Of a DNA stretch of 64,000 bases, positions 1-64,000 are shown one piece after another. The stretch is from Pisaster brevispinus (Eukaryota > Echinodermata > Asteroidea > Forcipulatida > Asteriidae): positions 62,001 to 126,000 of the forward strand of contig JAMKCF010000013.1 of the NCBI GenBank assembly GCA_023634235.1, read 5' to 3'. The notes below the pieces were generated by a model. It ran no database searches. It saw nothing but the letters and a program-made list of their open reading frames with translations, and had not been told where the DNA came from. Numbering within the stretch: the stretch's first letter is position 1; every line of letters starts with the position of its first letter. Position numbers and translations under genes: made by a program.

Positions 1-566
1 AAATATCAAGTCATCATCAAAATATCACCTTTCTTGCAGGTGACTACAAGCGGAGCTGATTAATATTAGTCAGCCCCTTATGATTAATTGAACCAAATTA
101 ACTTGTGTACAGGTGCTAAACATTCCACAATGACATCGTACGTGCATTGGTTGAAGAACATTGTATTCCTTCAAGTTGAGAGACAGTGCAACGGGATAGC
201 ACCTTTAAATTTGCTTCCAACCTTTGGTGTGTCTTGATATATTTATTAAAATTGTATAGTTTTACCCATAAACTGATGTGTGTAAAGCACTGTTTACTCA
301 GTACTTTCCTGAGTCCTGTACAAAACAAATTATTGTTTACCACTATGAACACTAGCATTCGGTGAAGGCATATTTCTAAACGGTAAATACTTGTCAATTG
401 GTTCAGACTTGTCATCACTGATCCCACATTTTCGATTGTGAATAAAAACTTTCCTCTTGTAAAAAGATGAGGGAATTAGTTTAAAGGTTTCCGATTTACA
501 TCATATTTGGCATAGCACTATCTCCATTTGTGACTCAGTCAACCACAACGATAACAAGGTAATGAC
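1..566. other. left flank, no gene seen
   Basis: AT-rich sequence outside the duplicated unit. It contains only short unsupported reading frames and no splice-consistent exon of the receptor gene. It may include distal 3' flank of gene A, whose stop codon is near 1,523. I found no convincing polyadenylation signal tied to that gene. Confidence 0.5.
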
Positions 567-1029
567 CTAGTCGGATTTGCATAACCAAAATCTGAGTGGT
601 ATACCTGCATGCTTTTGTTGACCAGACATCCTTGGACTGCTGTCAACATAACTAGTAGGCCCGGCAGTAAAATTCGGAGAATTTGTTTTGTTTTCAAGAG
701 ACTCCACCTTACAAGCCAAATTCTTTAGCGTGCTGACCAATGAGTCTAACTTAGATTCAAGACTGTGACTTGTACCTAAAGCATGTACCGTTGCGTCTGA
801 CTCATTGGACACTTACAGCCAATCTTGTTGCATTTAGTGCTTCGTGAAAATCTTCAGGTTCCTTTGAAAACATGAAAGCTCTAATCGATGGTATTAAACC
901 TCTAACAAAAATAGAAAGTTGTTCGGCCTCTGTCTTTTTGACTTGTTTACACAAATGCATAATGTCACAGGCATAATCATCCAATGTTTCGGTTGGAAGT
1001 TGCTTGCGGAAAAGCAATTTTGTTTCCAT
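567..1029 (-). pseudogene. gag-like retrotransposon fragment
   Basis: Two short minus-strand reading frames, 1029-802 and 812-567, join if one frame change is allowed. The first part has the feel of a gag of an LTR retrotransposon: a run including RKQLPTETLDDYA, LCKQV, a hydrophobic FVRGLIPSIR segment and FHEALNATRLA. The second part is a polar, coiled-coil-like stretch (SLESKLDSLVSTL). No zinc knuckle, protease or reverse transcriptase follows, so this is a broken remnant. It lies just outside the start of unit A. The gag assignment rests on pattern recognition only; an unrelated repeat is possible. Confidence 0.45.
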
Positions 1030-1522
1030 ATTCCATCGCCATGAGTTACCTTCAATTACAACACTAGTGTTCTAAAATTTATGTATTTTCTTTAAAATGT
1101 GATACTATATTGTGATGTTTGCAAATAAAGTTGGATTTTAATACGATGACAGTACGTTCCGTTGTTGCTATATTTTGTGTTCATGCTAAGAGTGCCTGGG
1201 CTTGACCTCATTAAATATGCAGGTCAGATACAGAAAGTAAGGTGCTCTGAAGGAGCGATTTATAACACAGCTTGAAAATAACAAAAACTTGATCTTTGAA
1301 TCGTTTAGCCGAGTACGGGTAACTACAGAGAAAAATAACAAAATCAGTCGAAATAATATCATCACTTCACAATAATCAAAACACTTTCCGCTTGCATAAA
1401 AAATGAATTTCAACAAAAACAAATTTTGAGTACGACGGAATTACAAAGTGGACCACTTGTTATAATTTGCTGAATCGTCTTGTTACTTTAGCTTCAACAA
1501 GGCACCTGTTGATGAGGGTTTT

Positions 1523-4500
1523 CTAAATGTTTGCATACACGACGTCAACGTTCAAATACATCTGTAAGGCGTCGTAGATCAACTTGTACTGCTCCTGAAC
1601 AAACCAAAACGGAAGGCATCAAAACAATGCATTATTTTGTTTTTCATTTGTAACTCATTCTCCAGTCCTCTGAATGGAGAATATTTCCGGGTTGTACAAT
1701 TGTTGTTCGGATGTCGACTTTACATGCAATGACTGTAATGTCTGGCACTGACCGGCACGGCATGATAACAATATTAACCCTTTAGAGATCAAAGCCTGCT
1801 CCACACAGCCCCTTTAAGATCAAGCTTAGCTCTTTGTAAAATCAAGCTCAGAGCACAGTTTCATAAATCTGTTTAGCAGAAAATGTTGCTTAAATTTGCA
1901 CCGGGATACCAGTTGCAGATGGTACATGCCAAATTGTACTTTGGTAGGTAACCTTATTCTGGCAAGCAAAATTGGGCCACGGTCTCCGTAGGTTGCCAGG
2001 TGGGTTTGAGGAATAGAGAGTACCAGTCATACAGATTAACCGCATAGAAAACAAGTGTGTTGCCAAAGTATACCATGCTCAGCGGTAATTAACGGTAAAG
2101 TCAGCTTACCTGTGACTGCACCAATCCATGACGCGAGACTCTGAGTTTCTTGACAGCCTGGAAGACATCCACCACATTCTCAACACTCAGTCTCTCTATG
2201 ACATTGAGGAGAGCGCAGAATGCTCCACTGGCGCCCTCACCGTCACTGTCAAACACAAAAACCATCTTTAAAAAATGTTTGAGCTGTGGTTTACAGAGAA
2301 AAGCTTTTTTCTTTTGTCTGTAATTAAAACACAAATAGTCCTATCATCTTAATACAAATTGCAAATCTTGAAGTAATTTCTTCTCTGTTTATATGTTAAT
2401 AAAAAAAAGTACTCATGAATAAGCAATAGAAATAATTTTTGCAATTGAAATTATGCAAAGATATCAGTCATGTCTACAAACTTTTGATCAAGACTTCATC
2501 AATTGTATGGGTGAAACTGTTATGATCGTCATCTATTTACAAGTAGGTTGTTGTGGCATTACATTTTGACAAGAATGTGCAAATGAGTCAACCAAAGCTT
2601 GATGACATTAGAAAAAAATTGTTAAGACTTTGCTTGTTTTGAAAACTAGCAAAAGAAAATAACCGAACACCATACATGCACTGAATTGTAGTTCGGTCGT
2701 CTTTATGCTCATGTTGCCACTCTTTAACGGCTGTGACCAACTCCACGATGGATTTTGGTGATGAAGGTACGCCACCAACAGGCCAGTTCAGTAATTGAAG
2801 GTGACAAACCAGACGGAATTCCTGAGTTCCAATGACAAGATTGAAACAAACAATTATTGCAAGCACAGTTAGTGCAACGACACAATGCAAATCCGTTGTG
2901 AATGCGCCTACGCACTGTCAAATTTTCTGGATTGTTTGCAAAGTACACTTTTTTAGCTTATGTAATGTCTGCCACTGAACGATTTATGGGACTGCACACG
3001 ACCCATAGAGGTTGGACTCACTGATGCTGTGTGCTGCCCAAGTGCTCCAGGCCTAGAATCTCAACTTTGAGAGGGCGAGGTCATTTTTAACTTTTCAAAG
3101 GGCACTCATCAATGGAAAATCTGATGGTCTAAACGAAACTTGTGAAGGGGCACCAAGGAGAATACCATGAGCAACATAGACCTTGATCTTCTTGGCCTCC
3201 CTGTTATTCCAGGCCTGGTACTCTGTGGGAGTATCTCCTTCAGGAAGGCTCTAAAGGCTGTTAACCTCCACACCTGAGGCCATGTCTGAATTAGCGGCTA
3301 CGGCTACTTGAACAAACATTGAAGCATTTGATACCCATAGCAACACCATTAGCAAGAGCAACAGCCACAGCCGCAATGACCAATTCAGACAGTCTTAGTT
3401 TCTAGACTGTTTCTTTACTATGCAAGGTTTCAATGACTAATCTAGCTTCATACCTGATCGTCATCTTTTGCCAGGGAAAGGTAACGTATGGCGACGTTTG
3501 GTATCACTTTATCAATAGACTGTGCAGTGACTACCAGACTGCCATATCTTGCAGAGCCTCTCTCTGGCCAGTATTTGACACATGTCTGTGAGAGAAAAAC
3601 AAGTAAATATCAAAAAGGATTTTTCTCACCATCTAACCCTGTTGATGGAAAAATTTACTTAGCACCAATGTTAACACAATTCAGGTGTACAGTTAAAATA
3701 AGCATAACAAATCCTGGATTTACTTTTTTCATCATGCTGGTAGAAATATTACTTAGCACCCATTTTAACACAAATCAGGTGTACGTTAAGCATAGAAAAA
3801 CCAGGATTAAAATTTTTCAAATAAATTAAAAGTAAACAATTTAACATAAAATACAAGTAATTTCATAAAGTAAACATCTTCGTAATAAATTTTCAAAATT
3901 TATTTCCAAAGGGAACCACACAAGTGAACACATTTCAAATTCTGTAAGTACATTTTCAACTTACAGGATCTTTTTTATCTAGGGTATTCAACATGACGAT
4001 ACAAGTAGACTTGTAGTCATAGACCATCCTCCACATGTCATTGATGGTGTGGGGTAAAGGCATTTGGGTGGTGAGGTACATTCCCTTGGAACTAGGACTC
4101 TGTAAAATCACAAAGTTGAAAGACAAATTTATGATTTATGAAAGTGTAATGAGCTTTAAGGAAAACTATATCGTTGTTTTTGGTACATACATGTTATTGT
4201 AAAAGAGATTTTGAGCATATCAGGCTAATTTAGATTATCAATTTTTTTAAAAGCAACGGGTCTTGTTTTTTCAACTTTGTATTTCATATGTATTCTGGGG
4301 GATTGGTATGATGTGAACTTTAGAATCAGTGAGTTTTCAGATGGAAATATTTATTTGGAGGATTGGTACTGGTTTGAACTTTAGAATCAGTGAGCTTTCA
4401 GATGGAAATATTTCTCTGGAGGATTGGTACTGGTTTGAACTTTAGAATCAATGAGCTTTCAGAGGGAAATATTTATCTGGAGGATTGGTACTGGTTTGAA

Positions 4501-5323
4501 CTTTAGAATCAGTGAGCTTTCAGATGGAAATATTTCTCTGGAGGATTGGTACTGGTATGAACTTTTGAATCAGTGAGCTTTCAGATGGAAATAATTCTCT
4601 GGAGGATTGGTACTGGTATGAACTTTAGAATCAGTGAGCTTCCAGATGGAAATATTTCTCTGGAGGATTGGTACTGGTATGAACTTTAGAATCAGTGAGA
4701 GTTCACATGGAAATATTTCTCCAGATGATTGGTTTTAAATAAGGACAACTCAAAGAAGTCACCCAAGTATTCTGACTTACATTGAGGAAGCTGGCATTGA
4801 TGTAGTTGTTGGATCTGTCTTTTCCTGATGACATCAAGTGAGGTCGGAACAGATCAACTTGAACAATAAAATGTTAGTCAGTGACATTATTTTCACTGTT
4901 TGGTACTTCATCAGATCCTACAAGGAAAGCTTACACGGAGTGTGCCTAGAGCTGGTTCATCCAAGCTTTAAATCAGTAACAGTGCGGTTCCAAGGTAACT
5001 TCCAATAAAAGTCAATTCAAGGAAACACATACAACTACAGTGTAGGACAAGTCTCTATGCATTTAACCAAGACACTATACATTCCAACATGAGGAAATAT
5101 TAATAAAAGTGGATACTTTATGGGCTTAAACAACACATCGATTTGCAGAAAAAAATGCTTGGCTTAACAATACACACAACTTATTTCCTTTAACGTCATT
5201 TATAAAATTGACTAAAGCCTCACCTGGTAGTTTGTCTGAAAATCTGTTTTTCTTAACATTTCCTGGTTGCTGCCCACCTTTAAATTTGTCAGGGTTCGGA
5301 ATATTAGTCACCAAATTCAGATT
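1523..5323 (-). CDS. gene A PTP domain D2, pseudophosphatase (seven exons) and C terminus
   Basis: Exons 5323-5224, 4857-4781, 4099-3965, 3585-3454, 2821-2676, 2245-2110, 1594-1523. Motifs: [10 protein letters not shown] (NRY-like), [40 protein letters not shown] in place of WPD, and the signature C-I-D-G-E-G-A-S-G, where the Arg is Ala. The protein ends [13 protein letters not shown] then VYANI and TAG. Receptor phosphatase D2 domains are often inactive and regulatory (established); this one lacks both acid and Arg. Confidence 0.85.
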
Positions 5324-8300
5324 CTGTATTTAAAGACAATAAACAAATAGTAAAATCAGGGGTATGTTAAATGCTTATTTCAGATGTCATATTACTACAG
5401 TAGAGATACCGACATTTGCATCTTGCAAACATTGAGATTTAGTACAACAATCCTTATGCCTTGTGCTACACAAGGAAAAGGACAAATTGTCTTGACATGG
5501 TTTATGGTGAAGCTTCTTGGCCAGTTTCAATATTGCATTCAGATTGAATGTCTCTGCAAAGAGTTTGTCACATAAAGATGTAACTAAGGAAAAAACAAAG
5601 AAATAACTTTTTTATGCCTGATGCACTTATGACATCAATGAAACATTTGTCATGAAAAGTTGGTGCACAGTCTCCTCAGTTTATACTGAAATACAGAACT
5701 AATTAATGAGACAAAAATGATGAAATGAGACCGTCACCTCAAACTCTAGCTGCAGTCCTGTCTTCCCACTGCTCTTTGTGACCTTCTTCAAGGCAGTCAG
5801 TTTGGAGCGAAGCTTTCCAGGTTTAATGCTGGTGTCACCACAAAGGAACGTCTCAATCAAGACATCAAAGATGAACTCATACTGGGCCTGTTTGGGTTGA
5901 GAAAGAACTTAAGTAGTAGGCCTGGTATTTCATCTTTGAGAGGGCAAGGTCATTTTCATTTTGCAAATAACACTTCCATTGTAAAAAGCTTAAAGTCTTC
6001 AGGAAACTTTTGAAAGAGCATCATGGCCAAGACCAGGGCCATGACCTCTGTGTAACTCCAGGCCTGTAGTATAGTCGGTGGTCTAGATGCCCATTGTCAA
6101 GAGGTGCGTTCTGCGTTATGCAAAGGGTCAGTAGGAAGCTTTGAACAGCTTCTGAAAATTAAGTAACAAGCTTTCAACGTTTTGGCTTTTGGACATTGTG
6201 CTACGAAACTTTAAAAACTTCACAGTGAAATAAAACACGAAGTGTTTAATACCATACTGATGTTTGTTAACTAAACCTTATGTTAAGTTCATATGCGTTT
6301 TATCATCGTCCACCAAATTGTTGTTTACTTTTTGTAAGCTTTCTCCGATGCGATTGTTTTATTTCTAACTTTTATAGGTACTATTTAATAAGACAATGGA
6401 CAGAACTTGTACAAATGACCTAAAATAACTTAATGTATCTAATTTACCGATGTTTGAATCATCTTCATCCGTTTGTCTCTCATGCCACAAGCAAAGTTCC
6501 AGATATCAACTCGACCTTCTACCTTGGCCTGGTCCATCATGGCGTCCAAAACCAAAAACACCCCGGTGCGGCTGATTCCAGCACTACAAAGTAACATAAA
6601 CAATTATGATGCACCATTTTTAGTCTCAGTCTGATTTTTTATTAAAAAGAGAAATCGAAGAACTATAAAACCAAAATAGAACAACAAAGCAAGAAATATA
6701 GGTCTTGCCCTAGAGACATACAGAATAGCAAGGTACACAAGCGATGATGAAAGGAGGGCAACTAGATGAACATGGAGAACAGCAGAATTATTGTCACTTG
6801 AGAAAATGATAAATGAGTGTATGAAAGGAGCATGCAAGTATGAGATGCCAGTCTGGGGAAGAACACACGACAACCTACCAACAAAAGGACCAAACAATAC
6901 TATGCAGGCTAGGGACAACAAAAGGAAACATGTTATCCAACATATAGTCAGACAGGAAGTGGAAAAAGACATATATGAACAAAATGAGGGAGAGGAAGAC
7001 AGATCAAGTTCGTCAATCTCGAAGGATTAAATGAAACCAATATCAGAAAAAATTTAAATAGATGGCTTTAAGTTGACCGAGAAATATCGGCAGGGGACAA
7101 ATTACAGCTGATGTGACGTGGACTAGTGTCCCACAATCTCTGAAGACGAGGGGACGGGGAGTGAAGTAATAAGTCTGTGAGAGCACACAGATGGCAGAAC
7201 GTGAGCGTGTCAAGACGACGAAGGTAACGACAAAAACAGAAAACATCTTCGTCTCTCCATGCACGAAGCCAACAAGAATGAGCGTATCAAGATGAAGAGG
7301 CTTGTGATGAAAATGTTGTTTCTCTCTCAAACTGTGTGAACACTGAATAAATCCAACATAAAGAAATCCGTTTTAGCTAATTAGTTCATCAACTTATGCT
7401 TGCTCAAAGTCTTGTTTTTACTTTTGTGTGTGAAACAAACTCATTTGATTTTGGGTTGAACAAAGAAGTTGACTAGAGCATGTGACCTCTGAACAAACAT
7501 GCCGGTGCTCTATCAAATGAGCTATCCAGTCCTTATGTTGGTGGTCTCCCCCATCAGTTTCTCTTGTGGTTTGAAACAACCCTATTTAAGCTACTAATGG
7601 CGTACAAACAAAGTACAATCACAACAATACCAACCTGCAATGAACGACCATCGGACCAGCATTCTTGGGGTTGTACTCTTTTACCGTTTTGACAAAATTC
7701 ACCACTTTGATGGGATCTTGGGGCAAGCCCGTACGAGGCCATGTTATGAAATGATACTGACGAACCTGTCTGGTCCAATCATCCTAGGGTGTTATAAAAA
7801 AAACAGGATTCGAGAGTTACTAAACAGGATTTATCCACAAGATATAGACATTGCAGGTGAAGATAAAAATGTTGTTGAAAGTGTCTTTACTTACAGTTCG
7901 ATATTTTGAAAATCAGGCTTAGTACAATAGCAGGGCTCAGTTATCATCGCAGTAATCTTCGTTAGGAGTCAGTGCCCGCGTGTGTTATAAACTGTGGTGA
8001 GCATTTCATGGCCAGGGTTTATATACACATTTACCACAAATTGTACGTGGCTGACAGTAGCCGTGTGGTGTTGCTGCGAAGAGTCAGGTGCAATAGGTTA
8101 AGTGTACGCATCCAGAATAACTCAGTCTTGTGTGTAGCTTTAAGGCTATATTAAAACAAAAACAAGATAATGTCTACTTAGCAAAGTTTGTTTGGGTTGG
8201 CTTCAACGTAAATAAGCAATTTACTTCATTACCTGCAATTTCAGATTTATCGTAAAATCTCGGACGACGTAATCTTCATGTGTTTCCTCCGTTTTCAAAG

Positions 8301-11300
8301 TGACAACATAATCACCATAGCGTGCTGTTTTGTCTGGCCAATACTTCTCACATTTTTCCTGAAAGTTTAAAATGGAATAGAGCAAACACCAAAACAAAGG
8401 AAAAAAAGTTAAATGTGTCTACCTCAAGTTGGTCACAAATTGAACAATGCAGCTTGAATTACCTTGACTCCTTCTTGTAGGTTGGTGAGCATGACAATCT
8501 TAGCGGTATTCTCCTGCCATACCATCCTCCACATGTCACAAACGGAAGCCTTGGTTGGACCTAAAGTTGTGACATATAAAATAATATGAGATGTACAGAT
8601 CACAGTGAAAAGGGCTGGCTGGTTTTAAACCACTGAATAAATCCAGTTATGATCAATAATTATTTTACATTTTTGGTAATGAATCCAAGGATGCCCTAAA
8701 AGTGAATTTAGACATTGTAGCTCGCAAGCCTGAGGAAACCTGTAAACAAGGGTGCTTGCTATGTGAGCCAGAACACCCCGGGGGTTAACCCTCTACTCTT
8801 CAGATATAAGTGTCCTGGGTTGTTTTCATGCACACCAATCCCAGTACACGGGACTTACAACTTCATGTCCCATTCGAAGAACCCCTTAATATATGGTAGA
8901 GAATCTTTCTCAAGACACAAATGCCAAAACCAGGGTTTGAACCCACACTAGAGCTCAAGTCCGATGCTCTGATCCGCTCGGCCACGACACGCCACAAATA
9001 TGGAAACATTATTTGCCAAAGTTTTCAGTTTTGATACCTTTTTGTAGTTTAAAGCTCCAAGATAAGTTGCAAAAGTTTGTTAATAATTTGACTCACCTTG
9101 GCTGGCTATGTACATGTTCGGTTCTCTCAAACCCTGTAATAGTGAGCAGAAGAGCAAAAAAAAAGGTTACATTATGTCTGCATTTTAACAGATATCGTCA
9201 AAAACTGTCTTATTTCGGGGTTTTTTTTTTGGGGGGGGGGTTATTGGACTGAAAAACGAAGCGTCTTAAAGTTAATCCACCATACTTGGTTTAAGTTCAC
9301 TACTGCTCAGGGGAGTTTCCCGCCTTTTCCAGTTCTTTCTCAAACTTGGATTGGTCCGTCATGGATTCTTTACAGGCAATTACAGAGACCACTCAGAACA
9401 GAAACAGATCATTAGGATTAACTTACATCCATGTAACTTGCATTCACATAATCCGAGTCTAGTTGATTTGGTAGTTTCTCAAGCACAACGCGAGAAAAAT
9501 CATCTGTAATGATAACATGTTAGGAATAAAATCAATGCAAGACCATGAAATTTCACTATTTTCTAGTTATCTGATCTGGTACTAACCTTATCCCGAGGCA
9601 ACGTGAGAGGAATATGAAAAAGGGGTGGACAGAGGAAAAGATGGGAAGAAAACATCAAAGAGTGGACAAAACTAGAGTTTGCCGACTCACAGAGGGCAGT
9701 GGAGGACAGAGAGGCATGGGGGAAGATTGTTACCAACAGTGGGCTTTAGAGGACAAAGAGGCATGGAGAAAGAGTGTTGTGAAGTCATCAGTGGCGCCCA
9801 ACGTCATTTAACGTGTTAACACCTCATCTGGCATGAAGTTGTTAACGGAGAGAGCATTACTACGGAGCCCCTAAAGGGACAGGTGAAAAAAAATTGAAAA
9901 GGTAAAAAAAAAGTTCAATATTATTTCGTTCCCTCGAATTAGTATTTCGTTCCCCCGAAATACTAATTCGTTCCCTCGAAATCATTTCGTTCCCTCGAAA
10001 TACTAATTCGTTCCCCCGAAATACTAATTCGTTCCCCCGAAATAATTTCGTTCCCTCGAAATATTATCTCGTTCCCTCGAAATATTATTACGTTCCCTCG
10101 AAATATTATTTCGTTCCCTCGAAGTAATCTATTTCGTTCCCTCGAAATAATAATTCGAGGGAACGAAATAATATTTCGAGGGAACGAAATGATTTCGAGG
10201 GAACGAATTAGTATTTCGAGGGAACGAAATGATTTCGAGGTAACGAAATAATATTTCGAGGAAACGAAATAGTATTTCGAGGAAACGAAATACTAATTCG
10301 AGGGAACGAAATAATATTTCGCGGGAACGAAATAATATTGAACTTTTTTTTTACTTTTTCAATTTTTTTTCACCTGTCCCTTTAGGGGCTCCGTACATTT
10401 CAGATTATAATGTAAAGAAAAAAGTTGCAATACAAACAAAAATCGTTAAACTCACAAGGAATGATGTTAGCATAACGATTCTTGTCCTTGTTCTTGTCAT
10501 CTTTTCCTCTTTTACATGAATGATGGTCGGCATCGGGCAAACTCTAAAAATTGAAAATAAATTGTAGAAAAAGGAAACAGCTTGATATTCCTAATTACAT
10601 GGAGGCAATAGCTCTTCGTAGGGCCTACTGATGACATCACCAGTTTGCAGAAGAATGGGAAACCATTCTGTCTCTGTCGGAATTGCAGTACCCAGCTTAC
10701 AGCACTTCAGCAATGCCCTAAACAAACCTTGACATCATCAGTACAGGGGTCTATTAGAGCCACATAGACCCACTGAAGAGCCACTTACATATGGCAGTTA
10801 ACACATAAATTAGCTTATCACATAAACATTTTGCTCAGCATAATCGTTAGCGTGTGCCCAGGCAGTCAAGTGCACCGGGCTCAATTTTTGGGGAAATAAT
10901 AAAGGATACTTTTAGGGACATTCTTGGTGTAAAAAAGCGCACAATAAATTCACATCTTGTTATTATTACAGAACCATCATTATCATGACTCACCTCATAG
11001 TCAAACAGAAACCCGTTGCCTTCTTTGTACGTTTCCTCCTTCTTCTTGCTGACATAATCTTTGAACTCTGACAATGGAATCGGAAAAGGAGCCGTAAACT
11101 GCTTCTTCTTGTTAACCTGCTTTGGTCTGGCTGGTGCAGCAGCTGGCCGTGCAGTGGCTGGTGCAGTGGCTTGTGGGGTTCCAGTAATGACTTCATAGGC
11201 AGCATCATATGGATTTTCTAGTCCTGCAGAAAGTTGTTTTTGCTTGCTTGCACTCGAGCTGATAAAACAAATACAACATTCAAGAAATGTTTCGCTTTGA

Positions 11301-14300
11301 TGTTGTCAACAAAAATGGTGTGCAGAATTTGTTTATAAGGTATGTTTTAATTATTTTACTTTATTTTACTTATTTTATTTTCTGTTGTAGTTTAGATGCT
11401 CACATCTCAATGTTTCGTAAAATAAAGCCCTAACATGACCTTTTTGTTATTAAACTCGCTGCACTTCTGCCGTTGACGGCATTTCAAATTGACACTTTTG
11501 CCGTTGATGACGTGTAAAAATGAAAAACTATTACGTCGTCGTAAAGTGTTGCTTTGCATGCCAACAAAATAGCTTCACACAAAACAGGTTTCCCATGAAA
11601 AAAATTTTCTCGATGAATAATGTGAGAGAGCTTTCTCTGAATTTTACTGAAAAGCAGCGGAGAAAGATGTTTACAATTTTAAATTTTACAATTAAACACT
11701 GCCATAATCTCATATGATCTAAAACTTATTGTTGTCGTTGAAAAAAAAGTTATCATATAGATGAGCATTGTCAACTACACATCTCACCTTACCAAGGTTT
11801 CATATTAATTATCAGTTAATAAAAATCGTATGGATAGAACTTAAACAAACAATGTCAAAAAAGCAGTGGCAACAAGTACAACTTTTTGGGGGCACGTGTG
11901 TACCTTGGAGAACTGTGTTCACACTAAACTGAATATTTTGTTTTAAAAATCAAATTAAATTCGACAAAAGCAAGCAATAGATAGGAACTGTGTTCTTTGT
12001 TTGTGATTGACACACAAGGATTACAGTCATTGCTGAGGAAAAATGTCTGAAATTAGGATCCAAAATGAACAAGATGTTAAAGTAGCGACATTTCAACATT
12101 TTAGCAATTCCTGGAGTTCTACGTTTCAAGGAGCTTCTGTATGGGAGCAACACTCATCAGCATACAGAAGCTTTGTGAATCAATGAGCAGGATTTCTTTG
12201 TAGTAACAGAAAATGACTGCTATGTTTTTCGTCAGGCATACAAAGGCTGGAAATCAGATTAAAGTGTGAAACTTAACTCGTTCTTGTAGTCAAATCTACA
12301 CCTTATTTTGTTTACAAGACAGGTTTCCTTAAGCTTTCGAGCTCATCAATAAAGTTCACTTATAAGGCATACTTGCTTTCATTACCGTAAATATAGAATA
12401 CTTATAACAGGGTGGTTAGTTATGACCTACCATTTGCAGCGTTGAAATGTCTACGGTCCCCTGAGCTGTGGTTAAGCCTTTTATTTCTCCTGTCAAAGGT
12501 ACAGTTACCAGAAATACACACAAAAAAACATTACCAACCACTAAACAACGGTTAATAGCAGTTATTGGTTCATTCATTCTTTCATTCATTCATTCCGAAA
12601 TGGTTTGTCACTACCATGTTTGTCGAAAACACAAGCTGAATTGTATGAGTTACAGTAAAAACAGTAGACTGCTTAACTTGTTGAAAGCAGCTCTACGATG
12701 TTGGGCCCCTATTTCATGAAGCTGCTTGAGCACAAGTGTTTGCTAAGCACCACAACATTATGCTTAGCAGACTAAGGTTACTAGTCAAAATGGCCCTCAT
12801 GTACCCTCTGTAACTGACTGACATCATGCTAATTTCTGCTTAGTAAATCATTGTTAGGCAACATTTTTGGCCCATTTTCCCTGTCATTATCATGTAACTA
12901 AATTGTGACAATAAAAATTACCTTTTTTTGAAGATCAAAGCAGCTATAATACAAATCAAGACAAGCAGCATCAATGGAACCACAATCGCAGCTACCGGTG
13001 GGCTTGCACTTTGTGGCACTGCCGAACAAAGATTATATTGTTTGAGTTTTGAAACAAAGCGATTTTTTTTTTCTTGTAATTGTTTTTAAGTTCATGCTAA
13101 CATCATCGACATTTAAAGAAAGATAATGATGTGTTAAATTTGTATGTAAAATTTATGACATTGACAAATAATTAGTCCAGGATTTCAGTTTTAGTCAAAA
13201 GCCAGCTGCTCAATTCATTTGAGTTTTTCCAATCGAGACAAACAATTTTAATTGTTTCTGAAACTTGGACAATAATATGACTCATAATGTTACCTTATTA
13301 CTACATGATATTTACTCTTGTGGCGAATGATAGTGAATGGAAACGGCCAGATTTCAACAAGGGATTACACTCAGTGATAATTTGCACCAACAAAAAGCAT
13401 TCATTTTATTATTTGTTTTTAACTCATAACTCATGACCCTTGTCATTTGAAGAAGAAAAAACACAATAAATACAAAGCAGGCATAGACACTTTGTCAACC
13501 CACACTCTGAAAATTCTAAAAACTCCTAGTAAACAAGTTTTCATTCAAGGCCAAAGTAGTTTATGATAAATGTTTTACAAACTTGGACAATAATGTGACT
13601 CATAATTCTACCTTGTTACTATATTATATTTACTGATGTGGTGAAGCTGAGTGAATTGAAAAAGCCGGATTTTTCCAAGGGATTAGACTCAGTGATAATT
13701 TGATTAAACAAAAAACATTCAACATTTGTTTTATAACTCACCCAAAGATCCTTGTCATTTAAAATTGTTTTCACAATAAATACAAAACAGACATGGAAAC
13801 TCGTCTACCCCACCCTCTCAAAATTCGAAAAAAACTCCTAGTAAACAACGTTGATGACTCCATGTAGACAAGCACCGCCCTTGTCAGCCGTGACACATTT
13901 ACCTTTGACCTTGCCTCTTTTGGACAAACAAGTGGAGAATGATTGCGTTTTTGGAAATGACGCTATACGAAGCGTTCAAAGTGTCCTATAATTCAATGTA
14001 GGACTCCCATAATAAGTTTTGTTGTGTCGCAGCAGTTTTCATAGTTAAATAAAGGATGTCACGTGACGGGTGTTCCACCAATCAAATGACAAGGATCGGT
14101 GAGTCCTATGTAATCGACATGATGCATTAAGTGCATTTTGTCTGGTATCCTAGGAATGATAGCTTTTATTCTCATTTCACATAAAAGAACCATACTTTTT
14201 TTGCTTCCTGCCTCAGTTTGAATAGCCTGGGTAGCAAAATTGTCACAATCTGACCAAGATGAGTTATTAAGCAGTAAATTACCTTGAACTCTGAATGGCT

Positions 14301-17300
14301 CACTCCACTTAACGGCATAAATCTATAATAAAAAAAATTAAAAATGAAGAGAGATGAACATCACATTTTTTAGCTTCGATCAAACTGATGTTTATATGAA
14401 ACCCAGCAAGTCATATGACCAGACATTATTCAAATCCATTTCGCAAATGGCTTATTGGCAATCATAGCATAGAGATACAGCCGCATGTTGCGTAGGTGCA
14501 AGGGATTGTTTGTAAAAAAAAAAAAATTTAAACACAAGAGATAAAAGGCTCACCGATTGAGAAATCCTACTGACTGATCCAAGGTAGATGTCATACTGAG
14601 TGTTACTTTCCAGGGGTTTGTTTTCATTACTTCCCCGTGTTTCTCCGTTACCCACAGTGAATGTTGCAGGGAGATTCTTCTTAGGTAATTCTGCTGCTAC
14701 ATAATCAAGAGTTGGTCCAGTGGATCGTTGATACCTCGATCCCCTGGTGTCCCTTCTAGGAACTGTCTTAACCTGCCGTACACCAACTTGTAGCCCTCTA
14801 CACAACACACAAAAATGGTCATTGAGGAAGTAGTTACATTTCTGATTTCATTGGTTCAATAACAATGTTAATATTTTCGTGAGCAAGTTAATTTCTTTCA
14901 ATACCACACAGAGGCAAATTTTAAAACTGAACAATATGGACCACTTAACAGCACAAGATGAATAATGCAAAGGTGAATGTTGGTGGAGGGTGTTCTATCG
15001 ATTGACTTTAAGAATTGAAATTTGAAATGCTTGTCAATCTAAGTAACACAAAACAATTTTGCTGAAAAGGGCTAATCAAGAGGTAATTATTTGACTCTTA
15101 AAAGTTATCCAGGTCTTGGATGTTACAGGGTAAACATTATTAGGGGTCTTGTCAAAATTAATCCTGGACAGACCATCGGACAAGGTTCATCCCATGTCAA
15201 ATTTTTGTTGGACGGGCCATCGGATGGGAGTTCCAATGAGGTGATGTTTCACACCCTGAACAGTATCCTCCCGTCCATCCGATGCACAGTACCCAAGGCA
15301 CCCCACAGAGTGCTCTGCGGTTTCACTGGCTGATTAAACACTAATATAAACAAACTTGTGGTTTGCAGTTTGGAGGAGTCTGGTCTGACCATTTGGAGGT
15401 CACTATAGTGTGGTGGAGTTTTTAACCCATTGTTTTTTGAAATAGACAAAATTACTAGCCAAGTTCTTGTAAACCGTTGCTTGTGTTCCCTTCCTCCATT
15501 CTTAAATTTTTAGGTTAACAGTTAATAATTAAACAAATGGAATGTAAGCATCAAATGATCATCTATGATATGACCATTTTGTCTTTAGAAAATACTCAGG
15601 GTCATTGAGGCCTAACCGTGAAACCGAAAACCTGCCCTTAGGAGACCCCCTGCTGGTTTTCCAGTAGATAGCGATCTAAAGACCCTGCGGTTTGTAAACA
15701 AACCATCTCTGGTGAAGGCCAGTCACTGTGAACTCATCCCATGGCCCATCCGATGAAGTAATCACTACAAGGGAATTCAACATGGGACGAGAAACCTGGT
15801 CCTGGACCGGTGCCGTCCGATGACTGTCCGGGATTAGTTTTGACAAGGTCCCTTAGCATCATTTAAACTTACGTCATGTACTTTGACGAGAACGGAATAT
15901 TCAAAGCTATGGTGACTGTGGAAGAAGTCAAATCTGAGATATCTTTTTGGGATAGTTTGGTCGGAGCAGGAAGATCTGTAAGGAAAGAAAAGTACCTTGG
16001 GAACATTCTCTATTTAGAGAGCATCTCAAAAGTCAGAGTGGTTGGAAAGTTCTAATTGGATCGGTTACGTATTCCAGCAGGTGTACATTGACCAGTCCAT
16101 TTGACTGCCAGAATGATCCGTTGGAACATTTTAATTTGATCGGTTACGTATTCCAGCAGGGGTAGGACTCCATAAATTAATTTTAACTAAATTATGATAA
16201 TTGAATGCTATGTCCCACAATACCTGTCTCAACCGCAGTAAATGCTTCAAGTACTGCTTTCTCTCCAACACCAACTCTGTTGAAACCTTTCAGTCGGAAA
16301 TCATATTTTGTGGATGGTTCTAAACCACTAATGTTATGATGCAAATCTGATGATTCTATTATATCGACCGTTTTGAATGAGTAAGTTGGACTAAAGTTGG
16401 TATCATAAGGTTTCTCCAGCGCCCTGTATGAAAGCTGTACATTATTATGGGGAAATAAAAAGACACTGATAATTACTACATGTAAACTTTTACACTTGAC
16501 ATCGCTACAAGAAAATTTAAGTGCGGTTTTAAATACTGAAATGTTGAATAATTGGATTGACATAGATACATTATTTGTATCTAAACAATCTGCTATAAAA
16601 ACTCACTCTATATCTAGTTATAGCACCACTTCTTTGCCCACAGGTTATTTCACTCCAGCTAACTGCAACACTATGCTTCGTTGTTGAAGTACTCCTGAAA
16701 TCTGTTGGATATCCTGTTGGCTCTAAAAGAGTAATTTAAACACAAAATATCCAGTTACTTTTTACATCGTTGTGCTCAAAATGTAATATTTGGGATTTGT
16801 CACGATAATGACTAGAAAGTATTAGAATCACACTCTGTGTTGAGCTGATAAAGCGGTCTGTCTATCTATCTAAACCTGAACATTTCTTCAACATCTTCTC
16901 TATACATAGATATCTCCAGACCTATGGGTCACAGCACCAGTCACTTTGTAGGGTGCCTTGATTTAACTATCAAAAAGATGACGAATAAAATGAAGATAGA
17001 ATAAATGAACAGCACGTTATACTCTCTCCTGTTATTAGGTTAATGTTTCTAGGGGTAATTTTCATGCAACAAGTCCCATGCAATCTCCAAAGAAAACCCC
17101 ATTCACTCTCAAACGTTCATTTCATTTTTCTTGGAGATATAACCATCTGTTAGAAAAAACGGCTCTAATTGCTTCCGAAGTGTTCCTTTTGCAGGCAATG
17201 AAATTGTGTACCTCTAATTAGAAAGTAACTCAGTGTGACACGGGCCTTAGTTACATCACACACGTGCACAAGTTTTAGCTACACCCAACTACAAAGCTGG

Positions 17301-20300
17301 CACACGTTGCCAGCTTTTACCTTTAAAAACTCATCTCATCATAGAGAGGAATTTCATATGGCAAAAATCATAATTCCGACAAGTCCACGAGTCTTCACAA
17401 AGCACATGTCAGCTAAGTTAAAAGACTAAACTGTTGTTATATATTAAAGCCTCAACAACAAAAAACTAGCTCAATTCACTGCCTAAAATAGGCTTCTTGT
17501 AATCAGTAAGAACCAACATTTTGAAAGGTTAAAATGTTGTATTTTCCACCTTTTGGTAACCCCTGGTTAGATTTCAAAGAGCTTTCAGGGAACATCCTCA
17601 GAGAACAGTATCGCTAGAGAAGTCAATCAGCAGACCATGAATTCTCATGAATTCTTATCAAAACTAACTGTTTTTATCTTAACCAGGCAGACATAAAGAA
17701 GCCTGAATTCAGATAAAAGACTGAAAGTTCTCATTCCTTGCTGTAGATACTCTCCTATCATGAACTTACCTTTTTCAGGTGTTGTGTGTTCGATATACAT
17801 GTTCTCCTGAGATTCACCAAGCCCTGCCTCATTCCTTGCAAGAACACGAACCATGTAGATTGAATTGGGTAATAAACCAGGATGTGGTAGACTAGACTGT
17901 CTCGTTGTTGTGTTGTGTAGAGTTTCAAATTCACCATCCACCTCTTGGCAAAGATCTCTCTTAACCAGCTGATACTGTACCGCATAATCAATAACAGGAC
18001 ACTTGTTCTGAGGAGCTTCCCATGTAATGGTTTTGCTTGGATCTTGCACAGAGCTGACTTGATAGATCACTGAAACAGGAACTGGTACAAAAAAATGTAA
18101 AATATCATTAATTCCTTGACGAAATTATAAACATTTTACAAAATTAACACTGTCATAATTTTGCCAATGTCCTGCAAAAACCTTGGCAAGTCTTGTGTCC
18201 TGGCCAAACGGTCAAGTACACTGGACTCAAGCTCTGGTATTTCTGACCAGTAGAGTGTGGGTTCGAATCCCGGTCATGACGGTGTCCGTAAGGAAGACAC
18301 TTAGCCATTGCACGTAAAAGAACCCAGTTATGCTTATCGTTAAGAGAAGGGGGTACGCCTGGGTGTTTTCTGGTATGGTTGGCTGCAGATTGCACCACAG
18401 CACATTGTAAACCCTAACATGGTGCTATGTAAAAACAATGGGTCTTATAATTCAAGCATAGCTCCGCATATCTTGTAGAAAAACATACGGAGTGCTTTTA
18501 GATGCCCTCGAGTGTGATAAAGCAGTAGATAAGAATTGTGCATTATTGGTGTTACCATTAAGAGTCAGTAATTATTGCAGTCAGTGGCGTAACAGACTTT
18601 TTGTTCTTTTTGGGGCGAATCATTTAATCGTACCTTTTGTTTGTGTTCATGTGTTATATCTCACTTGGGTGGAGCAAGGGTTTTGAGCCCCGCCCCCTCC
18701 TCCCCCCTTCCTGGTTACGCCATTGAATACAGTACGGGCAGCAACTACTACGGATTGTTAAAATGTTCACGTATTCTCAAAAACCATGAAATGTCAATGT
18801 AAACTATTAGATTCCTATTAACAAATTGTTATTTTCATTATTTTTATACTAGACTTCCACCTTTTGATGGACTTACCGTTTTCCTTTGTAGGGGTCTTGC
18901 GATAGTAAATGATAACTTAAACTTCTTGCTGCCAAATGAAATTAATGTTTAAATTGAAGAGAACTGATATAATTTTTTTTTTTAAGGTTGAAAAAAGCAT
19001 TCAGACTCAATGTTGTTTGCTAATCTTACCGTAACACATTCTGCAGTTTGGAGTAGTGCCAATGGGACCATACGGACAAGAGTCTGCAAAACAAAAGTTG
19101 TTTAAGAAATATAATTTATTAGTTAAAAATAAAAAATAAATACAAACAAACAAACAAATAAATAAACAAAACTAGTTACAAATATCGGCTGCAACAACGA
19201 TAGTAATATTACTTCAGTTCTTTATTTTCAGTTAATTTAAATTTGGCTCACGGCCTTGGGAAATGATCATCAGAAACAAAGTAAAACATATAGAACCAAT
19301 GCAATTTGCAATTAGAATTAGGCAAAGTCGGCTTGGTGACTTCCCAACGGCTCAATAAAGAACCAAATAGAACGAATAAACAATATTGTGATGAACTGGA
19401 GAATGGTTGGTTCAATATAACCTTTGACAACGAGAAGCACTGCCTTGATATCGCCAGTTATGGTCTTTACTTACATGACGACCTAATAACGTGGGAACGT
19501 ACCAACTTATCAAGATCCACAGTTGTCTACGTTAAAACACCTTATGAGATGTCGGATATGGTCCTACTTGGAGCTTTCTCTGAATATGGCACCGCAGCAA
19601 ACGTCAGGAGACATGTCCACGATTTCAACAAAGGCATCGAAACTGGAGTGCGAAGCATTTTGGTGAAAGACATAAAGAAACCGATCCCCAGTTATGTCAA
19701 GATAGGTGCATTTACTCTACCTGCTCACCACAAGGGACAAGAAAAGACATGTAAAATTTGCAATCGACCTGGTCACTTCGCTCGTGATTGCAGTTCTAGA
19801 GGTCGATGCTTCATCTGTGGTAGCGAGAACCACCGATCCGCCTGGCATCGCTATGATGAAAATGACCAAGACAACGAGGAACAAGCAACCCCAGTTATTG
19901 TTGTTCCATCGTCTAAAGATAAAGACATTGAAGGTGATAAGGAAAGTGAGGTGGATCGGAGTGATGATGAGCCAATGGAGAGAGAACCAGAAGATGAAAC
20001 ACAGCAAAACGAGAAAAGGAAGCCAGTCAAGGGCTTTTGGGACGAACATGTAAAGACAAAGAAAGATAACAGAAAGCGTAAAATGTCAGAAGATGAAAAG
20101 GAAGAAGAAACTACTACAGGGAAAAAGTTGGAGAGAGATAATACTCACTCGGAGGCGGCGGGCGGGATGGAAGTCGACAAAGCAGATGAAAGACAAGAAT
20201 CAGGAGATGATGAAGAAACAAACACAGACATGGAAGATGTTCAGCAGCAAGAAAACACCCCCGATCCAGAAGGTGAATTCGTCCCATACACCAGACGATG

Positions 20301-23300
20301 AGTACAGCGGTTCCGGAAACGACGTACATCATGGGAAAGAAAAGCACACGAAGAGGACAGCTCAACCGAATGGCCGAGTCTATCTCGCCCGACAAATCAA
20401 CGCCAATCTAACCAGTCACGACAGAAGATTCAAACCGAACCGTCTAGTCAAAACCGTCAGCCGCACCAGACCGACCCATCTACTCAGCCCAGAACAGACC
20501 GCCTGCCCAGACGGACCCGCCAACCGGATGAAACAAGCAAAACCAGACAGGAAGGTCCTTCCGAACCACCCAACAAGTCCAAACAAGATCGCCAGTCCAA
20601 TCAAGCTCACCAGGCTGACCAAGTCGGCCGATCAGAACAATTTTGCCAGTCAGATCAGCAGACAAAACTTTCCAGTCCACCCGAACACTGTGCTCAGTCT
20701 GGATCTATGCAAGAAAATACAAAAAATCGACCGGACAAAGAAAAACATTTGCCATCTCAAATCAGCCAGCCTACTAAGACCAAGCACCCCCAGCCAAACC
20801 AACCCAGCTCACCAACATCAATCAGTCAGAGGGGAAGAGGTAGAGGCAGAACGAAGAAAGCAGACGAGATCTGTTAAGTTCCTTCTCTCTATGAAGATTT
20901 ATTTTATGTTTACTTTACTAATTTACATGTCGTTCTTGTCGATAGCATCAGTTAATGTGAATGGTTTGAGAAGTGATTTTAAACGTAATGCCTTCTTTGA
21001 TTTTTTGAAGCGTCATAAGTACAGCATTATTTTTGTTCAAGAAACCCATACTGAACAAGGCGACGAGTCCATTTGGAGCACTCAGTGGCAAGGAAAAACG
21101 TATTTTAATCATGGAAACCGTCAATCAAGGGGGGTTGCAATTTTTACATCCGATAAATTAAATCTCGAAATTACTAACATTGATAGAGACAAAGATGGAA
21201 GATGGATAAAAGGAAATATCAAATGGAATAATGAATCTATTTCTATTGCCTCAGTGTATGCTCCGAATGAGTTGTACGCAAGAGCACAATTCTTTGATAG
21301 TTTATGTGACCGTATTGATCTCAATAATTGTATAATAGGCGGTGATTTTAATTGTAATATTGATAAGCACACTACAGATCCTAGTAAAATTATTATGCAA
21401 AATGTTTAAAATGAAAAAGATATTCGTGATGCTTGGCGAACAGTTCACCCTGATGAACCTGGTTATACTCATTACCATGAAGCCACTAAGAAACCTAGCA
21501 GAATTGACTACATTCTTACGTCATCTAATCTCATCAACAATGTTATCGATATTACTGTATACACTCACGGATTATCCGACCACCATGTTTTGAATATGAA
21601 AATTAATGATCCTAAAGTCCGTCATGGAAACGGGAGATGGATTTGCAACAACAGCCTTCTCAAAGAAGATGATTGTATTTTAAGACTTAACATATTTTGG
21701 AAATACTGGAGTACGCAGAAGATTTATCATGATACTCTTCTGGAGTGGTGTGGGAAATAGGTAAATTCAGATCTAAAGAAATCATCCAAGGGTACGGTAG
21801 AGAAAAAAGTCGTAAACAAAATCAGAAACATGACCTTTTGCAGAAACAATATAACTCCCTCATAAATGATCCGGATGACTCGAAATTTGATGCTATTAAA
21901 GATCTTGGAGCCCAACTTAAAAAATATGAGATCAACGAATGGGAAAAAGCAACAATTAGAGTCCGCAATGTTTTTAAGAATGAAGGAGAAAAACCCTCCA
22001 ATTTTTTTCTTGATATGGAAAAACAACAAATTAACAATGGCAAGATTGACAAACTGGTTACTCCTGAAGAGACATTTGTGGATGAACCCAGCTCTATGTT
22101 AGGGTTAGTGAAGTCCTTTTACTCCGATTTGTACTCAGCTGAAAACATTTCGGAGTGCCATTTGGAAATATTATTTCTAAAGTTGAGAGTAGAGGTATTC
22201 CGGATGATATTTGTGAAGATCTTGAAAATGATATTTCTAAAGATGAGGTTAGAGTAGCCCTCTCCCAAATGAACAAAAATAAATCGCCTGGCCTTGATGG
22301 CCTTACTGTGGAGTTCTATCAAGCCATGTGGCCTTTCATAGAACACGAATTTATTGACGTTTTAAAAGTTTGCTATAACAAGGGTCAACTTTGTAAATCC
22401 ATGAATACCGGTCTGATTCGGCTAATTTATAAGATGAAAGGTAGCAAGTTCGATCTCAAAAAATGGAGACCCATCTCCCTTCTTAATGTTGATTATAAAA
22501 TTTTGGCAAAAATTCTCACTAACAGGTTAAAAAAAAAACTATGCCTTTTTGATAGGTAATGAACAAACAAGTGGTGTTCCAGGTAGGAACATTCATCACA
22601 ATCTCATGCTCTTGCGAGATAGCATTGATTTCATTAATTGGAATAACAAGGAAGCTGCCATCGTTACTATCGACCAAGAAAAAGCTTTTGATAAAATTAA
22701 CTGGACTTACATGTTTAGCATGCTAACAAAAATGGGAATTCCCTCCAAATTCGTTCAATGGATTAGGCTTTTGTACAGCTGTGTTATTGTTAACAATTTT
22801 ATTAGTAGGCCTTTCCAAATAACTCGGGGGATTAGACAGGGGTGCCCTCTGTCTCCTTTGTTGTACGCTATGTGCTGAGGGATTAGGGACTCTGATTAGA
22901 AGTAATTGTAAACTGCGAGGTATTAAGTTTCCAGGTAGCATTGAGTGCGTTAAACTTATTCAACATGCTGATGACACTACGGTCTTTATTTCTAAAGATA
23001 ACGATTTCGATGTTCTTAAAGATGTTTTATGTAAATACTGTAACGGAAGCGGGTCAAAGGTAAACACTTCCAAGATTATGGGATTATGGCTTGGTAAGTG
23101 GAGAAATAGAAAGGAAAAGCCTTGCAATTTTATCTGGAACAATGACAAACTAAAAAAAATTAGGCATTTATGTCGGCAACAACGTTACGCCAGCAGATAA
23201 CTGGGAACCCAGTATCAACAAAATTAAGTGTATTTTAAATCGTTTTAGACAGCGTGACCTGACTTTGGTAGGGAAAGCAATCGTTGTAAATGTTATGGTT

Positions 23301-26300
23301 GGCAGTAGCCTCAACTATTTTGGAAGTATTATCTCTCGCCCCGAAGAAACCATTACAAAAATCGAGGAAACCATTTTTAACTTTTACTGATCTGGCAAAC
23401 CCGATAAAATTAAACGCCTTACAATCACAGGACCCCGCAATATGGGTGGGACTGGCCTCATAGATGTCAGACTCAGGTTACGCTGTCTGAAGTTAATGTG
23501 GTTAAGTAATTACATTAACAGCAATGGTCAATGGAAGATTCTTTTCAATTACTGGATCGAGAGAGCTGGCAAGACCCATAACTTAGGATGGTATGTGTTT
23601 GAGAAAACCAAGAAGAAATCCTTGCAGACCACCCCTTTTTATGAGGACCTGTTTATAGCTTTTAGAAACGCTGAAGCAAGCATCAGACCAGATTTCTCAT
23701 CCAAATTAGAGGTTATGAATATTCCACTTTTGAACAATACTGTTATCACTGGTCACCATGGCAAAGACCTTCAAAGTCATATCCTTTTGGCGAATGGTAT
23801 GAACAAATTCCACCACGTTGTTAGAAACAATAGATTGATTACTTTTAGAGAACTGGCCAGGAAATGTAAAATTAATCCCATCAATGCGGGTCGTATAGTC
23901 AAGCGTCTTGCAGAGCATATCAATCCGGTCCTGTTTAAAGAGACACGCTATGGGCCCAGTAATCATCCTAGCAGATGGCTGAATATCAAAATTGATCACG
24001 GAGAAAAGGATTTTGTGACATTTTCAAAACTGTCTACCAAAATTGTTTACAAAGCCCTTAAAGCCAAAGATTTTGTTCCGCCAAAGGCGCAAGAGGAGTG
24101 GGTTCAGATTTTAAATCTTCCTATCGATTTCAACTGGACTGATATTTGGGAAAAGATTCATAAAACCTCCCTTTTAGATGCTAAAGATAAAGATGTAATT
24201 TTTAGACTTTATCACAGGATTCTCCCAACTAGGGACAAACTTTATCGTATGAAAATCACCGAAATAATCGAGTGTCCACTCTGTAATTCTGTCACAGAAA
24301 CGATTGAACATTTGTTTATATATTGCAAGACAACAGTTGAACCCTGGCTGTATGTTGAACAATTAATACAAAAACAGGTTGGTTGTCGCTTTTTTTGTCT
24401 TACTGATTGCTCACGAATTCTCAACACCAATTTGTCCTTTGTCTCTATGATTATTGTTGCCATAATGATTAATGATATTTGGAGATGTCGATGCGATCTT
24501 GTTTATAATGAAGGAAAAAAGTGCACCCAAATTAAGATTGTAGAAATATTTTCGCAAACACTAAAAAATGTCCTATTTTTTTTTCATTTTTTTTTTTCTG
24601 AAGTAATTTCAACCCATTGTTTTTCCCGAACACCGTGATTATGTCACGCTAAAATGTATAATATATAAATATTTATGTATTTGTTTATATTTTTTGTGTA
24701 TGTTATCATTTTTTTGTATTACCTCCCGTAGCTCATTGTATCTGTTATATGATAGCAGTATTTATTGGAGCGCTTATAAGTGTGTTTTATTTGATGTATG
24801 TTGATGCTGATGTTGTTGAATAAACGGAGTAGTTTAACTCCACATCAAGAAAAAAAATAATAAATAGCTCAGTTGGTAGAGAGTCAACACGTTACTCTGG
24901 AGGTCGAAGGTTCAAATCCCGCTCTAGTTATCTTTTCTTTGATCAAACCCATATTTCCCGAAGTTTCCCTTGTGGTTTACTACTTGAAGATGTAACTTCA
25001 TTCTCCAATACAATAAAATCATATCTCCTGTTTTGGAATGAATTATTCAGAAAGACTGGAAGAGTATTGATTTCCATTAACACTTTAACAATTCTATTAT
25101 TCACTTGTTATCGTTATGGCCAAACAAAAACAATCAATTTGTTGACCTATATGAAGAAAATAGACATATATATATATATTCTTGTGGTTTACTTATTTTA
25201 AAGTCAGTTTTTAAAACCAATTCAACACTGTGTTTAGAAGATGAGCCTTAACAACAACCTACAGATTCAGCACTTTTTCCATTTGTTCAAAGAAATGCCT
25301 ATAGCGTCTAGACTCGGGACTTGATAAGTAATCAAAAACACCATTGCATAATGTAGTTTAAGGCATGCACAAAAGTGAAGTTTAAATTTCATAGCATTTT
25401 ATAGCATCTGCAATGACATAAATAGTCGAAGACTAGATCAACTTTCATTAGTAACGCTAATGTAGTGACAATGTGATATTTAAATTCAAACGAAGGAGAG
25501 TCCAATCTGGGCTAAAGTGTCGTACGACTAAAGCTATAGGCTATAGGGTTTTTTTTCTCTAACTTGAAATCAACCTGAAGTATGGAGGGTATATTGCTGG
25601 TGAACATTTCTGCACTTTTTTTGACATTACATTTTCAAAAATGAGGAACTCTCTTGGCTTAACTCTGTACTGTTAGCCATCAATTTCTAACATAAACAGA
25701 AATGTCGAGAGACAACCTCAATCCCATCAATCGGTGACCACAATTCCAAATAATTGCGCGGCAAGATTGACCCTCGTGAGAACGAAGACGGCACACGGAG
25801 TTAATTTTGATTGAAATGATGGCCATCACGATCACTCAGTGCAGATTGAGCCAAGAATACTTATGTTTTCCCCAAAGCGAAAGTTACACAATATGTTATA
25901 ACCTTTTTACCGGCTAATTATTCCGCATAGAAGACGCAAACAGATTAGTTTTAACTGCTAGAGATCTTTACCCATGGATTTTAAATGAATTCCAACTAGG
26001 CCGTTTGAAGTGACTTGGAATCCTATGTTTGGTGCTAATAAAGGAATCCTCGTGTGCGGCCTAGTCTAGCCCTGGTATGACCACAGTCTCCGTATGCAAC
26101 GGCGGAGTCCAACCTGGGCTACAGGCCAAGTCTACAATTTACACTGTTCGCCAGAAACTGAACACAATTATTGTTAAGATCTATTATTAATGTAGAGTCC
26201 AAGTTGGACTTGGGCCAATTCCACTGGGCTCCTTCCGTCGAACATGGAGGAAGGAAAACTTGAAAAATCCAGTGGGTTGTGCCTAAAATTTGAAGTTAAA

Positions 26301-28088
26301 TAAAATTATATAAATTATAAACATATCCAAAAATTCATTTCCTTGGCAAGCACTGTCACCGAATGGTGATATAGCGAAACAAACCCAGTATGTTAGCCTA
26401 AAACAACATAGTGTCCTAGTAGCCCAGATTGAACTCATTCGTTGCAGTGCAACAGACACTGAAGTCATACCAGGGTTAATGTCCTGGGTAATGTTACCCA
26501 CAGTCACAGTATGGATGTCTAATGTTGAGCATCATTCATGGCATTGACAGCTATCACCAAAATCGTCCCTGATGATCATTACTCTGTTTTCAAAAAATCG
26601 TTCTCCTTTTTTTTTTCTTTTTTTTTACCCTCGAAACTATGGCTTGGACTTGGAACAGCGTGCAAGAAACGTTTATGCATATTATAGTTCATAGTATTAT
26701 ATTATTCATACACCTAGTTAGTTTTTTATTTTATTTTCTTCTTTCTCCTGGTTACAAAGAATAGTTGTTAATTAAGGCGTATTTATTTGTAAAAGTTGAG
26801 GTAGTGATGTGGTCAAAATAACCCTCTTTGAAACCACGAAACCACGGCGGTTCAGCCATGTCCACGGCTAGCAGCTCTCTGTCAGTTACTTTGAAAATGT
26901 CTGCTGTTTGAAATGGAGCGTCACTTTAAAACACAATGAGCCTAAGGCGAAGCCCATTTGAAATGAAACTGCACCATGGATACAGAGGGTGCACTTTGAT
27001 GAGGTTTTGGTTACAAAAACGGAAAGTAAATAAATAGCATTTTAACCAATACATACAAGAGCTAACTGACCCACTTAACTCTGTTGTCAGTGAACAAATT
27101 CGACTGTGCACAATCAAACTTTGAGGAAGTACAACACACGCATTAATATATATCCGCTTTGGAACGTGATATTTGGCTTGCTTTGTAACATTTTCCTTTT
27201 TTTTCACGCAATTCTTTTTGGGAACAATCCAAGGCAAATAAACGCTTTCTCTCAGTTATTTTGATAAACATTACCAAACAATAAACTTGATTTATTAACG
27301 GCAACCAAACAGCCCCTAACACCCCGGCAAAGAGCAGTTTGTACGTGTTTATTTACCAATGCAATATAACTTTTTATTAACACGAATGAAGAACCGGTTT
27401 GGGGTTTTTCCTTTTCCTAAACCATATCCCTTTTCCTCAGGGTATTTTCCCAGAGTAGATGTCATGTTTGTCCGTATAGTTGTGTAGGAATTACTTTATA
27501 AAGAGTCCATTCCCACGCCATTTACTTATGCTTTTACTTAATTTAGCTTTCAATAACTAATCAACACTTCTGTTCGGTTGAAAAAGATCACATCTATTTT
27601 ACTCTCGATGAAAAGTTGAACAATTGTATTCGAGTCACGCCATAGTCAATTGCCATGTGGGGTTTTTTTTCTTGATAATTAAAATATTGAGTCACATCCT
27701 GCTAAAAGGTGGTCCCACTGCTGCAGCTTCTCACAGGTTGTATTGTAGGACCGTTACAAGTTGAATGGCTTCTGACTGCCACCCCGAACAGAAATATTGA
27801 CAAAATAGGGAAACAGCCAACATTAGGGCTATAGCTCAGTTGGTACAGTGCCGGCACGTTAATCCCGAGGTAACAGGTTAAAATCCCGCTGTAGTCAATT
27901 TGTCTCTGTTCAACTCAATATTTGTAATGTATTTGATAGAACTTTAATGTATGGAAGACGCTGAAAAACATCCATGTCATAAAAATCGTCTTACCTTGTG
28001 AAGTGTGTGGTAGAACTAGAAGGACCAGCAGGCCAAGTACAGCACATCCAGACACGGCCGGAGAGTCTTTCATCCCGCGTCGATTCAT
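1523..28088 (-). CDS. receptor tyrosine phosphatase-like gene A, lacking the Tie-like Ig/EGF exons
   Basis: Predicted type I membrane receptor of 1,060 residues: signal peptide, Cys-rich exon, three FN3 domains, one membrane helix, tandem PTP domains D1 and D2. Coding exons in transcript order: 28088-27995, 19083-19030, 18069-17770, 16722-16607, 16434-16224, 15975-15873, 14797-14554, 14322-14283, 13018-12922, 12465-12431, 11223-10994, 10543-10456, 9503-9427, 9133-9097, 8560-8463, 8358-8233, 7783-7635, 6583-6448, 5887-5738, 5323-5224, 4857-4781, 4099-3965, 3585-3454, 2821-2676, 2245-2110, 1594-1523. Every junction has AG/GT and matching phase, and the total length divides by three with no internal stop. 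Compared with gene B, six N-terminal exons are missing where the LINE lies, yet the signal exon (phase 1) joins the Cys-rich exon in frame. D1 has WPR in place of WPD. Whether it is transcribed is unknown. Confidence 0.78.
4290..4735. repeat. 61-bp minisatellite, about 7 units
   Basis: Tandem units near 4,297, 4,357, 4,418, 4,479, 4,540, 4,601 and 4,662 share ggaggattggtactgg and gaactttagaatcagtgag. They lie in the D2 intron between 4,781 and 4,099. The matching intron of gene B has only about three units. Confidence 0.9.
5738..10543 (-). CDS. gene A PTP domain D1 (nine exons), WPD loop changed to WPR
   Basis: Exons 10543-10456, 9503-9427, 9133-9097, 8560-8463, 8358-8233, 7783-7635, 6583-6448, 5887-5738 (the 37-base exon 9133-9097 is complete at [12 protein letters not shown]). 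Conserved PTP motifs appear in order: KNRYANI (pTyr loop), [33 protein letters not shown], then [10 protein letters not shown] where WPDHGVP is usual, [12 protein letters not shown] (catalytic Cys and Arg both present), and IQTSAQYEF (Q loop). The missing piece is the general acid Asp. By analogy with engineered Asp mutants of classical PTPs, such a domain would bind phosphotyrosine but turn it over poorly (inference). The foldback element lies in the intron between 10,456 and 9,503. Count note: eight exons are listed here. Confidence 0.85.
7440..7545 (-). mobile_element. tRNA-derived SINE remnant
   Basis: On the minus strand GGATAGCTCATTTGATAGAG, a degenerate B-box region and CTAGTCAACTTCTTTGTTCAA. 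Same family as the elements at 24,861 and 27,765, in the intron next to the WPR exon. Copy B counterpart at about 39,165-39,255. Confidence 0.55.
8745..8998 (-). mobile_element. second tRNA-derived SINE family (Leu/Ser-like head)
   Basis: On the minus strand: GTGTCGTGGCCGAGCGGATC, then GTGTGGGTTCAAACCCTGG, TTCGAATGGGACATGAAG and GTCCCGTGTACTGGG. The long variable-arm layout suggests a Leu or Ser tRNA ancestor. Copy B: about 40,100-40,318. Confidence 0.7.
9610..9830 (+). pseudogene. LINE 3' end fragment (reverse transcriptase ORF tail)
   Basis: In one forward frame the sequence reads [19 protein letters not shown] then [16 protein letters not shown], the typical last residues of many animal LINE ORF2 proteins. 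A second similar stretch ([12 protein letters not shown]) follows in another frame, so the tail motif seems locally duplicated. No larger part is present. It lies in a D1 intron and is shared by both units. Confidence 0.6.
9861..10395. mobile_element. large foldback (hairpin) element with internal short-repeat array
   Basis: The two ends are near-perfect inverted copies starting TACGGAGCCCCTAAAGGGAC. Inside, units built from TTCGTTCCCTCGAAAT repeat about a dozen times in one direction and then flip near 10,148 to the opposite direction, so the whole 535 bases can fold on itself. CATT lies on both sides (9,855-9,858 and 10,396-10,399), while unit B has a single CATT at the empty site near 41,163. 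It is a recent insertion in a D1 intron. No transposase frame is present; family not recognised. Confidence 0.88.
10994..12465 (-). CDS. gene A juxtamembrane region (two exons)
   Basis: Exons 12465-12431 ([11 protein letters not shown]) and 11223-10994. The second reads [11 protein letters not shown], an Ala/Pro/Thr-rich run ([12 protein letters not shown]), a basic KKK stretch and then [12 protein letters not shown], the helical lead-in typical before PTP D1. Two tyrosines three residues apart (PYDAAY) are possible phosphorylation and docking sites (inference). The Ala/Pro run differs between copies but keeps its length. Confidence 0.75.
12705..12880. repeat. interspersed repeat rich in CTGCTTAGCA/TGCTAAGCA
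   Basis: atttcatgaagctgcttgag, tttgctaagcac and tgcttagcagacta form short inverted pairs. Similar blocks occur at about 1,855-1,960, 32,265-32,410, 33,955-34,030, 43,480-43,655, 55,850-55,990 and 63,478-63,650. Probably a non-autonomous element; ends not resolved. Confidence 0.6.
12922..13018 (-). CDS. gene A transmembrane exon
   Basis: PQSASPPV is followed by about 23 hydrophobic residues ([21 protein letters not shown]) and then KK, a stop-transfer signal. This fixes the topology: N-terminal part outside, PTP domains inside. Residues match gene B. Confidence 0.85.
13262..13860. repeat. intronic tandem duplication, ~313-bp offset
   Basis: The block starting acttggacaata and ending ctcctagtaaacaa occurs twice, at about 13,262-13,545 and 13,575-13,860. 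Unit B shows the same pair (about 44,036 and 44,354), so this duplication predates the split of the units. Confidence 0.8.
14283..15975 (-). CDS. gene A membrane-proximal FN3-like domain (three exons)
   Basis: Exons 15975-15873, 14797-14554 and 14322-14283. It begins [13 protein letters not shown] and continues to [18 protein letters not shown], then [17 protein letters not shown]. This is the style of the extended membrane-proximal segment of receptor phosphatases. Basic pairs around [12 protein letters not shown] could be a protease site, but no strong furin motif is present. The 710-bp inverted-repeat element sits in the intron between the first two exons. Confidence 0.72.
15143..15852. 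mobile_element. non-autonomous inverted-repeat transposon, PIF/Harbinger-like
   Basis: Ends are inverted: left GGGGTCTTGTCAAAATTAAT, right (reverse complement) GGGACCTTGTCAAAACTAAT, followed by GGACAG in both. TTA flanks each side (15,140-15,142 and 15,853-15,855) and unit B keeps one TTA at the empty site. A 3-bp TTA duplication with GG-rich termini is typical of PIF/Harbinger (established); assignment is by inference. No transposase; the small forward frames inside look spurious. Confidence 0.78.
16224..16722 (-). CDS. gene A fibronectin III domain 2 (two exons)
   Basis: Exons 16722-16607 and 16434-16224. The first starts [12 protein letters not shown] and has the conserved Trp in VAVSWSEI; the second has the core [19 protein letters not shown], matching the E-F loop and F strand of FN3 domains. 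A 172-base intron splits the domain, as in gene B. Confidence 0.8.
17770..18069 (-). CDS. gene A fibronectin III domain 1
   Basis: One exon covers a whole FN3 domain. The B-strand Trp is in TITWEAPQ, the C-strand region reads [10 protein letters not shown], and the F-strand has the usual tyrosine and alanine pattern ([17 protein letters not shown]). It ends TTPEK. Gene A has six residues (VQDPSK) just before TITWEAP that gene B lacks. Confidence 0.8.
18185..18400 (+). mobile_element. second tRNA-derived SINE family, plus orientation
   Basis: gtcctggccaaacggtcaag, gtgtgggttcgaatcccggt, then gtgtccgtaaggaagacact and acgtaaaagaacccag. Same family as 8,745-8,998. Copy B: about 48,192-48,400. Confidence 0.7.
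19030..19083 (-). CDS. gene A Cys-rich linker exon
   Basis: A 54-base phase 1-1 exon reading [17 protein letters not shown]. Three cysteines and a CPYG start resemble the beginning of an EGF-like module that stops short. In gene B it follows the fourth EGF exon. In gene A it is the first exon after the signal peptide because the intervening exons are gone. It lies 315 bases from the LINE junction. Confidence 0.7.
19399..20301 (+). pseudogene. LINE ORF1, 5' truncated
   Basis: Nucleic-acid binding protein of the LINE. After about 110 residues come two zinc knuckles: [14 protein letters not shown] and [14 protein letters not shown], then a long acidic and lysine-rich tail ending VPYTRR. The frame is open, but its first ATG (19,306) and about 31 codons lie in host intron that unit B shares, so the true ORF1 start is missing. 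Confidence 0.8.
20891..21760 (+). pseudogene. LINE ORF2, endonuclease part
   Basis: APE-like endonuclease: [43 protein letters not shown], then after a TAA at 21,407-21,409 the same frame continues with SRIDYIL and GLSDHHVL. These cover the N, E, D and SDH residues expected for the fold. The stop and a later frame change near 21,745 break it. Confidence 0.82.
21745..23160 (+). pseudogene. LINE ORF2, reverse transcriptase part
   Basis: Pieces in different frames: a linker with [11 protein letters not shown], then [40 protein letters not shown] (motif A Asp present), [14 protein letters not shown] (motif B) and QHADDTTVF (motif C). The last is HADD where F/YADD is usual, one base from YADD. 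Frame changes near 22,155, 22,535 (in a run of A) and 22,870. Confidence 0.82.
23160..24638 (+). pseudogene. LINE ORF2, C-terminal part
   Basis: Continues after a frame change near 23,155 and a TGA at 23,388-23,390 where Trp is expected (NFY-stop-SGK). A long open stretch then has [12 protein letters not shown] and a zinc motif [18 protein letters not shown]. The end ([10 protein letters not shown]) has slipped through runs of T and is not original. Confidence 0.8.
24861..24960 (+). mobile_element. tRNA-derived SINE, head removed by the LINE event
   Basis: Contains A box TAGCTCAGTTGGTAGAG and B box GGTTCAAATCC, then tctttgatcaaaccc. In unit B the same SINE is complete (about 56,010-56,200). 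In unit A everything left of taaatagctcag is gone and the LINE tail abuts it. Confidence 0.75.
24961..27764. other. intron of gene A, no exon seen
   Basis: AT-rich intron sequence shared with 56,200-58,945. Besides the inverted interspersed repeat at 26,055-26,490 and a short AT run near 25,170, I see no splice-supported exon or RNA gene. Confidence 0.6.
26055..26490. repeat. inverted pair of an interspersed repeat
   Basis: ctagccctggtatgaccaca and ggagtccaacctgggct at 26,060-26,125 reappear inverted at about 26,420-26,490 (agcccagattgaactc, cataccagggttaatg). Another direct copy is at 31,250-31,312. Unit B has the matching set at about 57,258-57,318, 57,610-57,670 and 62,225-62,285. Confidence 0.55.
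27765..27925 (+). mobile_element. tRNA-derived SINE, same family
   Basis: Shares cttctgactgccacccc, gacaaaatagggaa, TAGCTCAGTTGGTA and tttgtctctgttcaa with the element at 56,010. The B box is decayed (GGTTAAAATCC). Sits about 70 bases from the signal-peptide exon donor. Confidence 0.7.
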
Positions 28089-28159
28089 CGTAGTTTGTGG
28101 TGACACCTTCAGTTTATTTGGTGTCAAAGTTTGTTGTTTAGTTGAAACTGCAGCACTCA
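27995..28159 (-). CDS. gene A exon 2: end of 5' UTR and signal peptide
   Basis: The acceptor ends at 28,160; the chosen start codon is at 28,088-28,086, followed by MNRRGMKDS and a hydrophobic core [13 protein letters not shown] ending HTSQ, then one base of a split codon before donor GTAAGACG. This is a typical N-terminal signal sequence. The same start is used in copy B, where upstream frames are closed, so I prefer it over the in-frame upstream ATG of copy A. If spliced to 19,083 the split codon becomes GAC (Asp). Confidence 0.75.
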
Positions 28160-28369
28160 CTGTCAACGAAATAAATTAATTTGCGTCACAACTTCAAATG
28201 CAGACATTAAAAAGTTGAATCTTTCTAACGAGGATAAATTATATCAGAATTATGCAAGTGCATTGCAGAAAATCTAAAGCAATTCAAAGGCAAAACCATT
28301 TTTTTTTTAATTGCAAGCTGTTTTATATTTCCTCGATATTGTTGTAGGGGCGTTCTAGGGTTTGGGAGG

Positions 28370-29036
28370 TTTGTTTGTTTCTTTGTTTGTTTGATTTGGG
28401 AGTGTTGGGGTTTGTTTGTTTGTTTGATTTGGGGGGGTTGTTTGTTTGTTTGTTGGGGTGTTGGGGTGTTTGTTTGTTTGTTTGTTTGTTTGTTTGTTTG
28501 TTTGTTTGTTGGGGTGTTTGTTTGTTTGTTTGTTTGTTTGTTTGTTTGTTTGTTTGTTTGTTTGTTTGTTTGTTTGTTTGTTTGTTTGTTTGTTTGTTTG
28601 TTTGTTTGTTTGTTTGTTTGTTTGTTTGTTTGTTTGTTTATTGGTTTGTTTATTTGTTTGTTTGTTTGTTTGTTTGTTTGTTTGTTTGTTTGTTTGTTTG
28701 TTTGTTTGTTTGTTTGTTTGTTTGTTTGTTTGTTTGTTTGTTTGTTTGTTTGTTTGTTTGTTTGTTTGTTTGTTTGTTTGTTTGTTTGTTTGTTTGTTTG
28801 TTTGTTTGTTTGTTTGTTTGTTTGTTTGTTTGTTTGTTTGTTTGTTTGTTTGTTTGTTTGTTTGTTTGTTTGTTTGTTTGTTTGTTTGTTTGTTTGTTTG
28901 TTTGTTTGTTGGGGTGTTTGTTTGTTTGTTGGGGTGTTTGTTTGTTTGTTTGTTTGTTTGTTGGGGTGTTTGTTTGTTTGTTTGTTTGTTTGTTTGTTGG
29001 GGTGTTTGTTTGTTTGTTTGTTTGTTTGTTTGTTTG
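28370..29036. repeat. long TTTG microsatellite in the 5' UTR intron of gene A
   Basis: About 670 bases of (GTTT)n, broken by TTGGGGTG interruptions near both ends and one ttattggtttgtttatt variant near 28,638. It lies in the intron between the 5' UTR exon and the signal exon. Several long reading frames here are only translations of the repeat. Confidence 0.97.
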
Positions 29037-29351
29037 GTCCCCCATATGGAAATCTTCGTGATAAGTAAGAATATATCATAAAATAAATGGGACCGTATGC
29101 AAAAACAGTTTGTGAGGTTAACCCATCCATTATTCAACCTGAACGCAAAATAAATTTACAAGTCACGAGGAATAACTGAAAGATTTACGCATATCACAAA
29201 AAGATAAAAGTGAGCTACACGACTTGTGATGCCCTTCATTGACCATGAAAATATTGTAAGCAACTGTGTGGTATTTGTTCTAGGTCATGTCCAACCATTA
29301 TTCACTTTTGAAAAAGGAAAATCCTAAAAATAAAAGATGGACTTGACTTAC

Positions 29352-29555
29352 CTTCCCTCACAAAAGCGTCCTCCACCATCAGAATACGGCAATGCAATGA
29401 TGGATTCACCACAATATTGTGTTCTTACGTTGAACTTCTCACATCTAGATTCACTTCCTTGTCGGGTAATGCCAAACTGCAGAGGTCGAATTGTTTGTGA
29501 GAAACGCCTGAAGAAAACCTGGAAGTTCGCCCAAAGTGCTTGCGGAGTTTTTATA
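29352..29555 (-). promoter_or_regulatory. TATA box and 5' UTR exon of gene A
   Basis: On the minus strand TATAAAAA lies at 29,555-29,548, so transcription would start near 29,520. The following sequence runs without a needed coding frame to a strong donor (GAAG, then GTAAGTC) with the last exon base at 29,352. The next acceptor is at 28,160 (GTTGACAG), giving a 5' UTR intron that contains the TTTG array. The exon holds a start-stop upstream frame (ATG TGA at 29,444-29,439) and a later ATG that is in frame with the receptor in this copy. The start site is predicted, not observed. Confidence 0.6.
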
Positions 29556-29608
29556 AAGGGTCATTATCAGATTCAACAGTTCCTCATGCAAGACACGTGA
29601 CTGGACCT

Positions 29609-29648
29609 AAACCCCATGACCCCCCCCCCGGGGGGGGTCATGGGGTTT
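29609..29648. repeat. 40-bp palindrome near the gene A promoter
   Basis: Arms of 19 bases (29,609-29,627 and 29,630-29,648) built from aaaccccatgac plus a C/G run, with two bases between. Unit B has the left arm, a C run and then unrelated sequence. Lies about 55-95 bases upstream of the TATA box. Confidence 0.9.
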
Positions 29649-29817
29649 CATTGAAAACTTATGGGGCTACCCATGTTAAACAAGACGGAAAAGTAAAAAC
29701 ATTTATTAATATAAAATATTAAATAAACAAATAAATAAATACATTAAAAAAAATTAATAACAATTTACAAACAATACAAAAACACATAAATAAACGAATA
29801 AATCAATATATATATTG

Positions 29818-29958
29818 GATGAATAAATAAATGAATGAATGTATGTATGAATGAATGAATGAATGAATTAATGAATGAATGAATGAATGAATGAATGAAT
29901 GAATGAATGAATGAATGAATGAATGAATGAATGAATGAATGAATGAATGAATGAATGA
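29818..29958. repeat. GAAT microsatellite upstream of gene A
   Basis: About 30 units of gaat with a few variants. Lies some 270-400 bases upstream of the predicted TATA box. Its minus-strand frame is spurious. Confidence 0.95.
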
Positions 29959-30624
29959 AAGTATAAACGGGACGAAAGTTTAATAAAAAATAAATGATGC
30001 CATTAAAAAATTTCGTCAATGGCCATTTCCAATGTGAAATTTCACTGGCTATGAAACCAGTAAGAGAAAACAAGTTGAACAAATTTTAAGACCTCGCATG
30101 TGAATCTTGGTTCTATTTTTTGATAGCAGCCTTCGAAACAAGCTTGCACGTGTGTTATTATTATATATTTCCTCATAATTGAACTTCTTCACTGTAGCTT
30201 GCAAGCCTGAGGAAAGCTGTTGACAAGAGTGCTTGTTATTTGAACCAGAAACACCAAGGGTTTACCCTTACGCTACCACGATGTCGATAACTAAAGAATC
30301 AGCCCATATTTAGGGAACTTGGGGTTTTCATTATTAGCAAGTGTCTGTCAGACCAAAAGTTTCGTACCTGGGTTGAGAGAGTGATGCTACCCCTACCCCA
30401 GCATGGAAGTTTCAAATTGCACGCCCAGCCTCTTGTCCCAAGACACATTTTGCCAGCATTTTTTGCTTCCCTGTTTTTAACATGCATCGTAGATCTGCAT
30501 TGACTCAATTATTCATGGTCAAACACAATTCAGAAGGCATGGCAAGTGTGTATTAAAAGTGTGTATTAAGCACTGTTTTCTCAGCCTGCTTTCCTGAGTT
30601 CTGTGGAAAAAAAACACAGGCAAA

Positions 30625-30715
30625 TCACTGGGAAGGGATTTGAACCCACGAACTTTGTTTTGCTGGAGAAGATGTCTGCATACCACGATGACCACCGAGC
30701 TAGCCCGGCGGCTAG
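30625..30715 (-). mobile_element. tRNA-like SINE remnant
   Basis: On the minus strand GGGCTAGCTCGGTGG and GTGGGTTCAAATCCC are good A-box and B-box matches. Counterpart in unit B at about 61,805-61,890 with a decayed A box. Could be a pseudo-tRNA instead of a SINE. Confidence 0.5.
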
Positions 30716-31459
30716 AGGGTGTTCGAATCATGTGTTTTAGCAGCAGGTACCGCAAAGATTTAATAGATGTAAATTTTGCATATGGGATAAGAATAATATA
30801 ATTTGTTTTTACCCTTACACCAATTTGTTTTTATATACTCAATACTTTCTAAAGTTCTGTAAAAAAAATCTACAGGCAATTTCAATCAAATGGGTTTCGA
30901 ACCAACGGTTAAGATTAATCTTGCTCTTTGTGAAAGTCGTCCCATGGACACTTGTCACTGTCAGTGACTGTGTCAGCACTGCCGGTATCATAGTGAAATC
31001 TGTCCCCATGGGAAATTAACATGGGCTGAAGGAGATTGTTTCAAAAGAGGGCGCTATCAGCAGAAGTTTGTACACAGTAGGCCGTATGGCGGGACAGAGA
31101 TCTCCGACAGAATCTCCTGCCACACCGGTTTTTGCACCACCGCGGGTATGGGGGTTTGGGTTGACCCAGTACTGGGGCGCTGTACTCCTTGAAAAAGAAT
31201 GTTGGTGTATGCGGTCGTACTATAGCGACCCGCCAGGCAAACATTAACGTCAGAATTAGCCCTGGAAAGACACCAGTGTCTGTTGCAATGGAGGAGTCCA
31301 ACTTGGGCCAAGTCGGAATGTGTTTCGGCAATTTGCTACCGAACACCAGTTCCCGGTTTTCCCAAAATGACAAAAAAGACTCCCCAAAATAGCTTACTCG
31401 CGTTCTGGCTTCCCGATATATCAAAGATGAAAGGTCTGGCATTTAATTGTTGTACTCAC

Positions 31460-31621
31460 GATAATTTTTTGAGCTCCGGATTGATGTTTTAAGTTCACTA
31501 CGGAAAAAACCTTTCGATCATGACTATCATAATGTCTATCAAAATAGACAGGTGCCCTATCGCCGTTATTGTGGTCATCTGGTCGACTGCTTGATCGTCC
31601 GGTTTCACTACTTGCCGCCAT
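31460..31621 (-). CDS. orphan first-exon-like frame, unknown
   Basis: ATG at 31,621 in good context (ACATGGCGG), 54 whole codons (MAASSETGRSSSRPDDH, APVYFDRHYDSHDRK, VVNLKHQSGAQKII), then a donor GTGAGTAC. I do not recognise it. No partner exon was found before the receptor promoter. In unit B (about 62,466-62,627) a 2-base difference shifts the frame and introduces a stop. It may be a captured exon, a non-coding first exon, or chance. Confidence 0.25.
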
Positions 31622-33639
31622 GTAATTAATGTGGCGCCCTCAATTTTCAATACTTAACGGTGAACATTGGATAATGTTACTGTATAACGAACACAAACTG
31701 TATGCTCAGGGAAGCTTCGCCCCGCTGGGTGAACAGCGCTCTCACACAGGCAGGCTGGACAGAACGGTGTGTTTCATATTGAACGGAATTTGAGTTCGTT
31801 TGTATGCTGTCTGCGTTTGGCTGCAGAGCAAACAAGGACCCTTTGACCAGTACGTTACATTACACTTCAACTGTTATGTCTGCGTCCGGAGTTTTGATTT
31901 CGTTTGTCCGGATTTGTTCACATTCTCGACGATCACATAAGTATAATAAAATTATACTTTTGTCAATTATTACTATAAATATAATTACTTTTGTTTCTAA
32001 ATAAATTTCACACTCAAAAAGTAAATGTAATTGTTCGGTTTATATTGTTTCACAATAACGAAATAATGATTTTTATCCACTGCATATTATAACAATGTTA
32101 TTGAAATAAAAGGATGTTTGTTAGTGAGGCAAAGTGATAACCTCAAATTGTTTGTTTTTTATTAGAACCCAAAGTAAAGCACTTAGTGACCACTGTTATG
32201 TGAATTGCATGCTTGTTAAAATTGTTACTTACAAAAAAAGTCATAATTATTCCCTTTTGCAAAAAGGACTCAATTTCATAAAGCCTGTCAGCAGAAGAAT
32301 CTTGCTTAGCAGAAACCTGGCTACTAGCATCAAAATTTACATTGTTGCAACTGGTGTACCATTCCCATGTTTTGCTTAAAACAAGAGATTTTCTAAGCAG
32401 TATATTCAAGGAATAATATAAGCAATAAAGAAGTAACACAGCTTGGAGAGTCCGATCCCTCAAAAAAGCTCTGACCTTTTTGCAAATGCATCGTTGTAAA
32501 GAAATCATGAAAACAATGCTATAAGTTAGCAAACTATATACATACAACTGGATTACATTATGTTCCATTTCCAAAATAATGCGTACAAATTATACTCTTT
32601 TCAAAATGTCTGAGCATTAAAACAGAAATAAATACAATTTCTGAGTATTAACAAAATAAAATACTTTGGCACTTTCATTGTAATTTGTGATTCTTGTTCT
32701 GTATTTTCTTTCAAATGTATTCAAGACTTGCCATTAACAAAGCTATTTGGCATAGTTCTTTAAAGTATTATATACAAATAGACGCTATAAAAACACATGC
32801 TGCACAGTGATCGACAAACTCACTTAACTTTCATTCAAAAGACAGTTGTGAACTGTTATAGGCTTGAAATAAAAACTTGTTAAAAACAGTTTGGTATGCA
32901 TCCCCGTCCACTGATATGTTGTACTGGGCTTCAAAAGGAAAAATGCTGGAAAGGACAAAATACATTTGTATCCTCTTTGAAATATCAATCCTTGTTTAAA
33001 ATGGTTAAACTAAATGTTTGGCCCCGTTAAAATAAGTGTTTTTGTTTCCTTCTAATTATAGCAAAAACTTGTAAACAAAATAGGCCCCTACACAAAATGT
33101 TTAAATAAGCTTGAGACTTGCATGTCCTACGTATTGCGTTTTAAAATGTATATTTTCGTCTTTACAAATAGTAAAAACAAACAATGACGACACCAGTTTT
33201 CTAAATTAATAAATTTACTTTCTTAAAAATGCGATACTATATTGTGATGTTTGCAAATAAAGTGGGATTCCGATAGAATGACAGTACGTACAGTTGTTGC
33301 TGTATTCTGTGTTCATCCTAAGAGTGCCTGGGCTTGACCTCATTAAATATGCAGGTCAGATACACAAAGTAAGGTGCTCCAAAGGAGCCATTCATAACAC
33401 AGCTTGGAAATAACAAAAACTTGATCTTTGAATCGTTCAGCCGAGTACGAGTAACTACAGAGAAAAATAACAAAATCAGTCGAAATAATATCATCACTTC
33501 ACAATATTTGAGACACTTTCCGCCTGCATAAAATGAATTTCAACAAAAACAATTGTTTGAGTACGACGGACCTCTTTTTATAATTTGCTGAATCGACTTG
33601 TTACATTAACTTTAACAAGGCACCTGTTGATGAGGGTTT

Positions 33640-36600
33640 CTATATGTTTCCATACACGACGTCAACGTTCAAATACATCTGTAAGGCTTCGTAGATCAAC
33701 TTGTACTGCTCCTGAACAAATCAAAAAGGAAGGCATCAAAACAATGCATTATTTTGTTTTTCATTTGCAACTCATTCTCCAGTCCTCTGAATGAAAAATA
33801 TTTCGATCTGGTTGTACAATTGTTGTTCACAGTTATTGGCGATGACTTTGCATGCAATGACTGTGATGTCTGGCACTGACCGGCACGGCATGATAACAAT
33901 ATATCAACCCTTTAGAGATCAAAGCCTGCTCCACACAGCCCCTTTAAGATCAAGCTCACAGCACAGTTTCATAAATCTGTATAGCAGAAAATGTGGCTTA
34001 AATTTGCACCGGGATACCAGTTGCAAATTGTAATTTGGTAGGTAACCTTATTCTGGCAAGCAAAATTGGGCCACGGTCTCCGTAGGTTGCAAGGTGGATT
34101 TGAGGAACAGAGAGTACCAGTCATATAGATTAACCGCAAATGAAACAATTGTGTTGCCAAAGTAAACCATGCTCAGCATGATGCCCTAACGGTAAAGTCA
34201 GCTTACCAGTGACTGCACCAATCCATGACGTGAGACTCTGAGTTTCTTGACAGCCTGGAAGACATCTACCACATTCTCAACACCCAGTCTCTCTATGACA
34301 TTAAGGAGAGCGCAGAATGCTCCACTGGCGCCCTCACCGTCACTGTCAAACACAAAAACCATCTAAAAAATGTTTTGAGCTGTGGTTTACAGAGAAAAGC
34401 TTTTTTTCTTTTGTCTGTAGTTAAAACACAAATATTCCTATCATCTTAATACAAATTGCAAATATTCTAGTAATTTCTTCTCTGTTTATATGTTAATAAA
34501 AAAAGTACTCATGAATAAGCAATAGAAATAATTTTTGCAATTGAAATTATGCAAAGATATCAGTCATGTCTACAAACTTTTGATCAAGACTTCATCAATT
34601 GTATGGGTGAGACTGTTATGATCGTCATCTATTTACATGTAGGTTGTCGTGGCATTACATTTTGACAAGAATGTGCAAATGAGTCAACCAAAACTTGATG
34701 ACATTAAAAAAAAATTGTTAAGACTTTGCTTATTTTGAAAACTAGCGAAAGAAAATAACCAAACACCATACATGCACTGAATTGTAGTTCGGTCGTCTTT
34801 ATGTTCATGTTGCCACTCTTTAACGGCTGTGACCAACTCCACGATGGATTTTGGTGATGAAGGTACGCCACCAACAGGCCAGTTCAGTAATTGAAGGTGA
34901 CAAATCAGACGGGATTCCTGAGTTCCAATGACAAGAATGAAACAAAAACTTACAGTGTCTGTTCCTAACTTTAGTTATTGCAAGCACAGTTAGTGCTACG
35001 ACACAATGCAAATCCGTTGTAAATGCGCCTACGCACTTTCAAACTTTCTGAATTGTTTGCAAAATACACTGTTTTTGCTTATGTAATTGTCTGCTATTGA
35101 ACGATTTATGAGACTGCACCTGACCGATAGAGGTTGGACTCACTGATGCTGTGTCCTGCCCAAGTGCTCCAGGCCTGGAATCTCAACTTTGAGAGGGCAA
35201 GGTCATTTTAAACTTTTCAAAGGGCACTCATCAATGGAAAATCTTAAAGTTTAAACGAAACTTGTGTAGGGGCACCAAGGAAAAGACCTTGAGCAATATA
35301 GACTTTGACCTCCTTGGCCTCCCTGCAACTCCAGTGGTACTCTGTGGGAGTATCTCCTTCAGGAAGGCTCTAAAGGCTGTTTACCACCACACCTGAGGCC
35401 ATGTCTGAATTAGCGGCTACGGCTACTTGAACAAACATTGAAGCATTTGATACCCATAGCAACAACATTAGCAAGAGCAACAGCCACAGCCGCAATGACC
35501 AATCAGACAGTCTTAGTTTCTAGACTGTTTCTTTACTATGCAAGGTTTCAATGATTAGTTCTAGCTTTATACCTGATCGTCATCTTTTGCCAGGGATAGG
35601 TAGCGTATGGTGATGTTTGGTCCCACTTTATCAGTAGACTGTGTAGTGACTGTCAGACTGCCGTATGTTGCAGAGCCTGTCTCTGGCCAGTACTCAACAC
35701 ATGTCTGTGAGAAATAAAACAAAAAAATTACAAAAAGGGTTCTTCTCACCATCTAACCCTGTTGATGGAAAATTTACTTAGCACCAATATTAACACAATT
35801 CAGGTGTACAGTTAAAATAAGCATAACAAATCCTGGATTCACTTTTTTCATCATGCTGGTAGAAATATTACTAAGCGCCCATTTTAACACAAATCAGGTG
35901 TACGTTAAGCATAGAAAATCCTGGATTAAGTTTGTTTCAAATAAATTAAAAGTAAACAATTTACAATAAAACACAAGTAATTTTATAAAGTAAACATCTT
36001 CGTAATAAATTTTCAAAATTTATTTTCAAAAGGAACCACACAAGTGAATAATTTTCAAATTCGGTAAGTACACTTTCAACTTACAGAATCTTTTTTATTT
36101 AGTGCATTCAACATGACGATGCAAGTAGACTTGTAGTCATAGACCATCCTCCACATGTCACTGATGGTGTGGGGTAAGGGCATCTGGGTGGCAATGTACT
36201 TCCCCTTGGAACTAGGACTCTGTAAAATCACAAAGTTGGAAGACAAATTTATGATTTATGAAAGTGTAATGAGCTTTAAGGAAAACTATGTCGTTGTTTT
36301 TGGTACATACATGTTATTGTAAAAGAGATTTTGAGCATATCATGCTAATTTAGATTTACAATTAAAAAAAGCAATGGTGATTTACGGGTCTTGTTTTTTT
36401 TCAACTTTGTATTTCATATGTATTCTGGGGGATTGGTATGATGTAAACTTTAGAATCAGTGAGCTTTCAGATGAAAATATTTCTTTGGAGGATTGGTACT
36501 GGTTTGAACTTTAGAATCAGTGAGCTTTCAGAGGGAAATATTTCTCTGGAGGATTGGTACTGGTATGAACTTTAGAATCAGTGAGAGTTCACATGGAAAT

Positions 36601-37209
36601 ATTTCTCCAGATGATTGGTTTTAAAGAAGGACAACTCAAATAAGTCACCCAAGTATTCTGACTTACATTGAGGAAGCTGGCATTGATGTAGTTGTTGGAT
36701 CTGTCTTTTCCTGATGACAACAAGTGAGGTCGGAACAGATCAACTTGAACAATAAAATGTTAATCGGTGACATTACTTTCACTGTTTGGTGCTTCATCAG
36801 ATCATACAAGGAAAGCTTACACAGAGAATGCCTAGAGCTGGTTCAACCAAGCTTTAAATCAGTAACAGTGCGGTTCCAAGGTAACTTCCAATAAAGGTCA
36901 ATTCAAGGAAACAAATACAACTACAGTGTGGGACAAGTCTCTTTAAATTTAACCGAGACACTATACATTCCAACATGTGGAAATATTAATAAAAGTGATA
37001 TTTTAAGGGCTTAAACAACACATCATATTGCAGAAAAAAATTACTTGGCTGAACAATACACAAAACCTTTTTCCTGTAACGTCATTTATAAAATTAACTA
37101 AAGCCTCACCTGGTAGTTTGTCTGGAAATCTGTTTTTCTTAACATTTCCTTGTTGCTGCGCCCCTTTAAATTTGTCAGGGTTCGGAATATTGGTCACAAA
37201 GTTCAGATT
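33640..37209 (-). CDS. gene B PTP domain D2, pseudophosphatase, and C terminus
   Basis: Exons 37209-37110, 36743-36667, 36219-36085, 35704-35573, 34917-34772, 34342-34207, 33711-33640. [10 protein letters not shown] and the degraded signature C-I-D-G-E-G-A-S-G match gene A. The penultimate exon ends CTG where gene A has CAG. Ends VYGNI and TAG. Confidence 0.85.
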
Positions 37210-40200
37210 CTGTATTTAAAGACAATAAACAAATAGTGCAATCAGGGTATGTTAAGTGCTTATTTCAGATGTCATATTACTACAGTAGAGATACCGACTT
37301 CTTGCAAACAGTGAGATTTAGTACAACAATCCTTATGCCTTGTGCTACACAAGGAAAAGGACAAATTGTCTTGACATGGTTTATGGTGAAGCTTCTTGGC
37401 CAGTTTCAATATTGCATTCAGATTGAATGTCTCTGCAAAGAGTTTGTCACATAAAGATGTAACTAAGGAAAAAACAAAGAAATAACTTTTTTATGCCTGA
37501 TGCACTTATGACATCAATGAAACACTTGTCATGAAAAGTTGGTGCACAGTCTACTCAGTTTATACTGAAATACAGAACTAATTAATGAGACAAAAATGAT
37601 GAAATGAGACCGTCACCTCAAACTCTAGCTGCAGTTCTGTCTTCCCACTGCCCTTTGTGACCTTCTTCAAGGCAGTCAGCTTGGAGCGAAGCTTTTCTGG
37701 TTTAATGCTGGTGTCACCACATATAAACAAGTCAATCAAGACATCAAAGATGAACTCATACTGGGCCTGTTTGGATTGAGAAAGAACTTCACTAGCAGGC
37801 CTGGTATTTCATCTTTGAGAGGGCAAGGTCAATTTCATTTTGCAAACGACACTTCCATTGTAAAAAGCTTAAAGTCTTCAGGAAACTTTGGAAAGAGCAC
37901 CATGGCCAAGACCAGGGCCATGACCTCTGTGTAACTCCAGGCCTGTAGTATAGTCGGTGGTCTAGATGCCCATTGTCAAGAGGTGCGTTCTGCGTTATGC
38001 AAAAGGGTCAGTAGGAAGCTTTGAACAGCTTCTGAAAATTAAGTAACAAGCTTTCAACGTTTTGGCTTTTGGACATTGTGCTACGAAACTTTAAAAACTT
38101 CACAGTGAAATAAAACACGAAGTGTTTAATACCATACTGATGTTTGTTAACTAAACCTTATGTTAAGTTCATATGCGTTTTATCATCGTCCACCAAATTG
38201 TTGTTTACTTTTTGTAAGCTTTCTCCGATGCGATTGTTTTATTTCTAACTTTTATAGGTACTATTTAATAAGACAATGGACAGAACTTGTACAAATGACC
38301 TAAAATAACTTAATGTATCTAATTTACCGATGTTTGAATCATCTTCATCCGTTTGTCTCTCATGCCACAAGCAAAGTTCCAGATATCAACTCGAACTTCT
38401 CCCTTGGCCTGGTCCAACATGGCGTCCAAAACCAAAAACACCCCGGTGCGGCTGATTCCAGCACTACAAAGTAACATAAACAATTATGGCACGAACATCG
38501 CATGATACCAAAATAGAGACTTAAAATTCTGATCAGTCTGGGGAAGAACACATGATAAACTACCCAACAAAAGGATCAAACAATACTATGCAGGCTAGGG
38601 ACAACAAAAGGAATCATGTTATCCAACACATAAAAAGACAGGAACTGGAAAAAGACATTATGAAGAAAAAAAATGAGGGAGAGGAAGACGGATCAAGTTC
38701 GTCAATCTGGAAGGATTAAATTAAACCAATATCAGACAGGATTTAAACAGATGGCTATAAGTTGACTTAGAAATATCGGCAGGGGACAAATTACAGCAGA
38801 TGTGACGTGGACTAGTGTCCCACAATCTCTGAAGACGAGGGGACGGGAAGTGAATTAATACGTCTGTGAGAGCACACAGATGGCAGAACGTGAGCGTGTC
38901 AAGATGACGAGGGTAACGAAAAAACAGAAAACATCTTCGTATCCCCATGCACGAGGCCAAAAAGAATGAGCGTGTCAAGATGAAGAGGCTTGTGATGACA
39001 AATGTTGTTTCTAAGAGATTCAGACTCGGAGCTTTCTCAAACTGTGTAAACACTGAGTAAATCCAACATAAAGAAATCTGCTTGTGCTAATTTGTTCATC
39101 AACTTATGCTTGCTCAAAGTCTTGTTTTTACATTTGTGTTTGAAACAAACTCATTTGATTTTGGGTTGAACAAAGAAGTTGACTAGAGCATGTGACCTCT
39201 GGACTAACATGCCGGTGCTCTATGAACTAAGCTATCTAGTCCTTATGTCCGTGGTCTCCCCCATCAGTTTCTCTTGTGGTTTGAAACAACCCTATTTAAG
39301 CTATACTAATGGCGTGCAAACACAAAAATACCAACCTGCAATGAATGATCATCGGACCAGCATTCTTGGGGTTGTACTCCTTTACCGTTTTGACAAAATT
39401 CACCACTTTGATGGGATCTTGGGGCAAGCCCGTATGAGGCCATGTTATGAAATGATACTGACGAACGTGTCTGGTCCAATCATCCTAGGGTGTTATAAAA
39501 AAAAATTTTGAGAGTTACTAAACGTTTCTTTAAGGCTATATTAAAACAAAAACAAGATAATGTCTACTTAGCAAAGTTTGTTTGGGTTGGCTTCAACGTA
39601 AATAAGCAATTTACTTCATTACCTGCAATTTCAGATTTATCGTAAAATCTCGGACGACGTAATCTTCATGGGTTTCTTCCGTTTTCAAAGTGACAACATA
39701 ATCACCATAGCATGCTGTTTTGTCTGGCCAATACTTCTCACATTTTTCCTGGAATAATTTTAAAATGGAATAAAGCAAACACCGAAAAAAAGAAATCAAA
39801 GTTAAATATGTCTTCTTCAAGTTGGTCACAAATTGAACAATGCAGCTTGAATTACCTTGACTCCTTCTTGTAGGTTTGTGAGCATGACAATCTTAGCGGT
39901 ATTCTCCTGCCATATCATCCTCCACATGTCACAAACGGAAGCCTTGGTTGGACCTAAAATTGTGATATATAAATTATTATGAGATGTACAGTGAAAAGGG
40001 TTTTAAACCACTGAATAAATCCAGTTATGATCAATAATTATTTTACATTTCTGGTAATGAAACCATGGATGCCCTTAAAGTGAATTTAGTCATTGTAGCC
40101 AGAAACACCCCGGGGGTTAACCTTTACTCTTCAGATATAAGTGTCCTGGGTTGCTTTCATGCACACCAATCCCAGTACACGGGACTTACAACTTCATGTC

Positions 40201-43200
40201 CCATTCGAAGAACACATGAATTATGGTAGAGAATCTTGCCCAAGACACAAATGCCAAAACCAGGGTTTGAACCCACACTAGAGCGTGAGTCCGATGCTCT
40301 AATCCGCTCGGCCACGACACGCCACAAATATGGAAACATTATTTGCCAAAGTTTTCAGTTTTGATACCTTTTTGTAGTTTAAAGCTCCAAGATAAGTTGC
40401 AAAAGTTTGTTAATAATTGACTCACCTTGGCTGGCTATGTACATGTTCGGTTCTCTCAAACCCTGTAATAGTGAGCAGAAGAGCAAAAAAACAGGTTACA
40501 TTATGTCTGCATTTTAACAGATATCGTCAAAAACTGTCTTATATCGTTTTTTGGGGGGTTGGTTATTGGACTGAAAACAAAGCGTCTTAAAGTTAATCCA
40601 CCATACTTGGTTTAAGTTCACTACTGCTCAGGGGAGTTTCCCGCCTTTTCCAGTTCTTTCTCAAACTTAGAGTGGTCCATCATGGATTCTTTACAGGCAA
40701 TTACAGGGACCACTCAGAACAGAAACAGATCATTAGGATTAACTTACATCCATGTAACTTGCGTTCACATAATCCGAGTCTGGTTGATTTGGTAGTTTCT
40801 CAAGCACAACGCGAGAAAAATCATCTGTGGTAGAATCAAATCAATGCAAGACCATGAAATTGAAATATTGTCTAGTTATCTGATCTGATACTAACCTTAT
40901 CCCGAGGCAACGTGAGTGGAAGATGAAAAAGGGGTGGACAGAGGAAGAGATAGGAAGAAAACATCAAAGAGTGGACAAAACTAGAGTTTGCCGACTCACA
41001 GAGGGCAGTGGAGGACAGAGAGGCATGGAGGAAGATTGTTACCAACAGAGGGCTTTAAAGGACAAAGAGGCATGGAGAAAGAGTGTTGTGAAGTCATCAG
41101 TGGCGCCCACGTCATTTAACGTGTTAACACCTCATCTGGCATGAAGTTGTTGACGGAGAGAGCATTTCAGATTATAATGTAAAGACAAGTTATGCAATAC
41201 AAACAAAAATCGTTAAACTCACAAGGAATGATGTTAGCATAACGGTTCTTGTCCTTGTTCTTGTCATCTTTTCCTCTTTTACATGAATGATGGTCGGCAT
41301 CGGGCAAACTCTAAACATTGAAAATAAATTGTAAAAAAAAGGAAACAGCTTGATATTCCTAATTACATGGAGGCAATAGCTCTTCGTAGGTCCTACTGAT
41401 GACATCACCACTTTACAGAAGAATGGGAAACCATTGTGTCTCTGTCGGAATTGCAGTACCCAGCTTACAGCACTTCAGCAATGCCCTAAACAAACCTTGA
41501 CATCATCAGTACAGGGGTCTATTAGAGCCACATAGACCCATTGAAGAGCCACTTACATCTGGCAGTTAACACATAAATTAGCTTATCACATAAACATTTT
41601 GCTCAGCATAATCGTTAGCGTGTGCCCAGGCAGTCAAGTGCACCGGGCTCAATTTTTGGGGTAATAATAAAGGATACTTTTAGGGACATTCTTGGTGTAA
41701 AAAAGCGCACAATAAATTCACATCTTGTTATTATTACAGAACCATCATCATCATGACTCACCTCATAGTCAAACAGAAACCCATTGCCTTCTTTGTACGT
41801 TTCCTCCTTCTTCTTGCTGACATAATCTTTGAACTCTGACAAAGGAATCGGAAAAGGAGCCGTAAACTGCTTCTTCTTGTTAACCTGCTTTGGTCTGGCT
41901 GGTGCAGTGGCTGGTGCAGCAGCTGGTGCAGTGGCTGGTGGGGTTCCAGTAACGACTTCATAGGCAGCATCATCATATGGATTTTCTAGTCCTGCAGAAA
42001 GTTGTTTTTTGCTTGCTTGCACTCGAGCTGATAAAACAAATAAAACATTCAAGAAATGTTTCGCTTTGATGTTGTCAACAAAAATAGTGTGCAGAATTTG
42101 TTTATAATGTATGTTTTAATTATTTTACTTTATTTTACTTATTTTATTTTCTGTTGTAGTTTAGATGCTCACATCTCAGTGTTTCGTAAAATAAAGCCCT
42201 AACATGACCTTTTTGTTATTAAACTCGCTGCACTTCTGCCGTTGACGGCATTTCAAAATGACACTTTTGCCGTTGATGACATGTCAAAATGAAAAACTAT
42301 TACGTCGTCGTAAAGTGTTGCTTTGCATGCCAAAAAAATAGCTTCACACAAAACAGGTTTCCCATGAATAAAATTTTCTCGATGAATAATGTGAGAGAGC
42401 TTTCTCTGAATTTTACTGAAAAGCAGCAGAGAAAGATGTTTACAATTTTAAATTTTACAATTAAACACTGCCATAATCTCATATGATCTAAAACTTATTG
42501 TTGTCATTGACAAAAAAAAGTTATCATATAGATGAGCATTGTCAACTACACATCTCACCTTACCAAGGTTTCATATTAATTATCAGTTAATACAAATCGT
42601 ATGGATAGAACTTAAACAAACAATGTAAAAAAAGCAGTGGCAACAAGTACAACTTTTTGGGGGCACGTGTGTACCTTGGAGAACTGTGTTCACACTAAAC
42701 TGAATATTTTGTTTTAAAAATCAAATTAAATTCGACAAAAGCAAGCAATAGATAGGAACTGTGTTCTTTGTTTGTGATTGACACACAAGGATTACAGTCA
42801 TTGCTGAGGGAAAATGTCTGAAAATAGGATCCAAAATGAACAAGATGTTAAAGTAGCGACATTTCAACATTTTAGCAATTCCTGGAGTTCTACGTTTCAA
42901 GGAGCTTCTGTATGGGAGCAACACTCATCAGCACTACATACAGAAGCTTTGTGAATCAATGAGCAGGATTTCTTTGTAGTAACAGAAAATGACTGCTATG
43001 TTTTTCGTCAGGCATACAAAGGCTGGAAATCAGATTAAAGTGTGAAACTTAACTCGTTCTTGTAGTCAAATCTACACCTTATTTTGTTTACAAGACAGGT
43101 TTCCTTAAGCTTTCGAGCTCATCAATAAAGTTCACTTATAAGGCATACTTGCTTTCATTACCGTAAATATAGAATACTTATAACAGGGTGGTTAGTTATG

Positions 43201-46200
43201 ACCTACCATTTGCAGCGTTGAAATGTCTACGGTCCCCTGAGCTGTGGTTAAGCCTTTTATTTCTCCTGTCAAAGGTACAGTTACCAGAAATACACAAAAA
43301 ACATTACCACCCACTAAACAACGGTTAATAGCAGTTATTGGTTCATTCATTCTTTCATTCATTCATTCCGAAATGGTTTGTCACTACCATGTTTGTCGAA
43401 AACACAAGCTGAATTGTATGAGTTACAGTAAAAACAGTAGACTGCTTAACTTGTTGAAAGCAGCTCTACGATGTTGGGCCCCTATTTCATGAAGCTGCTT
43501 GAGCACAAGTGTTTGCTAAGCACCACAACATTATGCTTAGCAGACTAAGGTTACTAGTCAAAATGGCCCTCATGTACCCTCTGTAACTGACTGACATCAT
43601 GCTAATTTCTGCTTAGTAAATCATTGTTAGGCAACATTTTTGGCCCATTTTCCCTGTCATTATCACGTAACTAAATTGTGACAATAAAAATTACCTTTTT
43701 TTGAAGATCAAAGCAGCTATAATACAAATCAAGACAAGCAGCATCAATGGAACCACAATCGCAGCTACCGGTGGGCTTGCACTTTGTGGCACTGCCGAAC
43801 AAAGATTATATTGTTTGAGTTTTGAAACAAAGCGATTTTTTTTTCTTGTAATTGTTTTTATGTTCATGCTAACATCATCGACATTTAAAGAAAGATAATG
43901 ATGTGTTAAATTTGTATGTAAAATTTATGACATTGACAAATAATTAGTCCAGGATTTCAGTTTTAGTCAAAAGCCAGCTGCTCAATTCATTGTGAGTTTT
44001 TCCAATCGAGACAAACAATTTTAATTGTTTCTGAAACTTGGACAATAATGTGACTCATAATGTTACCTTATTACTACATGATATTTACTCTTGTGGCGAA
44101 TGATAGTGAATGGAAACGGCCAGATTTCAACGAGGGATTACACTCAGTGATAATTTGCACCAACAAAAAGCATTCATTTTATTATTTGTTTTTTAACTCA
44201 TAACTCATGACCCTTGTCATTTGAAGAAGAAAAAACACAATAAATACAAAGCAGGCATAGAAACTTTGTCCACCCACACTCTGAAAATTCTAAAAACACC
44301 TAGTAAACAAGTTTTCATTCAAGGCCAAAGTAGTTTATGATAATTTTTTTACAAACTTGGACAATAATGTGACTCATAATTCTACCTTGTTACTATATTA
44401 TATTTACTAATGTGGCGAAGCTGAGTGAATTGAAAAAGCCGGATTTTTCCGAGGGACTAGACTCAGTGATAATTTGAAAAAACATTCAACATTTGTTTTA
44501 TAACTCACCCAAAGATCCTTGTCATTTAAAATTGTTTTCACAATAAATACAAAACAGACATGGAAACTCGTCTACCCCACCCTCTCAAAATTCGAAAAAA
44601 CTCCTAGTAAACAACGTTGATGACTCCATGTAGACAAGCACCGCCCTTGTCAGCCGTGACACATTTACCTTTGACCTTGCCTCTTTTGGACAAACAAGTG
44701 GAGAATGATTGCGTTTTTGGAAATGACGCTATACGAAGCGTCCAAAGTGTCCTATAATTCAATGTAGGACTCCCATAATAAGTTTTGTTGTGTCGCAGCA
44801 GTTTTCATAGTAAAATAAAGGATGTCACGTGACGGGTGTTCCACCAATCAAATGACAAGGATCGGTGAGTCCTATGTAATCGACATGATGCATTAAGTGC
44901 ATTTTGTCTGGTATCCTAGGAATGATAGCTTTTATTCTCATTTCACATAAAAGAACCATACTTTTTTTTGCTTCCTGCCTCAGTTTGAATAGCCTGAGTA
45001 GCAAAATTGTCACAATCTGACCAAGATGAGTTATTAAGCAGTAAATTACCTTGAACTCTGAATGGCTCACTCCACTTAACGGCATAAATCTATAATAAAA
45101 AAATTTAAAATGAAGAGAGATGAACATCACATTTTTTAGCTTGGATCAAACTGATGTTTATATGAAACCCAGCAAGTCATATTACCAGACATTATTCAAA
45201 TCCATTTCGCAAATGGCTTATTGGCAATCATAGCATAGAGTTACAGCCGCATGTTGCGTAGGTGCAAGGGATTGTTTGTAAAAAAAATAATTTTTAAACA
45301 CAAGAGATAAAAGGCTCACCGATTGAGAAATCCTACTGACTGATCCAAGGTAGATGTCATACTGAGTGTTGCTTTCCAGGGGTTTGTTTTCATTACTTCC
45401 CTGTGTTTCTCCGTCACCCACAGTGAATGTTGCAGGGAGATCCTTCTTAGGTAATTCTGCTGCTACATAATCAAGAGTTGGTCCAGTGGATCGTTGATAC
45501 CTCGATCCCCTGGTGTCCCTTCTAGGAACTGTCTTAACCTGCCGTACACCAACTTGCAGCCCTCTACACAACACACAAAAATGGTCATTGAGGAAGTAGT
45601 AACATTTCTGATTTCATTGGTTCAAGAACAATGTTGATACTTTCGTGAGCAAGTTAATTTCTTTCAATACCACACAGATGCAAATTTTAAAACTGAACAA
45701 TATGGATCACTTAACAGCACAAGATGAATAAGGCAATGGTGAATGTTGGTGGAGGGTGTTCTATCGATTGACTTTAAGAATTGAAATTTGAAATGCTTGT
45801 CAATCTAAGTAACACAAAACAATTTTGCTGAAAAGGGCTAATCAAGAGGTTATTATTTGACTCTTAAAAGTTATCCAGGTCTTGGATGTTACAGGGTTAA
45901 CATTGTTAGCATTACTTCAACTTACGTAATGTACTTTGACGAAGACGGAAGATTCAAAGCTATGGTGACTGTAGAAGAAGTCAAACCTGAGATATCTTTT
46001 TGGAATAGCTTGGTTGGAGCGGGAATATCTGTAAAGATCAAAGAAAAAAGTACCTTGGGAACATTCTCTATCCGAAGAATCATAAGACAGCATCTCAAAT
46101 GTCAGAATGGCTGGAAAGTTCTAATTGGATCAGTTAAGTATTCCAGCAGGTGTACATTGACCAGTCCATTTGACTGCCAGAGCGATCCGTTGGAACTTTT

Positions 46201-49200
46201 TTTTTTGATCGGTTACGTATTCCAGCAGGGGTAGGACTCCATAAATTAATTTCAACTATATTATGATAATTGAATCCTATGTCACACAATACCTGTCTCA
46301 ACCGCAGTAAATGCCTCTAGTACTGCTTTCTCTCCAACACCAACTCTGTTGAAACCTTTCAGTCGGAAATCATATTTTGTGGATGGTTCTAAACCACTAA
46401 TGTTATGATGCAAATCTGATGATTCTATTATATCGACCGTTTCGAATGAGTAAGTTGGACTAAAGTCAGTATCATAAGGCTTCTCCAGCGCCCTGTATGA
46501 AAGCTGTACATTATTATGGGGAAATAAAAAGACACTGATAATTACTACATGTAAACTTTTACACTTGACATCGCTACAAGAAAATTTAAGTGCAGTTTCA
46601 AATAGTGAAATCTTGAATAATTGGATTGACATAAATAAACTGTTTTTATCTAAACAATCTGTTATAAAAACTCACTCTATATTTAGTTATAACACCACTT
46701 CTTTGCCCACAGGGTATTTCACTCCAGCTAACTGCCACACTATGCTTCGTTGTTGAAGTACTCTTGAAATCAGTTGGATATCCTGTTGGCTCTAAAAGAG
46801 TAATTTAAACACAACACATTCAGTTACTTTTTACATCCTTATGCTCAAAATGTAATATTTGGGATTTTTCACGATGATGACTAGAAAGTATTTGAAGGGG
46901 TCTGTCGATCTATCTAAACCTGACCATTTCTTCAACAACTTCTCTCTACATAGATATCTTCAGACCTATGGGTCACAGCAGCAGTCACTTTGTAGGGTGC
47001 CTTGGTTTCATTACCAGAAAGATTACGAATAAAATGAACATAGAACAAATGAACAGCACGTTACTCTCTCCTTTTACTAAGGGTAGTTTACATGCAACCA
47101 ATCCCAAGCAATCTCCAATGAAAACCCAATTCACCCTCAAACGTCCATTTCATTTTTCTTGGAGATATTACCATCTTTTAGAAAAAACGGCTCTAATTGC
47201 TTCCGAAGTGTTCCTTTTGCAGGCAATGGAATTTGTTACCTCTAATTACTTCGAAAGTAACCCAGTGTGACACGGGCCTTAGTTACATTACACACGTGCA
47301 CAAGTTGTAGCTACACCCAACTACAAATCTGGCACACGTTGCCAGCTTTTACCTTTAAAAACTCATCTCATCATAAAAAGGAATTTCTTATGGCAAAAAT
47401 CATAATTCAGACAAGTCCACGAGTCTTCACAAAGCACATGTCAGCTAAGTTAAAAGACTAAACTGTTGTTATATATTAAAGCCTCAAAAAAAACTAGCTC
47501 AATTCACTGCCTAAAATAGGCTTCTTGTAATCAGTAAGAACCAACATTTTGAAAGACTATCATGTTGTATTTTCCACCTTTTGGTAACCCCTGGTTAGAT
47601 TTCAAAGAGCTTTCAGGGAACATCCTCAGAGAACAGTATCGCTAGAGAAGTCAATCAGCAGACCATGAATTCTCATGAATTCTTATCAAAACTAACTGTT
47701 TTTATCTTCACCAGGCAGATATAAAGAAGCCTGAATTCAGTTAAAAGACTGAAAGTTCTCATTCATTGCTGTAGATACTCCCCTCAGGAACTTACCTTTT
47801 TCAGGTGTTGTGTGTTCGATATATTTCTCAATCTGAGGTTCCCCAAGTCCTGCCTCATTCCTGGCAAGAACACGTACCTTGTAGATTGAATTGGGTAATA
47901 AACCAGGATGTGATAGACTAGACTGTCTCATTGTTGTGTTGTGTAGAGTTTCAAATTCCCCATCCACCTCTTGGCAAAGATCTCTCTGAATCAGTTGATA
48001 CTGTACCGCATAATCAATAACAGGACACTTGTTTTGAGGAGCTTCCCATGTAATGGTTCTGCTGACTTGATAGATCACTGAAACAGGAACTGGAACAAAA
48101 CATGTAAATTGCAATAAATTCCTTTACGAAATTATAAAAATGGTACAAAATTAACACTTTCATAATTTTGCAAATGTCCTGCAAAAACCTTGGCAAGTCT
48201 TGTGTCCTGGCCAAATGGTCAAGCACACTGGACTCAAGCTGTGGTATTTCTGACCAGTAGAGTGTGGGTTCGAATCCCGGTCATGACGTGTGTCCGTAAG
48301 GAAGACACTTAGCCATTGCACGTAAAAGAACCCAGTTATGCTTATTGTTAAGAGAAGGGGGTTCGCCCGAGTGTTTTCTGGTATGGTTGGCTGCAGATTG
48401 CAGATTGCAGAAAACATTGGGTCTTATAATTCAAGCATAGCTCCGCATATCTTGTAGAAAAACATACGGAGTGCTTTTAGATGCCCTCGAGTGTGATAAA
48501 GCAGTAGATAAGAACTGTGCATTATTGGTGTTACCATTAAGAGTCAGTAATTTTTGCAGTCAGTGGCGTAACCAGATGATTTTCTTTTTGGGAGCGAATC
48601 GTTTAATCGTACCTTTTATTGGTGTTTATGTTTTATATCTCACTTGGGTGGAGCAAGGGTTTTGAGCCCTGCCCCCTCCTCCCCCCTTCCTAGTTACGCC
48701 ATTGAATACAAGACGGACAGCAACTACTTCGGATTGTTAAAATGTTCACGTATTCTCAAAAACCATGAAATGTCAATGTAAACTATTAGATTCCTATTAA
48801 ACAACTGTTATTTTCATTGCTTTTATACTAGACTTCCACCTTTTGATGGACTTAATGTTTTCCTTTGTAGGGGTCTTGCGATAGTAAATGGTAAATGGTA
48901 ACTTAAACTTCTTGCCGCCAAATGAAATTAATGTTTAAATTGTAGATAACTGATATAATTTTGAAGGTTGAAAAAACATTAGACTCAATGCTGTTCGCTA
49001 ATCTTACCGTAACACATACTGCAGTTTGGATTAATGCCAATCTGACCATACGGACAAGAGTCTGCAAAACAAAAGTTGTATAAGAAATATAATGTATTAG
49101 TTAAAAATAAAAAGCAAACAAACAAATAAACAAAACTAATTACAAATATCGGCTGCAACAACAATAATATTATTACTTAAGTTCTTTATTTTCAGGTAAT

Positions 49201-52200
49201 TTAAATTTGGCTAATGGCCTTGGAAAATGATCATCAGAAACAAAGTAAAACATTAGAACCAATGCAAGTTGCAATTAGAATGTGGACAAATCGGCTTGGT
49301 GACCTCCCAACGGCTCAATAGAGGCCCAAATAGAACCAAAAAATAATATTGTGATGAACTGAGCAGCTGCGGTTGAGCCTTGTACAGGGCTTGAACGTCA
49401 GCAATTTTTATCCGCACAACTTTTTAATATTTGTCAAAATCAGCTATGTGGAATCACATATTATTGGGCTTTCAGATTACATCAAACCTACACAAAACAT
49501 TTTAACAGCTGTGTGGTAAACTTTTACATTTAGGACAGACAAGCAAAAAGACAACGTCCGGCAGACAGACATAAATCAGTGTCACATATGCTAACAGCTA
49601 CTACATGCAGCAGCTTTAACCACAAGGCAATCAATCAATCAAAAGTAATTTACATAGCGCCAAAATCAACCGTTTGCTCTTTTAAGCGACGAGGCACAAA
49701 CCGAATGGTAAGTAAGACTGCTTGAACAGGTGAGCTTTGAGGAAAATTGGAGAAAAAAAACTGTCAACTACCAGTATCGCTTTTAAAAAAACAAGTGATA
49801 TCAGACTTCAAAATAAACACTTCATTATTTTTACAGTACAATTTTCCATTATTTGACCACTTTATCGTACACTATTTCAATTTGTACTTATGCTGAATCA
49901 TTTTCATTCTTCGAGGTCAGCTACCATGTTTAACATGGCTGTTCATTTAAAAAGTTTGTTTGGAAATGCAAGATTTCGATTTTTAAATAAATACCAAGAA
50001 TAAAGACAACAAATTTGAGCGGTCAGACTGTTCACTGTTTACTTACTTTGGCAGTTTTCACCTCTAAATCCTCCTTGACAAAGTACACCAGTCGGGCATG
50101 CACCAGAATCTCTGTCACAAGCTCCACCACCGGCACAATGACACCCCTGGGCACAATTGACTCCAAACCACCCATCAGAACAGTCTGCATAAAGGAATGA
50201 CCATGCTGGTTAGAGACAATGTAAATGCTGTAAATGTAAAACTGATTAGTATCAATCTAAATGTTTTTTTAATTTTTTGCTCAGATTTTTTGTTAGACTG
50301 CAGAGAGAGTACTGCTCAGAATTATTGTAGAATTTATGGGTGACTTTATAAAAAGAAATATTTAAGATAAAGGGATGTGCATTTGTATCAAGTCTAAACT
50401 CACCCTCACAATTCTCCCCTGTGAAGCCTGATCTACAATTACTGCCTGAAGTGCAAGTACCAACTGAGCTGTTACAAGCTGCATTTCCACATCGACATTC
50501 CAAATTGCAACCTGCACCATACATACCATCTGGGCATCCTAAACAAGAGAAGCTTCAAGTTTGTATACTTACAATAGAAATTCAAAAACTCAAAAATATC
50601 AAAGAAAACCCCCAAAACTGTTCTACTATCACCTTGGTGTTAAAACAAGAATTGAAAATCAGACACTTTAGAAAATCATTAATTTACAAGAATGTTTTGT
50701 ATGAGTTCTACAAAAATACAACTAGGGTTCCAACAAAGTTATCATATCACTGACAATTTAAATAATCTGGGAACCTTAAGGACTTTAATCATTCTGCCAT
50801 TTATATGTAATGTCGCCCTCAAGCGGGACTACCTGGTGACTCCAATCTTCTCTGTTCTCTATGCACAGGGAGATAACTCTGTTGCGGTCTCCGCACCAGC
50901 ATCACACCTGAGGACACCCACATAGCTTGTTCTCTCTCTGCCCCTCAGCCTCAACCCATGAGTTGATTCCCATAGCTATTCAAATACACATTTACTTACT
51001 CAATTGTGATGATTTTTTTAACAGCAAAAATTTTAATAACACTAGGTTGTTGTTCACTAATTTCTTTTTAAAGATATTCAAAAGGATCTGTATTCATACT
51101 TTGTTTGCAAGTTGAGCCCGTGAAGCCAGCTTCGCACGTACAGCCAAACGGATCAGGAAGACACATGTGATTGCCAAGGCAACCATTAGCATAGTTACTG
51201 GTGCATCGGATACCACAGTCTTGACCAAAGCAGTTGTTGTTATGCACTGAGGAAATATTACACCAAATTGTTAGTAGCTGTGTACAATATTGCCAACACC
51301 CAACCCCTTCTTAGTCGTAATATCTGAAGAAAGATGGATGGAAAGATCCAAAACAATACCTCAACATATTTATTTGTGTTTGTTGTATTTTGGTAGATGT
51401 TGGTTCTTGTGGTCCCTTTGTATATTACACGAACATAAAACCTTCGTATTGACAATTAAATATCCTTTAAGTCATCTTAACTAACCTATTCACATAGTCT
51501 CTGCAAGTTTTTCATGTTGGTTTACCTTAATACTATGATTCAGAAAACGTTCTTTATTTTACCTGCTCGACACCGGACACCGCTAAATCCTGGTGGGCAG
51601 ATACAGTCACCAGTCTTGTCGTCACACTGACCGCCGTTATAACAAAATGGACAGTTATTATCGCATGATGGACCCCACTTGTTGGGAGAGCACTCTGAAA
51701 AAGAAATGTATCAAACAGGTCTTTACTACTATCAATTCAACTAAACTCAAACCAACACTAAAACAACTTGTTTTAATAGACAATGGATGCCACGGTCATG
51801 CTATCAAGCAACATGTAGTTGGAAGCTGTTATGTAAAGGGTGGGTGTGTGACTAGACATTGCATTTTGTGGCAGTGGAAGAAACTGGTCTAAAGAGTTGT
51901 TTAACCTTCCACAGTTGAATGGTTTTAAGAAAGGTATTGATGCGATCTCAACTTCACTTATAATTGATGAGGACATAGATTGCCAAAATGAGTTTGATCC
52001 AATCAATACCCATTAAAAAAAAAGTCAATTATTTGAATCGAAAACATAAACAAACTAACCGCTGGTCAATTCAGTGACACAAATTGGTAGGCAAAACAAC
52101 TTGTTCAAACCAATTTGAGTAGTTTGATTTTCAGAATAAAGAAGCTCTCTTTTATTACAGAATGAAAAAAAGAAATCATCTGGAATCTTACGTCTTACAA

Positions 52201-55200
52201 GGAGATTCATGAGTGCATGGTTCTGTAGATGATGTCTACCAACAATGAAGCATTCATAGATACCAGCATGATTGAGTTGAACATTACGGATAGTGATGCT
52301 TGATTGGCCATTCCATTCAGTGACGTCAACACCATTGTGTCTCCATCGAAGCTCAGTCGGTGATCCGTAATGCTGTGTCATTGTCAATGTTACATCCTCT
52401 CCAGCACTCGTAGTCAAGGTGGATGAGGCTGGAGATACATCACCTACAATCAATAATAAGCTCAGTTGATAGACTGTTATATCACTGTGTCATTGTCAAT
52501 GTTACATCCTCTCCACCTCTCGTAGTCAAGGTGGATGAGGCTGGAGATACGTCGCCTACAATCAATAATAACGTAGAGACACGGAAAGGAGGCTGGTCCT
52601 CTATTTAAAAAGGACGCGCATTCACCCAAATACAATAAACACAAAATCCATCTGATACACAAATCATTTTAAAAAACAAACGTTTGTACTAAGAATTATT
52701 CCAAGCCATTCAAACTAATGAAAAAAACAATGTATTCCCACAATAATAAGCAATTAAGTGACAAATCGGACACCATGGCTAGCCATTTTGATTGCGCAAT
52801 CACGGCAAGGCGTTGGAGATTTCCTTGATATTCGATTCCTAACCGGGAGAGGACCCATTGCTTTGTGCACAGCCCATTCGATTTGTACATGAGCAACACA
52901 TGTAAATGTAATTCCAACGTGGGTTTAGGGTTTTCGTGAGAATGCATTAGATGGAAAAAAAATTTAACCATCGTGTTCTTTATGAAATTTTATTAGTATA
53001 AAAACACAAATTTTTTTACTGTGACGTCATCAGGTATCGAATTACGGTAATCCAAAGCTTATTCCTTTAAAAAATCATATCTCCTGAACCACATGTCGTA
53101 AAGTCGTATAGTTAGTGTTGTTTTGTAGCTTACAACAAATGCAAAAGTTATTTTTAAAGGTGACCTCACTATGACCTTTAATTCGAGTCGAAACAGGAAG
53201 CTAAAATCTTTGAAAAGTCTTATCTCCTGAACCACAAGTCATAAGGCGTAACGTTTGTGTTGTATTGTAGCTTACAATACTTGCGACATTCCATGTACTG
53301 TGATAACCTCACTTTGACCTTTACTTCCAGTCCAAACAGGAAGCTCAAAACTTTAACAAATCATATATCCTGAACAATATGCCGTAAATTCGTCACCGAC
53401 ACCACAAAGTAGCACGCACTGTTAAACCAGCAAAAAAATAACAATCAGAGAAAACGGCCTCTGAAGTTGAATTTTTTTTTAGAAACCCACTTTCCTTCAA
53501 AACTTCAAAGTATTTACATTTAAGTTTTTCAAAATTAATCTTATTTTGACTCATTTGCATAATTAATTAAGAAACTAGACACGAGAGAAGTTCCGTGCTA
53601 CTTTGTGAAACCCAAAAAGTGCGAAATATGTCTTTTTGCGTTTTCACGAAGTAGCACGCGCCTATACTACAACACAGCATTGTGTGTTACTTTGTGAAAA
53701 CTAGGTCAGCGCGCGCGCGTTCACACAAGTTGCGTGCTACTTCGTGGAAACGTATTTACCTCCCTTTGACTTGAAAGTTGGGTGTTACTTCGTGAAAACA
53801 AAAAATGCCACAACTGTGCAAAAGTTGAAAACACTCATTAGCTTAATCAAAAAAGTAAAGCTGTCTGAGCTTTGAAACTTCATGGAATTGTAGGTCTTCA
53901 TGCATTATCAACAGAAATGTAAAAAAAAAATTAAGTGTAAACAAAAAATTCCTTACTTCGTGGTGTCACTGACGAATTGGTACATGTATAATGTTGTTGT
54001 TGTATTGTAGCTTACAACAATTGCGACATTTCATGTACAGTGATAACCTCACTTTGACCTCTGCTTCCGGTCGAAACAGGAAGCTAAAAATCTTAACATA
54101 TCATATCTCCTGAACCACATGTCATAAATTGGTACATGTATAATGGTTTCGTTGTAGTGTAGCTTACAACTGCGACATTTTAAGTATAATCATGACCTCA
54201 CTTTGACCTTTACTTCCGGTCCAATCAGGAAGCTCAAAACTTTAACAAATCATATCTCCTGAACCACATGTTATAAAGTGGTAATGTTTGTGTTGTAACT
54301 GGCAACACTTGAGACATTTTATTAAAAACGATGACCCCACTGTGACCTTTACTTCCGGTCTAAGACAAGACCCGATTTTGTTAAACTATATACACTGTGG
54401 TGATCACTCTTGATAACAAGCATTCATTTCGAACAAGATTACACCATGAACACAAAATACAGATGAGTTCAAATCTTTGGAAAAAAAACTTTTAGGTCAA
54501 CAGAACGGAACAGCTTTGTGTTTGTTCACAAACACTTAATGTCTAGTTATTATTTGAAATTAGTATAAGACTTTTTACATAAGTGAAAACAAGAATGTTG
54601 AGTTTAAAAAGTGAGTTAAGGTGTCAAAGGTGTGATCTTGAGATATTAACACCGTTTGCCTTCTTAATGGCCAATTCTTGAATCGGTTTATTGGATCAAC
54701 AGTAATTAGAAGATGAAAAACACAATTCATTTATTTTAAAGTAACATGACAGCAGTTAGTAATACATGGTGTGTCCCTTACCGTGTTCACGCAAAACAAT
54801 TGTTGTTATCTTCACAGAGCCGAAGATACAGTTGTAAGCACCGAATCTGTTTGTCCTAATGGAGTCGGGCGTGTAATAAAGTCTGGCACTGGCAAAGTTA
54901 TGATTTTCCATATATCCTCCAGTTGGTAGATTACTGCCACTGCCAGTATCTAAGACACGCTCAAAGGAGACGGCTGCGCCAGTGTCACTACCACTTTTAA
55001 AGCCACCAATGAAATGTCGATTTGCCTCTTTGGCATAAAGTCCTAAATTGAAGCAGGTGAAATCAGGAACTGCTCCTAGTCAGAAAGAAATAAACAGTAT
55101 GATAAACGAGAAAAATATATATTTGAGCCTATTATAATTACTATATGTTGATATGTATATTCCATTGCTTGATGTGCACCTGTTGGTATGCTTTGTTTAA

Positions 55201-58200
55201 CGAGGGGCTCCTAGATCAAATTCAGTTTTGTGATGTACTTCTTCTCCAATGTATAGAGTCCTTATGAACGTTGGGGGAAAACTTCTAACCTCAGTCTCTA
55301 ACCTCAGGGGGAACCCCTAAACGTGTGACATTGTCAGATTTAAGTGGTAAATTTAAAGTGTTTCTGTTTTTTATTCACTTGCAAAGCCCTGAGCGACTTG
55401 ACCGTCCATGATATCCGAGACAGGACTATTCCACATATCTAAGATGGGGGGGGGGTCAGTTCCCAGAGTTGTGGGTTTTTTTATGGGCTGTGAAATTTGT
55501 TCCTGGCATACAACTGTACACAAAATGTGCTATACCAATGCACACAAACACAGATGACCCAGATCTAACCCACTGATAAGTGGAACAATCTGTTCAGCTG
55601 TCTGTTCTCTGTTACAGGCTTGGCTTGTCATGTCATGTCTTGCTCGCTGCTTGAGCAAGGCCACTACTGAGTCTCTATGTTGATGCTTACTCTCCCACTA
55701 ACATGGGGAAACAAGTCTCCAGTGCCCCATGGGAGACAATTTCCTGCAATCTCTAATATATCTGTCAACGTCACGTCCTTACAATGTTCTTACATTTGAT
55801 ATTTGAAATACAAAGTCACATCCCTAAAGGTGATTCCTCTGAAGCCGCCTCCCAGTGCCCAATTTCATTGCACTGCTTATCACAAAATTATATGCTTAAA
55901 CAGCACCCTGTAAAGCACACAAACATTGTGCCGTAAGCACAGACTTACGTGCTAAGCAGAGCAATGACGTTGGGCCCTGGTTGTAATGCACACTTGATGT
56001 GATCCCTGGCTAAACGGCGGTTACGGCTTCTGACTGGCACCCCTAAACTAAGATACTGGCAAAATAAGGAGACCGCAAGCATTGGGTTAAATAGCTCAGT
56101 TGGTAGAGAGCCATCACGTTACTCTGGAGGTCGAAGGTTCAAATCCCGCTCTAGTTATTTTTTCTTTGTTCAAACCCATATTTCCCGAAGTTTCCCTTGT
56201 GGTTTATTACTTGATGATGTAACTTCATTACTCCATTACAATAAAATCATATCTCCTGTTTTGGAATGAATTATTCAGGAAGACTGGAAGAGTGTTGATT
56301 TTCATTAACACTTTAACAATTCTATTAGTCACTTGTTATCGTTATGGCCAAACAAAAACAATCAATTTGTTGATCTATATGAAGGAAATATATATATATA
56401 CATATTCTTATGGTTTACTCGTTATAAAGTCAGTTTTTAAAATCAATTCAACACTGTGTTTAGAAGATGAGCCTTAACAACAACCCACAGATTCGGCACT
56501 TTTTCCATTTGTTCAAAGAAATGCCTACAGGGTCTAGAATCGGGACTCGATCAGCAAAACAAAAACCCCATTGCATGCATCAATGTTGCTTGTTAAGGTA
56601 TATACAAAAGTGTACTTTAAATTTCATAGCATTTTATAGCATCTACAATGACATAATTAGTCGAAGACTAGACCCACTTTTATGACATTGCAAACGAAGG
56701 AGAGTCCAATCTGGGCTAAAGTTTCGTACAACTGAAGCCATAGGCTATATCTCTTATTTATCTCTTAACTAACCTGAAATATGGAGATGTTGCTGGTGAA
56801 AATATCTGTACTTTTTTTGGACATTACATTTTAAAAAAGGAGGAATTCTCCCGGCTAATTTCTGCACTGTTGGCCATCGATTTCTAACATAAACAAAAAA
56901 TGTCGAGAGACAACCTCAATCCTATTAATCGGTGACCACAATTGCAATTAATTGCGCGGCAAGATCGACCCTCGTGAGAACGAAGACGACACACGGAGAT
57001 CATCTCAATTAAAATGATGGTCATCACGAACACTCAGTGCAGATTGAGCTAAGAATACTTTTACATTTTCCCCACAGCGAAAGTTACACAATATAGGTTA
57101 TAACCTTTTTACCGGCAAAATCTCCCGACGCAAACAGGTTAGTTTCAACTGCGAGAGATCATTACCCATGGATTTTAAAGAATTCCAACTAGACCGTTTG
57201 AAGTTACTTGGAATCATATCAATGGTGCTAATAAAGGAATCCTCGTGTGCGGCCTAGCCTAGCCCTGGTATGACTACAGTCTCCGTATGCAACGGGGGAG
57301 TCCAATCTGGGCTAAAGGCCCAGTATACAATTTACACTGTTCGCCAGAAACTGAACAAAATTATTTGTAAGATCTATTAATAATGTAGAGTCCAAGTTGG
57401 ACTTTGGCCAATTTCACTGGACTCGACCTTCCGTCGAACATGCAGGAAGGAAAACCTCAAAAAAATCAAGTGGGTTATGCCTAAAATGGGAAGTGAAATA
57501 AAATATTATGATTTATAAACTAATACTAAAATTCATTTCCTTGGCAAGCACTGTCACCGAATGGTGATATAGCGAAACAAACCCAGTATTTTAGCCTAAA
57601 ATAACATAGTGTCCTAGTAGCCCAGATTGAATTCGTAGCAGTGCAACAGGCACTGACGTCACACCAGGGCTAATGTCCTTAGTAATGTTACCCACAGTCA
57701 CAGTATGGATGTCTAATGTTGAGCACCATTCATGTCATTGACAGCTATCACCACAAAATCGTCCCTGTACATCATTACTCTCTTTTCAAAAATTCGTTCT
57801 CCTTTTTTGTTTTGCCCTCGAAACTACGGTTTGGACTTGGAATAGCGTACAAGAAACGTCTATGCATAAAATAGTTTATAGTGTAATATTATTCATACAC
57901 CTAGTTAGTTTTAAATTTGTATTACTACTTTCTCTTGGTTACAAAGAATAGTTGTTAATTAATGCGTATTGATTTGTAAAAGTTGTGGTAGTGATGTGGT
58001 CAAAATAACCCTTTTTAAAACCACGAAATCACGGCCATGTCCACGGCTAGCGGCTTTCTGCAATTACTTTGAAATTTTCTGCTGTTTGAAACGGAGCGTC
58101 ACTTTAAAACACAATGAGCCTAAGGCGGAGCCCATTTGAAATGAAACTACACCATGGATACAGACGGTGCACTTCGATGAGGTTTTGGTTACAAATAGCA

Positions 58201-59270
58201 TTTTAACCAATACAAGAGTTTTTAGGGTGACTAACTTAACTCTGGTGTAAGTGAACAAATTCGACCGTGCACAATCAAACTTTGAGGAAGTACTTGACAA
58301 AATACAACACACACAATAATATATATCCGCTTTGGAACGTGATATTTGGCTTGCTTTGTAACAATTTCCCTTTTTTCACGCAATTCTTTTGGGGAACAAT
58401 CCAAGGCAAATAAATGCTTTCTCTTTGATTTTTTTGATAAACATCACCAAACAATCAACTTGATTTCTTAACGGCAACCAAACAGCCCCAAACACCCCGG
58501 CAAAGAGCAGTTTGTACGTGTATATTTACCAATGCAATTTAAAACTGTTTTTATAACACGAATGAAGAACCGGTTTGGGGTTTTTCCTTTTCCTAAACCA
58601 TATCCCTTTTCCTCGGGGTATTTTCCCAAAGTAGATGTCATGTTTGTCCGTATAGTTGTGTAGGAATTACTTTATAAAGAGTCCATTCCCCACGCCATTT
58701 ACTAATGCTTTTACTTAATTTAGCTTTCAATAACTAATCAACACTTCTGTTCGGTTGAAAAAGATAACATCTATTTTACTCTCGATGAAAAGTTGAAAAA
58801 TTGTACTCGAGTCCCGCCATAGCCGATTGCCATGTGGGTGTTTTTTTTTCTTAATAATTGAAACATAGAGTCACATCCTGCTAAAAAACGATCCCTCTGC
58901 TGCAGCTTCTCACATGTTGTATTGTAGGACTGTTACAAGTTGAACGGCTTCTGACTGCCACTCCGAACAGAAATATTATAAAATAGGGAAACATACAACA
59001 TTAGGGCTATAGATTGTTCAGTTGGTACAGTGCCGGCACGTTAATCCCGAGGTAACAGGTTCAAATCCCGCTGTAGCCAATTTGTCTCTGTTCAACTCAA
59101 TATGTTTAATGTATTTGATAGAACTTTAATGTATGGAAGACGGTGAAAAACATCCATGTCATAAAAATCGTCTTACCTTGTGAAGTGTGTGGTAGAACTA
59201 GAAGGACCAGCAGGCCAAGTAAAGCACATCTTGACGCGGCCGGAGAGTCTTTCACCCCGCGTCGATTCAT
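33640..59270 (-). CDS. receptor with Tie-like ectodomain and tandem PTP domains, gene B (complete)
   Basis: Predicted 1,420-residue type I receptor. Coding exons in transcript order: 59270-59177, 55075-54782, 52443-52192, 51694-51563, 51246-51100, 50538-50404, 50184-50047, 49061-49008, 48077-47796, 46791-46676, 46503-46293, 46028-45926, 45563-45320, 45089-45050, 43791-43695, 43241-43207, 41991-41762, 41310-41223, 40824-40748, 40462-40426, 39953-39856, 39748-39623, 39484-39336, 38463-38328, 37766-37617, 37209-37110, 36743-36667, 36219-36085, 35704-35573, 34917-34772, 34342-34207, 33711-33640. All junctions have AG/GT and agree in phase; total 4,263 nt with one terminal stop. Ig-EGF modules resemble Tie/Tek receptors; the cytoplasmic part is a D1-D2 phosphatase pair. 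Catalytic residues are degraded in both domains, so signalling may be by binding rather than catalysis (inference). Confidence 0.85.
36420..36620. repeat. 61-bp minisatellite, about 3 units (copy B)
   Basis: Same repeat as in unit A, starting near 36,427, 36,487 and 36,547 with a partial end. Copy-number difference from unit A is clear by reading. Confidence 0.88.
37617..41310 (-). CDS. gene B PTP domain D1, WPD loop changed to WPH
   Basis: Exons 41310-41223, 40824-40748, 40462-40426, 39953-39856, 39748-39623, 39484-39336, 38463-38328, 37766-37617. Motif order as in gene [54 protein letters not shown]. The codon at the Asp position is CAT here and CGT in gene A, one transition apart, so the Asp was lost before the copies split. 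Confidence 0.85.
40918..41145 (+). pseudogene. LINE 3' end fragment (copy B)
   Basis: Counterpart of 9,610-9,830 with the same [20 protein letters not shown] pattern; inherited with the duplication. In unit B the foldback element that follows it in unit A is absent. Confidence 0.58.
41762..43241 (-). CDS. gene B juxtamembrane region (two exons)
   Basis: Exons 43241-43207 and 41991-41762. LENPYDDAAYEV, an Ala/Pro run (TPPATAPAAAPATAPARP) rearranged relative to gene A with total length kept, then the basic stretch and [12 protein letters not shown]. Confidence 0.75.
43695..43791 (-). CDS. gene B transmembrane exon
   Basis: Same membrane helix as gene A ([21 protein letters not shown] then KK). 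Confidence 0.85.
44036..44620. repeat. intronic tandem duplication (copy B)
   Basis: Same two-block structure as in unit A at 13,262-13,860, in the intron just before the transmembrane exon. Confidence 0.78.
45050..46028 (-). CDS. gene B membrane-proximal FN3-like domain (three exons)
   Basis: Exons 46028-45926, 45563-45320 and 45089-45050. Starts IPAPTKLFQKDIS, then [18 protein letters not shown] and [17 protein letters not shown]. The intron between the first two lacks the 710-bp element seen in copy A and shows the clean empty site near 45,907. Confidence 0.72.
46293..46791 (-). CDS. gene B fibronectin III domain 2 (two exons)
   Basis: Exons 46791-46676 and 46503-46293, aligned without gaps to gene A. 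Core motif [19 protein letters not shown]. Confidence 0.8.
47796..48077 (-). CDS. gene B fibronectin III domain 1
   Basis: Same domain as 17,770-18,069 but 18 bases shorter: [13 protein letters not shown], without the VQDPSK stretch, and in frame. F-strand [17 protein letters not shown] retained. Confidence 0.8.
49008..49061 (-). CDS. gene B Cys-rich linker exon
   Basis: Counterpart of the 54-base exon in gene A, reading SCPYGQIGINPNCSMCY. It bridges EGF module 4 and FN3 domain 1. Phase 1-1. Confidence 0.72.
49362..50046. other. intron of gene B deleted from unit A
   Basis: Left part of the 6,726-base block missing in unit A. A caatcaatcaatca run near 49,627 is the only notable motif. Confidence 0.6.
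50047..50184 (-). CDS. gene B EGF-like module 4 (absent from gene A)
   Basis: Phase 1-1 exon: CSDGWFGVNCAQGC, HCAGGGACDRDSGAC, CQGGFRGENCQ. Tie receptors usually have three EGF modules; here a fourth precedes the short Cys-rich exon. Its donor is AAA then GTAAGT, weaker at the last exon base. Confidence 0.78.
50404..50538 (-). CDS. gene B EGF-like module 3 (absent from gene A)
   Basis: Phase 1-1 exon: CPDGMYGAGCNLEC, RCGNAACNSSVGTC, NCRSGFTGENCE. Cysteine spacing fits the laminin-type EGF modules of Tie and MEGF proteins. Confidence 0.8.
51100..51246 (-). CDS. gene B EGF-like module 2 (absent from gene A)
   Basis: Phase 1-1 exon of 48 whole codons: NNNCFGQDCGIRC, CLGNHMCLPDPFGCTC, EAGFTGSTC. 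The phrase MCLPDPFGCTC is strikingly close to the second EGF module of Tie2, which has a CLPDPYGCSC stretch. This is the best single piece of evidence for Tie relatedness. Confidence 0.82.
51563..51694 (-). CDS. gene B EGF-like module 1 (absent from gene A)
   Basis: Phase 1-1 exon: CSPNKWGPSCDNNC, then CYNGGQCDDKTGDC, then ICPPGFSGVRC. Eight cysteines spaced as a laminin/EGF-like repeat. The order KWGP, NGG-C, TG-C-IC-PPGF closely parallels the first EGF module of Tie receptors (recognised from family knowledge; no search was run). Confidence 0.82.
52192..52443 (-). CDS. gene B Ig domain 2, Tie-like (absent from gene A)
   Basis: Exon of 83 whole codons: SAGEDVTLTMTQ, LRWRHNGVDVTEW, ITIRNVQLNHAGIYECF, ending LLVR. 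LRWRHNG and AGIYECF are the Ig C and F strands. It joins directly to an exon starting CSPNKWGPSC, the same Ig-to-EGF junction style (LIVR, then a Cys, then KWGP) seen in Tie2. No clear B-strand Cys is present. A 112-base tandem copy of its 5' end lies just upstream in the intron (about 52,485-52,571). Confidence 0.8.
52373..52571. repeat. tandem duplication of the 5' end of the Ig exon
   Basis: About 85 bases repeat with an offset of 112: 52,373-52,457 and 52,485-52,571. On the minus strand the second copy lies upstream of the exon and repeats the acceptor (TTGTAG) and the first ~24 codons. Confidence 0.85.
53075..54365. repeat. ~142-bp tandem repeat, about 5 units
   Basis: Units begin near 53,075, 53,217, 53,361, 54,101 and 54,250 with tcatatctcctgaacc and carry tgtagcttacaa and cctcactttgaccttta. 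The third is split by the element at 53,391-53,974. It fills the intron between the two Ig exons and exists only in unit B because unit A lost this region. Confidence 0.85.
53391..53974. mobile_element. inverted-repeat element inside a minisatellite
   Basis: Left end CGTCACCGACACCACAAAGT, right end (reverse complement) CGTCAGTGACACCACGAAGT. AATT flanks both sides (53,387-53,390 and 53,975-53,978), fitting a 4-bp target duplication. Inside, variants of GTGCTACTTCGTGAAAAC occur at least five times in both orientations, like subterminal binding sites. It interrupts the third unit of a ~142-bp tandem repeat. Superfamily not assigned. Confidence 0.8.
54782..55075 (-). CDS. gene B N-terminal Ig-like domain (absent from gene A)
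   Basis: A phase 1-1 exon of 97 whole codons starting AVPDFTCFNLGLYAKE and ending TTIVLREH. The Cys near the start and the late RFGAYNC, which fits the G-x-Y-x-C F-strand motif, suggest a divergent immunoglobulin fold. By position it corresponds to the first Ig domain of Tie receptors. Sequence support is weaker than for the next domain. Confidence 0.65.
55076..56009. other. first coding intron of gene B, right part of the block deleted in unit A
   Basis: Holds a TGCTTAGCA-type repeat near 55,850-55,990 and a G run near 55,446. No exon is supported. Confidence 0.55.
56010..56200 (+). mobile_element. tRNA-derived SINE, complete (unit B)
   Basis: Left part cttctgactggcacccct and tactggcaaaataagg, tRNA-like part with A box and B box, then tttctttgttcaaaccca. 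The acceptor stem does not pair well, so this is not a functional tRNA gene. Confidence 0.72.
58950..59107 (+). mobile_element. tRNA-derived SINE (copy B of 27,765)
   Basis: Same insertion inherited by unit B. The A box carries a 4-base insertion (tagattgttcagttgg), but the B box GGTTCAAATCC is better preserved than in unit A. Confidence 0.68.
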
Positions 59271-59341
59271 CGTAGTTTGTAGTGACACTTTCAATTTATT
59301 TGGTGCCAAAGTTTGTTATTAAGTTGTAACTGCAGTACTCA
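59177..59341 (-). CDS. gene B exon 2: 5' UTR end and signal peptide
   Basis: Start codon at 59,270-59,268: MNRRGVKDS, hydrophobic core [13 protein letters not shown], end HTSQ plus one base (phase 1). Upstream in-frame stops support this start. The split codon with the next exon gives Gly, so the mature protein probably begins near AVPDFTC. Confidence 0.8.
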
Positions 59342-59577
59342 CTGTCATCGAAATAAATTAATTTGCGTCACAACTTCAAAAGCAGACATTAAAAAGTTGA
59401 ATCTTTCTAACGAGGATCAATTATATCCGAATTATGCAAGTGCATTGCAGAAGATCTAAAGCAATTCTTCATTTTTATAACTTATGAGTACGCAAAGGCA
59501 AAACCATTTAACAATATTTTTTGCAAGCTGCAATATTTCCTCGATATTGTTGTAAGGGGCGTTCTAGGGTTTGGGAG

Positions 59578-59628
59578 GTTTGTTTGTTTGTTGGGGTGTT
59601 TGTTTGTTTGTTGGGGTGTTTGTTTGGT
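59578..59628. repeat. short TTTG/TTGGGGTG tract (copy B)
   Basis: Only about 50 bases at the position where unit A has about 670. Confidence 0.9.
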
Positions 59629-59920
59629 TCCCCCCCCCCTCCAATATGGAGATAAATGGGACCGTGTGCAAAAACAGCTTGTGAGGTTAACCCATCAATT
59701 ATTCAACCTGAACGCAAAATAAATTTACAAATCACGAGGAATAACTGAAAGATTTACGCATATCACAAAAAGATAAAAGTGAGCTACACGACTTGTGATG
59801 CCCTTCATTTACCATGAATATATTGTTAGCAACCGCGTGGTATTTGTTCTAGGTCATGTCCAACCATTATTCACTTTTGAAAAAGGAAAATCCTAAAAAT
59901 AAAAGATGGACTTGACTTAC

Positions 59921-60124
59921 CTTCTCTCACAAAAGCGTCCACCACCATCCGAATACGGCAATGCAATGATGGATTCAACACAATATTGTGTTCTTACGTT
60001 GAACTTCTCACATCTAGATTCACTTCCTTGTCGGGTAATGCCAAATTGCACAGGTCGAATTGTTTGTGAGAAACGCCTGATGGAAACCTGGAAGTTCGCC
60101 CAAAGTGTTTGCGGAGTTTGTATA
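59921..60124 (-). promoter_or_regulatory. TATA-like box and 5' UTR exon of gene B
   Basis: Same layout as copy A. The TATA element at 60,124-60,117 reads TATACAAA instead of TATAAAAA. The exon ends at 59,921 before GTAAGTC and joins an acceptor ending at 59,342. The start-stop ATG TGA is at 60,013-60,008. The second upstream ATG runs into a stop (TAA) shortly after the splice, so it is a 16-codon upstream frame here. Confidence 0.55.
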
Positions 60125-63100
60125 AAAGGTCATTATCAGATTCAACAGTTCCTCATGCAATGCATGTGACTGGACCTAAACCCCATGACCCCCCCCCCCC
60201 CCGAAGAACAGTTCATTGAAAACTTATTTGGCTACCCATGTTAAACGAGACGAAAAAGTAAAACATTTATTAATATAAAAATATTAAATAAACAAATAAA
60301 AAAATACTTTTTTTTTTAATGTATAGTAATTTACAAAAAATACAAAAACAGATAAATAAACGATTAAATAAATATATATATTGGATGAATAAATAAATGA
60401 ATGAATGTATGAATGAATGGATGAATGAATGGACGAATGAATGAATGAATGAATGAATAAATGAATGAATGAATGAATGATTGAATGAATGAATGAATGA
60501 ATGAATGAAAGTATAAACAAAACAAAAGTTTAATAAATAAATAAATGATGCTATTACAAAATGTCGTCAATGGCCATTTCCAATGTGAATCTTGGTTCTA
60601 TTTTTTGATAGCAGCCTTCGAAACAAGCTTGCACGTGTGTTATTATTATATACTATATATGTCTTCATCAGTGAACTTAATCACTGTAGCTTGCAAGCCT
60701 GAGGAATGCTGTTGACAAGAGTGCTTGCTATTTGAACCAGAAACACCCAGGGTTTACCCTTACGCTACCACGATGTCGATAACTAAAGAATCACCCCATA
60801 TTTAGGGAACTTGGGGTTTTCATTATTAGCAAGTGTCTGTCACACCAAAAGTTTCGTACCTCGGTTGAGAGAGTGATGCTACCCCTACCCAAGCATGGAA
60901 GTTTCAAATTGCACGCCCCGCCTCTTTTCCCAAGACACATTTTGTAAGCATTTGCTTCCCTATTTTTAACATGCATCGTAGATCTGAATTGACTCAAATC
61001 ATGCTCAGATATAAATAAGAAGGCATAGCAGCGGAAATGAGCCCTTAAAAAGTGTGTGCGATTAAAGCAGAACTGTTTGGACTTAAAATCCTAGTCAGGA
61101 TCATAGGATCTCATCCAATATAAGGCACTGGGGCGTGGTGTAGCTCTCTGGACTCTGAACTATGCACCATTAAAATGTGAGGCCGAATTGGCGGCTACAG
61201 CTAGCTACGGCTGCGACTGTTGCTTCGGGGTTTAGCTACATGACTTACTATACTTTAATAGAAGGCAATGGGGCGTGCGAAGATGAGAGGTAGTGTATAG
61301 CTCTCTTGACTCCGTACTGTGCACCATCACATTATTTTATGTTGCACGCTATCGATGCCACAGTTCTTGCCGAATGGACAGCATTTGGCGGGCCTTCAAA
61401 CAATTAACTGTGAGTTTAGAATAATGTGAGAGGTTGATGGCTATACTGAACTGGTGGATACTATAGCGTACACATAATGTACATAAGATTTCTCTTGATA
61501 AGCCATTAATAACAAATTTAATTGGGCTTCAATATCCAGGTAGGACTCATTCATTTAATTCTATCACGTTGTATGCAACAGAGGTGCCCAACCTCAATTT
61601 TTAAAGTAAACTTAACTTTTTTCGCAGCCTCTCATGGCTACACTACATGGGCTCTCATCTGTCGGCATTTATTGAGCAATGATCAAGTTCTAAGACCCTG
61701 ATAGAATACGGGGCCAATTTGAAAAGTGTATCAGTCATAACTGCTTAGAAATTAGGGCTGTCACAATACAAAAAAAAACACCACAATATTGACAACCAAT
61801 CCTATGTGAATGGCAAATCACTCGGAAAGGATTCGAACCCACGAACTTTGATTTGCTGGAGAAGATGTATGAATACCATTAGACCACTCGAGTGGGCTTC
61901 GAACCAACGGTTCAGATTAACCTTGCTCTTTGTGAAAGTCGTCCCATGGACACACGTCACTGTCAGCGACTGTGTCAGCACTGCCAGTGTCATTGTGAAA
62001 TCTGTCCCCCATGGGAAATTAATATGAGTTGAAGGAGATTGTTTCAAAAGAGGACGCTATCAGCAGAAGTTTGTACACGGGGGGACAGAAATCTCCGACA
62101 GAATCTCCTGCCACACCGGATTTTGCACCACCGCAGGTACGCGGGTTTGGGTGGACCCAGCGTTGTACTCCTTGAAAAAGAATGGTCTTAGTATAGCGAC
62201 CCGCCAGGGAATCATTAACGTCAGAATTAGTCCTGGTAAGACATCAGTGTCTGTAGCAACGGAGGAGTCAAACTTGGGCTAAGTCAGAATGTGTTTCGGC
62301 AAATTGCTACCGAACACCAGTTCCCGGTTTGCCCCCCCCCCCAAAAAAAAAAAAAAAAGACTCCCCAAAATAGCTTCAAAATCGCATTTTGGTTTCTCGA
62401 TATGACAAAGATGAAATGTCTGGGATTTAATTGTTGTACTCACGATAATTTGTTGAGCTCCGGATTGATGTTTTAGGTCCACAATCGGAAAAAACAATCT
62501 CGATCATGACCATCATAATGTTTAGCAAAATAGACAGGTGCCCTATCGCCGTTCTGGTGTTCATCTGGTCGACCGCTTGATCGTCCTGTTTCACTACTTG
62601 CCGCCATGTAATTAATGTGGCGCCCTCAATTGTCAATACTTAACGGTGAACATTGGATAATGTTACTGTAACGAACACAAATCGTATGCTCAGGAAAGCT
62701 TCGCCCCGCCGGGTGCTGGAGGGAGTACCCCCGTTGGATCATGGATCCGAAGAACAGTGCTCTCACACAGGCAGGCTGGACAGAACTTTGTGTGAACTGT
62801 TAAGTGATTGGACAAATTACTGCGCGCGTTGGCTGATGTTATTACAAATTGTGTAAATATAAGAGATTATCCAGCAGGTGCGCTGGCAGGATGCGTTCGC
62901 TGTGTGTTGGCGCCCTTTTTCTAGCGATGTGTTGTGCATGACAGAACAAATGATGAGTTCAGTGAGTAAGCACTGAATGAGTTGTTCTTGGAAAGTGAAC
63001 AAATCGGTGTGTTTCATAATATGTCTGCGTTTGGCTTCAGAGCAAACAAGGACCCATTGACCAGTACGAAATACATTACACTTCAACTGTTATGCCTGCG

Positions 63101-64000
63101 TCCGAAGTTTTGCTTTCGTTTGTCCGGATTTGTTCACATTCTCGACGATCACACAAGTATAATAAAATTATATCTTTGTCAATATTACTATTAATAAAAC
63201 TACTTTTGTTTCTAAATAAATTTCACACTCAGAAAGTCAACGTAATTGTTCGGTTTATATTGTTTCACAATAACGAAATAATGATTTTTATCCACTGCAT
63301 ATTATAACAATTTTATTTTAAAAAGCATGTTTGTTAGTGAGGCAAAGTGATGACCTGAAAAGTTTTGTTTGTATTAGAACCCAATATCACTTAAAGTGAC
63401 CACCGTAATGTGAATTGCTTGCTTGGTAAAAATTTTACTTACAAACAAATCATAATTATTACCTGTTGCAAAAAGGACTCAATTTCATAAAGCCTGTCAG
63501 CAGAAGAACTTGCCAAGCTCAGAAAAACCTTGCTTAGCAGAAACTGGCTACCAGCCAACATTCCATAAAGTTTACATTGTTGCAACCGGTGTCCCATTCC
63601 CATGTTTTGCTTAAAACAAGAGATTTTCTAAGCAGTATATTCAAGGAATAGTATAAGCAATAACAAAGTGACACAGCTTGGATCCCTAAAACAAGCTCTG
63701 ACCTTTTTGCAAATGCATCGTTGTAAAGAAATCCTAAAAACAATGCTATAGGTTAGCAAATTATATACATACAACTGGATTACATTGTTCCATTTCCAAA
63801 ATAATGCATAAAAATTATATTCCTTTACAAAATGTCTGAGCATTAAAACAGAAAATAAATACAATTTCTGAGTATTAACAAAATAAAATACTTTGGCACT
63901 TTCATTGTTATTTCAGATTTTTGTTCTGTGGGCCTATACAATTTTCTTTCAAATTTATTCAAGACTTGCCATTAAATGTATCACATACTCTGAACTCTGG
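60125..64000. other. upstream region of gene B
   Basis: Matches 29,556-32,735 of unit A: C run, GAAT tract, tRNA-like remnant, broken orphan frame, TGCTTAGCA repeat. About 61,020-61,740 has extra sequence not seen in unit A. No supported gene. Confidence 0.5.
60384..60508. repeat. GAAT microsatellite upstream of gene B
   Basis: Same locus in unit B, more interrupted (gaatgg, gacgaatg, aataaatg). Confidence 0.93.

What the first reader, a model, noticed from the sequence alone, without database searches (positions are those of the whole stretch)
33640..59270. Tie-like ectodomain joined to tandem phosphatase domains
Gene B encodes two Ig-like domains, EGF modules with KWGP, CPPGF and MCLPDPFGCTC phrases, three FN3 domains, a membrane helix and a D1-D2 PTP pair. 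The Ig-EGF-FN3 order is that of Tie/Tek receptor kinases, but the inside is phosphatase-like. All exon phases agree across the whole chain, so it is one gene, not two neighbours. This would be a receptor that could see Tie-type ligands or pair with Tie receptors while carrying an opposite or scaffold-type signal (inference). I know of no vertebrate RPTP with this layout.
Basis: partly seen in the sequence, partly recalled or inferred. Interest (0 to 1): 0.9.

Follow-up and report, generated by a model that had tools for sequence, protein, structure and literature searches.

The report
Tie-receptor outside on phosphatase inside
A starfish gene joins the outer part of a Tie blood-vessel-type receptor to a phosphatase instead of the usual kinase, and the same genome carries very similar outer parts on true Tie-type kinases, which suggests receptors with matching outsides and opposite insides.

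Summary
On the minus strand (59270-33640) 32 exons with agreeing phases encode one 1433-residue receptor: signal peptide, Ig1, Ig2, four EGF modules plus half of one, three FN3, membrane helix, PTP D1-D2. The Ig2-EGF block is Tie: human TIE2 at 3e-36, next other solved chain at 1e-4; the inside is RPTP (RPTP-alpha, 3e-147). The source is a starfish (80% to an Asterias amurensis protein auto-named 'RPTP T-like'). Gene B is not unique: 77 of 239 sequences collected here, gene B included, carry Tie module plus PTP, in echinoderms, hemichordates, amphioxus, spiders and a sea spider. New here: three tandem genes of the same genome carry gene B's ectodomain exons 2-11 and 13 and end in a Tie-type kinase; by identity (86%) and path the nearest block to gene B's is one of them, K3. 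Gene B's D1 lacks the WPD aspartate (WPH) and D2 the catalytic Arg, so it probably holds more than cleaves phosphotyrosine. Ligand and function are untested. Nine full-text searches aimed at it listed no description. A new variant of RPTP, in an apparent kinase/phosphatase paired-receptor family.

The parts
59177..59270 (-). gene B exon 1: start codon and signal peptide
   Evidence: conserved in P0001
54782..55075 (-). exon 2: Ig1
   Evidence: AlphaFold pLDDT 84, Ig fold
52192..52443 (-). exon 3: Ig2 (Tie-type)
51563..51694 (-). exon 4: EGF1 (KWGP ... CPPGF)
51100..51246 (-). exon 5: EGF2 (MCLPDPFGCTC)
50404..50538 (-). exon 6: EGF3
50047..50184 (-). exon 7: EGF4
49008..49061 (-). exon 8: half EGF
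   Evidence: also in gene A and K1-K3
47796..48089 (-). exon 9: FN3-1
46293..46791 (-). exons 10-11: FN3-2
45050..46028 (-). exons 12-14: FN3-3
   Evidence: Fn3_PTPRU
43695..43791 (-). exon 15: transmembrane helix
41762..43265 (-). exons 16-17: juxtamembrane
38328..41310 (-). exons 18-24: PTP D1 (KNRY, WPH in place of [13 protein letters not shown])
33640..37766 (-). exons 25-32: end of D1, PTP D2 (WPV, QCIDGEGASG: Arg to Ala), stop codon
1523..28088 (-). gene A: tandem paralogue with signal peptide, half EGF, FN3 x3, TM, D1-D2 but without the six Ig-EGF exons
19398..24861 (+). LINE-type retrotransposon (CCHC ORF1, endonuclease-RT ORF2; named by eye from the ORFs) in gene A at the place of the missing block

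Best explanation
Gene B is a starfish receptor-type protein tyrosine phosphatase whose ectodomain is homologous to that of Tie receptor kinases. It belongs to a large family in which one Tie-type ectodomain, whose Ig and EGF exons are phase 1-1, is carried on phosphatases and on Tie-type kinases in the same genome (shown by sequence). Most likely mechanism (inferred): kinase and phosphatase receptors with matching outsides meet the same ligand or the same partner at the membrane, so that the phosphatase branch damps or ends what the kinase branch starts, as VE-PTP does to Tie2 from a different ectodomain in vertebrates. Gene B and the neighbours that have lost the D1 general acid (WPH or WPR) and the D2 arginine act mainly by holding phosphotyrosine or by occupying ligand or partner (substrate-holding or decoy members), while the copies with WPD are presumed to be active enzymes.
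For: Gene structure. TIE2 3.3e-36 over Ig2-EGF3. RPTP-alpha/epsilon/LAR for the inside. Foldseek on the whole Acanthaster Tie-PTP P0024 puts the TIE2 ectodomain 4k0v first (3.3e-35) and RPTP-alpha second. 77 of 239 sequences carry both parts. Own genome: of 65 EGF1 loci (lower bound) the next same-strand domain within 60 kb is PTP in 33, kinase in 12, none seen in 20. K1-K3 carry ectodomain exons 2-11 and 13 with the same phases at spliceable sites (exons 1, 12 and 14 were not looked for), then a membrane helix and a kinase with GEGHFGEV, AAIKKL, HRDLAARN and DFGLSRGE; gene B's cytoplasmic part has no hit in those 105 kb. Gene B's block sits in one set with K2, K3 and the phosphatases P0001 and P0002 at 100/100. 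In Patiria P0054 (PTP) and P0053 (Tie-type kinase) share 61% over 638 ectodomain residues. Catalytic residues. PTPRU, a vertebrate RPTP with two inactive domains, is reported to compete for substrates (PMC7320164, abstract).
Against: No expression, ligand, binding or activity data. A missing WPD acid need not kill a PTP: plant PFA-DSP1 works without one (PMC9038691, abstract and passages), and a histidine might itself give a proton (inference). Inside the 100/100 set gene B goes with the two Asterias phosphatases (92/89), not with K2/K3, so the kinase/phosphatase exchange is not as young as the 86% to K3 alone suggests. A. rubens coelomocyte proteomics reports 'RTPPF-like', 'RTPPA-like' and a Tie-2-like kinase, but not which genes (PMC13409769, passages). 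The Ig2 stretch that in human TIE2 touches angiopoietin (recalled) is shorter and different in gene B (alignment), so angiopoietin itself may not be the ligand. dN/dS between genes A and B is about 0.4, also in D1, which is loose for a working enzyme. The database proteins are automatic gene models.
Confidence: 0.62

Rival explanations
1. An ordinary fast-expanding adhesion or immune RPTP family that happens to have kept a Tie-type ectodomain; the ectodomain binds microbial or self surface molecules and the resemblance to kinase receptors has no functional link.
For: Large tandem arrays (152 PTP exon matches, lower bound; 130 Tie-exon matches). Ig1, the outermost domain, is the most divergent: Ig1 dN/dS 1.0-1.1 against two PTP paralogues on few changes (6-8 synonymous), Ig2 about 0.75. 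Tie and no-Tie forms are mixed in the D1 tree (23 changes), though some no-Tie rows may be partial gene models.
Against: K1-K3 keep the same domain order and exon phases over the exons placed; K2/K3 against gene B have dN/dS 0.17-0.24 in Ig2 and EGF1-4, which speaks for constraint on the shared block.
Confidence: 0.4
2. Gene B is a decaying copy with no function of its own, on the way gene A has gone.
For: WPH in D1; gene A next door lacks the Ig-EGF block, with a LINE in its place, and is out of frame in exon 17 with the usual acceptor; partial Ig2 exon copy in intron 2.
Against: All 32 exons of gene B are open with canonical sites; the upstream neighbour at C13:131-133 kb has WPH too with open exons 23 and 24; dN/dS between A and B about 0.4, not 1.
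Confidence: 0.15
3. Two neighbouring genes (a Tie-like ectodomain gene and an RPTP) read as one.
For: Only that no cDNA was available.
Against: Phases agree across all 31 junctions, A. amurensis models align end to end, and the same join recurs in distant animals.
Confidence: 0.03

Closest known systems
Tie receptor kinases (TIE1, TIE2/TEK; starfish Tie-like kinases P0051, P0053, and K1-K3 of this genome)
   Same: Ig2-EGF1-3 block, EGF2 with CLPDP[YF]GC[ST]C, VR-x-C joint between Ig2 and EGF1, FN3, single membrane helix
   Different: Inside is tandem PTP, not kinase; a fourth EGF and a half EGF (K1-K3 have these too); no Ig found between EGF and FN3 (TIE2's third Ig is recalled)
R4 receptor phosphatases RPTP-alpha/epsilon
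   Same: Best solved relatives of D1-D2 (3e-147, 7e-133)
   Different: The two fish epsilon proteins P0176 and P0210 give no Tie-HMM hit; amphioxus relatives P0068, P0093, P0110 of that branch carry the Tie block
R2B phosphatases (PTPRT/K/M/U), the name given by NCBI's pipeline
   Same: Ig, FN3, TM, D1-D2; third FN3 resembles Fn3_PTPRU
   Different: No MAM domain (recalled as R2B's mark) found by Pfam; Ig-EGF block is Tie. The automatic name 'RPTP T-like' is misleading
PTPRU, a pseudophosphatase receptor (PMC7320164, abstract)
   Same: RPTP with impaired D1 and inactive D2
   Different: PTPRU-D1 is reported inactive through structural rearrangements of the active site; here the general acid itself is replaced and inactivity is not shown; ectodomain differs
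VE-PTP (PTPRB)
   Same: Phosphatase receptor that acts on Tie2 (PMC10815196, passage)
   Different: Its ectodomain is FN3 repeats (recalled); it does not share the Tie ectodomain

Membership tests
Tie/TEK receptor | Tie-type Ig2-EGF1-EGF2-EGF3 block | tested here: met
   TIE2 3.3e-36; vertebrate-Tie HMM 175.6 bits, Ig2 part 30.5, EGF part 108.7
Tie/TEK receptor | Cytoplasmic tyrosine kinase | tested here: not met
   PTP D1-D2 follows the membrane helix; no kinase family for gene B at E up to 1
Tie/TEK receptor | Ig3 between EGF and FN3 (recalled feature of TIE2) | tested here: not met
   exon 8 (half EGF) is followed by FN3-1 in exon 9; no third Ig in Pfam
Tie/TEK receptor | Binds angiopoietins | not testable with these tools
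   no binding data
Receptor-type PTP | Membrane helix followed by tandem PTP domains | tested here: met
Receptor-type PTP | D1 with catalytic Cys and Arg (HCxxGxxR) | tested here: met
   [10 protein letters not shown]
Receptor-type PTP | D1 WPD aspartate (general acid); usual, not strictly required for membership | tested here: not met
   WPH in gene B, WPR in gene A; WPD in 18 of 22 D1 copies of this genome examined
Receptor-type PTP | Phosphatase activity | not testable with these tools
   needs an enzyme assay
R2B (PTPRT-like, as auto-named) | MAM domain at the N terminus (recalled) | tested here: not met
   no MAM family among the 19 Pfam matches at E up to 1
Paired receptors (matching ectodomains, opposite insides) | Closely matching ectodomains on opposite signalling domains in one genome | tested here: met
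   K2/K3 kinases against gene B phosphatase
Paired receptors (matching ectodomains, opposite insides) | Common ligand and opposite signalling shown | not testable with these tools
   no functional data

The most novel reading that the evidence does not exclude
Invertebrate deuterostomes run a kinase/phosphatase paired-receptor system: one Tie-type ectodomain, made of interchangeable phase 1-1 exons, is repeatedly re-attached to a Tie kinase, an active receptor phosphatase or a catalytically crippled phosphatase, and the mix of insides sets the sign of the response to a shared ligand. Phosphatase Tie receptors may go back to early bilaterians (chelicerates, ambulacrarians, amphioxus) and have been lost in vertebrates, where VE-PTP now acts on Tie2 without sharing its ectodomain.
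Probability: 0.4. Interest if true: 0.92.

Novelty: new variant of a known kind. Interest (0 to 1): 0.78.

Why it matters
Kinase and phosphatase receptors are treated as separate families with separate outsides. Here the same kind of outside sits on both within one genome, so a single ligand could drive and oppose tyrosine phosphorylation. It bears on where Tie signalling came from before blood vessels, on why vertebrate Tie2 needs a dedicated phosphatase, and on how receptor families rewire output by exon exchange at the membrane. The starfish genes make it directly testable with recombinant ectodomains.

Tried and rejected
Generic EGF origin: rejected. EGF-only proteins P0023 and P0028 score 81.4 and 59.8 bits against 175.6; on the Ig2 profile, besides P0047, no protein of the 71 without the block scores above 9.7. 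No MEGF10/11 sequence as such was in the set.

Two merged genes or assembly join: rejected on phases and on full-length homologues.

Single ancient fusion inherited by all: not settled. In the D1-D2 tree (40 rows chosen by me) Tie and no-Tie need at least 3 changes; the amphioxus P0068/P0093/P0110 group goes with fish epsilon (100/99), the chelicerate Tie-PTPs with mollusc and brachiopod RPTPs without Tie block (99/96). No R1, R2B, R3 or R5 vertebrate sequences were in that set; P0047 (59.5 bits) was labelled Tie there and no-Tie. The D1 tree of 116 rows (quick) left out five near copies or broken models (P0011, P0041, P0042, P0046, P0048) and four proteins without a scorable D1. The Tie-module tree used 125 of 239 sequences (filters: 120 bits, coverage, organism typed in).

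Weakness of the genome count: 123 of 130 Tie matches were typed in (five on C6, one on C2 and one fragment on C13 left out), 32 of 70 kinase matches (those on C13 and C98, C13:13249647 left out), and the PTP matches that one search listed (its list is shorter than its 152 matches). A few weak Tie hits with stops are among the 65 loci; C235 may be another copy or haplotype of C13:131 kb. Searches scored only 150 candidates each.

exon 24 was found in 21 of the 22 D1 copies.

EGF1-4 values for the two PTP paralogues are void (exon 7 was matched to exon 4, exon 6 cut off or incomplete in the stretch); only Ig1 and Ig2 are used. They rest on few changes and do not show positive selection.

one chain named EGFR (9p9u, 335 bits summed over two stretches) ranks above the TIE2 kinase (284 bits) for P0053; RET and FGFR follow at 227.

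Fold matches of Ig1 are antibody V domains; TIE2 Ig1 was not in the listed rows, which shows nothing either way. Gene B was not folded whole; P0024 was folded instead (pLDDT 73, pTM 0.41).

Literature: nine full-text searches aimed at it listed no paper that by title or abstract start describes a Tie-ectodomain phosphatase; I opened four papers in part, not the rest. Subscription journals, among them a 2006 sea urchin phosphatase survey (recalled, not seen), are not held.

Full report
What is there. Gene B runs on the minus strand from 59270 to 33640. I placed 32 exons by hand at AG/GT sites; all phases agree and the joined frame is open for 1433 residues. Order: signal peptide, Ig1, Ig2, EGF1-4, a half EGF, three FN3, membrane helix, juxtamembrane, PTP D1, PTP D2. 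Exons 2 to 9 are all phase 1-1, so each can be lost or exchanged without shifting the frame. Pfam sees two PTP domains, FN3 and Ig2; Ig1, which Pfam misses, models as an Ig fold.

Whose outside. Against solved structures the Ig-EGF region finds three TIE2 sequences at 3e-36 to 6e-36 and then nothing better than 1e-4 among 24 matches. The alignment runs through the end of Ig1, Ig2 and three EGFs, with the same Ig2-EGF1 joint (LLVRQC against LIVRRC). A profile of 19 vertebrate Tie sequences gives gene B 175.6 bits; the best of 2000 shuffles reaches 26.2 and the best protein classed as lacking the block 81.4, on EGFs alone. The Ig2 part alone gives 30.5 bits; among those 71 proteins only the horseshoe-crab P0047 (27.0, probably a true relative) comes near.

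Whose inside. D1-D2 match RPTP-alpha (3e-147), epsilon and LAR best. D1 keeps [10 protein letters not shown] but has WPH where PTPs have WPD; D2 has QCIDGEGASG, Arg replaced by Ala, a loss shared by its closest starfish relatives. So D2 is very probably inactive and D1 should be slow (inference from the known role of the WPD acid; exceptions exist, PMC9038691, abstract and passages).

Who else has it. A protein search with the Ig-EGF region returned 28 proteins, 16 of them with a PTP domain and 4 with a kinase in their listed Pfam domains. The closest is from Asterias amurensis (80%), so the window is from a starfish. Searches with the sea-spider relative and with the phosphatase part (the best 120 of 261 and of 835 hits are listed) brought the set to 239 with gene B; 77, gene B included, carry the Tie module at over 90 bits together with PTP: starfish, sea urchins, sea cucumbers, a brittle star, crinoids, acorn worms, amphioxus, two spiders and a sea spider. 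None of the 77 is a vertebrate; unlisted hits were not seen. Pfam gives PTP in 28 of 28 chosen members, FN3 in 28, Ig_3 in 23, EGF_2 in 15. A fold of one of them, the Acanthaster P0024, matches the TIE2 ectodomain first and RPTP-alpha second.

Kinase and phosphatase share the outside. In the tree of 125 Tie modules the insides (phosphatase, kinase, other) need 24 changes. In Patiria a phosphatase (P0054) and a Tie-type kinase (P0053; TIE2 kinase 284 bits against 227 for RET/FGFR, with one chain named EGFR above both on two summed stretches) are sisters at 100/91 and share 61% over 638 ectodomain residues; P0183 and P0069 share 63% over 723. Amphioxus shows the same (P0093, P0082: 75% over 1371), with the caution that clustered genes there may be mis-joined models. 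Gene B itself aligns with the kinase P0051 in one stretch, 30% over 819 columns through the FN3 part.

The same genome. The window is C13:62001-126000 of a 550 Mb assembly. A search with gene B's EGF1-EGF2 gave 130 exon matches. Of 65 EGF1 loci, the next same-strand domain within 60 kb is PTP in 33, kinase in 12 and none seen in 20; of the 18 loci at least 80% identical to gene B's EGF1, 14, 3 and 1 (limits under Tried and rejected). I fetched the three kinase cases. K1, K2 and K3 (C13:9.23-9.33 Mb) each have ectodomain exons 2-11 and 13 of gene B at spliceable sites with the same phases; exons 3-8 of K2 and K3 are 81-94% identical to gene B's, those of K1 53-93%; exons 1, 12 and 14 were not looked for. 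A membrane helix and a Tie-type kinase with intact motifs follow, and no phosphatase hit. In the tree gene B's block lies in one set with K2, K3 and the Asterias phosphatases P0001 and P0002 at 100/100. By path and identity its nearest row is K3, a kinase (86% over 202 columns), but within the set it joins the two phosphatases (92/89) and K2 joins K3 (84/23). So the exchange of insides fell after the split from the Patiria line of this subfamily and probably before that from Asterias (inference).

Variation of the inside. Of 22 D1 copies of this genome examined, 18 have WPD, 3 WPH (gene B, its upstream neighbour, and C235, perhaps the same locus on another haplotype) and 1 WPR (gene A). The downstream neighbour at C13:28.9 kb keeps WPD. 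The family thus contains kinases, apparently active phosphatases and probably crippled phosphatases under one ectodomain.

The neighbour. Gene A (28088-1523) is 92% identical to gene B in the shared exons, exon 17 left out, dN/dS 0.44, but lacks exons 2-7. DNA alignment breaks at 49361 and 56088 of gene B, and the gap in gene A holds a LINE-type element of about 5.4 kb on the other strand. Exon 17 of gene A is out of frame with the usual acceptor; a downstream acceptor keeps the frame, so whether gene A works is open.

Mechanism. Shown: architecture, Tie and RPTP homology, matching ectodomains on kinases in the same genome, loss of catalytic residues. Inferred: that both kinds meet the same ligand or each other; that WPD copies oppose the kinases; that gene B holds rather than cleaves substrate. 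Precedents are VE-PTP acting on Tie2 (PMC10815196, passage) and PTPRU as a substrate-competing pseudophosphatase (PMC7320164, abstract). Starfish coelomocytes hold a Tie-2-like kinase together with RPTP F-like and A-like proteins (PMC13409769, passages); A. rubens models called RPTP F-like (P0013) and alpha-like (P0166) carry the Tie block here, but identity with the measured proteins is not shown.

Verdict. The finding is real and larger than reported. It is a new variant of a known kind (RPTP with a Tie ectodomain), which I met only under automatic database names, with a strong hint of a kinase/phosphatase paired-receptor system.

Noticed in passing
window 19398-24861 (+): LINE-type retrotransposon (ORF1 with CCHC knuckle, ORF2 with endonuclease and RT, named by eye) sits where gene A lacks its six Ig-EGF exons.
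   Followed up: partly
window 1523-28088 (-): Gene A, a tandem paralogue without the Tie block, WPR in D1, exon 17 out of frame with the usual acceptor.
   Followed up: partly
window 52467-52595 (-): Partial copy of the Ig2 exon in intron 2 just upstream of the real exon, with an early stop.
   Followed up: no
window 10396-15143 against 41163-45909: Genes A and B are 97.7% identical over 4.8 kb (second half of FN3-3 to the first D1 exon) but about 87-96% elsewhere, which may reflect local gene conversion.
   Followed up: no
window 4294-4733 and 36424-36619: Same 61-bp tandem repeat in intron 27 of both genes, 7.2 against 3.2 copies.
   Followed up: no
window 28369-29036: Long GTTT tetranucleotide array (166 copies) upstream of gene A, in a stretch with strong strand skew.
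   Followed up: no
P0002 (Asterias rubens): Database model joins the juxtamembrane exon directly to D2, without D1; another D1 loss or a model error.
   Followed up: no
P0066, P0126, P0063 (amphioxus, Acanthaster): Tie modules also occur in proteins without kinase or PTP hit, such as models whose listed Pfam domains include fibrinogen C or polycystin types.
   Followed up: no
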